Source of the DNA: Acidobacteriaceae bacterium
GTDB lineage: Bacteria; Acidobacteriota; Terriglobia; Bryobacterales; Bryobacteraceae
NCBI GenBank assembly: GCA_019233755.1
Contig: JAFAMD010000016.1
Span: 1 to 64,000, forward strand
Length of the DNA stretch: 64,000 nucleotides
Reading direction: 5' to 3'
The position numbers and the translations under genes were made by a program. Shown here piece after piece: positions 1 through 64,000 of the stretch (position 1 is its first letter; the number at the start of each line of letters is the position of its first letter). The notes under the pieces are model-generated. The model saw only the letters and a list, made by a program, of their open reading frames with translations, was not told where the DNA came from and searched no databases.

Positions 1-179
1 GGTACTCGTTCATTGTTCCAAGCACACGCAGCCATGTTTTCTCGGATGGAGTAGTCACGATACCGTGGGCTGGACCGTAGCTCCGCACTGAATAAAACAT
101 AACTAACTTCTTCTGTCTTGTACAGATTATTGTTTAGCAGCCCCTAAGCGGCCCGGGAGCTTACGGCTATGCGCCGCTG
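1..179. other. upstream region of the truncated aminotransferase
   Basis: No gene is recognised here. From position 138 onward the plus-strand frame of the following aminotransferase is open and reads plausibly as family sequence (GPGAYGYAPL just before the GTG at 180). A TAG at 135-137 closes that frame, and nothing further upstream resembles the missing N-terminal part of the enzyme. The segment may be the far side of a rearrangement or insertion junction, but only 135 bases are visible. Confidence 0.4.
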
Positions 180-1100
180 GTGAAGGCAATTGCAGGCAAG
201 TATAGGGTGCCTGAGGAGTGTGTCGCAACTGCACAGGGCACGTCAATGGCAAATCATCTCGCCATGGCAGCCATTCTCAAATCCGGCGATAAGGTGCTGA
301 TAGAACGTCCCGGCTACCCGCTCCTCCGGGAAACCGCGGAATATCTCGGCGCCAGGGTCAAATCCTTTGAGCGTCCCGAGTCACGTGATTTCGCAATTGA
401 TTTGAGCATATTGAAACGCTCGATCACACCCAACACGCGACTCATCGTACTGACGAATCTGCACAACCCGAGCGGTGCGCTGACGCCCGATTCCGTTCTG
501 CGGCAAATAGGAGAGCTGGCGGCCTCGGCTGGCGCGCGCGTGCTCGTGGACGAAGCGTACCTGGATGTTCTGTTCGAAGACGCCCCCGAAACCAGCTTCA
601 AACTCGGCCCCCATTTCGTCGTTACAAACAGCCTCAGCAAGGTGTATGGCCTCAACGGACTGCGCTGCGGATGGATCCTTGCCGACCCGGAGCTGATTCG
701 CAAGATCTACCGATTGAACGATCTGTTCGGCGTGAATAACCCGTACGTGACAGATCAGATCAGTTGCCTAGCGCTGGCCCATCTGAAACATATAGCGCAA
801 TGGTCGCGCGACCTTCTCGACCGCAATCGCGCGCTGGCGCATGAATTTCTTGCCGCCACTCCGCAGCTTGACGGCCAGCCGTTGACGGCCGGCACGGTTC
901 TCTTTCCGCGCGTCAAACTGCCGGTAGCAGAGTTCTGCAGGTTCCTTCGCGAGCGGTATGACACCGTGGTCACACCCGGTCAATTCTTCGATGCGCCTGA
1001 ACGAATTCGCATCGGCCTCGGCGGGGAGACAGGCATCTTGTCGGAAGCCTTATCGCGCATTCACCAGGCTTTATCCGAAATGAGCGCGGCCGGCCGTTAG
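180..1100 (+). CDS. PLP-dependent class I/II aminotransferase, 5'-truncated
   Basis: Fold-type I aminotransferase, which would transfer an amino group through pyridoxal phosphate; the substrate cannot be told from sequence. Visible motifs are the NLHNPSG loop (residues about 93-99), DEAYLD (about 122-127), which contacts the cofactor, and SLSKVYGLNGLRCGW with the Schiff-base lysine (about residue 153). At 306 residues it is some 50-70 short of usual relatives. Family-like sequence continues 14 codons upstream of the GTG at 180 and then meets TAG at 135-137, so the N-terminal segment that helps form the substrate pocket is missing. The GTG start is simply the first available one. The stop overlaps the stop of the converging EVE gene (TTAG at 1097-1100). 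It is probably a decayed gene, although the catalytic core is intact. Confidence 0.75.
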   Translation: MKAIAGKYRVPEECVATAQGTSMANHLAMAAILKSGDKVLIERPGYPLLRETAEYLGARVKSFERPESRDFAIDLSILKRSITPNTRLIVLTNLHNPSGALTPDSVLRQIGELAASAGARVLVDEAYLDVLFEDAPETSFKLGPHFVVTNSLSKVYGLNGLRCGWILADPELIRKIYRLNDLFGVNNPYVTDQISCLALAHLKHIAQWSRDLLDRNRALAHEFLAATPQLDGQPLTAGTVLFPRVKLPVAEFCRFLRERYDTVVTPGQFFDAPERIRIGLGGETGILSEALSRIHQALSEMSAAGR

Positions 1101-1492
1101 TGGCCGCCTGTGACCCACTCGTACTGCTGTTTCGTCAACGGCACAACTGATAACCGGCCTTGCTTCACAAGCGGCGAATCCGCGAAGAGTTTGTGCTCCT
1201 TGATCTCGGCCAGCGTGCGCGGCTTCGCAAGGCGCTTCCCTGCTTTGATCCACACCTTTGGCACTTTCGGATCGGACACGTCGACGCGCGCCACCGTCGC
1301 TTCTCCGACGGCCTGGCGCTCGTCGCCCGTGTGATAGATGATGAGGTGCTCGCCCGGCTTCATCTCGCGCAGATTTTTCACCGCGGCTGGGTTCGTCACT
1401 CCATCCCACAGGGTCTCGCCCTCGCGTTCCAGATTGTCAAAGGAATACGCTTCCGGCTCAGTCTTAAGGAGGTAGGGCATGTGTTCGCTCAT
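1097..1492 (-). CDS. EVE domain-containing protein
   Basis: A 131-residue single-domain protein of the EVE family (PUA-like fold, related to thymocyte nuclear protein 1). Relatives bind modified bases or RNA, but the precise role in bacteria is not established. The typical opening MPYLLKTEPEAYSFDNLE, the W-DGV-N block and the GEHLIIYHTG segment are all visible. I place the start at the ATG at 1490-1492, preceded by GAGATAAG, rather than at an ORF extension whose extra 22 residues do not resemble the family. The ATG at 1478-1480 is an alternative. The gene converges on the aminotransferase, with stop codons sharing three bases. It is probably cytosolic. Confidence 0.85.
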   Translation of the reverse strand: MSEHMPYLLKTEPEAYSFDNLEREGETLWDGVTNPAAVKNLREMKPGEHLIIYHTGDERQAVGEATVARVDVSDPKVPKVWIKAGKRLAKPRTLAEIKEHKLFADSPLVKQGRLSVVPLTKQQYEWVTGGH

Positions 1493-1586
1493 CTTATCTC
1501 TAATCGGCCGGATATCGTTTACCAATAAAAAAAGGCCCGAGCCAAAGCCCGAGCCCAATCAACGTTTAGGTTAGGAAGAGTTGGAG

Positions 1587-2675
1587 TCAGCGATGACCGC
1601 CGCCACCCCCACCATGGAATCCGCCGCCTGCAAATCCGCCGCCGTGGAACCCTTCGCCACCGGCGAATCCGCCTGCCCGGCTCGCGGCGATGTGCGCACC
1701 GCTTGCGCTTCTAAAGCCGCTGCCAGCGAATGTACGCGCCAGTTGGGCACGCGCCACCTGGTTCGCGTGAACTGATCGCGTTGCGGTTCCCACTCCCGGT
1801 GCTCTGGGGTCTACCGGAACCATGCCGTGGTGACCGTGCCAGCCGTGCCCCGGTACAACGGATGCGTACCAGACCAGCGATGGTGAATAGAATCCCCAGC
1901 CGAACGGGCTATAGAATGCCCCATCAAACGGCAGCCAGGCCCAGCTATCGAAACCACCATCCCAGAACCAGCCAGGACCCCAACCGGCGCCCCAACCACC
2001 CCACAAGCCGTCGTAGTAGTTGTTCACATAGACGTTTTTTGCCGCCTGATAGCTGGCCTGGGCGTCGTATTCAGACCGCACATTGCTCCAGGCGTAGAGG
2101 TCGTCTTCCTTCTTGCTGTCGAACTTCTGCGCCTTCAGAACCGGGCCCAGCGCCGTTTCATGACCTTTGCCCAGCTCGACTTTCTTATCGCCGGACACGA
2201 CTTCCGCCTTGCCGTCGATCACGGCCGCCGTAGGCGCCTGATCAGCCGTGACCCTGTACAAACCCGTCTTCTCAGCCGTGATGGACCCACCGTCCACCAA
2301 AACGGCGATATGGTTGTCTTTGACGAGTTGATCCACTTCGAGCATCGCTTCGCCGTGAGTCAACTCTACTTGCGTATTAATAAGCGAAGGCGAAACCATG
2401 CGGATTTCGCTGTTGTCGCCAATGCGAAGAAAGACGCCCGGAGTGAGCAGAACTTCTGCCTTTCCGTCCGTCGTTGAGAGCGTGTCGTTCACGCTCATGA
2501 TGGGTTGCTGCTGATTGTTTGGAGCAAGAGGACGCCCGTCGAAAGTTGCGTTCCCTTCGATATAGTTGATTACTCCAGGCCTCGCGGAGATCGTGTTGGC
2601 CTGTGGCATTGCGTACATGGCCGTGACAAAGAGTCCTGCCAGAACCTTTGCCCCTACCCGCCATACACGGTTCAT
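1587..2675 (-). CDS. FecR-domain exported protein with Gly/Trp/His-rich tail
   Basis: A 362-residue protein with an N-terminal signal peptide or anchor (residues 1-27, hydrophobic core AKVLAGLFVTAMYAM). A FecR-like beta domain (about 30-175) follows, with repeated short strands such as GDNSEIRM and LTHGEAMLEVD. A low-complexity region then begins near residue 215, with closely spaced Trp, Gly, Tyr and Phe, and a Gly/His-rich end. It differs from classical FecR anti-sigma regulators in that no sigma factor or receptor lies next to it and the tail is unlike a TonB signalling domain. Exported FecR-domain proteins of this layout are common in Acidobacteriota; their function is unknown to me. It is transcribed alone, divergently from the symporter gene. 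Confidence 0.75.
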   Translation of the reverse strand: MNRVWRVGAKVLAGLFVTAMYAMPQANTISARPGVINYIEGNATFDGRPLAPNNQQQPIMSVNDTLSTTDGKAEVLLTPGVFLRIGDNSEIRMVSPSLINTQVELTHGEAMLEVDQLVKDNHIAVLVDGGSITAEKTGLYRVTADQAPTAAVIDGKAEVVSGDKKVELGKGHETALGPVLKAQKFDSKKEDDLYAWSNVRSEYDAQASYQAAKNVYVNNYYDGLWGGWGAGWGPGWFWDGGFDSWAWLPFDGAFYSPFGWGFYSPSLVWYASVVPGHGWHGHHGMVPVDPRAPGVGTATRSVHANQVARAQLARTFAGSGFRSASGAHIAASRAGGFAGGEGFHGGGFAGGGFHGGGGGGHR

Positions 2676-2848
2676 TTCTCTTCCAACTCCTTTGGCCGGC
2701 CCTTGCGAGCCGCTTCTATCTATCTCTACTTCTTGGTTATTCGATGCGCGGTTATGAGCTCAAGTTCCTGATGGCGGGAAGCTACGGCTGTCTGAGGCCC
2801 GGGGAGGCGCGGATTCTAATCTGTTCAGAGGATGCACGCGAAAATATT

Positions 2849-2875
2849 TAAACGTTTACCCTCCTGCGATACAAT
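2849..2875 (+). promoter_or_regulatory. putative promoter with LacI-type palindrome
   Basis: TAAACGTTTA at 2849-2858 is a perfect 10-bp palindrome of the LacI/GalR operator type. TACAAT at 2870-2875 is a good -10 element for the symporter/galK unit that starts at 2897. The palindrome lies where the -35 element should be, a position suited to repression by occlusion. A related AAACGTTTAC occurs at 8350-8359 upstream of nadA. No regulator gene of this family is in the window. Confidence 0.4.
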
Positions 2876-2896
2876 TACGCGGGACGGAATTGCTCC

Positions 2897-4549
2897 TTGA
2901 CACTTCGACCAATCGACTACGTCAGTCTAATCATCTACTTCGCCTTCGTTCTGGGAATCGGGTGGCTTGCAAAACGGAAGGTAGCAACGAGCGAAGACTT
3001 TCTGACCTCCCGGCATTCTGTTCCGGTCTGGATTACCAGTCTGGCCTTCATCGCGGCCAACCTGGGCGCGCAGGAAATGATCGGCATGTGCGCGTCCGGC
3101 GCCAAGTACGGCATCATGACTGCGCATTTCTATTGGCTGGGCGCAGTGCCCGCGATGGTGTTTGTGGGCGTATTTATGATGCCCTTCTACTACGGAAGCC
3201 GCGCGCGCAGCGTTCCTGAATACCTGAAGCTCCGGTTCGATGAAAAGACGCGCGGGCTGAATGCCATCACCTTCGCGGTGATGACGATTTTCTCTTCTGG
3301 CATCAGCATGTATGCCCTGGGCCTGCTGTTCGAACTCGTCCTCGGCTGGAGCTTCACTAATTCGATCCTTCTATCAGCAGCTATTGTTCTGATTTACACA
3401 CTGCTCGGAGGCCTCACGAGCGCGATCTACAACGAAGTGGTGCAGTTCTTCCTCATCGTGCTCGGCTTCGCGCCTCTGTCGTTCTTTGCCGTCCAGAAAG
3501 CCGGCGGCTGGAGCGGCATCAAGGCTCACCTGCAGCCGGTGATGACGCACTCCTGGAAATACGCCGCGCATGCCACCGAAAATCCCATGGGTGTTGAGAT
3601 ATTCAGCCTGGTTGCCGGACTGGGTTTTGTCTTGTCGTTCGGCTACTGGTGCACGAATTTTCTGGTTGTGCAGCGCGCCATGGCGGCGGATAGCATGGCG
3701 GGAGCTCGGCAGACGCCGCTATTTGCAGCATTTCCAAAAATCTTCATGCCCTTCGTCGTGATTCTCCCGGGCGTGGCGGCTGTCGCTCTAATGAGCCAGT
3801 CGAACGGCTACACGCTGCCGCTGCTCGCGGGCGGCGGCTATGACTACAACCAGGTGCTCACCACGCTGATGGCGAAGTTTTATCCGTCCGGTATGCTCGG
3901 AATCGGCCTGACCGCCCTCATGGCGTCGTTCATGTCCGGCATGGCGGGCAATGTCACGGCCTTCAACACGGTGTTCACCTATGACATCTACCAAAGCTAT
4001 ATAAGGAGGAGCGCACCGGACAGCCACTATCTTTGGGTGGGGCGCGTGACGACAGTTGCCGGCGTGGCGCTCTCCATCGGTACAGCGTTTCTTGCAACGA
4101 AATTCAACAATATGATGGATTTCCTGCAACTTGTCTTTGCCTTTGTGAACGCGCCGCTATTTGCAACCTTCCTGCTGGGTATGTTTTGGAAGCGGACTAC
4201 CGGACATGCTGCGTTCACCGGCCTGATCACCGGAACCATCGCCGCCGCAATGACGCACGGCATGACGGTTGCCGAGGGCAAGGGCGGGTGGATCACGAAT
4301 CTGCACACTTTTCCGTCCAGCATGGCTCAGAATTACTGGATCGCGATCATTTCGTGGTCCGCGTGCCTCATTGTCACGATCTTAATCAGCCTTTTCACCC
4401 AGCCAAAGCCGGGCAAAGAACTCCAAGGCCTGGTGTGGGGCTTCACCAAGATGCCAGAGGAGCACGGCGTGCCATGGTTTAAGCGGCCCGGCCCGCTTGC
4501 CGTTGTCGTGATGGCAGTGCTGATCGTCATGAACATCATCTACTGGTAG
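2897..4549 (+). CDS. sodium:solute symporter (SSS family)
   Basis: A 550-residue polytopic inner-membrane carrier of the SSS family, expected to drive substrate uptake with a Na+ gradient. About 13-14 hydrophobic segments can be counted, beginning with IDYVSLIIYFAFVLGIGWLA. The conserved early loop with ARSVPEYLKLRFDEKTRGL (about 100-120) is present. The next genes encode a small membrane protein and galactokinase, so a hexose such as galactose is the likely substrate (vSGLT-like), but this is inferred from neighbours only. The start is TTG at 2897, with GGGACGG about ten bases upstream; no better start precedes the first helix. Confidence 0.85.
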   Translation: MTLRPIDYVSLIIYFAFVLGIGWLAKRKVATSEDFLTSRHSVPVWITSLAFIAANLGAQEMIGMCASGAKYGIMTAHFYWLGAVPAMVFVGVFMMPFYYGSRARSVPEYLKLRFDEKTRGLNAITFAVMTIFSSGISMYALGLLFELVLGWSFTNSILLSAAIVLIYTLLGGLTSAIYNEVVQFFLIVLGFAPLSFFAVQKAGGWSGIKAHLQPVMTHSWKYAAHATENPMGVEIFSLVAGLGFVLSFGYWCTNFLVVQRAMAADSMAGARQTPLFAAFPKIFMPFVVILPGVAAVALMSQSNGYTLPLLAGGGYDYNQVLTTLMAKFYPSGMLGIGLTALMASFMSGMAGNVTAFNTVFTYDIYQSYIRRSAPDSHYLWVGRVTTVAGVALSIGTAFLATKFNNMMDFLQLVFAFVNAPLFATFLLGMFWKRTTGHAAFTGLITGTIAAAMTHGMTVAEGKGGWITNLHTFPSSMAQNYWIAIISWSACLIVTILISLFTQPKPGKELQGLVWGFTKMPEEHGVPWFKRPGPLAVVVMAVLIVMNIIYW

Positions 4550-4555
4550 GAAGCT

Positions 4556-4747
4556 ATGGACGACTTACGCCGGCCAACCGGTTTTCTCTTTGCACTCCTC
4601 GGCCTGATACTCCTTCTGTACGGGCTTATCAGTCCTTCAGTTCGGGCGCCGCTTGATGCTCAAATCAACGTGAATTTGTGGTGCGGCACGGTGCTGCTGA
4701 TTTTTGGGGGATGCTTACTTTGGCTATCATTCCGCGCGAAATCATAA
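4556..4747 (+). CDS. small two-helix membrane protein
   Basis: A 63-residue protein with two hydrophobic segments (about 10-27 and 41-58) separated by a short polar loop. It starts 6 bases after the symporter stop, and its 3' end overlaps galK by about 37 bases, so the three are very probably co-transcribed and translationally coupled. No family is recognised. It could be an accessory subunit of the symporter. Confidence 0.6.
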   Translation: MDDLRRPTGFLFALLGLILLLYGLISPSVRAPLDAQINVNLWCGTVLLIFGGCLLWLSFRAKS

Positions 4748-5889
4748 ATGCTTTCCGCGAACATTTCGGATCTCAAACGAAGCCGGAGCTGTACCGCGCA
4801 CCGGGCCGCGTAAACCTCATTGGTGAACATACCGACTACAATCTAGGATTCGTTTTCCCAATCGCTCTTGAAATGGCCTGCTATGTGGCGGCCGGCCCGG
4901 GCGGTGATGGAAAGCTGCGGGCGTACTCCCGCGACTTCGATGAGGAGTTCTCCATCGCGGTCGATGATCTGCCTGCGGCGAAAGCAGCCGGGAAGTGGAG
5001 CGACTACGTCCTCGGAGTGGCGCGCGAGCTGCTTGCGGCGGGAGTTCGAATCGAGGGCGGGAACCTTTATATCGCGAGCGACGTGCCGCTCGGTTCCGGC
5101 CTGAGTTCCTCCGCGGCTCTCGAGATCTCGACCGCTTACGCATTGCTCGGTCCTCGTCATATGGACCCCATCGACATTGCCCTGCTGGGCCAGCGCGCCG
5201 AGTCTCAGTTTGTCGGCATGCCGTGCGGAATCATGGACCAGTACGCTTCCGTGTTCGGCCAGGAGTGGGCCGCGATCCAGATCGATTGCCGCAGTCTGGA
5301 GCACGAGTACGTCCCCCTGCCGCACGATGTCCGCATCATCGCGGTGAACTCGATGGTGAAGCATGAGCTCGGCACCTCTGCGTATCGTGAGCGGGTCGCC
5401 GAATGCCAGCGGGCGGTAGCCGCGATCCACGAGATTACTCCGGATGTGGAGAGCCTGCGCGATGTTCCGGTCGCGTTGTTCGAGAGGATTCAGGACAGCG
5501 TGTCGCCCACGCCGCGGCGCCGCGCGCGCCACGTCGTCACCGAGAACCAGCGCGTGATCGACTTCGCCGCGGCTGCAAACGCGCACAACCTGGAAGTGAT
5601 GGGCCGTTTGTTCATTGCTTCCCACCGCAGCATGCAATACGACTACGAGATTAGCTGCGAAGAGATCGATTTTCTGGTCGATACCGCAATCAAGCTACCC
5701 GGTGTACACGGCGCGCGCATGACCGGCGGCGGTTTTGGCGGCTGCACGGTGAACCTTGTCGCGCCGAACGCGGTAGAGAATTTCCGCCGGCAACTCACCA
5801 AAGCCTATGAGGAGCGTTTCGGCAAGACACCGGTGTTTTATGACTGCAAGCCCGCAGACGGCGCAGGACGCGTCACAGACCCTGATTAA
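4711..5889 (+). CDS. galK: galactokinase
   Basis: ATP-dependent phosphorylation of galactose to galactose-1-phosphate, the entry step of the Leloir pathway, in the cytosol. This GHMP kinase shows the galactokinase signature GRVNLIGEHTDYN near the N-terminus, the ATP loop PLGSGLSSSAALE, and the C-terminal GHMP motif with TGGGFGGCTVNL. I place the start at ATG 4711 (392 residues), overlapping the preceding small membrane gene; a longer in-frame opening from 4678 adds residues unlike the family. The last 185 bases lie inside a 386-bp tandem duplication shared with the 3' end of moaA, and a second copy of the galK tail follows at 6091-6275. No galT or galE is nearby. Confidence 0.93.
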   Translation: MLTLAIIPREIINAFREHFGSQTKPELYRAPGRVNLIGEHTDYNLGFVFPIALEMACYVAAGPGGDGKLRAYSRDFDEEFSIAVDDLPAAKAAGKWSDYVLGVARELLAAGVRIEGGNLYIASDVPLGSGLSSSAALEISTAYALLGPRHMDPIDIALLGQRAESQFVGMPCGIMDQYASVFGQEWAAIQIDCRSLEHEYVPLPHDVRIIAVNSMVKHELGTSAYRERVAECQRAVAAIHEITPDVESLRDVPVALFERIQDSVSPTPRRRARHVVTENQRVIDFAAAANAHNLEVMGRLFIASHRSMQYDYEISCEEIDFLVDTAIKLPGVHGARMTGGGFGGCTVNLVAPNAVENFRRQLTKAYEERFGKTPVFYDCKPADGAGRVTDPD

Positions 5890-5911
5890 CCACCCTGATT
5901 AATCACCCGGA

Positions 5912-6090
5912 TTAACCACCGATGGAGTACATCGGCCGCTGGGGCGGCGCGAAGGAGGCGCGGTTGATTTCGTGTCCCACCCACTTCTGCCAGACGGTCG
6001 AACGAATTACTGCTTCCAACGCCTCGTCTGCACCTTTGTTCCGCAGCAGCGGCCGAATGTCCGTCTCTTCCCGGGCAAACAGGCAGTAAA
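5912..6090 (-). pseudogene. duplicated moaA 3' fragment
   Basis: The minus-strand frame encodes a copy of the last 56 or so residues of MoaA (REETDIRPLLRNKGADEAL to the terminal SIGG) with a few changes from the intact gene. It lacks the radical SAM core and the FeS cysteines apart from one near its N-terminal edge, so it cannot be functional alone. It arose through the 386-bp duplication. An open frame of 91 codons runs through it from 6187, but its upstream part is antisense galK sequence. Confidence 0.85.
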
Positions 6091-6275
6091 TACACGGCGC
6101 GCGCTTGACCGGCGGCGGTTTTGGCGGTTGCACGGTAAACCTTGTCGCGCCGAACGCGGTAGAGAATTTCCGCCGGCAACTCACCAAAGCCTATGAGGAG
6201 CGTTTCGGCAAGACACCGGTGTTTTATGACTGCAAGCCCGCAGACGGCGCAGGACGCGTCACAGACCCGGATTAA
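6091..6275 (+). pseudogene. duplicated galK 3' fragment
   Basis: A second copy of the galactokinase C-terminus, from the GGGFGGCTVNL motif to the terminal VTDPD and stop at 6273-6275. It differs from the intact gene at several silent and non-silent positions (for example ATG to TTG before ACCGGC). No start codon or ribosome site belongs to it. It is a by-product of the 386-bp tandem duplication. Confidence 0.85.
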
Positions 6276-6297
6276 CCACCCTGATTAATCACCCGGA

Positions 6298-7341
6298 TTA
6301 ACCACCGATCGAGTACATCGGCCGCTGGGGCGGCGCGAAGGAGGCGCGGTTGATTTCGTGTCCCACCCACTTCTGCCAGACGGTCGAACGAATTACTGCT
6401 TCCAAGGCCTCGTCTGCACCTTCCTTTCGCAGCAGCGGCCGAATGTCGGTCTCTTCCCGGGCAAACAGACAATAGCGCAGTTTTCCGTCCGCCGTGAGCC
6501 GCAGGCGATTGCAGTTGAGACAGAAAGGCCGGCTGACCGAGGCGATGAAACCGACGCGGTAGCCATCGGCGAACTCATATTCGGTTGCAGGCGCGCGCGG
6601 ATCGGCGTCGGCGACCGGCGCCAGCGGCCCGAATTCCTCAGTGAGCGCGGCAATCATGTCATCGGCGGTCAGCACACGATCGAGCGACCAGAGGTGCTGG
6701 CCATCGAGCGGCATAAACTCGATGAACCGCACTTCTATATCGCGTTCCTTTGCGAAACGAACCAGGGAGACGATATCGGGCTCGGTCAGTCCCTTGATTG
6801 CCACGGCATTGATCTTGATGACATCAAAGCCGATCCTCACGGCCGCGTCGATTCCCGCTAGAACCCGCAGCAGGTCATCACGTCGCGTGATACGGCGGAA
6901 GCGTTCCCGGTCGAGCGTGTCCAGATGGACGTTCAAACGCCGCAGACCCGCGTCGTAGAGCGCCTGAGCCGTTTCGGCCAGCAGGACTCCATTTGTGGTG
7001 ACCGCGAGGTCGCGAACACCGGGCAAAACGCTGAGGGCCGAGATCAGGTTCGGCAGTTTGGGCCGCAGCAGCGGTTCGCCGCCCGTAATGCGTATTTTGT
7101 CGATTCCGAGCGGGAGGGCCGTTTTTGCGAAACGAACTATCTCGGGGAAGGTGAGAAGAGAGGAAACCGGCGCGAACTCAGCACCGGTTTCAGGCATGCA
7201 ATAGAAGCAGCGAATGTTACAGCGATCGGTGACGCTGATGCGCAGATCGGAATGAATTCGCCCGAAGGTATCGAGCAGTAGTCCGGCGACCGGCGCGGGT
7301 GAGGCCGAAGCGGGGGCGGCGAGTTGGACAAGAGAACTCAC
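6298..7341 (-). CDS. moaA: GTP 3',8-cyclase
   Basis: A radical SAM enzyme that converts GTP to 3',8-cyclo-GTP, the first step of molybdenum cofactor synthesis. The N-terminal cluster motif CNIRCFYC (Cys 41, 45, 48), the GGEPLL SAM-binding loop, and the C-terminal cluster PFCLNCNRLRLTADGKLRYC are all present, and the protein ends in the required Gly-Gly. Its 347 residues are normal for the family. The 3' end lies in copy 2 of the 386-bp duplication. nadA lies 19 bases upstream on the same strand, so the two are probably one transcript. No other moa or moe gene is in the window. Confidence 0.95.
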   Translation of the reverse strand: MSSLVQLAAPASASPAPVAGLLLDTFGRIHSDLRISVTDRCNIRCFYCMPETGAEFAPVSSLLTFPEIVRFAKTALPLGIDKIRITGGEPLLRPKLPNLISALSVLPGVRDLAVTTNGVLLAETAQALYDAGLRRLNVHLDTLDRERFRRITRRDDLLRVLAGIDAAVRIGFDVIKINAVAIKGLTEPDIVSLVRFAKERDIEVRFIEFMPLDGQHLWSLDRVLTADDMIAALTEEFGPLAPVADADPRAPATEYEFADGYRVGFIASVSRPFCLNCNRLRLTADGKLRYCLFAREETDIRPLLRKEGADEALEAVIRSTVWQKWVGHEINRASFAPPQRPMYSIGG

Positions 7342-7360
7342 GCCAAAACTGCCAAACGAA

Positions 7361-8290
7361 CTATTTCACGGCGAGCATGCGCTCGATGGGCAGCCGCGCG
7401 CGCTCCATGAGCTCCGCCGGTAACTCAATGCGAGGATTGAGATTAATTAGTGCATCCCGCAGTTTTTCGAGCGTGTTCAACTTCATGTACGGGCACTCGC
7501 TGCAGTTGCAATTCTCGTTCGCGACAAAGTAGAACTTCTTGCCGGGCGCAAGTTTTTCAAGCGAGTAGCGGACTCCGCTCTCGGTCATGATGATGAACTC
7601 GTCCGCCTGCTGATGGGCGCACCAGTCGATGATGGCTGAAGTCGAGCCGATGAAGTCCGCCATGTGGAGGACCTCACGCGGGCACTCGGGATGGGCCGCG
7701 ACCAGTGCATTCGGATGCTCAGAGCGGGCCGCCGCGAGGCGCCGCCCGGGGAAGGTCGCATGTACGATGCAGGCACCCTGCCAGATCTTCATGTTCTTGC
7801 GGCCGGTCTGCTGCTGAACGTAGTTACCCAGATTGATATCGGGAAGGAACAGGATCGGCTTGTCGGCGGGAATGGAATTGACCACAGCGACAGCGTTACG
7901 TGACGTACAAATAAGGTCGCTCTCGGCTTTCACTTCAAGCGATGTATTGACGTACGAGACCACGACGTACTCCGGGTTGCGCCGCTTGAATGCACGGACG
8001 CCCTCGACCGGACAACTGTCGACCAGGCTGCAACCCGCATTCATATCCGGCAGCACCACTGTGCGGTGAGGGTTGAGAGCCTTGGCAGTCTCGGCCATAA
8101 ATCGGACACCGCAGAAGGCGATGACCTCCCCATCAAATTTCTGAGCAGCCCGCGCCAACTCCAAACTGTCACCGATGGAATCGGCGATTTCCTGGATCTC
8201 GGGGTCCTGGTAATGATGCGCAAGGAGAATAGCCTTACGCTGCTGTTTCAGCTCCAGGATCTCCTCGGTAAGTGTGAGGGTAGTCACCAT
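7361..8290 (-). CDS. nadA: quinolinate synthase
   Basis: Condenses iminoaspartate with dihydroxyacetone phosphate to give quinolinate in NAD synthesis, using a 4Fe-4S cluster. At 309 residues it has normal length. Cysteine-bearing family segments are visible in order: AFCGVRFMAETAK, CSLVDSCP, PECPREVLHM, and NCNCSECPYMK near the C-terminus; the opening ILAHHYQDPEIQEIAD is also diagnostic. The ATG at 8288-8290 follows an AT-rich stretch with TAAAAT. nadB and nadC are not nearby. It is probably co-transcribed with moaA downstream. Confidence 0.95.
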   Translation of the reverse strand: MVTTLTLTEEILELKQQRKAILLAHHYQDPEIQEIADSIGDSLELARAAQKFDGEVIAFCGVRFMAETAKALNPHRTVVLPDMNAGCSLVDSCPVEGVRAFKRRNPEYVVVSYVNTSLEVKAESDLICTSRNAVAVVNSIPADKPILFLPDINLGNYVQQQTGRKNMKIWQGACIVHATFPGRRLAAARSEHPNALVAAHPECPREVLHMADFIGSTSAIIDWCAHQQADEFIIMTESGVRYSLEKLAPGKKFYFVANENCNCSECPYMKLNTLEKLRDALINLNPRIELPAELMERARLPIERMLAVK

Positions 8291-8465
8291 TCTTAGCGCT
8301 CAATTTACCCTTATTTTACCAGGGTGACACCCTCTCAATGGCCAAACGGAAACGTTTACTTAAAACTTTGATCTAAAAAAGAAATCGCAGACATACCTCC
8401 GAGTCTGCGAATTGGGGCCTGCCGACCGCGAGACGGCAGGTTCCCCTTTTTGGGTGACGGATTCG
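8291..8465. other. nadA leader and two inverted repeats
   Basis: The upstream region of nadA holds an AAACGTTTAC LacI-like site (8350-8359) and a GGGTG-AC-ACCC type palindrome near 8322-8334. Further on, TCGCAGAC is paired with GTCTGCGA (about 8383-8411). A second hairpin follows (GGGGCCTGCCG with CGGCAGGTTCCCC, about 8414-8445) and ends in TTTTT on the plus strand. Together with the terminator at 8466-8503 this makes three stacked hairpins between nadA and the first receptor gene. No gene is seen. Confidence 0.5.
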
Positions 8466-8503
8466 AAAAAGGGCGCCGGCTTTGGAAAGCCGGCGCCCTT
8501 TTT
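8466..8503 (-). terminator. intrinsic terminator of receptor gene 1
   Basis: A perfect 13-bp stem (GGGCGCCGGCTTT at 8471-8483 with its complement at 8486-8498), a 2-base loop, and five A on one side and five T on the other. It can therefore stop transcription in both directions. It lies just after the stop of the receptor gene ending at 8518. Confidence 0.85.
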
Positions 8504-8517
8504 CCGTTTCGGCGAGA

Positions 8518-11500
8518 CTAGAACTGGAAGCGGCCGGTCACAACCAGAACGCGGCCGGAGACAGCCGAGCCCTGGAAGGATCCGTAAGCCGAGGTCGGAG
8601 GAATAGCGGTGGAGGCGATTGTCCCCAGCGAGCCGGGAGAAGCAACGTCGGCGCCGGGGTTTTGGAAGTTCGGATGGTTCACGATGTTATAGGCGCTGGC
8701 GCCGAACTGCAACCGGTAGTGCTCCTTGATCGTGAAGTTCTTGAACAGCGTTACGTCGATATCGGAGTAATGCGGCCCGTAGATGGAGTTGCGCCCAATG
8801 TTGCCAAAGCCCGGTTCAGTGCCCGCCGCAAAAAACTGGCTGGAATTGAAACAAGGCGTATTGACGGCGCTTGCTCCGCAGCTATGGGGTAGCTGGGCGA
8901 CGATCGAGGTAGCCGGCATACCAGAACTGTCGCCGGGGCCCAAATTGGCGTTGATGTTCGTTCCGGCCACCGCGCCGGCAAGGGTGCTATCGATGATTGT
9001 GAAGGGGGTTCCGGATCGCCAGTAGAACTTGCCGGAGAGCGTCCAGTTGCCGAGAATGTTATTCAAGATCGCATTGTGAAGCTTCCAAGGCGTGTCCCAG
9101 ACGAAGTCGGCAACAAAGTTGTTTCGAATGTCGTAATCCGCATTCCCATAATTGGCGGCAAGAACCGGATTGGCCAGGGTGTTGAACGAGCAACCCGGGC
9201 AACCGGCGTAAGCCTCGTTGGCGCCACCGTTAGAGATGTCATCCTGTGCGTGGCTCCAGGTGTAAGAGGCTTGGCCCTGGAACCCGTAGCCGAACGTACG
9301 GCGGTACTGAACCGACAAACCGTTGTAGTTCGAAATGGCGCCATTTGTCAGTTGCGTTACGGCAGCGAACCTGGGATCCCGCGCGACCGTTGGTAGACCG
9401 CCGAAACCATTCGGGAACTGGGTGGTGTTGCTCAGGAAGGCATTTGTGAATCCGTTCATGGCCAGAAGGTTGTAGCTGTGATTTCCGCTGTAGGTGGCCA
9501 CGACGACATTTTTCTGCCCGATCGGCTGCTGCACCTCGAAGCTCCACTCAATGACGGTCGGGGTTTGAAACGTCGACGGAACCGAGTAGTACTTGAAGGG
9601 ACTAAAGCCGCCGGGCACGCTGGCGTTCAACTGAGCGAGCGTCTGCCCGTTGAAGAACCCGGTCTTGAAAGCGTTATATTGCGCTTGCGCTCCGTAGGGC
9701 GAACTGCCGGGAACGTTTGCCGCTCCGACGAAAGAGCCGTCCGCGAGGGTGGCCGAATATGGGAATGGAGCATTGGTGAAGACGTTGGTGACGAGGAATG
9801 CCGGCGCCAGATCGGAAAAGACACCGACACCACCGCGAATGGTCGGCCCGCTGCTGCTATTACCGTTCGGCGTCCAAACCACGCCCAGGCGGGGATCCGG
9901 AACGATGGCATTCGTGTTGTAGTAGGCATGCGAGAGACCCGTCTGGATGGATGCGTTGTAGGGAATGTCCACGCCGGTCTGGAATGACGGGGAGGTGAAC
10001 GGCTGATTAAGGCGGGAGAAGCAGTTGTCGAGGCAGAGCGGATTCGCCGTGCGATCAAGCCGGAGGCCGAGAGTAATCTTCAGATTCGGCTTGGCGGCCC
10101 ATTCGTCTTGAGCGTAGAACCCGATATTGTACACGCGGATGTGAGCGTCCTGAAGCGGACTGAAGACCTGGAAGTAGTTGCTGCCGGTGCTCGCATTCGT
10201 CACGCCGTTGGCAAAATCAGTCAAGTTGTTGAAGGTGTATGAGCCGATCTTGCCCTGCAGATACGTGAAGTCGGAAACCTGGTTTTTGCGGAAGTTAACC
10301 CCGAACTTGAAGGTGTGATTGCCTTTTATCCAAGAGTAATCGTCGATGATCTGCCCCTGGCCCACGTCACGGCCCTGCGGGAACACGGCCCAGTTGACGC
10401 CCAGCGGATAGAACGTGTAGGGCGCATCATTAGTGTTGACCCCGCCCGGACCGAAGATCTGAAAGTACGTCGGGAACGTGTTCGATGCCTGCGTTACGCT
10501 GGCCGGGCCGAAGATCGCGCTATACCAGAGAATCGAGAAGATAAAACTATTGACCTGGGTTGGCGAGACCACGTAGGTGTGGTTGATCTGGCCTTCGTAT
10601 TGCGGCTGAATGCTTTGCTCGTTGAGAGACGGCGTGAGGAGGTTTGTGCCGGTCGGCTGGAAACCGTGGTCGGTCTTAAAGCGGAAGAAGATTTTCTGCT
10701 TGTCGTTTATGTTCCAGTCCACGCGATCGGTCATCAGCCATTCTTTGTTTGTATTCAGACCGCTGGAGCCATAGGCATACGCGCAAGGAATGTTTACGCC
10801 AAAGGTTCCGCCGCCGGGAGCGGCAATTCCCGCCAACCCGCCACCGCTCGCAGCACCGCAGCCCAGGGTTCCCGTGGAATCCTGCAGCGGCCCGCTGCCG
10901 TTGGTGACAGGTACGGCTCCTTTCGCGAGGTTGTACACGTTGAAGGCCTGGGTGTATGTCGGAACGGATGCGGCGTTTACATTGCCGAGAATGTAGGTCT
11001 CCAGTTGGGGAGACGGGATGACGACTGTCTTCACGCTAGGAAGCGTGTAATACAACCCCTCACTGTCGGTGTAGAAAAAGAGCTTGTTCTTGAGGACCGG
11101 ACCGCCGATGTCCGCGCCCCACTGCCTGGATACGGCGTATGGCCGGGGCGTTCCTGTCGAGTTGGCGAAGAAGTCATTCGCGTTCATCAGGTGGTTGTTG
11201 AAATTGAACAGCAGATCGGCATGGAACTGGTTTGTTCCGGACTTGGTGACGTAATTGGCCTGCGCGCCTGCCTGGCGGCCGTACTGAACGCTGTAGCCAT
11301 TCTGCGTAACCGACGCCTCGGATATTTCGTTCTGCCCGAGCAGCAGATTGCTGGCGCCGGAGTTATTCAGGTTCAGATACGCGTCGTTGTAGTCGTCGCC
11401 GTTGATGGTAAAGAGGTTCGAGGTTCCAGGAAGGCCGTGAGAACTGAAATTTCCATAGCCCGCACCGGTGCTGACCGCAATACCCGGGACCGTGAACGCT

Positions 11501-12000
11501 ACCGACGTGATATCGCCGCCGGGCGCCGGCATTTCGAGTACTTGTTTAGTGGTAAACGTGGTGCTCAGGTTGGCGTTTTCCGTCTGGACGGCGGCGCCGG
11601 TTGTGCTCACTTCGACCACTTCCTTCGTCGATTGAACCTTGGCCAAAAGATCAATCTCTGTATTCTGGCCTACTTGTACCGTCACTTTCTCTGTATCCGA
11701 GTTCAAGCCGTTCGCTTTGGCCTGAAGGGTGTAGTTATGCGGCTGAAGAAGGGTGAACTGATACGTGCCGGACTGGTTCGTGGTGGTGTTTTGGCTGGCA
11801 CCCGTGTCCGTGTCGTTCAGGGTGACGGTTGCTCCAGGAACCGCGGCACCTGATTGATCTTTGACTGTTCCGGCTATGGCCCCGGTGGTTAGCGTCTGGC
11901 CGAAAAGGTTGGGGATAGCGGAGAAAATGAAAGTCGAGAAAAGGATGGAAACCAACGTCCTGCTGCCCGCGCAGCGAAACCCGCATGTCTTGTGTGACAT
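8518..12000 (-). CDS. Oar-like TonB-dependent receptor 1
   Basis: A 1160-residue outer-membrane protein. Signal peptide 1-35 (hydrophobic VSILFSTFIFSAI, then FGQ). A carboxypeptidase-regulatory-like Ig domain follows at about 38-115 (GAIAGTVKDQSGAAVPGATV). The plug domain is at about 125-260, with NFSSHGLPG, DDYNDAYLNLNNSG and YGRQAGAQANYVTKSGTNQFH. The long remainder is a beta barrel ending in an aromatic residue (GRFQF), as expected for BAM recognition. The ATG is preceded by GAGGAG at 6 bases. It is closely related to receptor 3, sharing long near-identical plug stretches. It carries a sigma-54-type promoter and its own terminator, so it is monocistronic. The substrate is unknown; large peptides or carbohydrates are the usual guess for this family. 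Confidence 0.9.
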   Translation of the reverse strand: MSHKTCGFRCAGSRTLVSILFSTFIFSAIPNLFGQTLTTGAIAGTVKDQSGAAVPGATVTLNDTDTGASQNTTTNQSGTYQFTLLQPHNYTLQAKANGLNSDTEKVTVQVGQNTEIDLLAKVQSTKEVVEVSTTGAAVQTENANLSTTFTTKQVLEMPAPGGDITSVAFTVPGIAVSTGAGYGNFSSHGLPGTSNLFTINGDDYNDAYLNLNNSGASNLLLGQNEISEASVTQNGYSVQYGRQAGAQANYVTKSGTNQFHADLLFNFNNHLMNANDFFANSTGTPRPYAVSRQWGADIGGPVLKNKLFFYTDSEGLYYTLPSVKTVVIPSPQLETYILGNVNAASVPTYTQAFNVYNLAKGAVPVTNGSGPLQDSTGTLGCGAASGGGLAGIAAPGGGTFGVNIPCAYAYGSSGLNTNKEWLMTDRVDWNINDKQKIFFRFKTDHGFQPTGTNLLTPSLNEQSIQPQYEGQINHTYVVSPTQVNSFIFSILWYSAIFGPASVTQASNTFPTYFQIFGPGGVNTNDAPYTFYPLGVNWAVFPQGRDVGQGQIIDDYSWIKGNHTFKFGVNFRKNQVSDFTYLQGKIGSYTFNNLTDFANGVTNASTGSNYFQVFSPLQDAHIRVYNIGFYAQDEWAAKPNLKITLGLRLDRTANPLCLDNCFSRLNQPFTSPSFQTGVDIPYNASIQTGLSHAYYNTNAIVPDPRLGVVWTPNGNSSSGPTIRGGVGVFSDLAPAFLVTNVFTNAPFPYSATLADGSFVGAANVPGSSPYGAQAQYNAFKTGFFNGQTLAQLNASVPGGFSPFKYYSVPSTFQTPTVIEWSFEVQQPIGQKNVVVATYSGNHSYNLLAMNGFTNAFLSNTTQFPNGFGGLPTVARDPRFAAVTQLTNGAISNYNGLSVQYRRTFGYGFQGQASYTWSHAQDDISNGGANEAYAGCPGCSFNTLANPVLAANYGNADYDIRNNFVADFVWDTPWKLHNAILNNILGNWTLSGKFYWRSGTPFTIIDSTLAGAVAGTNINANLGPGDSSGMPATSIVAQLPHSCGASAVNTPCFNSSQFFAAGTEPGFGNIGRNSIYGPHYSDIDVTLFKNFTIKEHYRLQFGASAYNIVNHPNFQNPGADVASPGSLGTIASTAIPPTSAYGSFQGSAVSGRVLVVTGRFQF

Positions 12001-12072
12001 CAGCTGCTCCTCAACACGTAGAGCGTCTTCGAGTAAGGCGCCCGTTAGGTCCGGAGCTGCGCACCGGTCACG

Positions 12073-12109
12073 TAACGAGTCCGTAACGCGCGTGTTGACG
12101 GACTCGTTA
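12073..12109 (-). promoter_or_regulatory. 12-bp inverted repeat at start of receptor 1 leader
   Basis: TAACGAGTCCGT at 12073-12084 and ACGGACTCGTTA at 12098-12109 are perfect reverse complements around a 13-base loop. The repeat begins directly after the -12 GC of the sigma-54-type promoter, so one arm covers the expected transcription start and the other lies in the leader, about 75 bases before the start codon. It could be a protein operator or a 5'-UTR hairpin. Receptors 2 and 3 share part of this leader sequence but not the full repeat. Confidence 0.55.
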
Positions 12110-12124
12110 GCAAATGGTTAGCCA
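12110..12124 (-). promoter_or_regulatory. sigma-54-type -24/-12 promoter of receptor 1
   Basis: On the minus strand, GTTGGC-TAACCAT-TTGCTA fits TGGC-N7-TTGC of RpoN promoters exactly. The -12 GC lies about 110 bases before the ATG at 12000. A TACTAG-N10-CTAGTA palindrome at 12153-12174 lies further upstream, where an enhancer-binding activator might sit. Confidence 0.7.
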
Positions 12125-12223
12125 ACCCCGTAAGTGATTGATACATACGGACTACTAGAATAAATACACTAGTACTTCGATACTGTTTTTGGAAGGCGGC
12201 GTCTAGCCCGCTTCAATTACACG

Positions 12224-12260
12224 AAAAAAGGGCGCGGGATCAAGTGATCCGGCGCCCCTC
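12224..12260 (-). terminator. intrinsic terminator of receptor gene 2
   Basis: GGGCGC-GGGATCA and TGATCC-GGCGCCC form an almost perfect stem, flanked by six A (T on the minus strand). It lies 28 bases beyond the stop of the gene ending at 12285. It resembles the terminators of receptors 1 and 3 in its GGCGCC base. Confidence 0.75.
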
Positions 12261-12284
12261 TTCTCAAGCGAGACTGAAATCGGG

Positions 12285-15200
12285 TTAGAACGTTAATTTG
12301 ACCAGAGTCTGAATTACTCGACCGGAAACAGCCGAGCCTTGGAATGAGCCATAGGCGCTGGTGGGGGCCGAAACGGTACTGTTAATAGTCCCGAAGTTTC
12401 CAAGAGCCAGGTTATTCACCGGCAGGTCAAAATTCGGGTGATTCAGTATGTTGAAGAAGTAAGCGCCGATTAGAAGGCGGAAGCGTTCGTGAATCGGGAT
12501 CACTTTGTTCAGGTTCAGGTCGGTGTCGAAGTAGCCGGGGCCGCGGAAGGAGTTCCGCCCAGTGATACCGTAGTTGCGCTGTTCAGCCGCGGTGGCAAAC
12601 AGCGAGGTATCGAAACAGGAAATATTAGGCGTGGTGCAACTCGCACCCGTGGGGGCACCGATGTAGTCGGCAATGAACGGTTGCGTTGCGATACCCGTAG
12701 CGTTCTTAACTCCACCCGCACTGCGTACGCCGGAATTGACGATGCTAAACGGATAGCCACTGTGGTAGAAGAACGTGCCGGCAACAGTCCAATTACTGAG
12801 AATTGCCTTCACGATCGAGTTATGGAAGTAGGAAGTGGGCACTGTGTAAACGTAATTCGCGTTTAAAGAGTGCCGGACGTCATAGTCGGCATTGCCGTAG
12901 TTGAGAGTCCTGAGGCTAATGGGGCTGACCTGATAGCGGAGACTGACTGCGGTCAGAGCGTTAAACGGTTCAAGGCAATCGTTCGAGCAGGTATCCAGCG
13001 CGTGGCTCCAGGTGTAGGAGAAATTGCCTGAGAACTGCGAGCCCACGCGCCACTTGAATGAAGTGACCATGCCGTCGTACTTCGACCACCCCTGGCTATT
13101 CAGCTCACGAATCTCGCCGAAACGCGCATCGGGGGCGGAAGTTGGCAGAGCCTGGAATCCCTTCTTAGAGTATTGGTTTGCAAACAGGGTCTGGTTGATC
13201 CCCTGGTAGCCACTATTGCCGACGTAATTGACCGACAGCAGGTAGTTGTTACCGAAACCCTTCTGCACTTCAAAGTTCCATTCGTAGTACTTGGGGTTAT
13301 ACAGCTCATTGGCAACCGTGTTGAAATTCGGCGGCGAGAATACAGGAAGCGTCTTCTTCAATTGCGCTACGGTTGCGCCGCTGGCGAAACCGCTCTGGAA
13401 GGCGCTATTAGAATCCGCCACGACGGCAAAGGCACTGTGCGGGTCGTTAGTTGCAACAAGGCCAGCACTTGTGGTGAACGACGTTACCGAAGGCGCATTC
13501 GTAAAGAGGCGCGAGGCGATCAACCCCTGGTACAGGTCGGTGAAGATCCCGAACCCACCGCGAACCACTACGTTGTTTGGGGCGTTGTATGCGAAGCCCA
13601 CACGCGGCTCCGGCACAATCGGTTCGACGGCTGGAAAGGCTTCGTGCAGATTGGTTCGAATGACCGCGTTGTAAGGCACCGTCGGGTCATGGTTGACCTG
13701 CCCGAACGGTTGACCAGCGAGTTCGTTGAAGCACCCTCCCGCGCATTGAATATTGCTGTTGCGATCTAAACGCAAGGCCAAGGTCAAGATAAGATTGGGA
13801 TTAACCCGCCACTCATCCTGCCCATAGAAGCCGGCACTGTACATATTTACGCCCTCAGCCCCGATAGTGCTGAAGTTTTGGGCATAAGTTGAACCATTCG
13901 CGAGTGCACCGTCCAAGAAATCTGTCATCGAGTTGAACGTAAACAAGCCGCTGGTATTCGCGCCATACGAGTAGTCGCTTACCCAGTTCTTGCGAATGTT
14001 GGTACCGAACTTAAGAGTGTGCTTGCCACGCGTCCAGGAGTAATCGTCAATCAGTTGCCACTGCCTGACCTTGCGGCCCTGAGGGTAGCGGGTGTCCTCG
14101 CCTCCCATGGAGGTGCCGAAACTGTTGGAGCTATATAGACCATCGTTGAATGCCCAGGTGGTGGGAAACGCTGTCAGGGCCGCTTGCAGATTCGGGCTGA
14201 AGAAGGCCGAATAATACGAAGCGGAAAGCAGCAATTGATTCACCATGCTTGCGCCTATCGTCTTGGTGTAGCCGAATTGACCGCCGTAAGACGGCTGATT
14301 GCTGATTGCATTGAACACGGGGCTGATCGGGTCCAAATACGTCGGCTGAACTCCATGGTCGGTGTTATAGCGCAAGTAAATACGGTCGTTGCTGCTAATG
14401 TTGTAATCACCTCGCACAGCCAGCAGCCATTCCGTGTTCTGGCCGTTCACTGTGTTCTGGAATGTTCGGGCACAGGGGCGAGTGGTACCGAAGCCGGCGT
14501 TGTAAGCGGAAAGAGCACTAGGATCTGTAGGAGCGCCACCGCTAGCAATATCTCCGCAGCCGAGGTATGCATCGATGGAAGGCGTTACCGGGGTGGCCCT
14601 CGCAGCACCCGATGCACCCGCATAGAGATTAAACGCCTGTTGATAGAACGGCACGGCGGTCGAATTAGTCGCCGTCAGATTGCCCATAACGAAATTGGCA
14701 AAATCGGTGGTCGGAATGTATACCGGTCCTCCCGCAGGCAGAGAGTAGCGGATTCCCTCGTTGTCGATGAAGAAGAATAGTTTGTTCTTGAGAATTGGCC
14801 CACCGAGCGAATCCGCCCATTCGTTGGAAATCGAAAAAGGACGCGGGGTACCGGTTGCGTTATTGAACCAGTCATTCGCGTTCAAGTAGCGGCCGTTGTA
14901 ATACCACGCCAGGTTCCCGTGAAATTCATTTGTTCCCGACTTGGTGACGTAATTCACGTTGGCGCCAGCCTGGCGGCCGTACTGACCCGTGTAGCCGTTG
15001 ACCACGACGGCGGCTTCCGAAATTTCATTGGAGCCGAGCGTCAGGTTGCTCGCGCCTGAGTTGTTCAGGTTCAGGTACGGATCCATGTTGTCGTTTCCGT
15101 TAATCGTGAACAGGTTCGACACGCCAGGAAGGCCGAATACCGAGAAGTTTCCATAGCCGCCGCCAGTGCTGATAGTCACACCTGGAGCAGTGAACGCATA

Positions 15201-15698
15201 GGCGGTCATGTCGTTGCCGGGCGCGGGCAGATTCTGGAGCTGGTTCTGGTCATAACTGGTCGCCAGATTGGCATTCTCGTTCTGCAGCAGCGGAACGGCT
15301 TCAGTGACCTGAACTACTGTTGTCGCGCTCGCCGGCTTCATCGTGAGATCAACGGTGATTACCTGGCCGATCGAGATCAGCACGTTGTCCGTATCCGATT
15401 TCAGGCCGGCGCTCGTTGCAGAGACCTCATAATTGCCGGGCTGTAAGGTGGTGAACCGGTATTCACCAGCCCCGTTCGGGGTGACAGTCCGGGTTTGACC
15501 GGTATCAAGGCTTTTCAGGGTTACCGTTGCAGTCGGGATGACTGCACCCGTTACGTCTTTGACGGTGCCGGCCAAATCGCCCGTTGTCAGGGTTTGGGCG
15601 AAAAGAGAACCGATTGAGAGAGAAATCAGAAGCGCCAGAGAAATGAAACTCAGGACTGCACTTCTTCGATTGCAGGATGTCGGAGCGTTGCCTAGCAT
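12285..15698 (-). CDS. Oar-like TonB-dependent receptor 2
   Basis: A 1137-residue outer-membrane receptor of the same subfamily as receptors 1 and 3. Signal peptide 1-34 (LLISLSIGSLFA), regulatory-like Ig domain about 38-115 (GDLAGTVKDVTGAVIPTATV), plug about 125-260 with NGNDNMDPYLNLNNSG and YGRQAGANVNYVTKSG, then barrel. The C-terminus shares SAYGSFQGSAVSGRV with receptors 1 and 3 and ends in LVKLTF. It is more diverged in the barrel, which may mean a different ligand. The ATG is preceded by GAGGTGAGG at close spacing. A -24/-12 promoter lies at 15799-15813. Confidence 0.9.
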   Translation of the reverse strand: MLGNAPTSCNRRSAVLSFISLALLISLSIGSLFAQTLTTGDLAGTVKDVTGAVIPTATVTLKSLDTGQTRTVTPNGAGEYRFTTLQPGNYEVSATSAGLKSDTDNVLISIGQVITVDLTMKPASATTVVQVTEAVPLLQNENANLATSYDQNQLQNLPAPGNDMTAYAFTAPGVTISTGGGYGNFSVFGLPGVSNLFTINGNDNMDPYLNLNNSGASNLTLGSNEISEAAVVVNGYTGQYGRQAGANVNYVTKSGTNEFHGNLAWYYNGRYLNANDWFNNATGTPRPFSISNEWADSLGGPILKNKLFFFIDNEGIRYSLPAGGPVYIPTTDFANFVMGNLTATNSTAVPFYQQAFNLYAGASGAARATPVTPSIDAYLGCGDIASGGAPTDPSALSAYNAGFGTTRPCARTFQNTVNGQNTEWLLAVRGDYNISSNDRIYLRYNTDHGVQPTYLDPISPVFNAISNQPSYGGQFGYTKTIGASMVNQLLLSASYYSAFFSPNLQAALTAFPTTWAFNDGLYSSNSFGTSMGGEDTRYPQGRKVRQWQLIDDYSWTRGKHTLKFGTNIRKNWVSDYSYGANTSGLFTFNSMTDFLDGALANGSTYAQNFSTIGAEGVNMYSAGFYGQDEWRVNPNLILTLALRLDRNSNIQCAGGCFNELAGQPFGQVNHDPTVPYNAVIRTNLHEAFPAVEPIVPEPRVGFAYNAPNNVVVRGGFGIFTDLYQGLIASRLFTNAPSVTSFTTSAGLVATNDPHSAFAVVADSNSAFQSGFASGATVAQLKKTLPVFSPPNFNTVANELYNPKYYEWNFEVQKGFGNNYLLSVNYVGNSGYQGINQTLFANQYSKKGFQALPTSAPDARFGEIRELNSQGWSKYDGMVTSFKWRVGSQFSGNFSYTWSHALDTCSNDCLEPFNALTAVSLRYQVSPISLRTLNYGNADYDVRHSLNANYVYTVPTSYFHNSIVKAILSNWTVAGTFFYHSGYPFSIVNSGVRSAGGVKNATGIATQPFIADYIGAPTGASCTTPNISCFDTSLFATAAEQRNYGITGRNSFRGPGYFDTDLNLNKVIPIHERFRLLIGAYFFNILNHPNFDLPVNNLALGNFGTINSTVSAPTSAYGSFQGSAVSGRVIQTLVKLTF

Positions 15699-15798
15699 GC
15701 CTCACCTCGTCGTTCCGCCCGTTCCGGTCCAGAGCAGCGAGTTGAGCCGCGCTGCAGAAAAAAGTAATCTGTCCGTTACGCGCGCGACATGCTGGTCA

Positions 15799-15813
15799 GC
15801 AACTCGTTAGCCA
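15799..15813 (-). promoter_or_regulatory. sigma-54-type -24/-12 promoter of receptor 2
   Basis: The minus strand reads TCTGGC-TAACGAG-TTGCTG, an exact TGGC-N7-TTGC match about 100 bases before the ATG at 15698. Upstream, CCCAAAAATAGTAT (minus strand, about 15860-15880) parallels TCCAAAAACAGTAT upstream of receptor 1, which suggests a shared activator site or shared ancestry. Confidence 0.7.
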
Positions 15814-15914
15814 GACGCGCAGCACCATGAAAAGACGAAGGATACGACTTCGCACGTACAAGCAAAATACTATTTTTGGGAGGATTCTTCTAGGACATTC
15901 CCATTCCCAGAACG

Positions 15915-15951
15915 CAAAGGGCGCCGGATCCTGCGATCCGGCGCCCTTTTT
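15915..15951 (-). terminator. intrinsic terminator of receptor gene 3
   Basis: A perfect 12-bp stem GGGCGCCGGATC/GATCCGGCGCCC (15919-15930 and 15935-15946) with loop CTGC. The plus-strand side has a run of T and the minus-strand side only three, so it may act mostly as a 3'-end stabiliser for the receptor transcript. Confidence 0.75.
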
Positions 15952-15968
15952 GTCTGGTTTGATCGAGG

Positions 15969-18900
15969 TTAGAACTGCAGGCGGCCGGTGACGACCAAGA
16001 CGCGGCCGGAAACAGCCGAGCCCTGGAAAGATCCGTAGGCCGAAGTGGGAGGAATTGCCGTCGAGCTGATGGTCCCGAACGAACTGGTTGCCGCGACGTT
16101 CGCGTTGGGGTTCTGGAAGTTCGGGTGGTTCATCAGGTTGTAAGCACTGGCGCCCAACTGGAAGCGCAGGCGCTCCTTGACGGTGAAGTTTTTGAACAAG
16201 GTCGCGTCGATGTCGGCGTAACCGGGTCCATAGATCGAATTGCGGCCGAGATTGCCGAAGCCCGTTTCCTGACCCGCCGCGACAAACTCATTGAGACCGA
16301 AGCAAGGCGTGTTCACCGCACCTGCACTGCAACTGGCCGGCAGGCGAGGCGCAACAGTCGAAGCCAGCAGTGCGGAGTTGTTGTAGTTGATCCCGGTATT
16401 TATGTTCGTTCCGGCAACCAAGCCCGCAAGCGTGCTGTCGTAAATGCTGAACGGTGTTCCGGACCGCCAGAAGAACTTGCCGGAAACAGTCCAGTTATCG
16501 AGTACACCGCCGAGCAGCTTGTTGCTGAATTTCCACGGCGTATCCCAAGTGAAATCAGCGGTGAAATTGTGGCGGACGTCGTAATCCGAGCTGGCGTAAT
16601 TAGAGGCGACATTCGGATTGGCGAGTGTGGTGAACGAGCAGCCGGAGCAGCTTGCATAATACTCTCCGGAACCGCCATTCGAAAGATCATCGAGAGCATG
16701 ACTCCAGGTGTAGGATGCTTCCCCCTGGAAGCCATAGGCGAAGGAGCGGCGGAACTGGACGGACACGCCGTCATAGTTCGATATGCCGCCGTTGGTCAGC
16801 TGCGTGATGGCAGCGAACCTCGGATCGGGCGCCGAAGTGGGCAGGCCGCCGAAGCCGTTCGGGAAGTTTGCCGTGTTGACGTAGGCATTCGGGAAGCCGT
16901 TCTGCAGCAGCAGGTTATAGCCGTGATTCCCGCTGTAGGTGGCCACGATCACGTTCTTCTGACCGATGGGCTGCTGGATTTCGAAGCTCCACTCAAGCAC
17001 GCTGGGGGTCAGGAGCTTGGAGGGCACTGAGAAATAGGGAAACGCGCTAAACCCACCCGGCACGCTGTTGTTCAGTTCGCCGAGGGTCTGGCCGCCGAAA
17101 AACCCAGTCTGGAAGGCATTGAACTGGGCCAGGGCCGCAGCCGCCGAACTTCCAGGAGAACCTGCCGCTCCCACGAAGGATCCGTCGGAGATCTGGGCGG
17201 TATATGGGTAGGGGGCGTTCCTGAATATGTTTGCGACCAGGCCGGCGGGGGCGAGGTCTGAGAAGAGGCCGATGCCGCCGCGAATCACGGGGCCGTTGGT
17301 TGTGCCCTTCGGGGTCCAGACAATGCCCAGACGCGGGTCGGGCACGATGGAATCGACGCCGTAGTAGGCGTGCGAGAGGCCGGTTGTGATGGACGAGTTG
17401 TACGGGATGTTGGCGCCCATCTGGAATGCAGAGGACGTGAACGGCTGATTCAGGCGGGAGAAGCAGTTATCCAGACACTCCGGGTTGGCCGTGCGGTCGA
17501 GCCGGAGACCGAGGGTGATCTTCAGGTTCGGCTTGGCGGCCCATTCATCCTGCGCATAGATGCCGATGTTGTACATCCGAAGATGGGTATCTTCGAGCGG
17601 GCTGAACGTCTGGGTGTAGTAGCTGCCGGTCTCCGCGTTGGTGACACCGTTCGCAAAGTCGGCCAGGTTGTTGAAGAAATACGACCCGATCTTACCTTTC
17701 TCGTCGCTGAAATCGCTGACCTGGTTCTTGCGGAAGTTCACGCCGAATTTGAAGGTGTGATTTCCCTTTACCCAGGAGTAATCATCGATGATCTGGCCCT
17801 GGCCCACGTTGCGCCCTTGCGGGAACGTGGTCCAGTTGACGCCGAGCGGATAGAAACCCGCGTTGTTGGCTCCGCCCGATCCTCCGATCGAGAAGTAGCT
17901 CGGAAAAACAGCGGTCGACTGACTGACGCTGGCCGGACCGAAGATGGCGCTGTACCAGAGAACGGACGCGATGAACGTGTTGACCTGGGTGGGCGAAACC
18001 ACGTAGGTGTGATTGATCTGGCCTTCGTACTGCGGCTGGATGCTCTGTTGGTTCAGAGCAGGCGACAGCAGGTTCGTGCCGGTGGGCTGGAAGCCGTGAT
18101 CTCCCTTGAAACGGAAGAAAATCTTCTGCTTATCGTTGATGTTCCAGTCGATGCGGTGTGTCTCGAGCCATTCTTTGTTGGTGTTGGAACCGCTGGCGGC
18201 GAACGCATTGGCGCAGGGGACGTTTACGCCGAATTTGCCGCCACCAGGAGCGGCCGTTCCGGCCAACCCGCCATCGCTCGCGGCACCGCAGCCTAGGTTG
18301 CCGCTCGAGTCCTGCAGCGGCCCGTTCCCGTTGGTGACGGGCACCGCGCCTTTGGCGTTGTTATACACATTAAACGCCTGCTGGTAGAGAGGAACGGACG
18401 CACCGTGCACGTTCGTCAGAATGTAGTTCTGCAACTGGGGTGACGGAATGACGACCGTCGCTACGCTGGGCAGCGTATAGTACAGGCCTTCGCTGTCGGA
18501 ATAGAAGAACAGTTTGTTCCTGAGGATGGGACCGCCGATATCCGCACCCCATTGCCTCGAAACGGAGTATGGCCGAGCCACCCCCTGTTCGTTGGCAAAG
18601 AAGTCATTGGCGTTCATGAGGTGGTTGTTGAAGTTGAATAGCAGGTCACCGTGGAACTGGTTCGCACCGGATTTGGTTACGTAGTTGACCTGCGCGCCAG
18701 CCTCCCGGCCGTACTGGACACTGTACCCGTTCTGGGTCACGGAGGCCTCGGACACCTCGTTCTGGCCGAGCAACAGGTTGCTGGCGCCGGAGTTGTTCAA
18801 GTTCAGGTAAGCGTCGTTGTAATCGTCGCCGTTCATGGTGAACAGGTTCGAAATACCGGGAAGACCGTGAGAACTGAAATTTCCGTATCCCGCCCCGGTG

Positions 18901-19430
18901 CTGACCGCGACTCCAGGAACCGTAAAAGCGACGGTTGTGATGTCGCCGCCCGGCATGGGAAGCTCCAGGACCTGCTTCGACGTGAACGTGGTGCTCAGGT
19001 TGGCGTTTTCGGCGTCGACAATCGCGCCGGTAGTGCTCACTTCGACCACTTCCTTCGTCGATTGAACCTTGGCGATGAGATCAATGTTCGCGGTGGTTCC
19101 AAGCTGGACCGTGAGTTTCGTCAAATCCGAGCTCAGCCCGCTGCCTGCCGCCTGCACGATGTAGTTACCGGGCGGCAGCAGGGTGAACTGAAAGGCGCCG
19201 GTTTGATTGGTGGTGGTGTTTTGGGTACTGCCCGTATCGGCGTTGTTCAGCGTGACTGTTTCGCCGGGAACGGCCGCACCCGACTGATCTTTCACAGTTC
19301 CGGACACGCCACCCGTGGTTAAGCTCTGGGCGCAAAGAGTGCTAATTAAAGAAAAAAAGAAAGCGGTAAGAGCGACGAACTTTAGCGTTCTACCTCTAGG
19401 AAGACAAAATATTCCTCTACTGCCTGGCAA
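15969..19430 (-). CDS. Oar-like TonB-dependent receptor 3
   Basis: A 1153-residue outer-membrane receptor, the closest paralogue of receptor 1. Signal peptide 1-35 (TAFFFSLISTLCAQ), regulatory-like domain about 38-115 (GGVSGTVKDQSGAAVPGETV), plug with NFSSHGLPGISNLFTMNGDD and QYGREAGAQVNYVTKSG, and a barrel ending GRLQF. Differences from receptor 1 are concentrated in the Ig domain and presumed extracellular loops. The start is TTG at 19428-19430, supported by GAGGAG eight bases upstream. It has its own terminator and -24/-12 promoter. Confidence 0.9.
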   Translation of the reverse strand: MPGSRGIFCLPRGRTLKFVALTAFFFSLISTLCAQSLTTGGVSGTVKDQSGAAVPGETVTLNNADTGSTQNTTTNQTGAFQFTLLPPGNYIVQAAGSGLSSDLTKLTVQLGTTANIDLIAKVQSTKEVVEVSTTGAIVDAENANLSTTFTSKQVLELPMPGGDITTVAFTVPGVAVSTGAGYGNFSSHGLPGISNLFTMNGDDYNDAYLNLNNSGASNLLLGQNEVSEASVTQNGYSVQYGREAGAQVNYVTKSGANQFHGDLLFNFNNHLMNANDFFANEQGVARPYSVSRQWGADIGGPILRNKLFFYSDSEGLYYTLPSVATVVIPSPQLQNYILTNVHGASVPLYQQAFNVYNNAKGAVPVTNGNGPLQDSSGNLGCGAASDGGLAGTAAPGGGKFGVNVPCANAFAASGSNTNKEWLETHRIDWNINDKQKIFFRFKGDHGFQPTGTNLLSPALNQQSIQPQYEGQINHTYVVSPTQVNTFIASVLWYSAIFGPASVSQSTAVFPSYFSIGGSGGANNAGFYPLGVNWTTFPQGRNVGQGQIIDDYSWVKGNHTFKFGVNFRKNQVSDFSDEKGKIGSYFFNNLADFANGVTNAETGSYYTQTFSPLEDTHLRMYNIGIYAQDEWAAKPNLKITLGLRLDRTANPECLDNCFSRLNQPFTSSAFQMGANIPYNSSITTGLSHAYYGVDSIVPDPRLGIVWTPKGTTNGPVIRGGIGLFSDLAPAGLVANIFRNAPYPYTAQISDGSFVGAAGSPGSSAAAALAQFNAFQTGFFGGQTLGELNNSVPGGFSAFPYFSVPSKLLTPSVLEWSFEIQQPIGQKNVIVATYSGNHGYNLLLQNGFPNAYVNTANFPNGFGGLPTSAPDPRFAAITQLTNGGISNYDGVSVQFRRSFAYGFQGEASYTWSHALDDLSNGGSGEYYASCSGCSFTTLANPNVASNYASSDYDVRHNFTADFTWDTPWKFSNKLLGGVLDNWTVSGKFFWRSGTPFSIYDSTLAGLVAGTNINTGINYNNSALLASTVAPRLPASCSAGAVNTPCFGLNEFVAAGQETGFGNLGRNSIYGPGYADIDATLFKNFTVKERLRFQLGASAYNLMNHPNFQNPNANVAATSSFGTISSTAIPPTSAYGSFQGSAVSGRVLVVTGRLQF

Positions 19431-19548
19431 TGCCTGGTCTCCTCAAAATGAATAGCGTTGTAGTAAAGCACGCGCGTGTTCGGTCAGGGCATCGGCGTGG
19501 TCGCCCTGAACTGACAGGAGTCCGTAACGTGCGTGTTACACGTTGTAG

Positions 19549-19563
19549 GCAATTTCTTTGCCA
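19549..19563 (-). promoter_or_regulatory. sigma-54-type -24/-12 promoter of receptor 3
   Basis: The minus strand reads ATTGGC-AAAGAAA-TTGCCT, again TGGC-N7-TTGC, about 120 bases before the TTG start. The leader just downstream contains AACACGCACGTTACGGACTC, nearly identical to the corresponding block of receptor 1. Confidence 0.65.
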
Positions 19564-19687
19564 ATCTATAAGCTACTGATAATGCTGGAGGGCTTCTGAG
19601 GAGCGACTAGGGAGGCTACTAATTTTCAGATGCCGGGCTGCCCACATATTCCATTTCACATATGCGATGTTAAGCCGTAACTAATAG

Positions 19688-19712
19688 AAAAAAGGGAGCT
19701 TATTCAGCTCCC
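19688..19712 (-). terminator. intrinsic terminator of receptor gene 4
   Basis: GGGAGCT/AGCTCCC stem (19694-19700 and 19706-19712) with a TATTC loop and six A before it, which is a T run in the direction of the gene ending at 19741. Confidence 0.8.
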
Positions 19713-19740
19713 TTTCAAAGTTGGTTTGTCGCTCCTAAGC

Positions 19741-22700
19741 TCAGAAGTTGAGCTTGAGCGCCAGGGTGAGGGTTCGCGGATTGCTGGACCAGACCTGGGT
19801 GATCTGGTTGAAAAGCGCGCTCTGCGGCTCCATGAACGCCCGCTGGTTGCCATTCGTTGCACCGACCGGCGCCACATCACTGATGTTGCCGCCGGTGTAC
19901 TGGGCGTGATTGAAGATGTTAAACGCCCGGACGGAAAACTCGAGGTTGGTCCGCTCGGTGAAGTTAAAGCGTTTGGCGAGCGTGAGATCGATGTCTTCGA
20001 TGGGATTCAGCATTTTGGTGTTGCGGCCGGCGGTTGCGATGGTTCCTTTAGGCGCCTGGGCGTAGCCGGCAGCGGGGTTGTTCACGAGGTATCCGACCAC
20101 AGCGCCCGTGGAATTAGTCAAGGCGGTCACGCCTGAGCCGATGGCCGGATTGCCGCCGTTCGGATTGGAAACGGCGCGGTCCGGAGCCGAGTCGCCGTTC
20201 AGGTTGGAGTCGACACCGCTCTGTACGGTGTAGAGAGTTCCGGTCTGGTAGGTGTAGATGGGAGCGATTTCCCAGTTTCCGACGACATTCTTAAGGAACC
20301 AGTTGGAGCGCTTGAAGAACGGCACATCGTAGAGTACTTCAAACGTGAAGCGGTTGCGATGGTCGAGAGCAGAACTGGAGCGATCCGCCCGGAGATCCTG
20401 CGAGTCCTGCGGACGGCGCGGGGTGGAGTAGGTGCTGAAGACATCGGCCGTGGAATCATCGATGGCGTGGCTCCAGGTATAGGCTGCGTTGAACTGCAAG
20501 CCGTTGTTAAACCGCCGGGTCAGGCTGTTTGCCCAGCCGTGATAAATGGAGTTGCCGTAGGGCTGATAGGACGTGATGGGCGATATAAAGCCCGCAGACA
20601 GATAAGCCGGAACGATGTTGCCGTGAGCGTTGTAAGCCGCAGTGAGGGTTTTAAGCGTGCTGGTGAGCGAGTTTAGTGTAGCCTGGCTCGGCATCGACCA
20701 GTACACGGGCAGCGCATTCGACGCGTTTACCACTGGCTGCCGATTGAGCTGATCCTGAATATCGAGGTCCGTGCCGCGAGTGCCGAGATAACGCGATTCG
20801 AAAACGTAATTGTTGGCGAATTCGTGCTGGATGCCAAAGTTCCACTGATAAGATTCCGGACGCTGGACGTTCGGGACGAAGCCGGATGTGGCTTTGCGGG
20901 CCTGGGCTGCAGTGAAATTCGCACTCGGACCGGTGGGAGGCAATCCACCACTTGCCAGGAAGTTGCTGCCGCCGTTACCGGTGACATCCTGGGTGGTGGA
21001 AAGCTGGGGCGGAAGCGTCAGGAGGCCCAGGTTGTCGAACAGAACATCGTAGTTGATGCCGAAGCCGGCGCGGATCGAGGTTTTGCCGCTCGTTCCAGGA
21101 GAATACGCAATGCCGATGCGAGGCATGATGTTGTTTGTCTGGGGCTGCGGCTGACCGAAGGTGATCAGACCGGGCACGCTGGCAATGGAGTTCAGGCTTT
21201 GCTGGTTTTCGGCAGCCGGGACCGTTTCATATTCGTAGCGCAGACCGAGATTCACGGTCAGGTTCGGACGCAGCTTCCAGGTGTCATTGCCGTACCAGCC
21301 AAACAGCCAGCGGTTGCCCCAATAGACCGGGTCACCGGCCGAGCGCTGGGCAATGATATCGGGTGTGAAATCGAACAGATAATCGTTCAGGAAATTGTAC
21401 TCATAATCGCCGCGAGCGCGCTGGGTAAAGCTCTGGGGCGAGATATTCCGTTCGCCGTCAAAGCCAAACTTGAAGCTGTGGGCACCCTTGGTCCATGACA
21501 CGTTGTCGGTGAGCTGATAGGTGTTTTGATAGGTGTACTGCGGAGCATTGCCGTCCGGTCCGACCTGTAGGCCAAGATCATTGAAATAGAGGTTCGGAAA
21601 CTGATCGAGGCCGGGGAACGAAAAATTGCCGGCCGGGAGCGTGTTCGAGTAGCGGTTATAGCCAAAGCGAAACTCGTTGATCAGGGTCGGCGAGAAGTTG
21701 TGATATTCAGACAACGCCGCCAGGTAATTATTGGTTGGTTGTGTCTGGAAGAAAACCGGAAGGTTGGCCGACGTGTCGATACTGCCCTGGCGGTTGAGCA
21801 CGAAACGTCCGCGGAGCGCGTCCTTGTCGGAGGGATTGTAGTCGATGGCGCCGACTCCCGCTTCGTTATTGGTGTAGCTTGGGGCGGAAACGGCGATTTG
21901 TCCCATGTCGATAGCCGTACCGCTAATAGTCTTCTGGCCGTACTCGGGGCCTGCGGCGAGCGAACTAATAATCGTCGTCGGGCAGGTCGCTGACCCAGCG
22001 CAGGACGACGAGGCTAACGGAACATACTTCTTAAATATGTTGAAGTTGTTCTGATTGATTCCCGGAACGGATGCAATCTGAGACAAGCCCTTGGAGGTCG
22101 GAGCGAAGAGCAGGCCGGGAGTCCCTGCCTGGCCAATGGGGTTGTACTCGTAGTCGACAAAAAAGAACAGCTTGTTGCGCTTGATGGGACCACCCACATT
22201 GCCGCCGAACCGATTGTTGTCATAGCGCGGATGCAGCGGCGTGCCGCTCACCGCAGCGAGGTTGTCGGCGGCGTTGAGGTTGCGATTCTGGAAATACTCA
22301 TACAGAGTGCCGTTGAACTGGTTCGTACCGCCCTTAATAATGGTGTTGAACTGGCCGCCGGACGAGTGACCGAAATCGGGTGAATACTGATTCTGGAGCA
22401 TCGCGAACTCTGCGACCGCATCGTTCGGCACCGAGACCAGTGGGCCCGTTACGCTGCCGCTGTTGTTGTCGATTCCCTCGATGGTGAAGTTATTGTTGCG
22501 AGGGCGCTGGCCGCCGACCGAGGGGCCCGTGCCCACGCCGATGGCTCCGCTGGTGGCCACGCCCGGGGCCAGCAGCGCAAGGTTCAATACGCCGGAACCG
22601 TTGGCGGTAACCGGCAGATCGGCGATCTGCTTAGCGTCAACCGTGGTCTGGATCTGCGCGGTGGTCGTATCGATGGCCACGGCACTTTCAGCAACTTCGA

Positions 22701-23055
22701 CCGTCGTCGCAGCCTGGCCGACCGCGAGCGTGATGTTCTGGGTCGCGGTGACGTTCAGTTGAACATTTATGCCCTGGATTTCCGACTTCTGAAAGCCGGT
22801 GGCGTTGACCGTCACGCCGTACGTACCAACCGGAAGATTTTCAAATCGGTATTCGCCAGCAGACGTGGAGGCGGTGGTGTTTTCGAGACCCGTAGCGGCA
22901 TTCCTCGCGACAACGGTCGCACCGGGCACTGTCGCCCCGCTCGGATCATACACTGTGCCGGTCAGGTTGCCGCTTGTCGATTGAGACAGGAGCGGCATTG
23001 CCAGCACTAAGAGCAAGGTAAGGATGGTCCCCACCCGCATTCGGAAAGGATTCAT
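19741..23055 (-). CDS. Oar-like TonB-dependent receptor 4
   Basis: A 1104-residue receptor of a different subfamily from receptors 1-3. Signal peptide about 1-25 (ILTLLLVLAMPLLSQ), regulatory-like domain about 28-110 (GNLTGTVYDPSGATVPGATV), and a plug with VGGQRPRNNNFTIEGIDNN and GHSSGGQFNTIIKGGTNQFN. The barrel ends TLALKLNF. The phrase N-F-T-I-E-G-I-D-N-N is typical of acidobacterial Oar-like proteins. The ATG at 23055 follows GAGAAA, a weak ribosome site. It is monocistronic, between its own -24/-12 promoter and a terminator. The ligand is unknown. Confidence 0.9.
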   Translation of the reverse strand: MNPFRMRVGTILTLLLVLAMPLLSQSTSGNLTGTVYDPSGATVPGATVVARNAATGLENTTASTSAGEYRFENLPVGTYGVTVNATGFQKSEIQGINVQLNVTATQNITLAVGQAATTVEVAESAVAIDTTTAQIQTTVDAKQIADLPVTANGSGVLNLALLAPGVATSGAIGVGTGPSVGGQRPRNNNFTIEGIDNNSGSVTGPLVSVPNDAVAEFAMLQNQYSPDFGHSSGGQFNTIIKGGTNQFNGTLYEYFQNRNLNAADNLAAVSGTPLHPRYDNNRFGGNVGGPIKRNKLFFFVDYEYNPIGQAGTPGLLFAPTSKGLSQIASVPGINQNNFNIFKKYVPLASSSCAGSATCPTTIISSLAAGPEYGQKTISGTAIDMGQIAVSAPSYTNNEAGVGAIDYNPSDKDALRGRFVLNRQGSIDTSANLPVFFQTQPTNNYLAALSEYHNFSPTLINEFRFGYNRYSNTLPAGNFSFPGLDQFPNLYFNDLGLQVGPDGNAPQYTYQNTYQLTDNVSWTKGAHSFKFGFDGERNISPQSFTQRARGDYEYNFLNDYLFDFTPDIIAQRSAGDPVYWGNRWLFGWYGNDTWKLRPNLTVNLGLRYEYETVPAAENQQSLNSIASVPGLITFGQPQPQTNNIMPRIGIAYSPGTSGKTSIRAGFGINYDVLFDNLGLLTLPPQLSTTQDVTGNGGSNFLASGGLPPTGPSANFTAAQARKATSGFVPNVQRPESYQWNFGIQHEFANNYVFESRYLGTRGTDLDIQDQLNRQPVVNASNALPVYWSMPSQATLNSLTSTLKTLTAAYNAHGNIVPAYLSAGFISPITSYQPYGNSIYHGWANSLTRRFNNGLQFNAAYTWSHAIDDSTADVFSTYSTPRRPQDSQDLRADRSSSALDHRNRFTFEVLYDVPFFKRSNWFLKNVVGNWEIAPIYTYQTGTLYTVQSGVDSNLNGDSAPDRAVSNPNGGNPAIGSGVTALTNSTGAVVGYLVNNPAAGYAQAPKGTIATAGRNTKMLNPIEDIDLTLAKRFNFTERTNLEFSVRAFNIFNHAQYTGGNISDVAPVGATNGNQRAFMEPQSALFNQITQVWSSNPRTLTLALKLNF

Positions 23056-23132
23056 TTCTCTGTGTCCCCTATAGCGCCTTCTCCCCCGGGGGAAGCTAAT
23101 GGCACGTAGTTGTACTTAGATCCGGGGACAGA

Positions 23133-23147
23133 GCAATCGCTAGGCCA
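23133..23147 (-). promoter_or_regulatory. sigma-54-type -24/-12 promoter of receptor 4
   Basis: The minus strand reads GTTGGC-CTAGCGA-TTGCTC, an exact TGGC-N7-TTGC match about 78 bases before the ATG at 23055. Further upstream, AATTCCATAA is shared with the region upstream of receptor 5, and AAGTACTAG with that of receptor 1. Confidence 0.7.
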
Positions 23148-23295
23148 ACCTCAGAAAAGCCCGTAAGTCGTTAATATTACTCGGCGGACCGAAGCAAGGT
23201 GGCCTACCGTTTTCCGATTATGGAATTTCCCAGGCCTAGTACTTTAGTTTATGAAAAAAGGCGAGGGTGATTTGTAGCGCTCTGCTCAGGAGGAA

Positions 23296-23318
23296 GAGGG
23301 AGCCGTTAAGGCTCCCTC
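23296..23318 (-). terminator. intrinsic terminator of receptor gene 5
   Basis: GAGGGAGCC/GGCTCCCTC, a 9-bp perfect stem with a GTTAA loop, 19 bases past the stop of the gene ending at 23337. There is no strong T run. Confidence 0.7.
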
Positions 23319-23336
23319 TATCAGGCGAAGGTGGGC

Positions 23337-26300
23337 TCAAAAAGTGATTTTCGCGGCCAGTTGCAGATTGCGGCGATCACTGGTTGTCCCGGTGCAGCCA
23401 CGACAGGCGGGGATATAGGCGCTGGAGGAGACATCGGCCGCCGTCCCCACTACATACAGATTGGCGTGGTTGAAAATGTTGTACGCCTCACCGCGCAATT
23501 GCAGGCCGATCCGCTCGGTCAAGGCGAACGTCTTGTACAGTCCGAGGTTCAGGAACCATGTTCCCGGAGCCGTGAACGCGTTCCGTCCGCTCATGCCGAT
23601 GGGCCAGGGCGGCAGGTTGGTATAGAAGTAAGTCGGGTTTGTGTAGCCGACATTGACGCCATTTGCCGGGAAGTTGAAATAGTTAAACGTGTTCGGCAGT
23701 CCGCCCACCGGCGGCGGATTGCTGGGGCCGGCATTGGGAACTTGCACCGTGAAGTCCGCGCGCGGGCAATACAGCGCGGTATTCGAGCAATCGAAAATCG
23801 AATACGGGGCGCCTGTCTCGGCAGTGAAGATCGGGTCAAGCGACCAACCTCCGAAGAGCTGCCTGCGAATCCCGCTGCCGCCTTTATATGGGATTTCCCA
23901 TACGGCCGATATGGTGACACGCTGCCGGATATCGAAATCCGCGCTGCCTGTATCCATCTTCGGGTCGTAAGGATTGAGATAGCCAAGCATGAACTGGCCG
24001 TTGTTAGCACCGAGGCCGTTCGCATCGCTGAACGTGCTGCTCAGGTCATCAATGGCATGCGACCAGGTGTAATTGGCCGTGAATGTCAAACCGTATGCGC
24101 CACGGGCGGTGGCTTTGAGGTTCACCGCGTTGTAGTTTGAAAAGCCCCGGGAACCGCGGCGGTTGATGTTGCTGTATTGCGTATTCGACCGGTTCAAGCA
24201 ATCGCCGGCAGCGTAGCTGCAGGGGTCTCCCAGGTACACGTTACCGAATCCCTGCTGGTTGACGCTCTCGATGTCATAGAGATGGACACCCCGCGAACCG
24301 GTATAGTCTGCCTCAACCAGCAGATTGTTCGTGAGCTGCTGCTGAATCGAGAAGTCCCAGAAGTTAGCGTATGCAGTGAGAATATTCGCGTCCACGTTGC
24401 GGAGCGAGGCTCTGGGCAACTTAATCGTCCCGGACGTTCCGGAAAGCGGTCCGAAGTTGTTGGGCGAAATCGGAATGATGTTCGTCGCGCTGGAAACGCT
24501 TTGAACCGTTTCGTAGTTCGGCGGGTTCTGGATTACGTTAAACGTGACGTTTCCGAAGTTTCGTATGTATCCGATGCCATAGCCGCCACGCACCGAGGTC
24601 TTGCCGTTGCCGAAGACGTCCCAGGCAAACCCGAGACGCGGCGCGAAATCGTGCCATTCGGGCTTCCAGAGCCCGCCGACCGGGCTTTGCGGCGCGATGA
24701 AGACCTGACCTTGCGCGATTCCGGCCGGCGTGTTGATTTGATTTGCCGGATCATAGAAATTCGAATCAAGCTGCGGATTTTTGTTGTGCTGCACGCCGAA
24801 GTGTTCCCAGCGCACACCGATGTTGGCCGTGAAGCGCGGAAGGATCTTCCAGGAATCCTGCACGTAGACGGCGCCTTCCTTATAGCGGTTGCTCCGGCTG
24901 AAGTTCGGTGGTCCGAGCGGAAGAGAAACGGTCTCGCCCGGATATTTTCCCTGCGGATTGATAGCCACGTTAATTTCGTACAACTGGCCTGCGAGGAAGT
25001 TTGAAACCGCCGGCCCGATACCGGCGGAACTCAGATAGTCTCCAGCAGTCTCGTATGCGCCGAAGGTTCGGTTGTCTCGCAGGTATTGGAAGCTGCCGCC
25101 GAAGCGGATATCGTGTTTGCCGTGGGTCCAGGTAAGGTCTTCATACAACTGAACGAAGTTCTGCGGACCGCCGAACGGGATGCCGTTACCGGGCGTGAAT
25201 GGGTCATAGCCAGGGAAGATTACATTTATGCCGCCAAGAGCGTATGCTCCGTTGCCGTTGACGTAAAGCGTCGGGACGGGAGGCTGCTGGCCGAACGGCT
25301 GCTGGTTGTTCAGCCGGTTGAACACCGCCTTCGACTGGGAGACAAAATTCGGCGCAAATGTGTGAATGATGGAGTACAGCGCGTTGTTGTTGAAATTCGT
25401 GTTCGCCGAGTCGAACCCGACGTACGGGCTATTGGATACGACTCCCGGGGGCTGCGCGATGCTTTCGAGCGCATAGCGGAAATACATTTGCGTCCTGTCC
25501 GTCAGGTTGTAGTCAATGCGCTCGACGTTCGCGTAAGAGTTCCCCGGCACCCCGCCGCCAGCATCCCCCGCGTAGGTATAGGCGATCTGGTTGAATATCG
25601 GCGTATTGGGATTGAAGGCGAGACAACCTGCTGAAGTGCCGCAAATATCGGTTCCTTGCGCGGCAAACTGGTTGATTGTCTCAGATTGAATGAGCACGTT
25701 GTTCGACTTCAGCTTGCCGTAGGCATCAAAGAAGCTTTGGGTATTGGGAGACGAGGTGGCGATCAACTGGGGCGTAGGCACCCAGACGGTTTGGGTTGCC
25801 AGGCTGCGGATACGTGTCCATTCCGTGCTGCTGAAAAAGAACAGCTTGTTCTTTACAATGGGACCGCCGACGCTATAACCGAACTGGTTCCGGGTAAAGA
25901 CGGTCTTCGGCAGACCTCTTGCATTGTTATCGAAGCTGTTGGATGAGAGGTCCGAAACACGGTTGAACTCATAGGCCGTGCCGTGGAAGCCATTCGTGCC
26001 GGACTTCGTGACCACGTTGACAATACCGCCGCCCGCACGGCCGTATTCCGCCGTGAAGTTGCTGGTCAGGAGGCTGAACTCCTGAATCGAGTCCAGCGGA
26101 ACGGTCTGCCCGACGGTCGTATCGAACTCATTGTTGTTGGCGGCGCCGTCGAGAAGCACATTCGAATCGCTGGGGCGTTGGCCGTTGATGGCATAATTCA
26201 CGCCACGCTGCTGGCCACCGTTTGAGGTGGAGCCGGCATCTGAGACGTTGCCCGAAATCGCGACGAGGTCGTATGGATTACGGGTGAGGGTCGGCAACTG

Positions 26301-26741
26301 GCTCAATTGGGTGGTGTTTACCGTAGTGACCAGAGTCTGAGTTACGGTGTCGACTTGAACTGCAGCCTCAGAGACCTGGACGGTGGTGCCGGTCTGCCCG
26401 ACTTGCAGTCTCACGTCGAGTCCCACTTTGGCGCCGGCACTTACGATTACCTTTCGCTCGAATGGGGTGAATCCCGCTGATTGCACGGTCACCTCGTACT
26501 CACCCGGGAGCAGATTGGAGACGACAAAGTCCCCAGCGCCCGAGCCCGTGGTTAACCGTTCGGCGCCCGTACTGGTGCTCCGTATTTTTACGGAAGCAGT
26601 GGGAACAATTGCGCCGGACGGGTCAGTTACTGTACCTGTTATTTGGCCGGTTTCCGCCTGCGCCCAAATCACGCACGCGATGGCAAGGGATAGGACGGCC
26701 GGGCGAAACAGAGCGCTCACCCGGGTACGGAGTTGACTCAT
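23337..26741 (-). CDS. Oar-like TonB-dependent receptor 5
   Basis: A 1134-residue receptor of a third type. I place the start at ATG 26739-26741, which has AGGGAGG at ideal spacing and is followed directly by a signal peptide (VLSLAIACVIWAQA). A longer frame from 26858 would put 39 residues without signal character in front. The regulatory-like domain follows (GQITGTVTDPSGAIVPTASV). The plug contains NGQRPSDSNVLLDGAANNN and EYGRAGGGIVNVVTKSGTNG, and the barrel ends LAAKITF. Several paired cysteines in the barrel (such as CRGC near the C-terminus) are probably loop disulphides. The -24/-12 promoter lies only about 60 bases upstream. Confidence 0.9.
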   Translation of the reverse strand: MSQLRTRVSALFRPAVLSLAIACVIWAQAETGQITGTVTDPSGAIVPTASVKIRSTSTGAERLTTGSGAGDFVVSNLLPGEYEVTVQSAGFTPFERKVIVSAGAKVGLDVRLQVGQTGTTVQVSEAAVQVDTVTQTLVTTVNTTQLSQLPTLTRNPYDLVAISGNVSDAGSTSNGGQQRGVNYAINGQRPSDSNVLLDGAANNNEFDTTVGQTVPLDSIQEFSLLTSNFTAEYGRAGGGIVNVVTKSGTNGFHGTAYEFNRVSDLSSNSFDNNARGLPKTVFTRNQFGYSVGGPIVKNKLFFFSSTEWTRIRSLATQTVWVPTPQLIATSSPNTQSFFDAYGKLKSNNVLIQSETINQFAAQGTDICGTSAGCLAFNPNTPIFNQIAYTYAGDAGGGVPGNSYANVERIDYNLTDRTQMYFRYALESIAQPPGVVSNSPYVGFDSANTNFNNNALYSIIHTFAPNFVSQSKAVFNRLNNQQPFGQQPPVPTLYVNGNGAYALGGINVIFPGYDPFTPGNGIPFGGPQNFVQLYEDLTWTHGKHDIRFGGSFQYLRDNRTFGAYETAGDYLSSAGIGPAVSNFLAGQLYEINVAINPQGKYPGETVSLPLGPPNFSRSNRYKEGAVYVQDSWKILPRFTANIGVRWEHFGVQHNKNPQLDSNFYDPANQINTPAGIAQGQVFIAPQSPVGGLWKPEWHDFAPRLGFAWDVFGNGKTSVRGGYGIGYIRNFGNVTFNVIQNPPNYETVQSVSSATNIIPISPNNFGPLSGTSGTIKLPRASLRNVDANILTAYANFWDFSIQQQLTNNLLVEADYTGSRGVHLYDIESVNQQGFGNVYLGDPCSYAAGDCLNRSNTQYSNINRRGSRGFSNYNAVNLKATARGAYGLTFTANYTWSHAIDDLSSTFSDANGLGANNGQFMLGYLNPYDPKMDTGSADFDIRQRVTISAVWEIPYKGGSGIRRQLFGGWSLDPIFTAETGAPYSIFDCSNTALYCPRADFTVQVPNAGPSNPPPVGGLPNTFNYFNFPANGVNVGYTNPTYFYTNLPPWPIGMSGRNAFTAPGTWFLNLGLYKTFALTERIGLQLRGEAYNIFNHANLYVVGTAADVSSSAYIPACRGCTGTTSDRRNLQLAAKITF

Positions 26742-26800
26742 GTAGCCTCCCTGATTGCCGCTGCCTGGCGTGGCAGCCGGGCAATAGTGTGCTTCCATTA

Positions 26801-26815
26801 GCAATCTTTGAGCCA
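26801..26815 (-). promoter_or_regulatory. sigma-54-type -24/-12 promoter of receptor 5
   Basis: The minus strand reads GTTGGC-TCAAAGA-TTGCTA, exactly TGGC-N7-TTGC, 60 bases before the corrected ATG at 26741. It lies inside the longer frame mentioned for receptor 5, which supports the later start. Confidence 0.7.
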
Positions 26816-26858
26816 ACGCAGGATAACCGGGTAATTGATTGATAATAGGAGGGATCAC

Positions 26859-27235
26859 GGGTTAGGCCAACACCGCGTTAGCTTCTGTTTATGGAATTGC
26901 AATCAGGCAAGATTCCCGTTATATGGAACAAATACCGAGGGGCCTGGGTGGCTCCCCCGGTACTTTACGGCAGGAACAGCTTAGATTCTTGGCCAGCTTG
27001 TCTGAGAACTTCTCTCTCAGATAGCTTTCAGGCTTCAGCGTTCAGCTATCAGCTAAGTGTTGGGGTCGGGTGAGCACCTTGGATGAGCTGAAACCTCTCC
27101 TGAAAGCTCTTGCGATGGCTGAAAGCTCTGCTCAGCAAAATAGATTTCAAGTATCCTTGGCTAGTTTTAGGAGGTCAGCTTGAGGGCAAGCTCTATCAGG
27201 CCGAAGTTGCTAATCGGTCGGTAAGCGAGAAGCAG
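26859..27235. other. intergenic region between receptor 5 and rpoD, with REP-like tract
   Basis: No gene is seen. It contains an imperfect hairpin (ACCGAGGGG paired with CTCCCCCGGT, about 26934-26962) and a TCTGAGA-N7-TCTCAGA repeat (27001-27021). A low-complexity tract of repeated TTCAGC, GCTATCAGC and GCTGAAAGC words runs from about 27022 to 27135. Similar words recur at 39605-39650 and 41281-41322. Confidence 0.5.
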
Positions 27236-27268
27236 AAAAGGCCAGATCCCTTTCGGGCCTGGCCTTTG
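27236..27268 (-). terminator. intrinsic terminator of rpoD
   Basis: GGCCAG(AT)CCC and GGG(C)CTGGCC pair across a short TTTC loop, with A-rich sequence before it (T-rich on the minus strand). It lies about 30 bases after the rpoD stop at 27295. Confidence 0.65.
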
Positions 27269-27294
27269 CGGTGTTTGGAACAGTGAAGAAGCGG

Positions 27295-28830
27295 TTAGCG
27301 CGCGGCGAGCAGCGCCCTGAGGTGGCGGGCCCGTTCGGGCGAACGCAATTGCCGGAGCGCCTTCGCCTCAATCTGGCGGATGCGCTCGCGGGTGACATCG
27401 AACTCCTGCCCGATCTCTTCAAGCGTGTGCTCGCGTTCGCACCCGATACCGAAACGCAGTCGGATCACCTTCTCTTCCTTGGGCGAAAGGGTTTTGAGAA
27501 TGTTGGCCGTTTCGTCGCGGACATTCGAGTCGATTACGGCATCAACCGGCGAGCCGACCCAGCGATCCTCGATCAGATCACCGAGCGCGGATTCTCCGTC
27601 GCGGCCGACGGGCGTCTCGAGAGAAACCGGGTCACGCGAAATGGTCTTCAGCTTTTGCACCTTTTCGACCGGAATATCCATGCGCCGGCCGATTTCCTCG
27701 TTCGTGGGAACACGTCCAAGCTCCTTTTCAAGCTCGCGATTGGCCCGAAGGAACTTGTTCATGCTCTCGTTCATATGAACGGGAATACGGATGGTGCGCG
27801 ACTGGTCGGCAATAGCGCGGGTGATGGCCTGCCGGATCCACCACGTTGCATAGGTAGAGAACTTGTAGCCGCGGCGGTATTCAAATTTGTCGGCAGCGCG
27901 CATCAGACCGATATTGCCTTCCTGGATCAGATCGAGCAGATGTAAGCCGCGGTTGACGTACTTCTTGGCGACCGAGACGACCAGCCGGAGGTTAGCTTCT
28001 ACCAGATCTTTCTTCGCCCGCTCCGCTTCGATTTCGCCGTGGCGAATCACGGAAAGGCTGTGCCGCAGATCCGGCAGGGAAGCGCCGGCTTCGGTCTCCC
28101 TCTTTTTGAGATCCCGCTTGAGTTCCTTGACGCGCAACTGTGCTTGCGGCGTATTGCGCGCTTCGAGTTTCTTGACTTCGGCATCGAGGAGAGACATCTC
28201 CTCGACGGCCCTCTCGATAGTCCGAACGAACTCCTTCCAACGTGCCAGATTAAACGGGATGGCGCGTAGAGCCCTGGAGAGCTCTACTTTGGCCCGCATC
28301 ACCTTTCCGGCCCACTTTTTGCGCAGTTTTTTGTTGGCAGGAGGAACCGCAGCATGCTTTTCGACGGTTTGCGGCAGCTTCTTGAAGGCCACGAGGTAAT
28401 TGGCAAACAGCTCGCTGATTTCACTGCGCCGCTTCACATCGGCCGCACTGCCTTCTTCGATGTCAGCCGGGCCCAAATCAACGTAGCTATCCACATCTTC
28501 GGCGCCCTTGCGGATCAGCTCGGAGAATTCGCTGATAACGCTTTGGATGAGCGGCGAGCGGCTGATAGCCTTCTGCATCCGCAACTTGCCGCGCTCCATC
28601 TTGCGCGCAAGCGTCACCTCGCCCTCACGAGTAAGCAGCGGCACCGATCCCATTTCGCGCAGGTACACCCGCACGGGATCATCGGTATAGATCGACTCCT
28701 CTACCTGCTGTGCGCCGTGAAAATCCTCATCCTGCACTTCTTCCGGATGAAAGAAATTGGCATCCTCGTCGAAGGGCAGCCCCAACGGCTCGCGTCCTTC
28801 GGCTAAATATTGATCCTCGAATTGATCCAC
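27295..28830 (-). CDS. rpoD: RNA polymerase primary sigma factor
   Basis: A 511-residue sigma-70 housekeeping factor. Region 1.2 is visible around [20 protein letters not shown] (about 51-70). A long non-conserved insert rich in Lys/Arg/Glu separates it from region 2, which has the -10 recognition core ([56 protein letters not shown]). Region 3 follows ([13 protein letters not shown]). Region 4 with the -35 helix-turn-helix is at the C-terminus ([20 protein letters not shown]). The acidic N-terminus replaces a full region 1.1. The start is GTG at 28828-28830, with GGAG about 12 bases upstream. dnaG, a common neighbour, is absent. Confidence 0.95.
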
Positions 28831-29187
28831 CTTACTTAATCACTCCTACTTGCACGCCCTGAAAACTCGTTGTCGCGGTCTACTCCTTTGCCAGCCCTCT
28901 TCGGGCAGGTCTGCTCCGGCTATTACCGGTCAGCTACCATCAGCCGCCAACTATACTGGAAACGCGCCGCTCTCGTGTGGGGACCTTTTGCGAACCCATT
29001 CAGGGGAGGATGCAAGTGTCGAACCTAGTCTGTATTGCGCGCCCTAATTATAGCTTGATTCGGCCTGGAAGTTAATACCTACTTATGAAGATGTTCTGGA
29101 AAGTGATTGGTTACAAGAAACTTAGCTGCGATTCAGCCCTCTTTCGAAGCCTCCGACCGTGAAATTTTTTCCAACCGCGCCTGTCTG
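28831..29187. other. rpoD upstream region
   Basis: About 357 bases with no recognised gene. It should hold the rpoD promoter on the minus strand and the 3' end of the nrdR transcript. A GCCCTCTTCGGGCA-like small hairpin occurs near 28894-28910. No tRNA or riboswitch was recognised. Confidence 0.5.
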
Positions 29188-29649
29188 TTAGACTTTCCTG
29201 CTCAACATAACGTTTTTCAATTCGCTTAAGAATTCTTCCACGTCCTGGAAGTCTCGATAGACGGAAGCGAACCGAACGTACGCAATTTTGTCGAGCGCCT
29301 TGAGACGCTCCATCAGACGCTCACCGATCAGAGTAGTTGCCAATTCACGGTCGGGGCTTTCGAGCAGCACCGATTCGACCTCATCGACGAGGTTTGCGAG
29401 AGTCCCCATGCTTACGGGCCGCTTTTCGCAGGCCCGAAGGAGACCGTTGAGCACCTTCTGGCGGTCGAACTTCTCCCGTCGCCCGTCTTTTTTGATGACC
29501 ATATAAGGCACTTCGTCGCAACGTTCGTAGGTGGTAAAGCGGCGTTCGCAGGCGAGGCACTGGCGCCGGCGGCGGATGGAATCGCCCTCTTTGCTTTCGC
29601 GGGAGTCGATTACTTTGTCTTCGCGGTGGCCGCAGAATGGACAAGTCAT
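29188..29649 (-). CDS. nrdR: transcriptional repressor NrdR
   Basis: A 153-residue ATP/dATP-responsive repressor of ribonucleotide reductase genes. The N-terminal zinc ribbon has Cys 3, 6, 31 and 34 (CPFC and CLAC). The ATP-cone follows (VIKKDGRREKFDRQKVLNGL and later TLIGERLMERLKALDKIAYV). I place the start at ATG 29647-29649; the upstream in-frame extension of 27 residues is not family-like. No nrd genes are in the window. It sits between rpoD and the ECF sigma gene. Confidence 0.95.
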   Translation of the reverse strand: MTCPFCGHREDKVIDSRESKEGDSIRRRRQCLACERRFTTYERCDEVPYMVIKKDGRREKFDRQKVLNGLLRACEKRPVSMGTLANLVDEVESVLLESPDRELATTLIGERLMERLKALDKIAYVRFASVYRDFQDVEEFLSELKNVMLSRKV

Positions 29650-29883
29650 TGGAAAAAAAGGCGTCCGTGACCGCGGACAGGCCGCTTTCAACGCCGAGAC
29701 AATTTTATGAAAAACAGCGTCCAGCCGCACGGAAGCGGCCGGCTCCTTCGCGCCTGAAAGCCTGCAGTTCCTGCGAACTTTTCGGTCTCATAACTCGTTT
29801 ATCTGCTTGAAAGCCGATGCGGATGGAGCGAAGCGGACAACCCGACCGTCCGAACTGGCCGCGGAGGCTCTCTAAGGGATAAC

Positions 29884-30567
29884 ATGTCGGCTGCGGCGGT
29901 TGCTGGAATTTCGTTAAACTGGAAAGCTTCGTCAAGCTCAAAGACATCCGCCGCGCCGTGGAAATGGGGAGGCGTAGCGGGAGCTCGAGCTCCGCATTGC
30001 TTGGATACCGAAACGATTCTGGTAGGGCGCTGCCTGGCTGGGGAGCAGGGCGCGTGGGACGAGCTGGTGAAAACCTACACCAGGCGTGTCTATGCAATCT
30101 GCTACCGATTCACCGGCTCCGATGACGAAGCACGGGACCTCACACAGGAGGTCTTTCTGCGGATCTTTCGTACATTGGGCAGTTTCCGGGCTGGCGAGGG
30201 TTCTTTTGTGGTCTGGCTTACACGCCTTACCCGCAATTTGCTGGTAGACCATTACCGCCGCACGAAGAACGACCGGATGACGGACGCCCTAGAAGACAAA
30301 CTCCCGGTGCTTGAGGAAAGCACCGCGCAGGAGGCTCGGGCCGATGGTATGCTGGCCGGCCGCGAGGCAGGCGAATTGTTGCAGGCAGCGCTGGCGAAGC
30401 TCTCGCCGGAATTGCGCGAAGCAGTCATTCTGCGGGATTTGCAGGAGCTGGAATATCGGGAGATCGCGCGCGTTCTCGCCGTACCTGAAGGGACGGTGAA
30501 GTCGCGCCTGAATCGAGGACGCGCCGAGCTGGCGAGAATTTTGAAGCGGAACAAGGTGACGGTGTAG
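29884..30567 (+). CDS. ECF-family RNA polymerase sigma factor
   Basis: A 227-residue alternative sigma factor of the RpoE type. Region 2 is at about 45-115 (RRVYAICYRFTGSDDEARDLTQEVFLRIFR, abbreviated here to the key DEARDLTQEVF). Region 4 is at about 165-217 (LSPELREAVILRDLQELEYR, then VPEGTVKSRLNRGR). The first 40 residues are not conserved. ATG 29884 is kept because AAGGGA precedes it; a TTG at 30000 would give a more typical length but lacks a ribosome site. The anti-sigma gene follows after 39 bases, so release from that partner is the likely control. Confidence 0.92.
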   Translation: MSAAAVAGISLNWKASSSSKTSAAPWKWGGVAGARAPHCLDTETILVGRCLAGEQGAWDELVKTYTRRVYAICYRFTGSDDEARDLTQEVFLRIFRTLGSFRAGEGSFVVWLTRLTRNLLVDHYRRTKNDRMTDALEDKLPVLEESTAQEARADGMLAGREAGELLQAALAKLSPELREAVILRDLQELEYREIARVLAVPEGTVKSRLNRGRAELARILKRNKVTV

Positions 30568-30606
30568 TGGAGCACCAGGCAAAAAGGGGGCTCCTCGGAA
30601 GTAGTC

Positions 30607-31263
30607 ATGAATTGCGTCGAGTTTGAGAGCATATTGGCCGATTACATCGACGGCACGCTGGCGGCGAGCCAGCGCGCTGCGGTGGACCAGCATGCCGAGA
30701 CATGCCCGGCTTGCCGCGAATTCATGGCCGATGTAGCGGGCGCAATAGGAGTTCTGCAGCGCATGCCACAGGTGGAACCGCCCGCGGAACTGATTACGCG
30801 GATTGCCTATCAGGCACCGGTTGGACGCGTGCGGCATCCCGCTGAGCACCGGAGCTTTCTGAGCCGGCTGGCGGCGAAGTGGCTGCAGCCAATATTGCAG
30901 CCTCGGATCGCCATGGGCATGGCGATGACGCTGCTTTCTTTCGCCATGCTGGAGCGCTGCACGGGCATTCGCGTGCAGCATATCCAGGCGGCAGACCTGA
31001 GCCCGGTACGCATCTGGGATGGGGTAGAAGACAAGGCACTGCGGGTGCGGGACCGCGTAATGAAGTCATACGAGAACCTGCGAGTGGTGTACGAAGTGGA
31101 GACCCGGCTGAACGACCTGCAGGAGCAGCAGGAAGCAGCCGACCAGCAAGCGCTGCGGCGAAGCCGTTCGGCACAGCGCCCGCAGCAGGGCGGGTCGAAT
31201 AACGCCAACAAGAACCCGGGCGGCACGCGCTCGCCGGGGACGAAGCAGGGGGACAAGAAATGA
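30607..31263 (+). CDS. zinc-finger anti-sigma factor
   Basis: A 218-residue partner of the preceding ECF sigma factor. The N-terminal zf-HC2 domain has the zinc motif HAETCPAC (about 27-34). One hydrophobic segment (about 99-115, PRIAMGMAMTLLSFAML) could anchor it in the inner membrane. A coiled-coil-like Glu/Gln-rich stretch at about 150-180 and a disordered basic, Gly-rich tail follow. Its stop overlaps the next start in ATGA, so expression is coupled to the envelope proteins downstream. The signal it senses is unknown. Confidence 0.85.
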   Translation: MNCVEFESILADYIDGTLAASQRAAVDQHAETCPACREFMADVAGAIGVLQRMPQVEPPAELITRIAYQAPVGRVRHPAEHRSFLSRLAAKWLQPILQPRIAMGMAMTLLSFAMLERCTGIRVQHIQAADLSPVRIWDGVEDKALRVRDRVMKSYENLRVVYEVETRLNDLQEQQEAADQQALRRSRSAQRPQQGGSNNANKNPGGTRSPGTKQGDKK

Positions 31264-31970
31264 ATTGTTATTTACATCCAGAGACACCGGCGAGTGCTTT
31301 CTGCCGGTCGTGCGGGAGACCGCTTTGTGCGGTGTGCCAGCGTCCCCATGAAGGAACTATCTATTGCCAGGATCACGTGCCCATGACTGCCTATGCCAAC
31401 CCGGCCGACGCTAATGCCTCGGCTGCCTCGAACCCATATGCGCAACCTGCGGCGGCGCCACCGCCGGCCCACAGCTCTCCCACGCTAGCCTTCATTCTCG
31501 GCTGGATACCGGGAGTGGGAGCCATCTATAACGGGCAGTATCTGAAAGGCCTGGTGCATGCGCTGATCTTCGGCCTGCTGATCAGCCTGGCGGACAGCTC
31601 ACCCAGTTCCGCCGAACCGCTCATCGGCATTTTGATTGCTGCATTTTGTTTTTACATGCCTTTTGAAGCCCTGCACACGGCTACGGCACGCAATCGAGGC
31701 CTGAAGCCGGACGAATGGTCGAGCATTCTGCCGGCTTCGCGGTACCGCTCCGGCGCGCCGATCGGGCCTATTGTGCTTATCGCAATCGGCGTGATTTACC
31801 TTCTCAACACGCTGAACCTGCTCGATTTTCACGAGATCGGCCGTTACTGGCCGGTAATCCTGATCGTGATCGGCGCGTGGATGCTGTACAACCGGGTCAG
31901 TTCGCCGGCCTCGCGGCCTCCTGCCGAGGATTCGCGCGACGACCTGATGGAGAGTCGCCGTGAACAGTAG
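31260..31970 (+). CDS. B-box zinc-binding membrane protein with LiaF-like segment
   Basis: A 236-residue protein. The N-terminal B-box-type zinc site (CYLHPETPASAFCRSCGRPL, then CAVC and CQDH) is followed by an Ala/Pro linker. A hydrophobic TM2-like pair comes next (about 73-120, FILGWIPGVGAIYNGQYLKG). The C-terminal module has two helices (GPIVLIAIGVIYLLNTLNLL and YWPVILIVIGAWML), like the LiaI/LiaF transmembrane region. It is the third gene of the sigma/anti-sigma unit and overlaps the next gene by 11 bases. The role is probably in envelope sensing or homeostasis, inferred from context. Confidence 0.7.
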   Translation: MNCYLHPETPASAFCRSCGRPLCAVCQRPHEGTIYCQDHVPMTAYANPADANASAASNPYAQPAAAPPPAHSSPTLAFILGWIPGVGAIYNGQYLKGLVHALIFGLLISLADSSPSSAEPLIGILIAAFCFYMPFEALHTATARNRGLKPDEWSSILPASRYRSGAPIGPIVLIAIGVIYLLNTLNLLDFHEIGRYWPVILIVIGAWMLYNRVSSPASRPPAEDSRDDLMESRREQ

Positions 31971-32172
31971 AAGGGCGCTCTACGCGCAAGCGATTCGCGG
32001 GCCGGTTCTGCTGGTCACCATAGGAATCCTGTTCGCGGTGCAACAGGCCGGTATGCTGCCCCTCTCGCGCACCTGGCCGTTGCTGATCATCATTGTCGGG
32101 CTGCTGAAACTGGTTGAACGGCTGGCCATGCCGCGGGCCCCGTACCCGCCGCCAGGAGGTCAAGCCCAATGA
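31960..32172 (+). CDS. small LiaI/LiaF-like membrane protein
   Basis: A 70-residue protein with two hydrophobic helices (GPVLLVTIGILFAVQQAGML and WPLLIIIVGLLKLVE), the same two-helix unit found in both neighbours. The start is GTG 31960 inside the preceding gene, and its stop overlaps the next start (ATGA). The motif recurring in three successive genes suggests duplication of one membrane module. Confidence 0.7.
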   Translation: MNSRRALYAQAIRGPVLLVTIGILFAVQQAGMLPLSRTWPLLIIIVGLLKLVERLAMPRAPYPPPGGQAQ

Positions 32173-33620
32173 GACCGCGCGGTTCCGTCACTGGCCCGAT
32201 CGTTATCATAGCGATCGGCATCATTTTCCTGGTCCACGCCATCCAGCCAGGGATGCGCATCGTCGACTATATCGGCCTGTATTGGCCGTATGTGCTAATT
32301 GCGTGGGGCGTGCTCGCATTTCTCGAAGTCACGGTGCGATTCGTGCGTGGCGCGGCCATACCCGTCAACGGTATTTCCGGCGGAGCGTGGTTCGCGATCG
32401 TGCTGATTTGCCTTGCCGGTGTCAGTCTTTTCGAACTTCAGAAACCGGGGCACTGGTGGAGCAACATGGACTGGGGCCATGGATTCAACGAAGCGTTCCT
32501 CGGCGAGGATCATGCGTACACGGTTGAAACCGTGCAGAAGACCACCGGGGCAGCGCCGCATATCGTAATTGAAAGCTTTCGCGGGGACGCAAAAATCAGC
32601 GGCGGAGACGCCAAGGAGGTCAGTGTCTCGGGGCAGAAAAGCGTCAAGAGCGTGGACTTGCGCGAAGCGGATCGGGCGAACCAGCAGACACCCGTCGAAG
32701 TGCTTGTCGACGGCAACACTGTTACCATTCGTTGTCACCAGGATCGTTCGGGATCGCGGGCCCTGGTGACTACAGATCTCGAGATCTCGGTTCCCCGTGG
32801 CGCCAGTCTGGAAGCCACCGGGACGTATGGGGATTTCGATGTCTCATCGCTCACCGGCAATGTAACCGTCAGTAGCGCCAACGCAGGAGTACACCTGGAC
32901 GACATCGGTGGGAACGTCACGGTGGACACTCGGCACAGCGATATCGTGCGCTGCACGAATGTGAAGGGAACAGTGGACCTGCGAGGCCACGGCACAGACA
33001 TAGAAGTAACGAATGCCAATGGCGAGGTGACGATCAGCGGCGATTACTCGGGCACCGTCGCGCTTCGCGAACTGGCAAAGCCGGTGCGCGTCGAAAACCT
33101 GCACACGATACTGAGCATCGAACGCGTGCCGGGCGAGGTTCGGCTGGATCGCGGCAGCTTGACCGCGGAGAACGTGATCGGGCCGGTGAAGTTGACCGCA
33201 CGATCGACCGATGTGAACATTGACGGCGTACAGAACGGGCTCGATCTGACGCTGGACCGTGGAGATATCGATCTGCGGCCCGGACACCTGCCGCTGGGCA
33301 ACATGGTGGCACACACGCGATCGGGCAACATTGAGCTGGCTCTGCCGGAAACGGCAACCTTTCAACTTACGGCCACCACCGACCACGGCGATATCGATAA
33401 CGAATATGGCGACGGCCTGAAAGAGCAGTCGTCCGGCAAAGGCGCGCGGCTCGAGGGCTCCGCGGGCACCGGCCCGGATTTGAATCTGATGACAGGGCGC
33501 GGCAGCATCACAGTGCGTAAGGCCTCGGCCAGCATGCCACAGGCGGCTCCTCCTGCGGGAGCAAGCCCGGCACGAGCCGTGCTCCTGCTAGCGCGCCCGG
33601 TGATCGCCGCGACGCACTGA
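32169..33620 (+). CDS. LiaF-like membrane / DUF4097 beta-repeat protein
   Basis: A 483-residue protein with N-terminal helices of LiaI/LiaF type (GPIVIIAIGIIFLVH, YWPYVLIAWGVLAFL) and a third near residue 75 (WFAIVLICLAGVSLF). A long periplasmic or extracytoplasmic region of repeated short strands follows (about 120-455), typical of DUF4097 putative adhesin or beta-helix domains, with units such as GNVTVSSANAGVHLDDIGGN. It ends in an Ala/Pro-rich tail. As the last gene of the ECF sigma operon it is likely an effector or sensor of envelope stress. The function of such domains is not known in detail. Confidence 0.75.
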   Translation: MRPRGSVTGPIVIIAIGIIFLVHAIQPGMRIVDYIGLYWPYVLIAWGVLAFLEVTVRFVRGAAIPVNGISGGAWFAIVLICLAGVSLFELQKPGHWWSNMDWGHGFNEAFLGEDHAYTVETVQKTTGAAPHIVIESFRGDAKISGGDAKEVSVSGQKSVKSVDLREADRANQQTPVEVLVDGNTVTIRCHQDRSGSRALVTTDLEISVPRGASLEATGTYGDFDVSSLTGNVTVSSANAGVHLDDIGGNVTVDTRHSDIVRCTNVKGTVDLRGHGTDIEVTNANGEVTISGDYSGTVALRELAKPVRVENLHTILSIERVPGEVRLDRGSLTAENVIGPVKLTARSTDVNIDGVQNGLDLTLDRGDIDLRPGHLPLGNMVAHTRSGNIELALPETATFQLTATTDHGDIDNEYGDGLKEQSSGKGARLEGSAGTGPDLNLMTGRGSITVRKASASMPQAAPPAGASPARAVLLLARPVIAATH

Positions 33621-33669
33621 TATTCGCGCCGACGTCGAGGACCGCGAAGCCCAACGCTAGTCTAATTAA

Positions 33670-35763
33670 TTGGACCTCGCCACCTCGCTACAGTACGTGA
33701 AAGGAATCGGCCCTGCGCGCGCCAATATGCTGGCGGCAAAGGGCCTTTTCACGGTAGCCGACCTCCTCTATTACGCCCCATTCCGGTACGAAGACCGCAC
33801 CAACATCAAAGCCATCCGCGAACTCGCACCCGGCGAGAAGGCGGTCGCCATGGCACAAGTACACTCGGCGAAGCTTTCCGGGTTCCGGCGGCGCGCACTG
33901 GGGTTGTTTGAAGCAATTTTCCAGGACGGCAGCGGCGCCAGTATGCTCGCCCGCTGGTTCCATGGCGAGCGCTATGCCGAGTCACTGGTTCCCGGCACGC
34001 GCGTGGCGCTGTTCGGCAAAGTGGAGTTGGACAGGGGAAGCGGCCAGCGACTGATGGTACAGCCCGAAATCGAGATTCTTTCCGACGAACAGGGCGAAGA
34101 AGAAGCGCTGCATACCGGCCGGATCGTTGCCGTGTATGAGGCCGCGGGCAAGATCTCAACACGGGTGTTCCGCAGCCTGATTGACCGCGTGCTCAAGCAG
34201 GTTGCGCTTCCGGAAGACGCGCTGCCCGAGAGTGTCCGGGAGCGCGTCAAGCTGCCGGATCTGGCGGCTGCGATCCGCTACGTGCATTCCCCTCCCAGCG
34301 ACGCCGATCTGCGGCTGCTGAATGACTTCCGCTCGCCTGCGCAAGTGCGACTGATCTTCGATGAATTCTTCTGGCTCGAGTGCGGTCTGGCCTTGAAGAA
34401 GACAAATGCGCGGCTTGCACCGGGGATTTCCTTCTCTGTCACGGAGCGGGCTCGCGAGCAGATCAAGCGCATGCTGCCGTTCAAACCGACGCCGGCGCAG
34501 CGCCGGGTGATGCAAGAGATTGCGGACGATATGAAGCGTCCGCATCCGATGAACCGCCTGTTGCAGGGCGACGTCGGCAGCGGTAAGACGATTGTCGCGG
34601 CGCAGGCGGCCGTACTTGCGATGGAGAACGCGTACCAGGTGGCCGTGCTGGCCCCGACCGAGATCCTTGCCACCCAGCACTATGCCTATTTCAAGCGGCT
34701 GCTGGAGAAGCTTGGATACGTGGTAGTGCTGTTGACCGGCTCGGCAAGCGCGCGCGAAAAACAGCAGATCAAAAAGCTGATCTCCGAAGGGCTTGTCCAT
34801 GTCGCCGTCGGCACCCACGCCCTGATTCAGGAAGACGTCACCTTTCACCGGCTCGGGCTGGCGATTGTCGATGAGCAGCATCGCTTCGGTGTCCGCCAGC
34901 GGCTGGAGTTGATGCGTAAGGGCGAGCAGCCGGACGTGCTGGTGATGACGGCCACTCCGATTCCACGCACGCTTGCCCTGACTCTCTATGGTGACCTGGA
35001 TGTTTCCGTGATCGACGAATTGCCGCCTGGCCGGAAGCCAATCATCACCAAACATGTTCCTGGCTCGTCCGTCGAGCGGGTGTACAGCTTCGTGGCACAG
35101 GAGATCAAGGCCGGAAGGCAGGCTTACGTGGTGTATCCGCTGGTCGAAGAGTCGGAGACCACTGCGGCGAAAGCGGCGGAGAAGATGTACCAGCACCTGT
35201 CGGAGGAAGTGTTCCCGGACATCCCTGTCGGTTTGTTGCATGGCAAGCTCAGCGCGGAAGACAAGGAAACAGCCATGCAGGCGTTCAAGAGCGGCGAGAG
35301 CAAGATTTTGGTATCGACGACGGTGATAGAGGTGGGGGTGGATGTACCAAACGCATCCGTGATGGTGGTGGAGGAAGCGGAACGCTTTGGCCTCGCACAG
35401 ATTCACCAGCTTCGCGGGCGCGTTGGGCGCGGGGCCCATCAGAGCTACTGCATACTGGTCACCGGCAAGCTCAACGATATTTCACGGCAGCGCATTCGCA
35501 CACTGGTGGAATCGATCGACGGATTCTATATCGCGGAGATGGATATGAAGCTGCGCGGGCCGGGCGAATTCTTCGGCACGAAGCAATCCGGCATCCCCGG
35601 GCTACGGCTTGCGGATCTCATACGCGATACCGAAGTGCTCGAGAGGGCGCGCGATGAAGCACAGCGTCTGATCGAAAGTAAAGACGACAACGAACTGCGT
35701 GCTGCGGTCCGGTACATTCAGGAGCACTGGCAGCGCCGCTACGGTTTTGTGCAGGTGGGTTGA
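33670..35763 (+). CDS. recG: ATP-dependent DNA helicase RecG
   Basis: A 697-residue branch-migrating helicase for stalled forks and Holliday junctions. The N-terminal wedge/OB region is at about 1-170 (opening YVKGIGPARANMLAAKGL). Helicase motifs are then visible: GDVGSGKTIVA (motif I), APTEILATQHY, VDEQHRFGVRQR (motif II), MTATPIPRTLALTLYG (motif III), STTVIEVGVDVPNA, and HQLRGRVGRG (motif VI). The C-terminal TRG-type end is present. The start is TTG 33670. The stop and the rsmD start are separated by one base. Confidence 0.95.
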   Translation: MDLATSLQYVKGIGPARANMLAAKGLFTVADLLYYAPFRYEDRTNIKAIRELAPGEKAVAMAQVHSAKLSGFRRRALGLFEAIFQDGSGASMLARWFHGERYAESLVPGTRVALFGKVELDRGSGQRLMVQPEIEILSDEQGEEEALHTGRIVAVYEAAGKISTRVFRSLIDRVLKQVALPEDALPESVRERVKLPDLAAAIRYVHSPPSDADLRLLNDFRSPAQVRLIFDEFFWLECGLALKKTNARLAPGISFSVTERAREQIKRMLPFKPTPAQRRVMQEIADDMKRPHPMNRLLQGDVGSGKTIVAAQAAVLAMENAYQVAVLAPTEILATQHYAYFKRLLEKLGYVVVLLTGSASAREKQQIKKLISEGLVHVAVGTHALIQEDVTFHRLGLAIVDEQHRFGVRQRLELMRKGEQPDVLVMTATPIPRTLALTLYGDLDVSVIDELPPGRKPIITKHVPGSSVERVYSFVAQEIKAGRQAYVVYPLVEESETTAAKAAEKMYQHLSEEVFPDIPVGLLHGKLSAEDKETAMQAFKSGESKILVSTTVIEVGVDVPNASVMVVEEAERFGLAQIHQLRGRVGRGAHQSYCILVTGKLNDISRQRIRTLVESIDGFYIAEMDMKLRGPGEFFGTKQSGIPGLRLADLIRDTEVLERARDEAQRLIESKDDNELRAAVRYIQEHWQRRYGFVQVG

Positions 35764-35764
35764 G

Positions 35765-36313
35765 ATGCGCATCATTGCAGGCCAATTCCGAAGCCGGAAG
35801 ATCAAGAGCGTGCCCGGGCTGGCTGTTCGCCCCACGCCGGACCGCTTACGCGAAGCGCTCTTCAACATTCTTGCGCCACGTATCGCAGGAGCTGTCTTTC
35901 TGGACGCGTACGCCGGAAGCGGAGCGGTTGGAATTGAAGCGCTGAGCCGCGGCGCGAAGCACGTGGTCCTGATCGAGCGGAACGGGCAGGCCCTCGCTAT
36001 CATCCGCGAGAACATCGCTTCGCTAGGAATCGGTGACAAGGTCACGACGGTGCGCGGCAGCGCCACCGTTCTACTGCGAAATTACCCCTGCGATATTGCA
36101 TTTGTGGATCCTCCGTACGAGCACACCGCGGAGTATGCAAACTCGATGGCCGCGCTCGCAGACACGCGCTGCACTCTGGTTGTCGCCCAGCATCCGTCGC
36201 GTTTGACGCTCGAAGATCGCTATGGGAATCTCCAGAAAACGCGTGTGCTGCGGCAGGGAGACAATTCGATTTCGTTTTACGAACGCACGGCGGAGAAATC
36301 AGCGGGCGAGTAG
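35765..36313 (+). CDS. rsmD: 16S rRNA (guanine(966)-N2)-methyltransferase
   Basis: A 182-residue SAM-dependent enzyme that methylates G966 of 16S rRNA. It shows the opening MRIIAGQFRSRKIKSV, the SAM loop DAYAGSGAVGIEALSRGA, and the catalytic DPPY. ATG 35765 follows the recG stop by one base; frames starting further upstream overlap recG and are rejected. The last 15 bases overlap the converging glycerate kinase gene. Confidence 0.93.
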   Translation: MRIIAGQFRSRKIKSVPGLAVRPTPDRLREALFNILAPRIAGAVFLDAYAGSGAVGIEALSRGAKHVVLIERNGQALAIIRENIASLGIGDKVTTVRGSATVLLRNYPCDIAFVDPPYEHTAEYANSMAALADTRCTLVVAQHPSRLTLEDRYGNLQKTRVLRQGDNSISFYERTAEKSAGE

Positions 36314-37645
36314 AACGTGAATGTCCATCACGTTCGTACCGGTCGGACCGGTTTTGATCAGATCGCCGAGGGCGGCGAAGAGCGGATACGAATTATTTGC
36401 AACGAGATGCTGCAGCGCATCAAGACCGATACGGCCGGCGCGAGCTACCGTATCGCCGGCGGCAATCGCACCGGCGGCATCTGTCGGCCCATCTGTTCCG
36501 TCCGTACCGCCGCTTAAAACAAGCGCATCCGGCAAACCGGCTATCTCGATTGCGGCAGCCAACGCAAATTCCTGGTTTCTGCCGCCTGTGCCGTTGCCCT
36601 TCACCGTCACCGTGGTTTCGCCACCTGAAAGAATGCAGGCCGGACGGCCAATGGGGTACCCGGTGCGGAGCACCTCTCTTAAAATCTGCGCATGGACGCG
36701 GGCCAATTCGCGCGTCTCGCCCTGCATGGTGCTCGAAAGAATCAGCGGCCGGTAGCCCAATTCTTTCGCCTTTGCCGCGGCTGCTCCGAGCGCGATCTGG
36801 TTGCTGCCGACAACAATGTTGTGCACGTTAGCAAACAATGGATCGCCAGCTTTGGGCGTTTCTGGAACCGCGCCCGCGGCGCCAGCTTGCAGGTGCTTTC
36901 TAACTTCCACCGGTACGCCGTCAATTAAGCGGTACTTTTCCAGCACGTGAAGAGCGTCGCCAAAAGTGGAGGAATCCGGCGCGGTGGGGCCGGAGCCGAT
37001 CACGTCGAGCGGATCGCCGATGACATCGGAAAGCAGAAGACTGACTACGGTCGCGGGATATGCGTGCGCGGCCAGCCGGCCGCCCTTTAACGTCGAAAGA
37101 TGCTTCCGAACTGCATTTAATTCCGTAATGGTGGCACCGGCTCGCAGTAGAGCGTCAGTGGTCACCTGCTTCGCGCGCAGCGGGATTTGTTCCGGGGGCG
37201 CGCACTGCAGCGCCGATGCGCCTCCGGAAATCGCTACGATCAGCAGATCGCGCGCGTTCAACTCGCGCAACAGTGCGTGCACTTCCTCGGCCGCGGAGAC
37301 ACCGGCCTGATCCGGCACCGGGTGTCCGGCCTCGCGCGTGACACAGCGACGCAGCCGTACCCTGGCGTGCCCGTGCTTTGTAATGACGATGCCGCCCGTG
37401 AGCATGCGGCCGAGGATCTTTTCGACCGCTGCCGCCATTTGCGGGGCAGCTTTTCCGACGCCGAGGAGGAAGATTCGATCGAATCCGGATAGCGGCAACC
37501 GGAGACGACTCGTCTTCAGATAGCCGGCGGTTACCGTCAAATGCCTGTAAATGGCGTTACCGGCGTCGGCGGCCTCCAATGCGCCTCGGAAGATAGCCAG
37601 CGCATCGCTCCGCAGCCGGCGAGAGAGTGAGTTTACGCGCTTCAG
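36299..37645 (-). CDS. glycerate 2-kinase (MOFRL family), probable CTG start
   Basis: Phosphorylates glycerate, feeding glycolate/glyoxylate or serine-cycle carbon into glycolysis. The N-terminal DUF4147-like domain has LLGVGKAAPQMA and ISGGASAL. The C-terminal MOFRL domain has GGRNQEFALAAAI and SGGTDGTDGPTDAAGA. The first conventional start (TTG at 37577-37579) would begin inside helix 1. Family-like sequence (LRSDALAIFRGALEAADAG) continues 22 codons upstream with no ATG, GTG or TTG. CTG at 37643-37645 overlaps the aroK stop as CTGA, like the common ATGA coupling, and gives 448 residues. If that is wrong, the protein starts at 37579 with 426 residues. Confidence 0.85.
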   Translation of the reverse strand: MKRVNSLSRRLRSDALAIFRGALEAADAGNAIYRHLTVTAGYLKTSRLRLPLSGFDRIFLLGVGKAAPQMAAAVEKILGRMLTGGIVITKHGHARVRLRRCVTREAGHPVPDQAGVSAAEEVHALLRELNARDLLIVAISGGASALQCAPPEQIPLRAKQVTTDALLRAGATITELNAVRKHLSTLKGGRLAAHAYPATVVSLLLSDVIGDPLDVIGSGPTAPDSSTFGDALHVLEKYRLIDGVPVEVRKHLQAGAAGAVPETPKAGDPLFANVHNIVVGSNQIALGAAAAKAKELGYRPLILSSTMQGETRELARVHAQILREVLRTGYPIGRPACILSGGETTVTVKGNGTGGRNQEFALAAAIEIAGLPDALVLSGGTDGTDGPTDAAGAIAAGDTVARAGRIGLDALQHLVANNSYPLFAALGDLIKTGPTGTNVMDIHVLLAR

Positions 37646-38169
37646 AAAATCGGCAGGTGCAAGATCTGCTGGACGACCTCGCCTATATCGTCGGTTTCAA
37701 CCGCGACGCGGTAATCTGCGCGAGCGTAAAGCGGGCGCCGATCCTCGAATAGTTTCGACAAACTACTGCGGTCCGCTGCAAGCGGCCGTGTAGTGTCATC
37801 GCCAAGACGCCGCAGTACTGTTTCGATGGGGCAATCCAGCCAGACCGTAACGCCGTTGTTTTCAATCAGCTCCCAGTTTCTGGGCTGCACGAACGTGCCG
37901 CCGCCAAGGGCCACTACACAGGGGTCCCCGGCTTCGATGCCCGTCACGTGCGCGCGCAGAGTTTTCGTTTCCACGTCTCTGAAGAAATTCTCACCGTGCT
38001 CCAGGAAGATCTGTGAAATCGTCTTCCCGTGATGCCGCTCGACCTCTGCATCGATGTCCGCAAAAGACCAGCCGAGCTCTTCGGCCAGGCGCCGGCCGAT
38101 GGTCGATTTTCCACTGGCCATGAACCCGACAAGATACAAACCCGGCGTCCGCTTCAACTTCAACGTCAT
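37642..38169 (-). CDS. aroK: shikimate kinase
   Basis: Phosphorylates shikimate at the 3-hydroxyl in chorismate synthesis. It shows Walker A GFMASGKST (15-23), DIDAEVE with the Mg/shikimate aspartates, a substrate arginine in ENFFRDVE, ALGGGTF, and the lid arginine in DDTTRPLA. At 175 residues it is normal. The glycerate kinase frame overlaps its stop. No other aro genes are in the window. Confidence 0.95.
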   Translation of the reverse strand: MTLKLKRTPGLYLVGFMASGKSTIGRRLAEELGWSFADIDAEVERHHGKTISQIFLEHGENFFRDVETKTLRAHVTGIEAGDPCVVALGGGTFVQPRNWELIENNGVTVWLDCPIETVLRRLGDDTTRPLAADRSSLSKLFEDRRPLYARADYRVAVETDDIGEVVQQILHLPIF

Positions 38170-38266
38170 TCCCTCGTCACTTGCCTCGTCCCGCAGATTG
38201 TTTTTAATGGCAACAGTATAGCGCCGCCGGTAGGGGTAGCCTTTCCGGCGCTAATAATATTAGGGG

Positions 38267-38899
38267 ATGCCGCAGTACGAGCTCATTCCCCTTTTTCCGT
38301 TGTCGCTCGTACTGCTGCCCGGCATGCCGCTGCCACTGCACATCTTTGAGGAGCGCTACAAGGAGATGATTGGCGACGTGATGCCGGTAGACGGCGAGTT
38401 CGGAGTGGTACGGGCAAAGGACAACGGCATCGTGAACATCGGTTGCACGGCTCGCGTGGAGCGCGTCGTGCGGCAATATCCCGACGGCCGGCTCGATCTG
38501 CTCGCGGTCGGCCAGCGGCGGTTCCGGATTGTCGCGCTCGATGAAGAAAAGTCGTATCTGCGCGCCGAGGTGGAGTTCTTCAACGACGACGACGCGAGGG
38601 AAGTACCGGCTGAGCTCGGGCAGCGCGCGGCCAGGGCTTACCGGGTGCTGGCGGAGCTGGAAGAACCGGGCAGCACGCCGGAAGAACCGAAGTTCGAGCT
38701 TAACCGGATGAGTTTCCGGCTCGCTCAGTTCATGGCAGATCTGGACAAGCGCCAAACGGTGCTGGCCCTGCGATCCGAAATCGAGCGGCTGGAGTTTCTG
38801 GTGCGTGTCACGCCGGAATATACCGCGCAGCGCCAGCGAGTTATGCTTGCCAAACGCGTGGGGCCGCTCAATGGTCACGTGGCCGGCAGTTTAAAGTAG
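38267..38899 (+). CDS. LON substrate-binding domain protein
   Basis: A 210-residue stand-alone version of the Lon protease N-terminal domain, without ATPase or protease parts. It opens YELIPLFPLSLVLLPGMPLP and contains the family block FEERYKEMI. Such proteins are widespread, and their role is probably substrate or protein binding. AGGGG abuts the ATG, and TAATAT lies a few bases upstream, so a leaderless or very short-leader transcript is possible. It is divergent from aroK and followed by the HAD gene after 4 bases. Confidence 0.85.
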   Translation: MPQYELIPLFPLSLVLLPGMPLPLHIFEERYKEMIGDVMPVDGEFGVVRAKDNGIVNIGCTARVERVVRQYPDGRLDLLAVGQRRFRIVALDEEKSYLRAEVEFFNDDDAREVPAELGQRAARAYRVLAELEEPGSTPEEPKFELNRMSFRLAQFMADLDKRQTVLALRSEIERLEFLVRVTPEYTAQRQRVMLAKRVGPLNGHVAGSLK

Positions 38900-38903
38900 T
38901 AGT

Positions 38904-39590
38904 TTGGCACGGCAGCATTTAATTTTTGACGCTGACGATACGCTCTGGGAAAACAACATCTACTTCGAGAGTGCCTTCGATCAGTTCTGTGAGTACCTGT
39001 CTCACTCGTCGATGTCGCCCACCGAAATCCGTGGTGTCCTCGACGAGATCGAAATCGCGAACTCGAAGATTCACGGCTACGGTTCGCGCAGCTTCGCCCG
39101 CAATCTCGCGGCCTGCTACCAGCATGTCTCCGAGCGCGACATTTCCCCGGGCGATCTGGCGGCTGTGATGGAATTCGCACACGCGATTCTGGAAAGGCCG
39201 CTCGAGCTGCTGGAAGGGGTGGCGGAAACCGTCGCGCATCTCTCCGGACGGCATGAGCTGACAATTTTCACGAAAGGCGATCCGGAAGAGCAGCAAGCCA
39301 AAATCGACCGTTCCGGCCTCGCTCCGTTTTTCGAGCACGCGGAGATCGTAAGAGAGAAGAACGAGCAAGCGTATCGCAGACTGGCGGAAGATCGCCGGTT
39401 CCGGCTGGAGCATACGTGGATGATCGGGAATTCACCAAGATCAGACATCAATCCGGCTCTGGCGGCGGGCCTGAGTGCCGTTTACGTGCCGCATCCGCGC
39501 ACCTGGGCTCTCGAGCACGAAAAGGTGCCGGAGAGCCATCCGCGGCTCCTGCGTGTGACTAGTATCCGCGAACTGACGACCTATTTCTAG
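38904..39590 (+). CDS. HAD-superfamily hydrolase
   Basis: A 228-residue phosphatase-like protein. Motif I is DADDTLW (about 9-15), motif II the T in IFTKGDPE, and motif III/IV the K in REKNEQAY and NSPRSDINPALAAG. The cap is of the helical type. Its substrate is unknown. The start is TTG 38904, 4 bases after the LON-domain stop and without a clear ribosome site, which suggests coupled translation. Confidence 0.82.
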   Translation: MARQHLIFDADDTLWENNIYFESAFDQFCEYLSHSSMSPTEIRGVLDEIEIANSKIHGYGSRSFARNLAACYQHVSERDISPGDLAAVMEFAHAILERPLELLEGVAETVAHLSGRHELTIFTKGDPEEQQAKIDRSGLAPFFEHAEIVREKNEQAYRRLAEDRRFRLEHTWMIGNSPRSDINPALAAGLSAVYVPHPRTWALEHEKVPESHPRLLRVTSIRELTTYF

Positions 39591-39604
39591 CTAAGGATAC
39601 TTAA

Positions 39605-39650
39605 GAGCTATCAGCTTTCAGCTATCAGCTATCAGCTTTCAGCCGTCAGC
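39605..39650. repeat. REP-like AGCTATCAGC tract, left of IS110 element
   Basis: Tandem AGCTATCAGC and AGCTTTCAGC words, ending in AGCCGTCAGC (39641-39650), which recurs at 41274-41283 on the other side of the transposase remnant. The same word family occurs at about 27022-27135. It probably represents a dispersed intergenic repeat that served as the insertion target. Confidence 0.6.
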
Positions 39651-41283
39651 GGGGGCGCGCTTTGGGCGCGTTCTGGGTAAGAGAAACTGCCGTCGGAAGG
39701 GTGCGCGGTGGTGCACAGTAAGAGAAGGCCAGGCGCGGCAAGCTATGGTCGTTGTTACTTTGGTGCCTCTGTGTCCGCCCGTCGGCCTGCCTTCGGTTCG
39801 AGCGGTTCTGGGTTTGGTGGCAGGCGCTCCGAGTTCCCGGAGGTCTGGTCTCCGCGGGAGAGTTTGTAAGTGGATCGCCAATCGAGCCGAGCGTCTGGCC
39901 GAGTTCAACTTGGGAGAGAGCAGGCATGGCCAGACGCAAGGAGCAATCCACCTTTGAGCGCTTAAGCAGCGGGAAGCTGAACCGCAAACAGCGTAAGGAA
40001 CTGATTCGTAGGATCGAGGCGGAAGACCCGGGGCTAGAGATCGTCTACCGGAATGCGGCGGGTATTGATGTGGGCAACGAAAGCCACATGGTATCGGTGC
40101 CGACGAGGTATTGGGAAAGCGCGGGTTCCGAGTTTGCCTGAGCAATGCCCGCGACACGAAGAACCTGCCCGGACGCAAGAGCGATGTGGCCGAAGCCCAG
40201 TGGCTGAGAAGGTTGTACAGCTACGGGCTGTTGCGCAATTCTTTCCGGCCGCCGGAACAGATCCGTTCGCTGCGCCGCCTATGGCGGCTCAGAGATCGCC
40301 ATGTGAAGGAGGCCGCCGAAGAGATCCAGCACATGCAAAAAGCGCTGACGCAGATGAACGTGAAATTGGCCAACGCGATCAGCGATATTAGCGGGACCAG
40401 CGGACAGGCAATTATCCGCGCGATTCTGCAGGGCGAGCGCGATCCCTACCAACTTGCCGATCTAAGGGACTACCGGGTGCGCGCCACGCGCGAGGAGATC
40501 GCGCGCAGCCTGGAGGGCACCTGGAGTGAGGATCTGCTGTTCGAGTTGCAGCAGGCAGTAGACCGCTACGACTTTTGCCAGCGGCAGATGGCCGAATGCG
40601 ACCGCCGCTTGCAGCTTCTGCTGGCGGCTATACCGGATGGGCCGGAGAGAGCGCCTAGCCCGGACACCAGTCAGGAGGGCCAGCCTGGCAGCCGCCTCAG
40701 CGGGAAGCGCGCAAAAACCAGCCGGCAGGCTTCGATCTGGAGGCGGAACTGAAACGCATCTGCGGAGTCGATTTAACCCGCCTCGAGGGCATCAAAGTGA
40801 TGACTGTACAAACCTTCGTCAGCGAAGTGGGCGTCGATATGGCGCCTTTTGCCAGCGAGGACCATCTGGTCTCCTGGTTGAATCTCTCCCCGAAGCGCAA
40901 GCTCAGCTGCGGCAAACTGCTCAAGCACGAACGGGTAACCAACACGAACCGGGCGGCTGCTGCCTTACGCATGGCGGCGAGCACCCTGCGGGAAAGCGAC
41001 AGTTATCTGGGGGCACGCTTCCGCTCGCTACGTGCCCGCTTGGGAGAGCACCGCGCCATCAAAGCCATGGCTGCCTACCTGGCACGGCTGATTTACCGCA
41101 TGCTGACCAGGGGCCAACTGTGGGTCGATCGCGGCGCCGAAGAATTCCAGAAGCGGCGCAACGCGCGCCAACAGCAAACGCTTCAGCGCCTGGCCGCACG
41201 ATGGGATACCAGCTTGTGCCCGCAACTTAAAACCCATCTCTCGTCCCACGCCCGAAAAGCAGTTTCGGAAGAGAGCCGTCAGC
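39641..41283 (+). mobile_element. degenerate IS110-family insertion element
   Basis: An element of about 1.6 kb bounded by the 10-base direct repeat AGCCGTCAGC at both ends. It sits within REP-like sequence between the HAD gene and the nuo operon. It holds a non-coding left end of about 275 bases and a broken DEDD-type transposase gene. The absence of inverted terminal repeats fits IS110. The exact ends are inferred from the direct repeat. Confidence 0.6.
39651..39925 (+). other. non-coding left end of IS110-like element, possible bridge-RNA remnant
   Basis: About 275 bases between the left repeat and the transposase ATG at 39926 contain no convincing gene. IS110-group elements encode a structured bridge RNA in this position, which pairs with target and donor DNA. 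The location and length fit, but I cannot fold the RNA or assign guide loops, so this is positional inference only. Confidence 0.3.
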
Positions 41284-41291
41284 CAAGCTGA
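39926..41291 (+). pseudogene. IS110-family transposase, broken
   Basis: The N-terminal RuvC-like DEDD domain begins at ATG 39926 (NAAGIDVGNESHMVSVP). An internal deletion of about 50-60 codons then joins VSVP directly to EVLGKRGFRVCLSNARDTKN, with a frame change near 40095-40110, so the central glutamate segment is lost. The frame shifts again near 40690-40740, before GFDLEAELKRICGVDLTRL. The C-terminal Transposase_20 domain is intact (SWLNLSPKRKLSCGKLLKHE). Three pieces in different frames show it cannot make active enzyme. Confidence 0.88.
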
Positions 41292-41322
41292 TCGCTGAAT
41301 GCTGATGACTGAGAGCTATCTT
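41281..41322. repeat. REP-like tract, right of IS110 element
   Basis: Words such as AAGCTGATCGCTGAATGCTGATGACTGAGAGCTATC form the continuation of the interrupted repeat, here listed as AGCTGATCGCTGAATGCTGA and following. It ends at the nuoN stop and may also serve as the 3' end of the nuo transcript. Confidence 0.5.
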
Positions 41323-42785
41323 TAGCGAAGCGCGGCAGCGGAAAAGTTCGCAAAATTGAGCACCGCCCCCGGGAAGATGCCGAGAAAGAGGACGCCGATG
41401 GCGCTCGCCCAGATGGCGATGCGCAGGCTCATCGATGGAGGCGGCAACTGGGCAGTTGCGGTGCCCGGCTCCTGCATGTAGATGGCGACGATGATCTTCA
41501 GGTAGTAGTACGCCGCGATGCCGCTATTCATTAATCCGAGCACGGTCAGCCAGATCAGGTGCGAGTTAAGCGCCGCCTGGAAGATATAGAACTTGCCGAA
41601 GAATCCGCCGGTCAAAGGAATACCGATCAGAGAGAAAACAAAGATCGCGAGCAAAGCGGCGGTAACCGGTTCGCGACGCCCGAGACCGGCGAGGTCTTCG
41701 ATCCGGACGTACTGCTCGTGGCGTTGCGCGATGTGGCTGATTACTGCAAACGCGCCGATGTTCATCAGCGCGTAGGCGGCAAGATAGAACATTGCGGCCG
41801 CAACACCTACCTGCGAGCTTGCGGTCAGCGCAACGAGCACATATCCTGCGTGCGCGATGGAACTGTATCCAAGCAGCCGCTTCACGTTTGTCTGCAGCAG
41901 CGCCGCAAAATTGCCGACGATCATCGTCGCCAGCGCACAGCCCCAAACGAGCCAGATCCAGCGTGCATTCAGTGGACGGAAAGACACCAGGAACACGCGG
42001 AAGAAAATTGCAAAGGCCGCCGCTTTGGGCCCGGTCGACATGAAGGCGCTGACCGGAGCCGCTGCGCCCTGGTACACATCAGGCGCCCACATCTGGAAGG
42101 GGACCGCCGACACCTTGAACGCGAAGCCAACGAACATAAGAGCCGCCGCGAGCCCCGCCAACACGCCCGGCTGCGTTCCCTGGTCGAGCGCCCGCCGGAT
42201 CTCAATAAGATTCGTAGACCCAATCAGCCCGTAGATCCATGCGATACCGTACAGCAAAAACGCGGTGGCAAAAGAGCCGAGCAGAAAGTATTTCAGGGCC
42301 GCTTCGTTGTTTCGCCGGTCATCGCGCAGGAACCCGGCGAGAATATATGTCGCGATGGACGAAATCTCGAGGCCGATGAAAACCATGATCAGGTCGCTCG
42401 AGGTTGCGAGAATACACTGGCCGACCATAGAAAACAGCATTAACGCGTAATATTCGCCCTTCTGTGATTGTTCTCGCTCCAGATAACCGAGCGACGCCAG
42501 GATGCACAGGAATCCGACCACCAGAACCACCGCGCGGAAGAAGGTGCCATACCCGTCGACCATAATCATGTTGGAGAACGCCGGTCCGCTGCTCTCGTTC
42601 GCCGCGATATTTGCAGCAAAGGCCGCCGCAATGCCGATGAGACTTAGCACGCCGAGCGATGTACGCTTGCTGGCCGCCGGCAGGGCGGCCTCCACCATCA
42701 TGACGATGATTCCGAAAACCGTCAGGAGAGTCTCAGGCAGGAACCGCAGATAATCGGTGCTGCTCACGTCGATATTAATGGGCAT
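41322..42785 (-). CDS. nuoN: NADH-quinone oxidoreductase subunit N
   Basis: A 487-residue antiporter-like membrane subunit of complex I, one of the proton-pumping units of the membrane arm. About 14 hydrophobic helices can be counted. The family block with the pumping lysine (LLLGSFATAFLLYGIAWIYG region) and MFVGFAFKVSAVPFQMWAPD are clear. It is the last gene of the operon, overlapping nuoM by 11 bases, and is followed by the IS110/REP region. Confidence 0.95.
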   Translation of the reverse strand: MPINIDVSSTDYLRFLPETLLTVFGIIVMMVEAALPAASKRTSLGVLSLIGIAAAFAANIAANESSGPAFSNMIMVDGYGTFFRAVVLVVGFLCILASLGYLEREQSQKGEYYALMLFSMVGQCILATSSDLIMVFIGLEISSIATYILAGFLRDDRRNNEAALKYFLLGSFATAFLLYGIAWIYGLIGSTNLIEIRRALDQGTQPGVLAGLAAALMFVGFAFKVSAVPFQMWAPDVYQGAAAPVSAFMSTGPKAAAFAIFFRVFLVSFRPLNARWIWLVWGCALATMIVGNFAALLQTNVKRLLGYSSIAHAGYVLVALTASSQVGVAAAMFYLAAYALMNIGAFAVISHIAQRHEQYVRIEDLAGLGRREPVTAALLAIFVFSLIGIPLTGGFFGKFYIFQAALNSHLIWLTVLGLMNSGIAAYYYLKIIVAIYMQEPGTATAQLPPPSMSLRIAIWASAIGVLFLGIFPGAVLNFANFSAAALR

Positions 42786-44319
42786 GGGCGAGCTCCGTGA
42801 GTTTTCCCGCAGCAGGAAGCACCAGCTTCACCTGGTACTGATTGTTCATGTTCGTCTGATCCAGAATGTGCGAGGTGGCCGATGTAATCGGCGGCATAAA
42901 CGACTGCGTGTAGACGCCCAGCCATACCATCAAAACGATGAGCGGCAGCAGCGGAACCCAGTCGCGCGTGCTGAGGTCCACGAAAGAAGCGGTGCGTTCG
43001 TTGGTCTTGCCCAGGAACGTTCGTTGATACATCCAAAACATATAGGCTGCGGAAAGAATCACACCGACTGCAGCCCAGGCAGCCCATGAGAAGCGAGTCA
43101 GCGCTGCACCCTGCAGAACCAGGAATTCGCCGATAAAGTTGCACAGCAGGGGGAGGCCGATCGCGGCCAGCAGCGCAATCATGAACGCCGTGGCCAGGCC
43201 GGGGGCAGGGGTCGCGACGCCCCCAAAATCGCCAATTTCGAGCGAACCGCGACGCTGTTCGAGATAGCCCACGAGGAGGAAGAGCGCCCCGGTGGAGAGC
43301 CCGTGCGCGATCATCTGATAGACTGCGCCGTCTGCGCCTTGGTGGCTGAAGCTGAAGATTCCGAGCACGACGAAGCCGAGATGGCTCACCGAAGAGTAAG
43401 CGATCAAGCGCTTGATGTTCGGCTGTATAAGCGCAATGAGCGCGCCATAGATGATTCCAATGATCGCCAGTACGACCACCCAACTCGCGCATCGATGCGC
43501 TCCCGCCGAGGTGAGGGTCAGGCAATACCGAATCAGGCCGTAAGTGCCCATTTTTGACATCGCTGCCGCCAGCACAAACGTTGCGGGAGTGGCCGCCTCG
43601 GTGTAGGCGTTCGGCAGCCAGGTGTGGAACGGGAAAATCGGCACTTTCACCGCAAACGCAGCGAAGAAGCCGAGGAAAATCCATAGCTGCTGGGTGGGAG
43701 ACAGCACAAACTGACCGGCGTTGAGCCGACTCATGATTTCCAGATAATCGAACGTTCCGGCCTGGCTTCGCAGGTACAGAATCGCGGAGAGCATAAATGC
43801 GGAGCCCAGGAACGTATAGACGAAGAACTTCACGGCAGCCGGTCCGCTCCGGCGTCCGCCCCAGCCACCAACCATCAGGTACATCGGCACGAGTGCGACT
43901 TCCCAGAAGACGTAGAACACGAACAGATCGAGCGCCGTGAAAACGCCGATGATGCCGAATTCAAACAGCAGCAGGAAGGCGTAGAAACTCTTGTGCCGTT
44001 CCGTAATCATGGTCTGAGAAACCCACACCGCGATCGGCAGCAGCAGCGTCGTCAGCAGCACCAGCCACAAACTCAGGCCGTCCACTCCGACGTGGAAATG
44101 GATTTGCAATCCCGGCGCGTCGACCCACAGCGCGTCATAAGCCGAGCGGAACTGAGCGCCGTTCTCGGCAGCCGGAGCAATGAGGCCCAGCGAGGCTATG
44201 AAAGTCACCAGCGTGGTCAGCAGCGCAACACCGAAAGGAGCCTTGGAATCACGCGGGGTTAAGAGAAGAACGAAAAACCCGATGAGCGGGAGGAGTAAAG
44301 TCGCGAGCAAGAGGTTCAT
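42775..44319 (-). CDS. nuoM: NADH-quinone oxidoreductase subunit M
   Basis: A 514-residue antiporter-like membrane subunit. It shows FYVFWEVALVPMYLMVG with the conserved channel glutamate, FAVKVPIFPFHTWLPNAYTE, and SVSHLGFVVLGIF. The start is ATG 44317-44319, overlapping the nuoL stop as ATGA and preceded by GGAGGTG. The longer opening to 44433 lies inside nuoL and is rejected. Confidence 0.95.
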   Translation of the reverse strand: MNLLLATLLLPLIGFFVLLLTPRDSKAPFGVALLTTLVTFIASLGLIAPAAENGAQFRSAYDALWVDAPGLQIHFHVGVDGLSLWLVLLTTLLLPIAVWVSQTMITERHKSFYAFLLLFEFGIIGVFTALDLFVFYVFWEVALVPMYLMVGGWGGRRSGPAAVKFFVYTFLGSAFMLSAILYLRSQAGTFDYLEIMSRLNAGQFVLSPTQQLWIFLGFFAAFAVKVPIFPFHTWLPNAYTEAATPATFVLAAAMSKMGTYGLIRYCLTLTSAGAHRCASWVVVLAIIGIIYGALIALIQPNIKRLIAYSSVSHLGFVVLGIFSFSHQGADGAVYQMIAHGLSTGALFLLVGYLEQRRGSLEIGDFGGVATPAPGLATAFMIALLAAIGLPLLCNFIGEFLVLQGAALTRFSWAAWAAVGVILSAAYMFWMYQRTFLGKTNERTASFVDLSTRDWVPLLPLIVLMVWLGVYTQSFMPPITSATSHILDQTNMNNQYQVKLVLPAAGKLTELAHAH

Positions 44320-46163
44320 CGTCCACCTCCGACGAGGCCGAGAACGAAAATCACCAGCAGCGACCCTGCCAGCACCCATGTCGCATAGTTCCGGATGCTG
44401 CCGGATTGCATGCGCCGGAACAGCGACCCCCATCCGCGTACAAGATGCGCCATGCCGTTTACCATGCCGAAGTCAATCACGCCTTCATCGACGCCGTGCC
44501 AAAGTACGAACCGCGAGATGCCTTCGAGCGGTTTGACGATCGCCGCCTGGTAGATCTCGTCTATGTAGTACTTATTGAAAATCAGCGTGTAGACCGCACC
44601 AAAAGCATTCTTGACAGTGTCCGCCAAGGCGGGCTTCGCGACGTACATCACGTAGGCAAGGAGTATGCCGAGAATGCCAAACCCAGCCGAAATGGCCATT
44701 CTGCCGACATTCTCCTGGTATCCCAGCGGGTAAGAACGCGAAAGGAACTCGGGGATATTGATGAAACCGCCGAAAGTTGCAAGCAGCGCAAGAACCACCA
44801 GTGGCAGTGTCATCACTGCCGGCGATTCATGCGGGTGATGATGGCCGCGATACGTACCGAAGAACGCGAGGAAGAATGCACGAAACACATAAAACGCAGT
44901 CATCCCGGCCGTAATGGCGCCCACCCAGAACATCCAGGGGGCATGACCATAGGCTGCCAGTAGAATTGAGTCCTTACTGAAGAAGCCTGCAAATCCCGGG
45001 AAGCCCGAAATGGAGAGGCTTCCGCATAGCAGCGTTACGAACGTGATCGGCATTGCCTTTCTGAGGCCGCCCATGTGGCGCAAGTCCTGTTCGCCGCCGA
45101 GACCGTGAATGACACTGCCGGCTCCGAGGAACAGCAGCGCCTTGAAGAAGGCATGCGTCATCAGGTGGAAGATGCCGGTGGAATACGCGCCAACGCCAAC
45201 GCCCAGGAACATGTAGCCGAGCTGCGAAATCGTCGAGTAGGCGTAAACCTTCTTAATGTCGTTCTGCGTGAGACCGATGGTTGCGGCGAACACCGCCGTC
45301 GCTACCCCAATAACCGCCACAACTTCACTTGCCGCCGGTGCGTGATTGTAAAGGAAGGACATGCGCGCGATCATGTACACGCCCGCCGTCACCATGGTGG
45401 CCGCGTGGATCAGGGCCGAAACCGGCGTAGGACCGGCCATGGCGTCCGGCAGCCAGACATACAAAGGTATCTGTGCCGATTTGCCGGTAGCGCCGACAAA
45501 CAACAGCAGCGCGATGAGAGTAAGTGCGCCGAAACCGACTTCTGCCGGCATACCCTGGAGTGCTGCAGCCATCTTCCCGAAATCCAATGTGTGGAAGGTG
45601 GCAACCGCGAGAAAGATACCGAGCGAGAAGCCGAAGTCGCCGACGCGGTTGACGATGAATGCTTTGTTTCCCGCGTTGGTCGCCCAATCTTCACGGAAGT
45701 AGAAACCAACCAGCAGATAACTGCAGAGGCCGACGCCTTCCCACCCCACGAAAACCACCAGCAGGTTGGCCGCCAGCACCAGAAGCAGCATGAAGAACAT
45801 GAAGAGATTCAGGTAGCTGAAGAAGCGGTAGTAACCGCCTTCATGCGCCATGTAGCCGATGGAATAGATGTGAATGATGAGGCCGACACCCGTCACGATC
45901 AGGAGCATGACAGCCGTCAGCCGGTCGAGCATCTGGTCGAATCCGATCTGCAGGAAGCCGCTCTGTATCCAGGTGAAGTAGTGCTCTGTGTAGGTGTTGT
46001 CGATCGGCCAAAGCTTAGAGAGAACAACCAGTACGCAAACGAACGACGCCGCAACCGAGCCAACGGCGATGAGGTTCACCAAGGGCTTCGACAAGCGCCT
46101 GCCTAGCAGGCCGTTCAGGAAAAACCCGATCAGCGGGAAAAAAGGTATAAGCCAGAGATTCAT
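44316..46163 (-). CDS. nuoL: NADH-quinone oxidoreductase subunit L
   Basis: A 615-residue distal antiporter-like subunit that carries the long lateral helix in its C-terminal part. It shows VGWEGVGLCSYLLVGFYF with the key glutamate, GKSAQIPLYVWLPDAMAGPT with the pumping lysine, and SALIHAATMVTAGVYMI. Typical length. It starts 20 bases after nuoK. Confidence 0.96.
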   Translation of the reverse strand: MNLWLIPFFPLIGFFLNGLLGRRLSKPLVNLIAVGSVAASFVCVLVVLSKLWPIDNTYTEHYFTWIQSGFLQIGFDQMLDRLTAVMLLIVTGVGLIIHIYSIGYMAHEGGYYRFFSYLNLFMFFMLLLVLAANLLVVFVGWEGVGLCSYLLVGFYFREDWATNAGNKAFIVNRVGDFGFSLGIFLAVATFHTLDFGKMAAALQGMPAEVGFGALTLIALLLFVGATGKSAQIPLYVWLPDAMAGPTPVSALIHAATMVTAGVYMIARMSFLYNHAPAASEVVAVIGVATAVFAATIGLTQNDIKKVYAYSTISQLGYMFLGVGVGAYSTGIFHLMTHAFFKALLFLGAGSVIHGLGGEQDLRHMGGLRKAMPITFVTLLCGSLSISGFPGFAGFFSKDSILLAAYGHAPWMFWVGAITAGMTAFYVFRAFFLAFFGTYRGHHHPHESPAVMTLPLVVLALLATFGGFINIPEFLSRSYPLGYQENVGRMAISAGFGILGILLAYVMYVAKPALADTVKNAFGAVYTLIFNKYYIDEIYQAAIVKPLEGISRFVLWHGVDEGVIDFGMVNGMAHLVRGWGSLFRRMQSGSIRNYATWVLAGSLLVIFVLGLVGGGR

Positions 46164-46183
46164 CGTCTGAAGTTATGTGGCCG

Positions 46184-46492
46184 TTACAGCTTCATCGAGT
46201 CAACTTCATCGATCTGAAGCGTCCCACGGTTCTTAAATATTGTGAGGATGATGGCCAGGCCGACTGCGGCTTCGGCGGCGGCTACGACCATCACGAAAAA
46301 CGAATAAATGTGCCCGTCAATGCGGTGCATCTGGTAAGAGAACGCCACAAAGCTGAGGTTCACCGCATTCAGCATCAGTTCTATCGACAGGAATACGGTG
46401 ATGACGCTCTTGCGGTACACGAAGCCTGCTACGCCAAGGGCGAACAGAATGACACTCAGGATGAGATACCAGGAAAGCGGGACGTGGCCCAT
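46184..46492 (-). CDS. nuoK: NADH-quinone oxidoreductase subunit K
   Basis: A 102-residue three-helix membrane subunit. It shows FLSIELMLNAVNLSFVAF with the conserved helix-2 glutamate, and VVAAAEAAVGLAII with the second conserved glutamate. I place the start at ATG 46490-46492, one base after the nuoJ stop and with AAGGAG upstream. A TTG three codons earlier is less likely. Confidence 0.95.
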   Translation of the reverse strand: MGHVPLSWYLILSVILFALGVAGFVYRKSVITVFLSIELMLNAVNLSFVAFSYQMHRIDGHIYSFFVMVVAAAEAAVGLAIILTIFKNRGTLQIDEVDSMKL

Positions 46493-46493
46493 A

Positions 46494-46997
46494 TTAGTCA
46501 ATCTCCTTCTGCGCCAGCGCTACCGCACCGAGGATGGCAATCAGAATCAGCACTGAGATCACCTCAAAGGGCAGCAGGTATGTCGTAAACAGCAATTGAC
46601 CGATGTGCTCGGCGGTTCCGCCGACCCAGCTTCCGAAGGCAACCGCCGCGAGCGGCGGCAGAACGGCGCGGATCAGAAACGCCAGCACACCGACGAAGGC
46701 AAGCAGAAGCGGCAGGCCGGCAATCTGCGCGAACCAGGATTTGCTGCTCGCTTTCTCCGTGCCGGCGTTCAGCAGCATGATGACGAAGGTGAACAACACC
46801 ATGACCGCGCCGCCGTAGACAATCATCTGCGCCATTGCAATGAATTCGGCGCCCAGCAATAGATATAGGACTGCCAGCGAGCTCATCACTCCGATGAGTG
46901 AGAGCGCACTCGAAATCGGGTGCCGCTGCAGAACCACGTTGAAGCCGCAAACAATCGCCACAATGGCGCAAATAATAAAGAGAACTGTGTCTACCAT
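46494..46997 (-). CDS. nuoJ: NADH-quinone oxidoreductase subunit J
   Basis: A 167-residue, five-helix membrane subunit of the E-channel region. It shows LLLGAEFIAMAQMIVYGGAV, which corresponds to the pi-bulge helix of the family. It begins 19 bases after nuoH, where nuoI would normally lie; nuoI is absent here. Confidence 0.93.
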   Translation of the reverse strand: MVDTVLFIICAIVAIVCGFNVVLQRHPISSALSLIGVMSSLAVLYLLLGAEFIAMAQMIVYGGAVMVLFTFVIMLLNAGTEKASSKSWFAQIAGLPLLLAFVGVLAFLIRAVLPPLAAVAFGSWVGGTAEHIGQLLFTTYLLPFEVISVLILIAILGAVALAQKEID

Positions 46998-47016
46998 TGA
47001 AATCGCCGTTTCGCTT

Positions 47017-48201
47017 TTAGAACACCGCGACGAGTAGCGCGGTGATCAGCAGGTTAAGAAGCGTGCACGGGAACAGAAACGTCCACGCGAATTTCATGAG
47101 TTGGTCATACCGGAAGCGCGGCAGCGTACCGCGAACCCAGATATAGGTAAAGAGCAGGAAGCCGACCTTGCTCGCAAACCACCACGCCGGAACCAGGAAG
47201 GTTTGGAGGAACGGCACAGCCCAGATCGCTGCGAGCACCAAAAAAACGATACCGAAAATGGGGAACGTAATGTTGTCCCGCCTGCGCCTCGGCTGGGCTG
47301 CCTGGAAGAAGCACACGATTGCCGCGAACAGGAAGACGATCGTCGGCACCCAGTTCGAATAAGGCGCCGGGAACAGCGGGTGCCATGCTCCGAGGAACAG
47401 CACGGAGGCGACGCTGGTAATCGTGATCATGTTGGCGTACTCAGACATGAAAAACGACGCGAACTTCATGCTGCTGTACTCAGTATGGAAGCCCGCAACC
47501 AGTTCGTTCTCGGCTTCCGGCAGATCGAACGGCACGCGATTGGTTTCGGCAAACGCGGCAATCATAAATAGAATGAAGCCGAAGATCTGCGGGAAAGGCA
47601 TCTGGAAGATGTTCCAGCGTGGAATGAATCCCAGATAATAGCCCGCCTGGCTGTCGCCGATTGCGCGGAAGCTTAGATGATTCGCCAGCAGCAGCGGTGA
47701 GACGATCGCCAACGTCAGCGGCAACTCGTAGCTGATCATCTGCGCGCTGCTGCGCAATCCTCCCATCAGCGAATACTTGTTATTCGAGGACCAACCCGCC
47801 AGCGCATTGCCGTATACGCTCACTGCACTGATCGCGAGAACTAACAGAATGCCTACATTCAGATCGCTGATCTGCATGTTAGTACGTATTCCGTGGACCT
47901 CGACCTCCGGGCCGAACGGAATGATGGCTATCGAAATCAGCGCCAGCGACACCGCGAGGAACGGCGCCAGCACATAGAAAAACCTGTTTACGTAGGGCGG
48001 CAGCAGGTCTTCCTTCGTAAGTAACTTGACGACGTCCGCCATAGGCTGCAGCAAGCCATGCGGGCCCACACGAAGCGGGCCCGTCCGAGATTGAATGTGC
48101 GCCAATACTTTCCGCTCCACCCATTGCAGGTACGCGAGCGTCGTCATGAAGACGGCAAAGACAATAACGATCTTGATGAGACTGATAACGATGAAGTTCA
48201 T
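47017..48201 (-). CDS. nuoH: NADH-quinone oxidoreductase subunit H
   Basis: A 394-residue membrane subunit that joins the peripheral arm and lines the quinone chamber. It shows ERKVLAHIQSRTGPLRVGPH near the N-terminus, and AETNRVPFDLPEAENELVAG with the acidic cluster facing the E-channel. Eight or more helices. It overlaps the nuoG stop by 4 bases (ATGA). It is slightly longer than usual because of a longer C-terminal pair of helices. Confidence 0.95.
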   Translation of the reverse strand: MNFIVISLIKIVIVFAVFMTTLAYLQWVERKVLAHIQSRTGPLRVGPHGLLQPMADVVKLLTKEDLLPPYVNRFFYVLAPFLAVSLALISIAIIPFGPEVEVHGIRTNMQISDLNVGILLVLAISAVSVYGNALAGWSSNNKYSLMGGLRSSAQMISYELPLTLAIVSPLLLANHLSFRAIGDSQAGYYLGFIPRWNIFQMPFPQIFGFILFMIAAFAETNRVPFDLPEAENELVAGFHTEYSSMKFASFFMSEYANMITITSVASVLFLGAWHPLFPAPYSNWVPTIVFLFAAIVCFFQAAQPRRRRDNITFPIFGIVFLVLAAIWAVPFLQTFLVPAWWFASKVGFLLFTYIWVRGTLPRFRYDQLMKFAWTFLFPCTLLNLLITALLVAVF

Positions 48202-50354
48202 TTATCTTGCACCGTCACTATTTGCCCGCTTCCTTTCTCAATGAATGGCCGATGGTGCGGGTCGTGATAGAGGGCACCGGGCGATTCGATGACGCTGTTC
48301 AGCATGGGGGAGAAGCGCCCGAGCGTGCCCGAAGTAAACAAAGTGTTGCCGGCCGGACGAATCAGTTCCGGCCGCGGGTCGAACTGCACGCGGCCATTCA
48401 GCGGCGAGGTTGCCGCAGCGCCGCCGGTCTCGATCACACCGAAGGGCAATTTCTGATATCCCGGGACTGCCGTCCGGATCTCCTCGAACACCTGCTCAGG
48501 CGTCGTCGCACCCAGGTCGGCGCGCATTTCTTTTGCCAGCAGAGCAATGATGTCGAGATCCGACTTCGTGCCCATCGTTTTTGCGCCCTTGGTCAGCTTC
48601 TGGACGTCGCCGCAGACGTTCGTTACCGTACCGTTCTTCTCATAGGCCGACATCGCGGGGAACACCACGTCCGCGCGGCGCGCCGTCTCAGTTGAGAGGA
48701 ACATTTCGTTTACAACAACGAATGCATTTGCCGCCGCCAGTGGTTGCCGTGCGAGCGGATTTGCACCAACCACCCAGAGCACATCCAGATTCGGCGCACT
48801 GAGGATCTGGTCGCAATTCATACCCGGCTCGAGGCCAGCCTCGGAAACATGGTGGTATCCGGGCAGCAGGTCGGGCAGAACGCCCATATCCGAGGCTCCG
48901 CGCGAATTCGAGTAGTCCACCAGGCAAACGTACTTGACAGGAATGCCCAGTGAATCACCGAAGGCGACCAACTGACGGATCGCTTCGCCCTTGACAGCCG
49001 CGCCGAACAGGATCAGCAGTTCCGGTTCCGCGGCCAGTTTGCTCCGCAGGCCGTCCAATGCTTCAAACTCACGTCCCGGCTCAGCACGGACGCCCGTGCC
49101 ATAGTTGTCTTCGCGTACGGGTCCCGGCGTGACGGCGTAAACACGTGCCTTGTGATGCCGCCAGTTCGCTCGCAACTGATAGGCGAGGAACGGATGCTCC
49201 TGCGCCAGGTCGCTGTCCACCACCAGCGCCGCCTTTGTCGTGTAGAGGTCGGCCGTCGCCGCCAGCGCATTTGTTCGTCCACTCAGCGCATCCAGCAGCG
49301 TGGCTACGTCGCCGGTGCGGTGGTGATCGATATTCGAAGTGCCCAGTACCTGCCGCGCGAATTTTTGCAGCAGATAATTCTCTTCGTTGCTCGTGTGATT
49401 AGAGCCGATCACCCCGAACGTTCCGCCCTTGGCCTTGACCTCGGAGAACTTCTTCGCGACCGTCGCCAGCGCAATCGCCCAGGAGACCGGCTTCAGTTCG
49501 CCGTTCGTCCGCACCAGCGGCGCGGTCAGGCGATCCGGATTCTCGTTAAAGTCGAAGGCGTAGCGTCCCTTGACGCACAGGAACTCGTCGTTTACACCGG
49601 AGCGATCGCGATTATTCGCGCGCATGATGTCGCCGTTGCGGACCCCGAGCGTCGTTTTGCAGCCGTCGGAGCAATGCGTACAGATCGTCCCGACATGCTC
49701 CATTTCCCACGGGCGCGTTTTGTAACGATAGGTGCCCGATGTCAGCGCGCCCACGGGGCAGATGTCGATGCAGGCTCCGCACTCATCGCACTCCAGATGG
49801 TCGCCCTTGTTCGGAACGATCTCGGCTGCGGCGCCGCGATTACCGATACCCAGCGCGGCCACGCCCAGGCCTTCGCCACAGATTCGCACGCAGCGGTAGC
49901 AAAGGATGCAGCGCGGCGCGTCGTAAAACACAATTGGCGACCACTGCTTCTCATCGACGTGCAACTTGGTTTCGCGGTACCGGCTCTCGCCCGCTCCATA
50001 TCGGAAAACCATGTCCTGCAGCTCGCACTCACCACCCTTGTCACACACAGGACAGTCAAGCGGATGGTTGGTAAGCAGAAACTCGAGAGTGCCCTTGCGT
50101 GCCTTTCGCACCTGGGGCGAATCGGTGTGCACCACCATGCCCTCGGCCACGGGCAGCGTGCACGCTACCTGCAGCTTAGGCGTCTTCTCCACCTCTACAA
50201 GGCACATACGGCAGGCCGCCTGCAAGGAAATCCCGTCGTAGTAACAGAACGCAGGAATAGCGATACCCGCTTCCTTCGCTGCGTTGATGAGCAGCGTTCC
50301 AGCCGGTGCCTGCAAGTGCTGGCCGTCGACCATGAATTTGACTGGGTCAGCCAT
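48198..50354 (-). CDS. nuoG: NADH-quinone oxidoreductase subunit G
   Basis: A 718-residue FeS subunit of the NADH-dehydrogenase module. The N-terminal 2Fe-2S site has CYYDGISLQAACRMC and a later Cys. The His/Cys 4Fe-4S site is HPLDCPVCDKGGECELQ. Two further clusters are RCILCYRCVRICGE and CDECGACIDICPVGALT. A molybdopterin-like domain follows, with the N7-type site CTHCSDGC and a distal Cys. The C-terminal two thirds are the catalytically inert formate-dehydrogenase-like fold. It starts after a 21-base gap from nuoF. Confidence 0.95.
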   Translation of the reverse strand: MADPVKFMVDGQHLQAPAGTLLINAAKEAGIAIPAFCYYDGISLQAACRMCLVEVEKTPKLQVACTLPVAEGMVVHTDSPQVRKARKGTLEFLLTNHPLDCPVCDKGGECELQDMVFRYGAGESRYRETKLHVDEKQWSPIVFYDAPRCILCYRCVRICGEGLGVAALGIGNRGAAAEIVPNKGDHLECDECGACIDICPVGALTSGTYRYKTRPWEMEHVGTICTHCSDGCKTTLGVRNGDIMRANNRDRSGVNDEFLCVKGRYAFDFNENPDRLTAPLVRTNGELKPVSWAIALATVAKKFSEVKAKGGTFGVIGSNHTSNEENYLLQKFARQVLGTSNIDHHRTGDVATLLDALSGRTNALAATADLYTTKAALVVDSDLAQEHPFLAYQLRANWRHHKARVYAVTPGPVREDNYGTGVRAEPGREFEALDGLRSKLAAEPELLILFGAAVKGEAIRQLVAFGDSLGIPVKYVCLVDYSNSRGASDMGVLPDLLPGYHHVSEAGLEPGMNCDQILSAPNLDVLWVVGANPLARQPLAAANAFVVVNEMFLSTETARRADVVFPAMSAYEKNGTVTNVCGDVQKLTKGAKTMGTKSDLDIIALLAKEMRADLGATTPEQVFEEIRTAVPGYQKLPFGVIETGGAAATSPLNGRVQFDPRPELIRPAGNTLFTSGTLGRFSPMLNSVIESPGALYHDPHHRPFIEKGSGQIVTVQDK

Positions 50355-50375
50355 AATATCTAGTTCAAATCAGTC

Positions 50376-51686
50376 CTAAATGTTGACGAGTTCCGGAACC
50401 GGCGCCGTCGTTTGCGATTTTTTCAAGTACGCCTCGAACTCATCCCGGAACTTCGTGATAAATCCGGTGGTCGGCATAGCCGCAGCATCACCGAGCGCGC
50501 AAAACGTGCGCCCCAGCATGTTGTCTGCGAGATCGCCAATCAGATCGATATCGCTCTTTTGTCCGCCGCCTTCATGGAAGCGTGTCAGAATCTTCTTCAG
50601 CCACGTCGTGCCTTCACGGCAAGGGATGCACCACCCGCAGCTTTCATGCGCGTAGAACTTGATGGTGCGCAGCGCGACGGCCACGATATCTGTGTCTTCA
50701 TCGAGCACAACCAGCCCGCCGGAGCCCGCCATGGTCTTCAGCTTCGCGAGCGAATCGTAATCGTACGGCAGATTCTCGCATTCTTCGGCGCGCAGCACCG
50801 GCGCTGAAGACCCGCCCGGAATCACGGCTTTCAGCTTCTTCCCGTTACGCATGCCGCCGCACACTTCGTTAATCAGCCGCATCACGGGGAAACCCATCGG
50901 CAGCTCGTACACGCCCGGTTTGTTGACATGCCCGGAGACACACACCAGTCGGGTGCCACCGTTTCTAGGTGTCCCAAGTTCTGCAAACCATATTCCGCCA
51001 TTGCGAATGATGACCGGAACCGACGCGAATGTCTCGCAGTTGTTCAGAATCGTAGGCGACTGAAAGGCTCCCACTACGGCCGGGAACGGCGGCTTGAGCC
51101 GCGGCACGCCACGCCTGCCCTCCAGCGATTCAAGCAGCGCAGATTCTTCTCCGCACTCGTACGCACCAGCACCCGTATGGGTATATAGATCGAAATCCCA
51201 ACCCGAGCCGAAAAGGTTCTTGCCCAGGTACCCGCGCTCATAGGCTTCGGCAATAGCGCGATCGACAATCTCGATTAAATACCGGTATTCGCCGCGGATG
51301 AAAATGTATCCTTTATTGGATTTGATCGTCCACGCCGCGATCATCATGCCTTCAATAAGCTGATGCGGGTCGTTCTCCATCAGCAGGCGGTCTTTGCAGG
51401 TGCCCGGTTCGCTTTCGTCCGAGTTGCAGATCACGTAGGTCGGCTTGCCGGTGTTTCGCGGCACGAAACTCCACTTCATGCCGGTGGGGAAACCGGCGCC
51501 GCCGCGCCCGCGCAGCGAAGAGCGCTTGAGTTCCTCGATAATCGCCTCGGGCGTCATGTCGAGAGCCTTCTTGATGGCCACGTATCCTTCGTTTGCCAGA
51601 TACGTATCGATCGAAGCCGAATTCGGCAGATCGAATCGCTGCGAAATTACCCTTACTTCTAATGGACTCGGTTCGTTGTAGCGCAT
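50376..51686 (-). CDS. nuoF: NADH-quinone oxidoreductase subunit F
   Basis: A 436-residue NADH/FMN-binding subunit. The glycine-rich NADH loop LRGRGGAGFPTGMKWSF (about 58-74), the FMN site (ICNSDESEPGTCKDR, AGAYECGEESALLESLEG), and the N3 4Fe-4S site SCGWCIPCREGT plus a distal Cys near 395 are all present. It starts 6 bases after nuoE. Together with NuoE and NuoG it forms the electron-input module. Confidence 0.96.
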   Translation of the reverse strand: MRYNEPSPLEVRVISQRFDLPNSASIDTYLANEGYVAIKKALDMTPEAIIEELKRSSLRGRGGAGFPTGMKWSFVPRNTGKPTYVICNSDESEPGTCKDRLLMENDPHQLIEGMMIAAWTIKSNKGYIFIRGEYRYLIEIVDRAIAEAYERGYLGKNLFGSGWDFDLYTHTGAGAYECGEESALLESLEGRRGVPRLKPPFPAVVGAFQSPTILNNCETFASVPVIIRNGGIWFAELGTPRNGGTRLVCVSGHVNKPGVYELPMGFPVMRLINEVCGGMRNGKKLKAVIPGGSSAPVLRAEECENLPYDYDSLAKLKTMAGSGGLVVLDEDTDIVAVALRTIKFYAHESCGWCIPCREGTTWLKKILTRFHEGGGQKSDIDLIGDLADNMLGRTFCALGDAAAMPTTGFITKFRDEFEAYLKKSQTTAPVPELVNI

Positions 51687-51692
51687 CGAATT

Positions 51693-52193
51693 CTAGGAAG
51701 CCTTCTTCCCGTAACTGCCGTCGCGCAAGGCCTCGATCAAGCGGTCGAAGCGCTCCGGCGTAACGAGGTGATGGAAGTCGTAGTTGATCTGGATTGCCGG
51801 CGCCCAGGAGCAGGCGCCCATGCATTCCACTTCTTCGAGCGAAATCAGGCCGTCCGGCGTAGCCTCTTTATTGCCGAGGCCGAGGGTCCGGCTGGCATGT
51901 TCGTACAGCTCTTCGCCGCCCAGCGCCTGGCAGGCAATGTTCGTGCATACCTGAACGTGATACTTTCCAAGCGGCTTGCGATGAAGCATCGAGTAGTAGC
52001 CGATCACTTCATCCACTTGCAGCGTTGTTACACCGCACCGCCGGGCCACTTCCTCTATCAGTTCCTGGGACACGCAGCCCACCTCGTCCTGTGCGTACAG
52101 CAGCATCGGCACTACGGCGGACCGGGTCCGCCCCGGAGGATAGCTTTTCAAGAGCTTTGCAAATCGGGCTTCGAGCTCGGGTGAAAAAGTCAT
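51693..52193 (-). CDS. nuoE: NADH-quinone oxidoreductase subunit E
   Basis: A 166-residue thioredoxin-fold 2Fe-2S subunit. The four ligands are in VCTNIAC and ECMGACSWAP. The helical N-terminus (LLKSYPPGRTRSAVVPMLLY) is normal. It begins 2 bases after nuoD ends, inside a tightly packed operon. Confidence 0.95.
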   Translation of the reverse strand: MTFSPELEARFAKLLKSYPPGRTRSAVVPMLLYAQDEVGCVSQELIEEVARRCGVTTLQVDEVIGYYSMLHRKPLGKYHVQVCTNIACQALGGEELYEHASRTLGLGNKEATPDGLISLEEVECMGACSWAPAIQINYDFHHLVTPERFDRLIEALRDGSYGKKAS

Positions 52194-52195
52194 GG

Positions 52196-53461
52196 TTATC
52201 GATCCACGTCTCCGAGCACAAAATCCATACTTCCCATCGCTGCAATCGAATCCGCGATCAGCACGCCTTCAAGCATTGCGCCGAGCGATTGCAGATTCCC
52301 GAAACTCGGCGTCCGCATGAACACCCGGTGCGGCTTCGCGGTCCCGTCGCTCACTATGTAATAGCCCAGTTCTCCGCGCGGCGATTCCACCACCGCATAG
52401 ACGGAACCCTCCGGTACGCGATACCCCTCGGTCACAATCTTGAAGTGGTAAATCAGCGCCTCCATTTGGGTCTTCATCTTTTCGCGATCGGGCAGGAGAA
52501 TATTCGGCGCGTCCGCCTGCCAAGGCCCTGACGGCATGCCCTCCAGCGCCTGCCGCACGATCTTTATGCTTTGGCGCATCTCGTCCATGCGGACTTCAAA
52601 GCGGCCGTACACATCGTTCGTGGTGCGCGTCGGGATGTCGAAATCGAACTCGGGATAAGCGCCGTACGGCTGGTCTTTGCGCGCGTCCACCTTCATTCCG
52701 GCAGCCCGGAGCATTGGGCCGGTCACCCCTAGCTCGACCAAGGTGTCCAGATCCAGCCCCCCGACTCCCTGCGTCCGCTGGCACCAGAGCGGGTTCGTCA
52801 TCAGCAGATTTTGATATTCGTCGACGCCGCGCGCCAGCCGCTCCACCAGCCTCGAGGTAACCTTGTGCCATCCGCGGGGCGGCTCCAGCGCCAGTCCGCC
52901 GGGGCGGATGTAACTCGTCATCATCCGCTGCCCCGAGTACATTTCGAAGAGCTTCAGGATATCTTCGCGTTCGCGGAAACAATAGAAGTAAACGCTCATC
53001 GCGCCGATATCGAGCGCGTGGGTGCCCAGCCAGACCAGGTGGCTTGAAATCCGCTGCAGCTCGCACAGCATGACGCGCTGCCATGCCGCAAACGCCGGAA
53101 TCTCCAGCTTCAGCAGCTTCTCAACCGCCAGTGCATAAGCCTGGTTGTTGTTCAGATTGGAAAGATAGTCGACGCGGTCCGTGAGCGGAACCACCTGCTG
53201 ATACTTCTCGTGCTCACACTGCTTCTCAATGCCGGTGTGCAGATACCCGATCTCGGGCCGCGCGCTCAGAATCGTTTCACCATCAAGCTCCAGCACCACC
53301 CGCAACACCCCATGCGTAGACGGGTGCTGCGGACCCATATTGAGGATCATCCGCCGCGCCGTCGCCGGCTTCGGATACTCCAACCCTGAGGGGTCTTCTA
53401 CCGCTAACTCGTGCTCGGCGTCCAGAGACGCAACGTGCGTGTAGCCTTCCCTGTCTTTCAT
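52196..53461 (-). CDS. nuoD: NADH-quinone oxidoreductase subunit D
   Basis: A 421-residue quinone-site subunit homologous to the hydrogenase large subunit. It shows MGPQHPSTHGVLRVVLELDG with the quinone-head histidine, RPEIGYLHTGIEKQCE, DRVDYLSNLNNNQAYALAVE, and a C-terminus ending MGSMDFVLGDVDR. The N-terminal 30 residues before the core are unusual but lack a better start. A 146-base gap separates it from nuoC, unlike the otherwise tight packing. Confidence 0.95.
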   Translation of the reverse strand: MKDREGYTHVASLDAEHELAVEDPSGLEYPKPATARRMILNMGPQHPSTHGVLRVVLELDGETILSARPEIGYLHTGIEKQCEHEKYQQVVPLTDRVDYLSNLNNNQAYALAVEKLLKLEIPAFAAWQRVMLCELQRISSHLVWLGTHALDIGAMSVYFYCFREREDILKLFEMYSGQRMMTSYIRPGGLALEPPRGWHKVTSRLVERLARGVDEYQNLLMTNPLWCQRTQGVGGLDLDTLVELGVTGPMLRAAGMKVDARKDQPYGAYPEFDFDIPTRTTNDVYGRFEVRMDEMRQSIKIVRQALEGMPSGPWQADAPNILLPDREKMKTQMEALIYHFKIVTEGYRVPEGSVYAVVESPRGELGYYIVSDGTAKPHRVFMRTPSFGNLQSLGAMLEGVLIADSIAAMGSMDFVLGDVDR

Positions 53462-53607
53462 TCCTGGTTCCTTCTACTATCTGTCGGCTCGCTTATGCCT
53501 TAGAGCCAGCCTGTCAGCCAAGCGGTGCATGTTCTCGCGAACAATCCCCGCACTCTTTGCCGCGCCGTCGCGCAACGCTTTGTCGTTGTGCGACCAGTAA
53601 CCGAACC
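53462..53607 (-). other. spacer between nuoC and nuoD with a possible small ORF
   Basis: On the minus strand one frame reads without stops across the gap and gives a charged, amphipathic stretch of about 36-40 residues (including YWSHNDKALRDGAAKSAG, then IVRENMHRLADRL), ending in TAG. No ATG lies at a good position; a TTG about 32 codons from the end could start it. It might be a small real gene or a decayed remnant. Confidence 0.25.
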
Positions 53608-54093
53608 TTACTCATCCCGGTACGAGTATTTGTGCCCGTGCACGGGATAATCTTTGCGAAGCGGATGGCCTTCCCAATCGGCCGGCATCATGATGCGCTC
53701 CAGGTTCGGATGGTTGCGGAACACGATGCCGAACAGGTCGAATGCCTCGCGCTCATACCAGTTTGCGCCGAGCCATACCGAGGTGACGGAATCTATCTCC
53801 TCGCGTTCGCCCAGCCGCACACTCATCCGCAGCCGCTGATTGTGCCTATAGGAACGCAGCAAGTACACCACTTCGAACCGCGGCGCTCGCGGCCACCAGT
53901 CCACGCCCGTGATGCCGATGACCTGCTCGAAGCCTACCGTGTCCTTGAGGAACCGGCATACCGGGACGATTTGCACCGGGTCGATATAAAGCACCGGTCC
54001 GTCCGCCGCGTTTACAGCGTCCACAATGGCTCCGGGCATTTGATGGTTGATGGCCAGCGCGGTCGAATTCTCCGCTACAGATTCAGGCAGCAC
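53608..54093 (-). CDS. nuoC: NADH-quinone oxidoreductase subunit C
   Basis: A 161-residue subunit of the quinone-reducing module. The family signature [20 protein letters not shown] and the C-terminus [20 protein letters not shown] are visible. It is separate from nuoD (not the fused CD form). It overlaps nuoA by 11 bases, so the nuoB normally placed between nuoA and nuoC is missing from this operon. Confidence 0.95.
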
Positions 54094-54508
54094 GCTTCCC
54101 CGCTCCTTTTACTCTGCGCTCCCCGGCATGCTGCTCATCCGCCGACCAGTTCAGCACGCCTTTCTTCCACATGTAGTAAAAGCCGCAGAGAACCAGCACG
54201 ATAAATAACAGCATTTCGAAAAACGCGAACAGCTTCAACTGCCGGTAGATCACCGCCCAGGGATAGAGAAAGATCGCTTCAATATCGAAAACGATGAATA
54301 TCATCGCGACGAGGTAGAACTTGACCGAAAACCGTTCCCGGGCGCTTCCAATAGGCTTCATTCCGGATTCATACGGCGAGAACTTCTGGGGGTCCTTCAC
54401 CCGCCGCCCGAGTATGGCAGAAAGCCCGATCATCGCTCCCGCCACGGCAATTGCGATCAGAATCTGGACCAGTACGGGAAACCACGTGTCCGCGTAAGTT
54501 GTAGGCAT
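54083..54508 (-). CDS. nuoA: NADH-quinone oxidoreductase subunit A
   Basis: A 141-residue three-helix membrane subunit. It shows [20 protein letters not shown], the switch-like loop, followed by [18 protein letters not shown] with the conserved acidic pair. I place the start at ATG 54506-54508; an upstream TTG adds only eight residues. The charged C-terminal tail ([13 protein letters not shown]) is longer than usual, because the frame runs into nuoC. It is the first gene of the operon, divergent from thiS. Confidence 0.93.
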
Positions 54509-54573
54509 CGCGCTTAAATACCAGAGTACCAACCGAAATCTTTCTATAATCAGGGCAGGAACACACCCTGGAA

Positions 54574-54789
54574 GTGCACCCCAAACTTATCCCGATTCGC
54601 GTAAATGGAGAGGCAACCGACGTACCCTCCGATCAGTCCGTCGAGGCTCTTCTCGATTTCCTGAAAGTTCCAGTTGATCGCGTCGCCGTAGAAATGGACA
54701 AGGCCATCGTGCGCAAGCGTGATTGGTCGAACATCATCGTCACACCCGGCTCGCAGATTGAAATTGTCGAGTTCGTCGGCGGCGGATAA
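54574..54789 (+). CDS. thiS: sulfur carrier protein ThiS
   Basis: A 71-residue ubiquitin-like sulfur carrier for thiazole synthesis. It opens IPIRVNGEATDVP and ends in EIVEFVGGG; the terminal Gly-Gly is thiocarboxylated by ThiF-type enzymes. The start is GTG 54574, with AGGGCAGGA about 13 bases before it. A TATAAT lies at 54545-54550. thiG, thiF and thiH are absent, so this is an orphan copy; it could alternatively serve another sulfur-transfer pathway. Confidence 0.88.
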   Translation: MHPKLIPIRVNGEATDVPSDQSVEALLDFLKVPVDRVAVEMDKAIVRKRDWSNIIVTPGSQIEIVEFVGGG

Positions 54790-54842
54790 GCGAGAATCCG
54801 CGTGCGGCAGCGGACCTCAGTCCGGCCCCTGCATTTTCCGGC

Positions 54843-54870
54843 TTGACTCTCGACCCAGGTCTAGTACAAT
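54843..54870 (+). promoter_or_regulatory. sigma-70 promoter of the MerR-like gene
   Basis: TTGACT at 54843-54848 and TACAAT at 54865-54870, separated by 16 bases, make a good housekeeping promoter. The expected start of transcription near 54877 leaves a leader of about 35 bases before the ATG at 54911. Confidence 0.6.
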
Positions 54871-54910
54871 CTGTGGAGCCGTTCTCAAACCAAAACGCAA
54901 ACGGGGCGTC

Positions 54911-55474
54911 ATGTTCAAAACACGGAAAGTCCGTCCTGATTTACCCGCCGATCCGGGATCGGTCCGCAATGAGAAAGGGCAGTCGGCGGTCACACGCAGC
55001 GACAAAACCGTCCCCCAGCGAACTTACACCAGTACGGATGTGGCACGTATCGCTCAGGTTAGTTTGCGGCAGCTTCAGTGGTGGGATGAGCGCAAGGTCG
55101 TCTCGCCGCGCCACGAGGGCCATAAGCGGATTTACCTGCCCGAAGAGGTGATCGAGATCACCCTCATCGCGGAGCTCCGGCGCAAGGGTTTTTCGCTCCA
55201 GAAGATTCGGCGTGTTCTCCGGTTCCTGCAGCGCGAGATGGGCCGCCGACTCGCGGATTTCCTTTCTTCCGATTCGAAACTGCACCTCCTTACCGACGGC
55301 AAGTCGATTTACCTGGAGGATCAACAAGATCGCATCATCGATCTTCTGAAGAACGCCCGCCAGCCCATGTTTCTGGTTTGTGTGAGCGATCAGGTCCGGC
55401 GCCTCGACGAACTGCCCAAGAAGGGCGCCCGCGGCGAATCGTCTATCGCAAAACGCGCCAGAATCGCCGGATAG
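54911..55474 (+). CDS. MerR-family transcriptional regulator
   Basis: A 187-residue regulator. The winged helix-turn-helix sits unusually far from the N-terminus, at about 39-110 (YTSTDVARIAQVSLRQLQWW, then DERKVVSPRHEGHKRIYLPE), after a disordered basic lead of about 38 residues. The C-terminal half (about 125-165) is a short domain with LLTDGKSIYLEDQQDRIIDL and FLVCVSDQV, without the cysteines of metal sensors. The ATG at 54911 is used; frames extending upstream run into the promoter. The regulated genes are unknown; the neighbouring protease is one possibility. Confidence 0.8.
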   Translation: MFKTRKVRPDLPADPGSVRNEKGQSAVTRSDKTVPQRTYTSTDVARIAQVSLRQLQWWDERKVVSPRHEGHKRIYLPEEVIEITLIAELRRKGFSLQKIRRVLRFLQREMGRRLADFLSSDSKLHLLTDGKSIYLEDQQDRIIDLLKNARQPMFLVCVSDQVRRLDELPKKGARGESSIAKRARIAG

Positions 55475-55540
55475 CCGTTTCCCCAAATCTCGAAACATCG
55501 CTTTTAACGTCTATACTGGAGACAGACCCTGGAGGTAGAA

Positions 55541-57172
55541 TTGTCGTCCCAGCGGCGTTATTTCTTATTTGTTCCTCTTTTCTTGGCAACTTGCGCCATG
55601 CTAGGCGGCTTATTCGGCCCCGGTGCCCTGCCGGTTGCCGCTGCCGGCCCGCAGAGTTCGCAGAGAGCTCCCACCTCCGACGATGACCTGAAAGCCAGCA
55701 TCCAGGAGTTCACGAAAGTTTACGACGTCGTTGACGAAAACTACGCCGACAAGCTTTCCCCGGATAAAGCTCTTTACTCAGGCGCGATTCCGGGCATGTT
55801 GCGGACACTCGATCCGCACTCGAACTTTTTCGATCCCAAGGAATTTGCAGGCCTGCGGGAAGAGCAGCACGGCAGCTATTACGGAATCGGCATGATGATC
55901 GGCCAGCAGCCGCGCACAGGCAAGCCCATCGTGGTACACCCCTTCGGCGGAACCCCGGCATATAAAGCCGGCATCCGGCCCGGCGACATGCTGCTCGAAG
56001 TAAACGACAAGCGCGTCGACAATCTCACCACCAGCCAGGTGGCCGAAATGCTGAAGGGCCCCAAAGGCACAAAGGTTCAAGTTGTCGTCACACGGGAAGG
56101 ATCCGCCAAGCCGATCACGTTCAACCTCGTTCGCGACGAGATCCCGCGCAACAGTGTGTGGAAGGCATTCTGGATTCGCCCCGGCATCGCTTATATCCGC
56201 ATTGAATCGTTCACTGAAACTACCGGCAAGGAGCTGGAAGACAACCTGAAAGCGCTCGGCGAGCAGAACATTCACGGGTTGATCCTCGATCTGCGCGAGA
56301 ATCCCGGCGGGCTGCTGCAGGAAGGTGTCGCGGTCGCGGGCCACTGGCTCGATCGCGGTCAGGTTGTGGTTTCGCATCGCGGCCGTGCCTATTCGGAAAA
56401 ACCGTATCTCGCCCGCGGCAGCCAATATGGCGAAAGCTATCCGATCGTCGTGCTGGTGAACCGTTACTCGGCTTCCGCTGCGGAGATTGTCGCCGGCGCG
56501 CTGCAGGATCATGATCGTGCCTGGATTCTCGGCGATACCACGTTCGGCAAGGGCTTGGTTCAGACAGTGTATCCGCTAAGCGACAACACGGGCCTGGCGC
56601 TGACCACCCAGCACTACTACACGCCAAGCGGCCGCCTGATTCAGCGCAACTACTCGAATATTTCGTTTCTCGACTATTACTACGGCAGACGCACTGACGC
56701 GAAAGATCCGGCCGACGTAAAGCAGACCGATCTCGGCCGCACCGTGTATGGCGGCGGCGGTATCACGCCCGACCAGAAATACGAAGCGCCCAAGATGGAC
56801 GCGTTTGAGCTCAATGTCGTCCGCAAAAACGCCTTCTTCGATTTCTCCGCCTATTACTTTTCGAATCACACCACCCAGCTACCTCAGGGCTGGGCTCCCG
56901 GCGAGCCGGTGCTCGAAGACCTGCACGATTTCCTGATGAAGCAGGGCGTGCAGTTTACCGAAGCCGATTGGACTCGCGATCATAGCTGGATACGCGACCA
57001 ACTCCGCGCGCAGATGTACATCACCGCCTTCAGCTACGAAGCGTCGCAGCGCGTGGGCGTAGAGCAGGATCCTGAGGTTCAGTTGGCTATTGACGCGATG
57101 GCGAAGGCATCCAACCTGCTGGCTGAATCGAAAGCCCGTTTTGAGAAACAACGAGCGAGCCTGCAGCACTAA
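55541..57172 (+). CDS. C-terminal processing peptidase (S41 family)
   Basis: A 543-residue exported serine protease of the CtpA/Prc type. It has a signal peptide or anchor (8-36, FLFVPLFLATCAMLGG) and a PDZ domain at about 110-185 (GGTPAYKAGIRPGDMLLEV). The S41 core is at about 200-380, with LDLRENPGGLLQEGVAVA, the nucleophile in NRYSASAAEIVAGAL, and the general-base lysine in TTFGKGLVQT. A C-terminal helical extension of about 140 residues follows. TTG 55541 is favoured by GGAGGT six bases upstream. It acts in the periplasm on protein C-termini. Confidence 0.9.
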   Translation: MSSQRRYFLFVPLFLATCAMLGGLFGPGALPVAAAGPQSSQRAPTSDDDLKASIQEFTKVYDVVDENYADKLSPDKALYSGAIPGMLRTLDPHSNFFDPKEFAGLREEQHGSYYGIGMMIGQQPRTGKPIVVHPFGGTPAYKAGIRPGDMLLEVNDKRVDNLTTSQVAEMLKGPKGTKVQVVVTREGSAKPITFNLVRDEIPRNSVWKAFWIRPGIAYIRIESFTETTGKELEDNLKALGEQNIHGLILDLRENPGGLLQEGVAVAGHWLDRGQVVVSHRGRAYSEKPYLARGSQYGESYPIVVLVNRYSASAAEIVAGALQDHDRAWILGDTTFGKGLVQTVYPLSDNTGLALTTQHYYTPSGRLIQRNYSNISFLDYYYGRRTDAKDPADVKQTDLGRTVYGGGGITPDQKYEAPKMDAFELNVVRKNAFFDFSAYYFSNHTTQLPQGWAPGEPVLEDLHDFLMKQGVQFTEADWTRDHSWIRDQLRAQMYITAFSYEASQRVGVEQDPEVQLAIDAMAKASNLLAESKARFEKQRASLQH

Positions 57173-57193
57173 CGGCTCGCTCCACTACCCGAT

Positions 57194-59002
57194 TTGACTG
57201 CATCGTTAACGTCTTCTTCCTCCTGCCAGATTTCGGCTCCGTACTGCGCTCCGCAGATCACGGTGCTCGATACCGGCGGCCAGTACACGCATCTCATCGC
57301 GCGCCGCGTCCGTGAGTTGGGCGTCTACGCCGACGTAGCGCCTAGCGACACGCCGGCTGCAGAGCTCCGTACCCGGAAAGGAATTATCATTTCCGGCGGC
57401 CCGGCGAGCGTGCTCGAAAAAGGCAGCCCCGATATTGATGCCGGCGTACTTCACACCGGCATACCGGTGCTTGGCATCTGCTATGGCCATCAATTGATGG
57501 CGCGCCACCTCGGCGGAAAGGTGCACAAGGGCGAGCGCGGCGAATATGGCCCGGCGCATCTGACACTGGCCTGCGATGACGCCCTCTGGAACGGGGTGCA
57601 AGATTCGCAGATCTGGATGAGTCACTTCGACAGCGTCGCCGCCGTTCCTGCCGGCTTCCGGGTCATCGGCTCTTCCGAGGTCTCGGGCGTCGCCGCCATG
57701 TCGGACCCGCAGCGCAAGCTCTTCGGCATCCAGTTCCATCCCGAAGTGGTCCACACACAGGCGGGCAGGCAGATTCTCGAGAACTTCGTTTTCCAGATCT
57801 GCGGCGCGAACAAGGATTGGGACATCTCGCAGCGCGTGCCGATTGTTGAGGACCAGATCCGCGCGGCCGCCGGCGATCGGAACATCTTCTTCTTCGTCAG
57901 TGGCGGCGTAGATTCCACGGTCGCTTACACTCTTTGCCTGCGCGCCCTCGGCCCTGACCGCGTCTATGGCATCTATGTCGACACCGGCCTGATGCGCAGC
58001 AGTGAGACCGGCTTTGTCCGCGAAATTTTTCGTGAACTCGGCGCAAAGAACTTCCTGGTTGACGAAGCCGAGCAAGAGTTCATGAGCGCTCTCAGCGGTG
58101 TCGTGGATCCCGAACAGAAGCGCCGCATCATCGGCGAGCAGTTCGTGAAGGTGCAGGAGCGCATTCTCGCTACCGAACACTTCCTCGATGGCCACTGGAT
58201 TCTCGGCCAGGGAACTATTTATCCGGACACCATCGAATCGGGCGGCACTGCCAAAGCCGACCTCATCAAGACACACCATAATCGCGTGGCCGGCATTCAG
58301 GCCCTGATTGATTCCGGCCGCATCATTGAGCCGCTGACGTCGTTCTACAAGGACGAGGTGCGCGCAATCGGCCGCGAGCTCGGCGTTCCCGAAAAGTTCC
58401 TCGAACGTCATCCGTTCCCCGGCCCGGGTCTCGCGATTCGCTGCCTGTGCTCCGAACACGGAGGATCCGGCACCCAAACCTTTGACGGCGTGATTTTGCC
58501 GATTCGCTCTGTCGGCGTGCAGGGCGACGCCCGCAGCTATCGGAACGTGCTCGCCATCCCGGAGCTACCCACTCGCGAGCACATCGAGAAGACCGCCCCA
58601 GCGCTTGCTAACAAGCGGGCGGATATCAACCGCGTAATTGCGCTCTGCGGCACAAAATCGCCGCTCGCGAGCCTGCATGTCTCAGCCGCAGCGATTACAA
58701 AAGCGCGTCTCGATATCCTTCGCGAGGCCGACGCCATTGTCCGCGAGTTCTGCGAGCAGACAGGCTTCGAACAGCAGGTATGGCAGTTTCCCGTCGTGCT
58801 GATCCCGCTCGGCACCGATGACGCCGGCGAATCCGTCATTCTGCGGCCCATTAATTCCGTGGACGGCATGACGGCTGATGTCGTTTTGATGAAGGAGAGC
58901 GCTTTGCAGCAGCTCACCGGGAAGCTGCTTGCCATCCCGCAAATCTGCGCCGTGTTCTACGATCTTACGCATAAACCGCCCGGCACGATTGAGTGGGAAT
59001 AG
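57194..59002 (+). CDS. guaA: GMP synthase (glutamine-hydrolysing), long form
   Basis: Converts XMP to GMP with ATP and glutamine. The N-terminal class I amidotransferase has Cys 96 in GICYGHQ, and His 182 and Glu 184 in FHPEVVHT. The ATP-pyrophosphatase loop FVSGGVDST lies at about 234-242. At 602 residues it is some 75 longer than the usual bacterial enzyme. The extra sequence falls in the dimerisation region after HPFPGPGLAIRCL and recalls the longer eukaryote-type form. The start is TTG 57194; the first 20 residues are not conserved, so a later start is possible. It converges on the GNAT gene. Confidence 0.94.
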   Translation: MTASLTSSSSCQISAPYCAPQITVLDTGGQYTHLIARRVRELGVYADVAPSDTPAAELRTRKGIIISGGPASVLEKGSPDIDAGVLHTGIPVLGICYGHQLMARHLGGKVHKGERGEYGPAHLTLACDDALWNGVQDSQIWMSHFDSVAAVPAGFRVIGSSEVSGVAAMSDPQRKLFGIQFHPEVVHTQAGRQILENFVFQICGANKDWDISQRVPIVEDQIRAAAGDRNIFFFVSGGVDSTVAYTLCLRALGPDRVYGIYVDTGLMRSSETGFVREIFRELGAKNFLVDEAEQEFMSALSGVVDPEQKRRIIGEQFVKVQERILATEHFLDGHWILGQGTIYPDTIESGGTAKADLIKTHHNRVAGIQALIDSGRIIEPLTSFYKDEVRAIGRELGVPEKFLERHPFPGPGLAIRCLCSEHGGSGTQTFDGVILPIRSVGVQGDARSYRNVLAIPELPTREHIEKTAPALANKRADINRVIALCGTKSPLASLHVSAAAITKARLDILREADAIVREFCEQTGFEQQVWQFPVVLIPLGTDDAGESVILRPINSVDGMTADVVLMKESALQQLTGKLLAIPQICAVFYDLTHKPPGTIEWE

Positions 59003-59020
59003 TTAGCCGCGCCGGCATTA

Positions 59021-59476
59021 TTAGAGAATCTTCGAAAACACAGCCGAGGTCTTAACCCGCGAATAGCCTTCCCGCTCATAAAACCGATGCGCGCCCTCGC
59101 GGTTGATCCGCGATCGCACCACCACTCGGCTTACGCCGCGCTCTCTCGCCCAACGCTCGGCTTGCGCCACAAGCCGGCGTCCGATGCCGTTGCTTCGTGC
59201 ATTACTGGATACAACCAATCCGCCGATCTCGGCATACGGTTCAGCCTGAAAATGGTAAGCGAGTCCGACATCGATCCAGCCAACGATCATGTCTTCCAGG
59301 CACGCAACATAGACCGTGTGGTCCGGCCGGTTAGCCAGGTCTCGGATACGCTGCTCCATGACCTCCGTCGACGCCGGATATCCAAGTTCCCCGCTGAGTT
59401 GCGCCGCGGCTCCCGCATCGTCAATGCTCACTTCTCTGATGACCAGCACATCCTCAGGATCGCAGGCAACTCGCAT
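59021..59476 (-). CDS. GNAT-family N-acetyltransferase
   Basis: A 151-residue acetyl-CoA-dependent acetyltransferase. The CoA pyrophosphate loop is SNGIGRRLVAQAERWA (about 94-109), preceded by the beta strand AEIGGLVVSSNAR and followed by AHRFYEREGYSRVKT. The substrate is unknown. It is convergent with guaA and divergent from the hydrolase gene, whose start lies 75 bases away. Confidence 0.85.
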   Translation of the reverse strand: MRVACDPEDVLVIREVSIDDAGAAAQLSGELGYPASTEVMEQRIRDLANRPDHTVYVACLEDMIVGWIDVGLAYHFQAEPYAEIGGLVVSSNARSNGIGRRLVAQAERWARERGVSRVVVRSRINREGAHRFYEREGYSRVKTSAVFSKIL

Positions 59477-59550
59477 ACACCGGCCCGTTAAACTTGTAAC
59501 TGCATGCTCTTTGCACCGAAGTGCAATCGAGCCGAGAGTTTCCTCGTCGC

Positions 59551-60612
59551 ATGAAGTTTCTTCTCCGCCCGGTTGCTCACAGATACAGAAGCTGGATGGA
59601 TCGTTGGGAAAACGAGTTGTGTTTTCGCTCGAACGACCGGATAGTGCGTCCCTTCGAATTGGGCCTGGATTGGATATCCAATTGGCCCGGGATCGATGCG
59701 GTCAAGCCGGACGGTTCCGATCCGATTGAATACCTCAGGCGCGTCAATGAGCACGTAATTGCACACAGCCGCGAATTTTACGGCTACGCGAAACCGTCGG
59801 ATTTCAGAATGGACGGGGAGTGGCTGGAATTCACCTCGCCGGTTCAGACACCCCATCCCGAAAACAACACCGTGCGAGCGCTATGGTTTCCGGCGCGCGG
59901 CGGAGGAAACCGCAAAGCCGTTGTCCTGCTGCCCCATTGGAACTCGAAACTGCCGCAGCACAACGCGCTGTGTGCCGGTCTGCAGCGACTCGGCATTTCC
60001 ACGCTGCGCCTGAGCCTGCCGTATCATGACTCGCGCATGCCGTCCCATCTGGGGCGCGCGGACTACGCCGTTTCCTCGAACGTCGGTCGCACACTTGACG
60101 CGACGCGGCAGGCTGTCATCGATACGCGCGCCTGCTTTGACTGGCTCGAGCAGCGGGGTTTTGAAGACTTCGGGATCGTGGGGACCAGTCTCGGCTCGTG
60201 TTACGCCTTTCTCGCCAGCGCGCACGACGAGCGAATTCGCGTAAACATGTTCAATCATTGCTCGACGTATTTCGCCGATGTTGTCTGGGAAGGCCTCTCA
60301 ACCCGCCATATCCGCGAGAGCCTGGAAGGCGAGATCGACCTTCCGATGCTGCGGCAGCTATGGGCATGCATCAGCCCGCCAAATTTCTGGCATCTCTTCA
60401 CTTCAAAGAAGAAACGATCGAAGTTCATCTACACGCGATATGACACAACGTTCCCGGTACACCTCTCACGCCAGGTGATTGAGGGAGCGCGCGCCCATAA
60501 CTGGGATCACGACGTGACTGTGCTGCCCTGCGGCCACTACACGATGGGCGAATTCCCATTCAAGTATGTCACCGGGTATGAGATCTGCTCCTTCTTAAAA
60601 CGAAACCTGTAA
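59551..60612 (+). CDS. alpha/beta hydrolase family protein
   Basis: A 353-residue protein with an alpha/beta-hydrolase fold. The nucleophile elbow GTSLGSCYAF is at about residue 217. VVLLPHWNSKLPQHNALC likely holds the oxyanion region, and CGHYTMGEFP near the C-terminus likely holds the catalytic histidine. It resembles the ABHD18-like group. It has no signal peptide. I prefer ATG 59551 to a GTG ten codons earlier. The substrate is unknown. Confidence 0.78.
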   Translation: MKFLLRPVAHRYRSWMDRWENELCFRSNDRIVRPFELGLDWISNWPGIDAVKPDGSDPIEYLRRVNEHVIAHSREFYGYAKPSDFRMDGEWLEFTSPVQTPHPENNTVRALWFPARGGGNRKAVVLLPHWNSKLPQHNALCAGLQRLGISTLRLSLPYHDSRMPSHLGRADYAVSSNVGRTLDATRQAVIDTRACFDWLEQRGFEDFGIVGTSLGSCYAFLASAHDERIRVNMFNHCSTYFADVVWEGLSTRHIRESLEGEIDLPMLRQLWACISPPNFWHLFTSKKKRSKFIYTRYDTTFPVHLSRQVIEGARAHNWDHDVTVLPCGHYTMGEFPFKYVTGYEICSFLKRNL

Positions 60613-60681
60613 GCCTGCCTCCGGTATTCTGAAGAAATTAACGTCTTAAATATTTTTGGCCCTGTAGCTTCATGGGAACGC

Positions 60682-62163
60682 ATGACTAAATCAAAGTACG
60701 CTGCCATTCTGCTCTGTTTCTGTACAGCGGGCGTTGGCCAAACGGCTTTCGCGCAGGCGGGAGGAGTGCAATCAGGTTACAGTGGCAGTACAGCAAGCCT
60801 GGAGGTCACACCCGCGCCACAGACGGGCGATCAGGCGTATTTGGGCAGCGTGCCGCAGGGCAAAGCTTCTCCCACGCCGATTCCTTTGACGCTGGCGGAT
60901 GCGGTTGACAAGGGGTTGAAAGCAAACCTCGGCTTACTGACTAACGAGCAGTCGGATGCGGAGGTCCGCGCACAGCGCCTGCGAGCGCTGGCGGCCTTGC
61001 TGCCGACAGTAAACGGGCAGCTCAGCATGACCGAGCAACAGATCAACTTGCAGGCTCTCGGGTTCATTGTTCCAATTCCGCCGAGCGCGGGTTTTCAGGT
61101 TCCTAGGATCGTGGGGCCGTACTCGTATCAATCGGCTCAGGCAAACGCCACCGTCCCGCTGGTTGACTTCACTTCGATCAACAATTTTCGTTCCGCCAAA
61201 CAGAACCTGAAGGCGTCAGCGCTTTCGGTGAAGAACGCGCGCGACCTGGTCGTACAGGCGGTCGGTGACGCCTATCTGCAGATCATCACGGATGAAGCGC
61301 GCATTTCGGCCACGCAGGCCGAAATTGACGCGGATCAGGCGGTGTATGTGAACGCACGGGCACGCCATGACGCGGGCACGGCAATCGCCATCGATGTACT
61401 GCGTTCGCAGGTGGAGCTGAAGCAGCGGCAGCAGCAACTGGTGGCGGTGACCAACCAGTTCCAAAAAGACAAGCTCACGCTGGGCCGGGTCATCGGCCTG
61501 CCGACCGGACAGGATTTCACGGTCACGGATCCATCGCCGTCGGCCCCGCTTGAAGCCATGTCGCTCAACGACGCGATGAAGAAAGCTGAGGCCACTCGTC
61601 CTGACCTGCAGGCCGCGGAAGCGCGTGTGAAAGCTGCGGAATTCACGGTAGCGGCAGCACGGGCGGAACGGTATCCTACTTTAACCGCTTCCGGTTACTA
61701 TGGCGACGAAGGTCTACACTGGTTCTCGAATTCGCACGGCGTGTTCAACGCGACGGGATCCATCAACTTCAATATCTTCGATGGCGGCCGGATCCGCGCA
61801 GATATCGAGACGGGCACGGCAGAGCTGAGGAACCGGCGCAATGAGTATGAGAACCTGCGCGCAGAAGTGGATTATGAGGTCCACAACGCGCTGCTCGATT
61901 TGGAATCGTCCAGCCGGCAGGTGGATGTAGCGCAAAGCAACCTCGAGCTCGCGAATGAAACGCTGAAACAATCACGCGATCGTTTTTCTGCCGGCGTAAC
62001 GAACACTGTGGAAGTGGTGCAGGCACAGCAGTCCGTCGCAGATGCGAATGAAAATTTCATTTCTGCGGAATATCAGTACAACATCGCCAAAGTCTCCCTC
62101 GCACGTGCGTTAGGCGTCGCGGAAGAGAACATGAAGACCTACTTCAGCTACAAAAAACCGTGA
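60682..62163 (+). CDS. TolC-family outer-membrane channel protein
   Basis: A 493-residue outer-membrane efflux protein. Signal peptide about 1-25 (ILLCFCTAGVGQTAFAQA), then two repeated OEP domains with long alpha-helical hairpins rich in Ala/Gln/Glu (for example EAEATRPDLQAAEARVKAAE-type sequence near 300). It forms a trimeric conduit for efflux pumps or type I secretion. No adaptor or inner-membrane pump gene is adjacent. The ATG is preceded by GGGAACGC. The last 18 bases before the next, converging gene hold no clear terminator. Confidence 0.9.
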   Translation: MTKSKYAAILLCFCTAGVGQTAFAQAGGVQSGYSGSTASLEVTPAPQTGDQAYLGSVPQGKASPTPIPLTLADAVDKGLKANLGLLTNEQSDAEVRAQRLRALAALLPTVNGQLSMTEQQINLQALGFIVPIPPSAGFQVPRIVGPYSYQSAQANATVPLVDFTSINNFRSAKQNLKASALSVKNARDLVVQAVGDAYLQIITDEARISATQAEIDADQAVYVNARARHDAGTAIAIDVLRSQVELKQRQQQLVAVTNQFQKDKLTLGRVIGLPTGQDFTVTDPSPSAPLEAMSLNDAMKKAEATRPDLQAAEARVKAAEFTVAAARAERYPTLTASGYYGDEGLHWFSNSHGVFNATGSINFNIFDGGRIRADIETGTAELRNRRNEYENLRAEVDYEVHNALLDLESSSRQVDVAQSNLELANETLKQSRDRFSAGVTNTVEVVQAQQSVADANENFISAEYQYNIAKVSLARALGVAEENMKTYFSYKKP

Positions 62164-62181
62164 AAGGCTCGGCCGCCGGCC

Positions 62182-63759
62182 CTATTTTTCCAGATAGAAG
62201 CTGCCTGCAAAGAGCGCATCGATGCCCGACGAATAGAAGCTGCGAACGGCGTCACGAGGCGTGCAGACCAGCGGATCGCCGAACAGGTTGAAGCTCGTGT
62301 TGTAAAGCACAGGCAAGCCGGTCGAGGCGCCCGCGGCCGTCAGCAGCGAGTGGTAAAGCGGGTTGGCTTCTTGGCGCACGGTATGGACGCGAATCAGATC
62401 GCGGCCGAGAAGCGCCGCGGAAAACGTTTCGCGATGGGCAGGCTTTACTCGCGCGACAGTCGCGAGATACCGCGCGCTGGGACCTGCCTCGAAGTACTCG
62501 CTCGCCACTTCTTCAGGAACCGAAGCGGCAAACTTGCGAAAGCTCTCGCGATGCTTGATGTAGACGTTCAGATTCTCCGTAGAAAACGGGTTGAGCGGTG
62601 AGGCGAGGATGCTGCGATTGCCAAGCGCGCGCGGGCCGAACTCCATGCGGCCTTGCATCCACGCGACGATTTTATTGTCATTCAAAGCGCGGATGGCCTG
62701 GTCGATGAGCTCGCCCTCGGTCAGAAGAAAACGGAAGCGGAGCTTGCAGTTTTCCACGACTTTCTTGATCTCTTCCGCCGAATAGGCCGGCCCGAGACAC
62801 AGAGTCTCGAAGGGAACGCGCGCTTTTTCGCGATAAAAGTTGTGCCAGGCATATAAAACCGCGCCCAGCGAGGTGCCCGCGTTGCCGGCTACGGGCTGGA
62901 CGAAGACTTTCGTGAACCGCTGTTCCAGCGCACGGATGAGCAGCGCGTTCAGCGCCAGACCTCCGCCGATGGAGACACTCTCGGCCGATGCAAGGGTGGC
63001 GATCACCGTTTCCTCGATAGCCGCTTGCAGGCTGCTGGCGAGGTCGGCCTTTTCTTTTGGAGTGAGCGGCTCCTTCGAACGCAGACCGGTCTCTTCGTAG
63101 AATCGCGCGCTGAAACCGCCCTGCGTCAGATGATCCGCGTCGAAGTAACTGCGGTCCATCTTCGGCCAGGCAGGCTGGGCTCGGTGCAGAATCTTGCGAA
63201 AAGCTTCGAGACATGCCGGCTCGCCGGAAGCCGAGAGCCACTGGACTTTGTGTTCATCGGCGCGCGGCTCGAAGCCGAGCAGGTCTGTGACGCGATTGTA
63301 CAGGTCGCCAAGCGAATCGGGGAAGTACAGCTCGCGGACTGGGGTTAGCTCATTTCCTTGTGCACGGAACAGAACAGCCGAACGAAAATCGCCGGCGCGG
63401 TCGATGCTGAGCGCGGCGCCCTCCTGAAATCCGGAGAGGTAGTAAGCGGCAGCGGCATGCGCATGATGGTGCTCGACAACCACGATTTCGCTCTGAGAGA
63501 AGCGCGCGCGGAGAGCAAGTTGCGCCTGGCTCTCGGCGCCCGTGGCGAAGGGCCGGGCGACGGCCAGGCAACCAATCTCGTCGGCATCGATGCCCGCCAC
63601 CTGGAGTGCCAGATTGAAAGCTTCATCCGGAAAGGCGCCGGGGCGATCGGACCTCGAAACTTTCGCTTGTTCAATAGCGGCGGCGATGCGGCCGTCCTTG
63701 ATAACGCAAACAGACGGATCGCTCAGCAGGCCACCCAGCCCAACCAGAACTCGCGGCAT
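62182..63759 (-). CDS. NodU/CmcH-type carbamoyltransferase
   Basis: A 525-residue O-carbamoyltransferase-like protein. The N-terminal Kae1-like domain has the metal/nucleotide site EHHHAHAAAAYYLSGF (about 96-111) and SIGGGLALNALL (about 263). The C-terminal YrdC-like carbamoyltransferase domain has MQGRMEFGPRALGNRSIL and GLPVLYNTSFNLFGDPLV. Relatives carbamoylate antibiotics, nod factors or sugars; the acceptor here is unknown. It starts one base after the gltX stop, so it is probably co-transcribed with it. No secondary-metabolite cluster is visible. Confidence 0.9.
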   Translation of the reverse strand: MPRVLVGLGGLLSDPSVCVIKDGRIAAAIEQAKVSRSDRPGAFPDEAFNLALQVAGIDADEIGCLAVARPFATGAESQAQLALRARFSQSEIVVVEHHHAHAAAAYYLSGFQEGAALSIDRAGDFRSAVLFRAQGNELTPVRELYFPDSLGDLYNRVTDLLGFEPRADEHKVQWLSASGEPACLEAFRKILHRAQPAWPKMDRSYFDADHLTQGGFSARFYEETGLRSKEPLTPKEKADLASSLQAAIEETVIATLASAESVSIGGGLALNALLIRALEQRFTKVFVQPVAGNAGTSLGAVLYAWHNFYREKARVPFETLCLGPAYSAEEIKKVVENCKLRFRFLLTEGELIDQAIRALNDNKIVAWMQGRMEFGPRALGNRSILASPLNPFSTENLNVYIKHRESFRKFAASVPEEVASEYFEAGPSARYLATVARVKPAHRETFSAALLGRDLIRVHTVRQEANPLYHSLLTAAGASTGLPVLYNTSFNLFGDPLVCTPRDAVRSFYSSGIDALFAGSFYLEK

Positions 63760-63760
63760 G

Positions 63761-64000
63761 TTAAACCTTTCTCAGTCTTTGGATGACGCGCTCGCGTCCG
63801 ATGCACGTGAAGACCGCAAAGGCGCTTGGACCAACCGGTTGGCCGGTCAGTGCGGCCCGGCTGGCATTGATCAGAACACCGGCTTTCACGCCGCGCTCGT
63901 CGGCCAGTTTGCGCAGATCCCTTTCGACGCTTGCTTCCGTGAACTCGGGGTTCGCAGCAATCCGTTCCGCGAGTTCGTGCAGCAGTTCGCGGGCGCCCGG
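63761..64000 (-). CDS. gltX: glutamyl-tRNA synthetase, C-terminal part
   Basis: The last 79 codons of a class I aminoacyl-tRNA synthetase; the rest lies beyond the window edge. Frame and content (GVKAGVLINASRAALTGQPV, then IGRERVIQRLRKV and TAA at 63761-63763) match the anticodon-binding C-terminus of GltX. A GlnS-like or non-discriminating form cannot be excluded without the catalytic part. Confidence 0.85.
   Translation of the reverse strand, partial: PGARELLHELAERIAANPEFTEASVERDLRKLADERGVKAGVLINASRAALTGQPVGPSAFAVFTCIGRERVIQRLRKV

Follow-up and report, generated by a model that had tools for sequence, protein, structure and literature searches.

The window, the whole stretch of 64,000 nucleotides that we analysed, comes from a soil acidobacterium and carries an array of five genes for Oar-like outer-membrane receptors, W1 to W5, on its minus strand (Table 1). 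In all five ORFs, the CarboxypepD_reg domain and the PF25183 barrel score above cut-off. The Plug domain is above cut-off only in W5 (W1 is just below, and none was reported for W2-W4). W3 is 75% identical to W1. In total, the genome (G000) encodes about 37 Oar-like receptors. Genes for an ECF sigma factor and a zinc-finger protein lie 3 kb past the array, on the opposite strand (29884-31263).

Table 1. Features of the receptor array and of the C71 two-component system. Coordinates are those of the window unless the locus L276 is named. Bits and p values of predicted upstream activator sites (UAS) are from a model built solely from kinase promoters (the kinase-only model); ranks are among the 19 site-plus-promoter pairs that this model gives in 0.75 Mb of the genome.
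Feature	Coordinates	Strand	Details
W1, Oar-like receptor	8518..12000	-	CarboxypepD_reg + PF25183 barrel, 1160 aa
W2, Oar-like receptor	12285..15698	-	1137 aa
W3, Oar-like receptor	15969..19430	-	1153 aa, TTG start
W4, Oar-like receptor	19741..23055	-	1104 aa
W5, Oar-like receptor	23337..26741	-	start taken as ATG 26741; ORF opens at GTG 26858
-24/-12 element of W1	12110..12124	-	TGGCTAACCATTTGC
-24/-12 element of W2	15799..15813	-	TGGCTAACGAGTTGC
-24/-12 element of W3	19549..19563	-	TGGCAAAGAAATTGC
-24/-12 element of W4	23133..23147	-	TGGCCTAGCGATTGC
-24/-12 element of W5	26801..26815	-	TGGCTCAAAGATTGC
Predicted UAS of W1	12180..12195	-	CTTCCAAAAACAGTAT; 71 bases before T of TGGC; 17.6 bits, p 0.005; genome rank 1
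Predicted UAS of W2	15867..15882	-	CTCCCAAAAATAGTAT; 69 bases before TGGC; 16.1 bits, p 0.005; genome rank 2
Weak predicted UAS of W3	19616..19631	-	ATCTGAAAATTAGTAG; 68 bases before TGGC; 8.1 bits, p 0.045; last of 19 pairs
Predicted UAS of W4	23211..23226	-	ATTCCATAATCGGAAA; 79 bases before TGGC; 10.6 bits, p 0.03; genome rank 9
Predicted UAS of W5	26882..26897	-	ATTCCATAAACAGAAG; 82 bases before TGGC; 11.8 bits, p 0.02; genome rank 6
Kinase, directly upstream of regulator	L276:4258-7233		N-terminal hydrophobic anchor, PDZ, seven-helix membrane region, GAF, PAS, HisKA, HATPase
Regulator, G000:C71	L276:7028-8749		ORF; response regulator + AAA+ sigma-54 domain + HTH_8

The original prediction was that a sigma-54 promoter, TGGC-N7-TTGC, lies 60-130 bases before the start codon of each receptor. 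All five matches are present, on the minus strand (which is the sense of the receptors) and with the 7-base spacing. The final base of TTGC lies 60-119 bases ahead of the start codon: 110 for W1, 101 for W2, 119 for W3, 78 for W4, and 60 for W5 (measured to ATG 26741, not to the upstream GTG 26858). In 5/5 elements, a pyrimidine precedes TGGC and the GG and GC are kept.

What is unusual about these matches is their position. In the window as a whole, the pattern is barely enriched (7 matches versus 3.57 expected; 4 of 100 shuffles reach as many). Both strands of the 4.95 Mb genome contain 287 matches, versus 230 for the reversed pattern. Each strand thus has a match every 34 kb or so, twice as dense as the chance rate of about one per 65 kb that had been assumed. 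At the genome's density, the odds of a match in each of five chosen 200-base regions are around 1e-11 (by hand arithmetic).

We then compared the array to the other receptors of the genome. Within -220 to +20 of the start, the exact pattern was found for 5/5 receptors in the window and for 0/30 others; 2/30 others have a site with one mismatch. (Outside the 30 are L050 and L056, which have no readable upstream DNA; C44, at a contig edge; small fragments; and five remote partial matches, L097-L101, without an exact site.) In a broader region, from 350 bases before the first start codon to 150 bases after it, 8/35 other receptors have a one-mismatch site; one receptor, L042, has an exact match 396 bases upstream. 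Receptors near an activator on C38 were considered as members, and they have no sigma-54 element at the right position. As the element is absent from the other receptors that we examined, the sigma-54 regulon seems to be a subset of the receptors.

The element also recurs in relatives. Across 76 named loci from Acidobacteriota, exact sense matches with N7 spacing were found at 9, as compared to 0, 2, 0, and 2 for N5, N6, N8, and N9 and 3 for N7 antisense. If one mismatch is allowed, these counts are 28 for N7 sense; 3, 4, 8, and 2 for the other spacings; and 5 for N7 antisense. The enrichment is limited to the 7-base spacing and the sense direction. Thus, the expected conservation in related loci holds in its dependence on spacing, but it is patchy (9/76 exact, 28/76 with up to one mismatch). 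As for the machinery, rpoN is intact, with its RpoN box, and the genome encodes 20 full-length PF00158 activator domains. Together with the array-specific element and the spacing-dependent conservation, these genes support the sigma-54 reading of the promoters.

Which activator would act on these promoters? With an HMM of the genome's own activators, we found no activator gene adjoining the receptors, either in the window or in the DNA stretches analysed for 80 named loci. (The exceptions are G005 (L123), with an activator about 8 kb from a receptor, and L102 and L103, which were chosen because they carry activators.) De novo motif finding in receptor promoters revealed a second element, roughly cTTCCAnAAacnGnAg, at 68-82 bases before the TGGC of W1-W5. 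In 27 receptor promoters, which were selected (in part by eye) because they have a sigma-54-like site, this motif has a log-likelihood of 93, versus 47-61 for eight shuffled sets. The predicted activator sites lie in the usual range of distances; they are clear for W1 and W2, moderate for W4 and W5, and weak for W3. The site of W3 has the same register as those of W1 and W2 and is also given by an 18-base model.

A similar motif was derived independently from 30 promoters of a kinase operon, where the best site is 86-90 bases before TGG in 22/30. The two motifs are correlated (r = 0.85, or 0.82 without the window), and 0 of 5,000 column permutations were as good. In the 27 receptor promoters, the kinase-only model gives a Fisher p of 2e-14, which treats the promoters as independent even though some are related. 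By this model, 16/27 are below 0.05 and 11/27 miss it, and the forward score exceeds the reverse in just 15/27. In 0.75 Mb of the genome (overlaps counted; 30 stretches chosen for TGGC-N7-TTGC), it finds 19 site-plus-promoter pairs of at least 8 bits, versus 10 in a backward control. Genome-wide, W1 and W2 are the only array sites that stand out clearly from the background. An averaged motif table gives a cleaner ranking, with W1, W2, W5, and W4 first and the next pair at 10.6, but the averaged table is partly built from window sites, and the kinase-only version is the clean one, if weaker. A strict search for site plus promoter in 399 genomes of the class found 39 places, versus 11 backward. 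Besides W4 and W5 there are 37 places, of which we examined 29: those in G152 and G305 precede receptors, and those in G190 and G256 precede the kinase operon. At the level of sequence, the promoter elements, the common motif, and their conservation are established.

Other features of these promoters say less. Helical phasing of the predicted sites is modest and suggestive only (Rayleigh p 0.01-0.02; V-test p 0.005, or 0.036 after pruning). A simple count of TTCC-N6-GGAA was uninformative (2/39 forward, 2/39 reverse), and the k-mers enriched past the -12 box come mainly from a repeat common to W1-W3. By eye, the L113 site sits inside a terminator-like hairpin.

The kinase operon encodes a two-component system, a PDZ/7TM/GAF/PAS kinase with an NtrC-type sigma-54 activator, which is present in 98 of 101 genomes of the family; the copy in this genome is at C71. 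At 25/30 loci, its promoter has a sigma-54 element of N7 spacing that is exact or differs by one base (2, 1, 2, and 2 for N5, N6, N8, and N9). In this genome, the kinase promoter has one mismatch in the -12 box and a weak site (9.5 bits leave-one-out; 12/500 shuffles are as good). The C71 and G190 regulators have the same recognition-helix stretch, RIPLSTLNQKIKRL. The activator loop reads GSFTGA in C71; its orthologues in G190 and G256 have GAFTGA.

Since the predicted activator site of the receptors resembles that of the kinase/activator pair itself, a single signalling system seems to control all five receptors, and we infer that C71 is the cognate activator of the array. Sigma-54 RNA polymerase would be held at each -24/-12 element, with a separate promoter for each receptor. 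The C71 regulator, phosphorylated by the kinase encoded directly upstream, would bind the TTCC/GGA-like site about 70-90 bases upstream, loop over, and open the promoter via ATP hydrolysis. As the motif and a sigma-54 element also precede the kinase operon in relatives, the system would activate its own operon together with the receptors. We put the probability that an autoregulated C71-type system drives a five-receptor sigma-54 regulon at roughly three in four. The signal-dependent regulon that had been proposed thereby gains a candidate activator, but it includes only a subset of the receptors. It is unlikely that this also forms a feedback circuit, with the PDZ domain of the kinase (between the membrane anchor and the seven-helix region) reading the unfolded C-termini of the receptors or the peptides that they import, and the activator then driving its own operon and the receptors. 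One set of the roughly 37 receptors would be tied to sigma-54 and to a signalling system that is nearly universal in the family. The motif offers a means to list further targets, and the question of what the receptors respond to becomes one of what activates a single kinase.

Alternatively, though much less probably, the promoters could depend on sigma-54 but on another of the genome's activators, such as the NtrX encoded beside a receptor at C16. The gene order receptor-kinase-NtrX is found at C16, G152, and G305, and the latter two also have a strong site; the C71 promoter has only a weak one. But NtrX is unlikely to be the activator in this genome because its GAFTGA loop is lost (RRTNLDGTA; also lost in L308 and L309, two other genus members read) and because site-plus-promoter pairs occur in only 2 of the 43 ntrYX stretches read, G152 and G305. 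A receptor lies upstream in just 9 of the 43 (one at 6.4 kb), and the motif also precedes a different kinase operon.

Less likely still, the motif could be real but a general accessory element of sigma-54 promoters, such as a bending-protein site. Two kinds of sigma-54 promoter do have it, at a distance that varies little, and moderate pairs exist elsewhere in the genome, including one of 12.4 bits beside a C5 activator gene (L072/L102). But a scan of 30 activator loci of this genome, with a table partly built from window sites, found no other pair of at least 11 bits, and the motif has partial dyad symmetry, which a site for a dimeric activator should have. Finally, it is very improbable that the -24/-12 matches are due to chance and that the receptors use other promoters: the window-wide count is near chance and a sigma-70-like 9-of-12 match lies near W5 (26870-26842), but the region has 5 sigma-70-like matches versus a shuffle mean of 7.4, and the contrast with other receptors of the same genome and the spacing-specific recurrence in relatives speak against chance.

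The proposed system resembles sigma-54 regulons run by NtrC-family two-component systems of the AtoSC, NtrBC, or ZraSR type in its promoter form, its upstream site, its kinase with a response regulator-AAA+-HTH_8 protein, and its apparent autoregulation. It differs in its targets, which are Oar-like outer-membrane receptors, and in its kinase, which combines a seven-helix membrane region with a PDZ domain. The predicted activator site matches no activator site that we know of. Among the best 25 NCBIfam matches for each of the kinase and the regulator, all are below curated cut-offs. In PrsK/PrsR of PEP-CTERM systems (TIGR02916, TIGR02915), a membrane kinase and an NtrC-type regulator likewise control a sigma-54 regulon. 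Scores for these two families stay below cut-off: the regulator scores 359 versus a cut-off of 502.6, the G190 orthologue of the kinase scores 104 versus 300, and PrsK is not among the best 25 matches listed for the kinase in this genome. In FecIR-like systems, an ECF sigma factor and its anti-sigma factor exert signal-dependent control over TonB-dependent outer-membrane receptors; the array would instead use sigma-54 and a response regulator.

Oar of Myxococcus xanthus, also an outer-membrane protein, is broadly similar in kind to the array receptors. The accessible part of one paper links it to protease export and glucanase activity and describes no regulation by such a system (PMC6971385). 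Among open-licence PMC papers, we found none that describes a sigma-54 regulon of such receptors. In the portion available of a 2025 cross-phylum survey of sigma-54, the main text has no word beginning with Acidobacteri; the survey does list TonB itself in Flavobacteriia (PMC12316311).

The five Oar-like receptors of the array (W1-W5) all have a CarboxypepD_reg domain and a PF25183 barrel, and only W5 has a Plug domain above the Pfam cut-off. As originally noted, the sigma-54 (-24/-12) promoter pattern TGGC-N7-TTGC precedes every one of them in sense orientation, at 60-119 bases from the start codon. Across the window, the pattern is about as common as expected by chance (7 matches vs. 3.57), and the excess across the genome is modest (287 matches vs. 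230 for a backward control), so the case rests on the position of the element. A PF25183 search of the source genome matched 52 stretches. From -220 to +20 of the start, the exact element is present in 5/5 array genes and in 0/30 other receptors with readable upstream DNA. If one mismatch is allowed, it appears in 2 of these 30, or in 8/35 receptors outside the array if a wider stretch is considered. (Another receptor outside the array, L042, has the exact element 396 bases upstream.) A repeat similar to CGCGYGTWACGGAC lies just 3' of the -12 box in W1-W3, within the expected early transcript; it was not noticed in W4 or W5.

Could tandem duplication explain the shared promoter? A FastTree phylogeny of 136 receptors pairs W1 with W3 as sisters and puts W2 within the same large clade. 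W4 and W5 are in the other main group, together with the remaining receptors of the source genome. Given this split, tandem duplication alone does not account for the shared promoter.

We then examined the element in relatives. Among homologues from the genus with upstream DNA, 4/22 have the exact element and several others are one base off. Among named Acidobacteriota, 80 loci were returned and 76 had sufficient upstream DNA (five are also in the genus set). The exact element was found in 9/76 (0, 2, 0, and 2 with spacings N5, N6, N8, and N9; 3 antisense). With up to one mismatch, but with GG and GC intact, it was found in 28/76 (vs. 3, 4, 8, and 2 for the altered spacings; 5 antisense). This dependence on spacing is as predicted for sigma-54. 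The expected conservation holds in part: the enrichment is specific to N7 and to the sense strand, but 48/76 loci lack a clear element.

The machinery that the prediction called for is present. The source genome has one rpoN match, with its RpoN box intact, and 32 stretches matching PF00158, of which 20 are full-length activator domains. (The RpoD-like factor beside the array has ~190 residues separating regions 1.2 and 2.)

When the 180 bases preceding each of 27 receptor promoters were analysed by expectation-maximisation, a second motif emerged, TTCCA.AAtC.G.A (log-likelihood 93 vs. 47-61 in eight dinucleotide-shuffled sets). A strict form of this motif with the sigma-54 element occurs in 39 places in 399 class genomes (11 in the backward control), two of which are W4 and W5. 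We examined the 29 with loci among the remaining 37. Two (in genomes G152 and G305) are 5' of receptors in another genus, and two (in G190 and G256) are 5' of the same kinase/activator operon.

Coordinates of features in the window or in extracted stretches (L-numbers)
Feature	Location	Strand
Receptor genes W1-W5, head to tail	window 8518-26741	minus
Repeat similar to CGCGYGTWACGGAC, W1 copy	window 12076-12097	
RpoD-like sigma-70 factor, immediately upstream of array	window 27295-28830	
ECF sigma factor, then zinc-finger, LiaI/LiaF-like membrane and DUF4097 proteins	window 29884-33620	
NADH dehydrogenase (complex I) gene cluster	window 41322-51686	
Kinase, source genome (contig C71)	L276:4258-7233	
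Regulator, source genome (contig C71)	within L276:7028-8749	
GWxTD gene, source genome	L276:271-3868	
GWxTD gene, other genome	L271:4553-6235	
NtrX/ntrYX	L275:3817-5184	
ntrYX loci	L308-L347	

The kinase is found in 98/101 family genomes (E <= 1e-100) and 51/119 phylum genomes (threshold 1e-120). It has an N-terminal hydrophobic stretch, a PDZ domain (above the Pfam cut-off in G190 and slightly under it in the source genome), a region of seven helices, and GAF and PAS domains. The source genome and G190 share an identical recognition-helix stretch in the regulator, as a conserved site would require. The N7 element, with at most one mismatch, precedes 25/30 operon loci (2, 1, 2, and 2 for N5, N6, N8, and N9). 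Motif discovery on 30 kinase promoters alone (28 of the operon loci, the source genome's own, and G256) returned the -24/-12 element first and then.TCCCaAAAtccGGAt, whose best site is 86-90 bases upstream in 22/30. Divergent from the operon, both in the source genome and in the genome of L271, is a gene that matches GWxTD and, weakly, Y_Y_Y. It may share the operon's control region; in the source genome, this gene adjoins a CarboxypepD_reg protein.

The receptor and kinase motifs, derived from separate sets, have a correlation of 0.85 with no shift (equalled by 0/5000 column permutations), or 0.82 without the window promoters. A model trained on kinase promoters alone predicts a site for each array gene (for W1-W5, at 71, 69, 68, 79, and 82 bases; shuffle p = 0.005, 0.005, 0.045, 0.03, and 0.02). 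In 0.75 Mb of source-genome stretches, this model found 19 pairs of at least 8 bits vs. 10 in the backward control; W1 and W2 rank top, W5 sixth, W4 ninth, and W3 last. (The source genome's kinase promoter ranks fifth and belongs to the training set; its site is weak, matched by 12/500 shuffles, and its -12 box has one mismatch.) An alternative motif table separates the array better, only because it was partly made from window sites. Among all 27 receptor promoters, 11 miss p = 0.05 and just 15 score higher forward than reverse. Sites score in 10/39 receptors with the sigma-54 element; without it, they score in 7/61 from relatives (4 reverse) and 2/28 from the source genome (0 reverse). Phasing is weak (p = 0.036) after removing near-duplicates and doubtful sites.

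Its adjacency in G152 and G305 made NtrX a suspected activator, but it lacks GAFTGA in the source genome and in the two other genus members examined, and just 2/43 ntrYX stretches have a site-plus-promoter pair. NtrX itself is found in 135/150 family genomes. In the three members of the genus that were examined, other sequences (RRTNLDGTA and similar) stand in place of its GAFTGA loop, and many others have an altered loop (GSFPGA, GSFAGA), as if sigma-54 control had been abandoned.

We propose instead that polymerase with sigma-54 would be held waiting at each receptor promoter until the phosphorylated regulator of the kinase operon binds its predicted site ~70-90 bases upstream and, by looping, opens the promoter; the same activation would boost the regulator's own operon. 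Speculatively, a PDZ domain outside the inner membrane would be well placed to detect peptides or outer-membrane proteins that are unfolded. The general type (sigma-54, an NtrC-type regulator, and an upstream site) is already known. Our literature search of open-licence PMC papers found no published description of this regulon, its site, or its tie to Oar-like receptors. The nearest parallel we found is in Paracoccus, where TonB-dependent transporters are reported to change in an NtrY mutant (PMC9409073).
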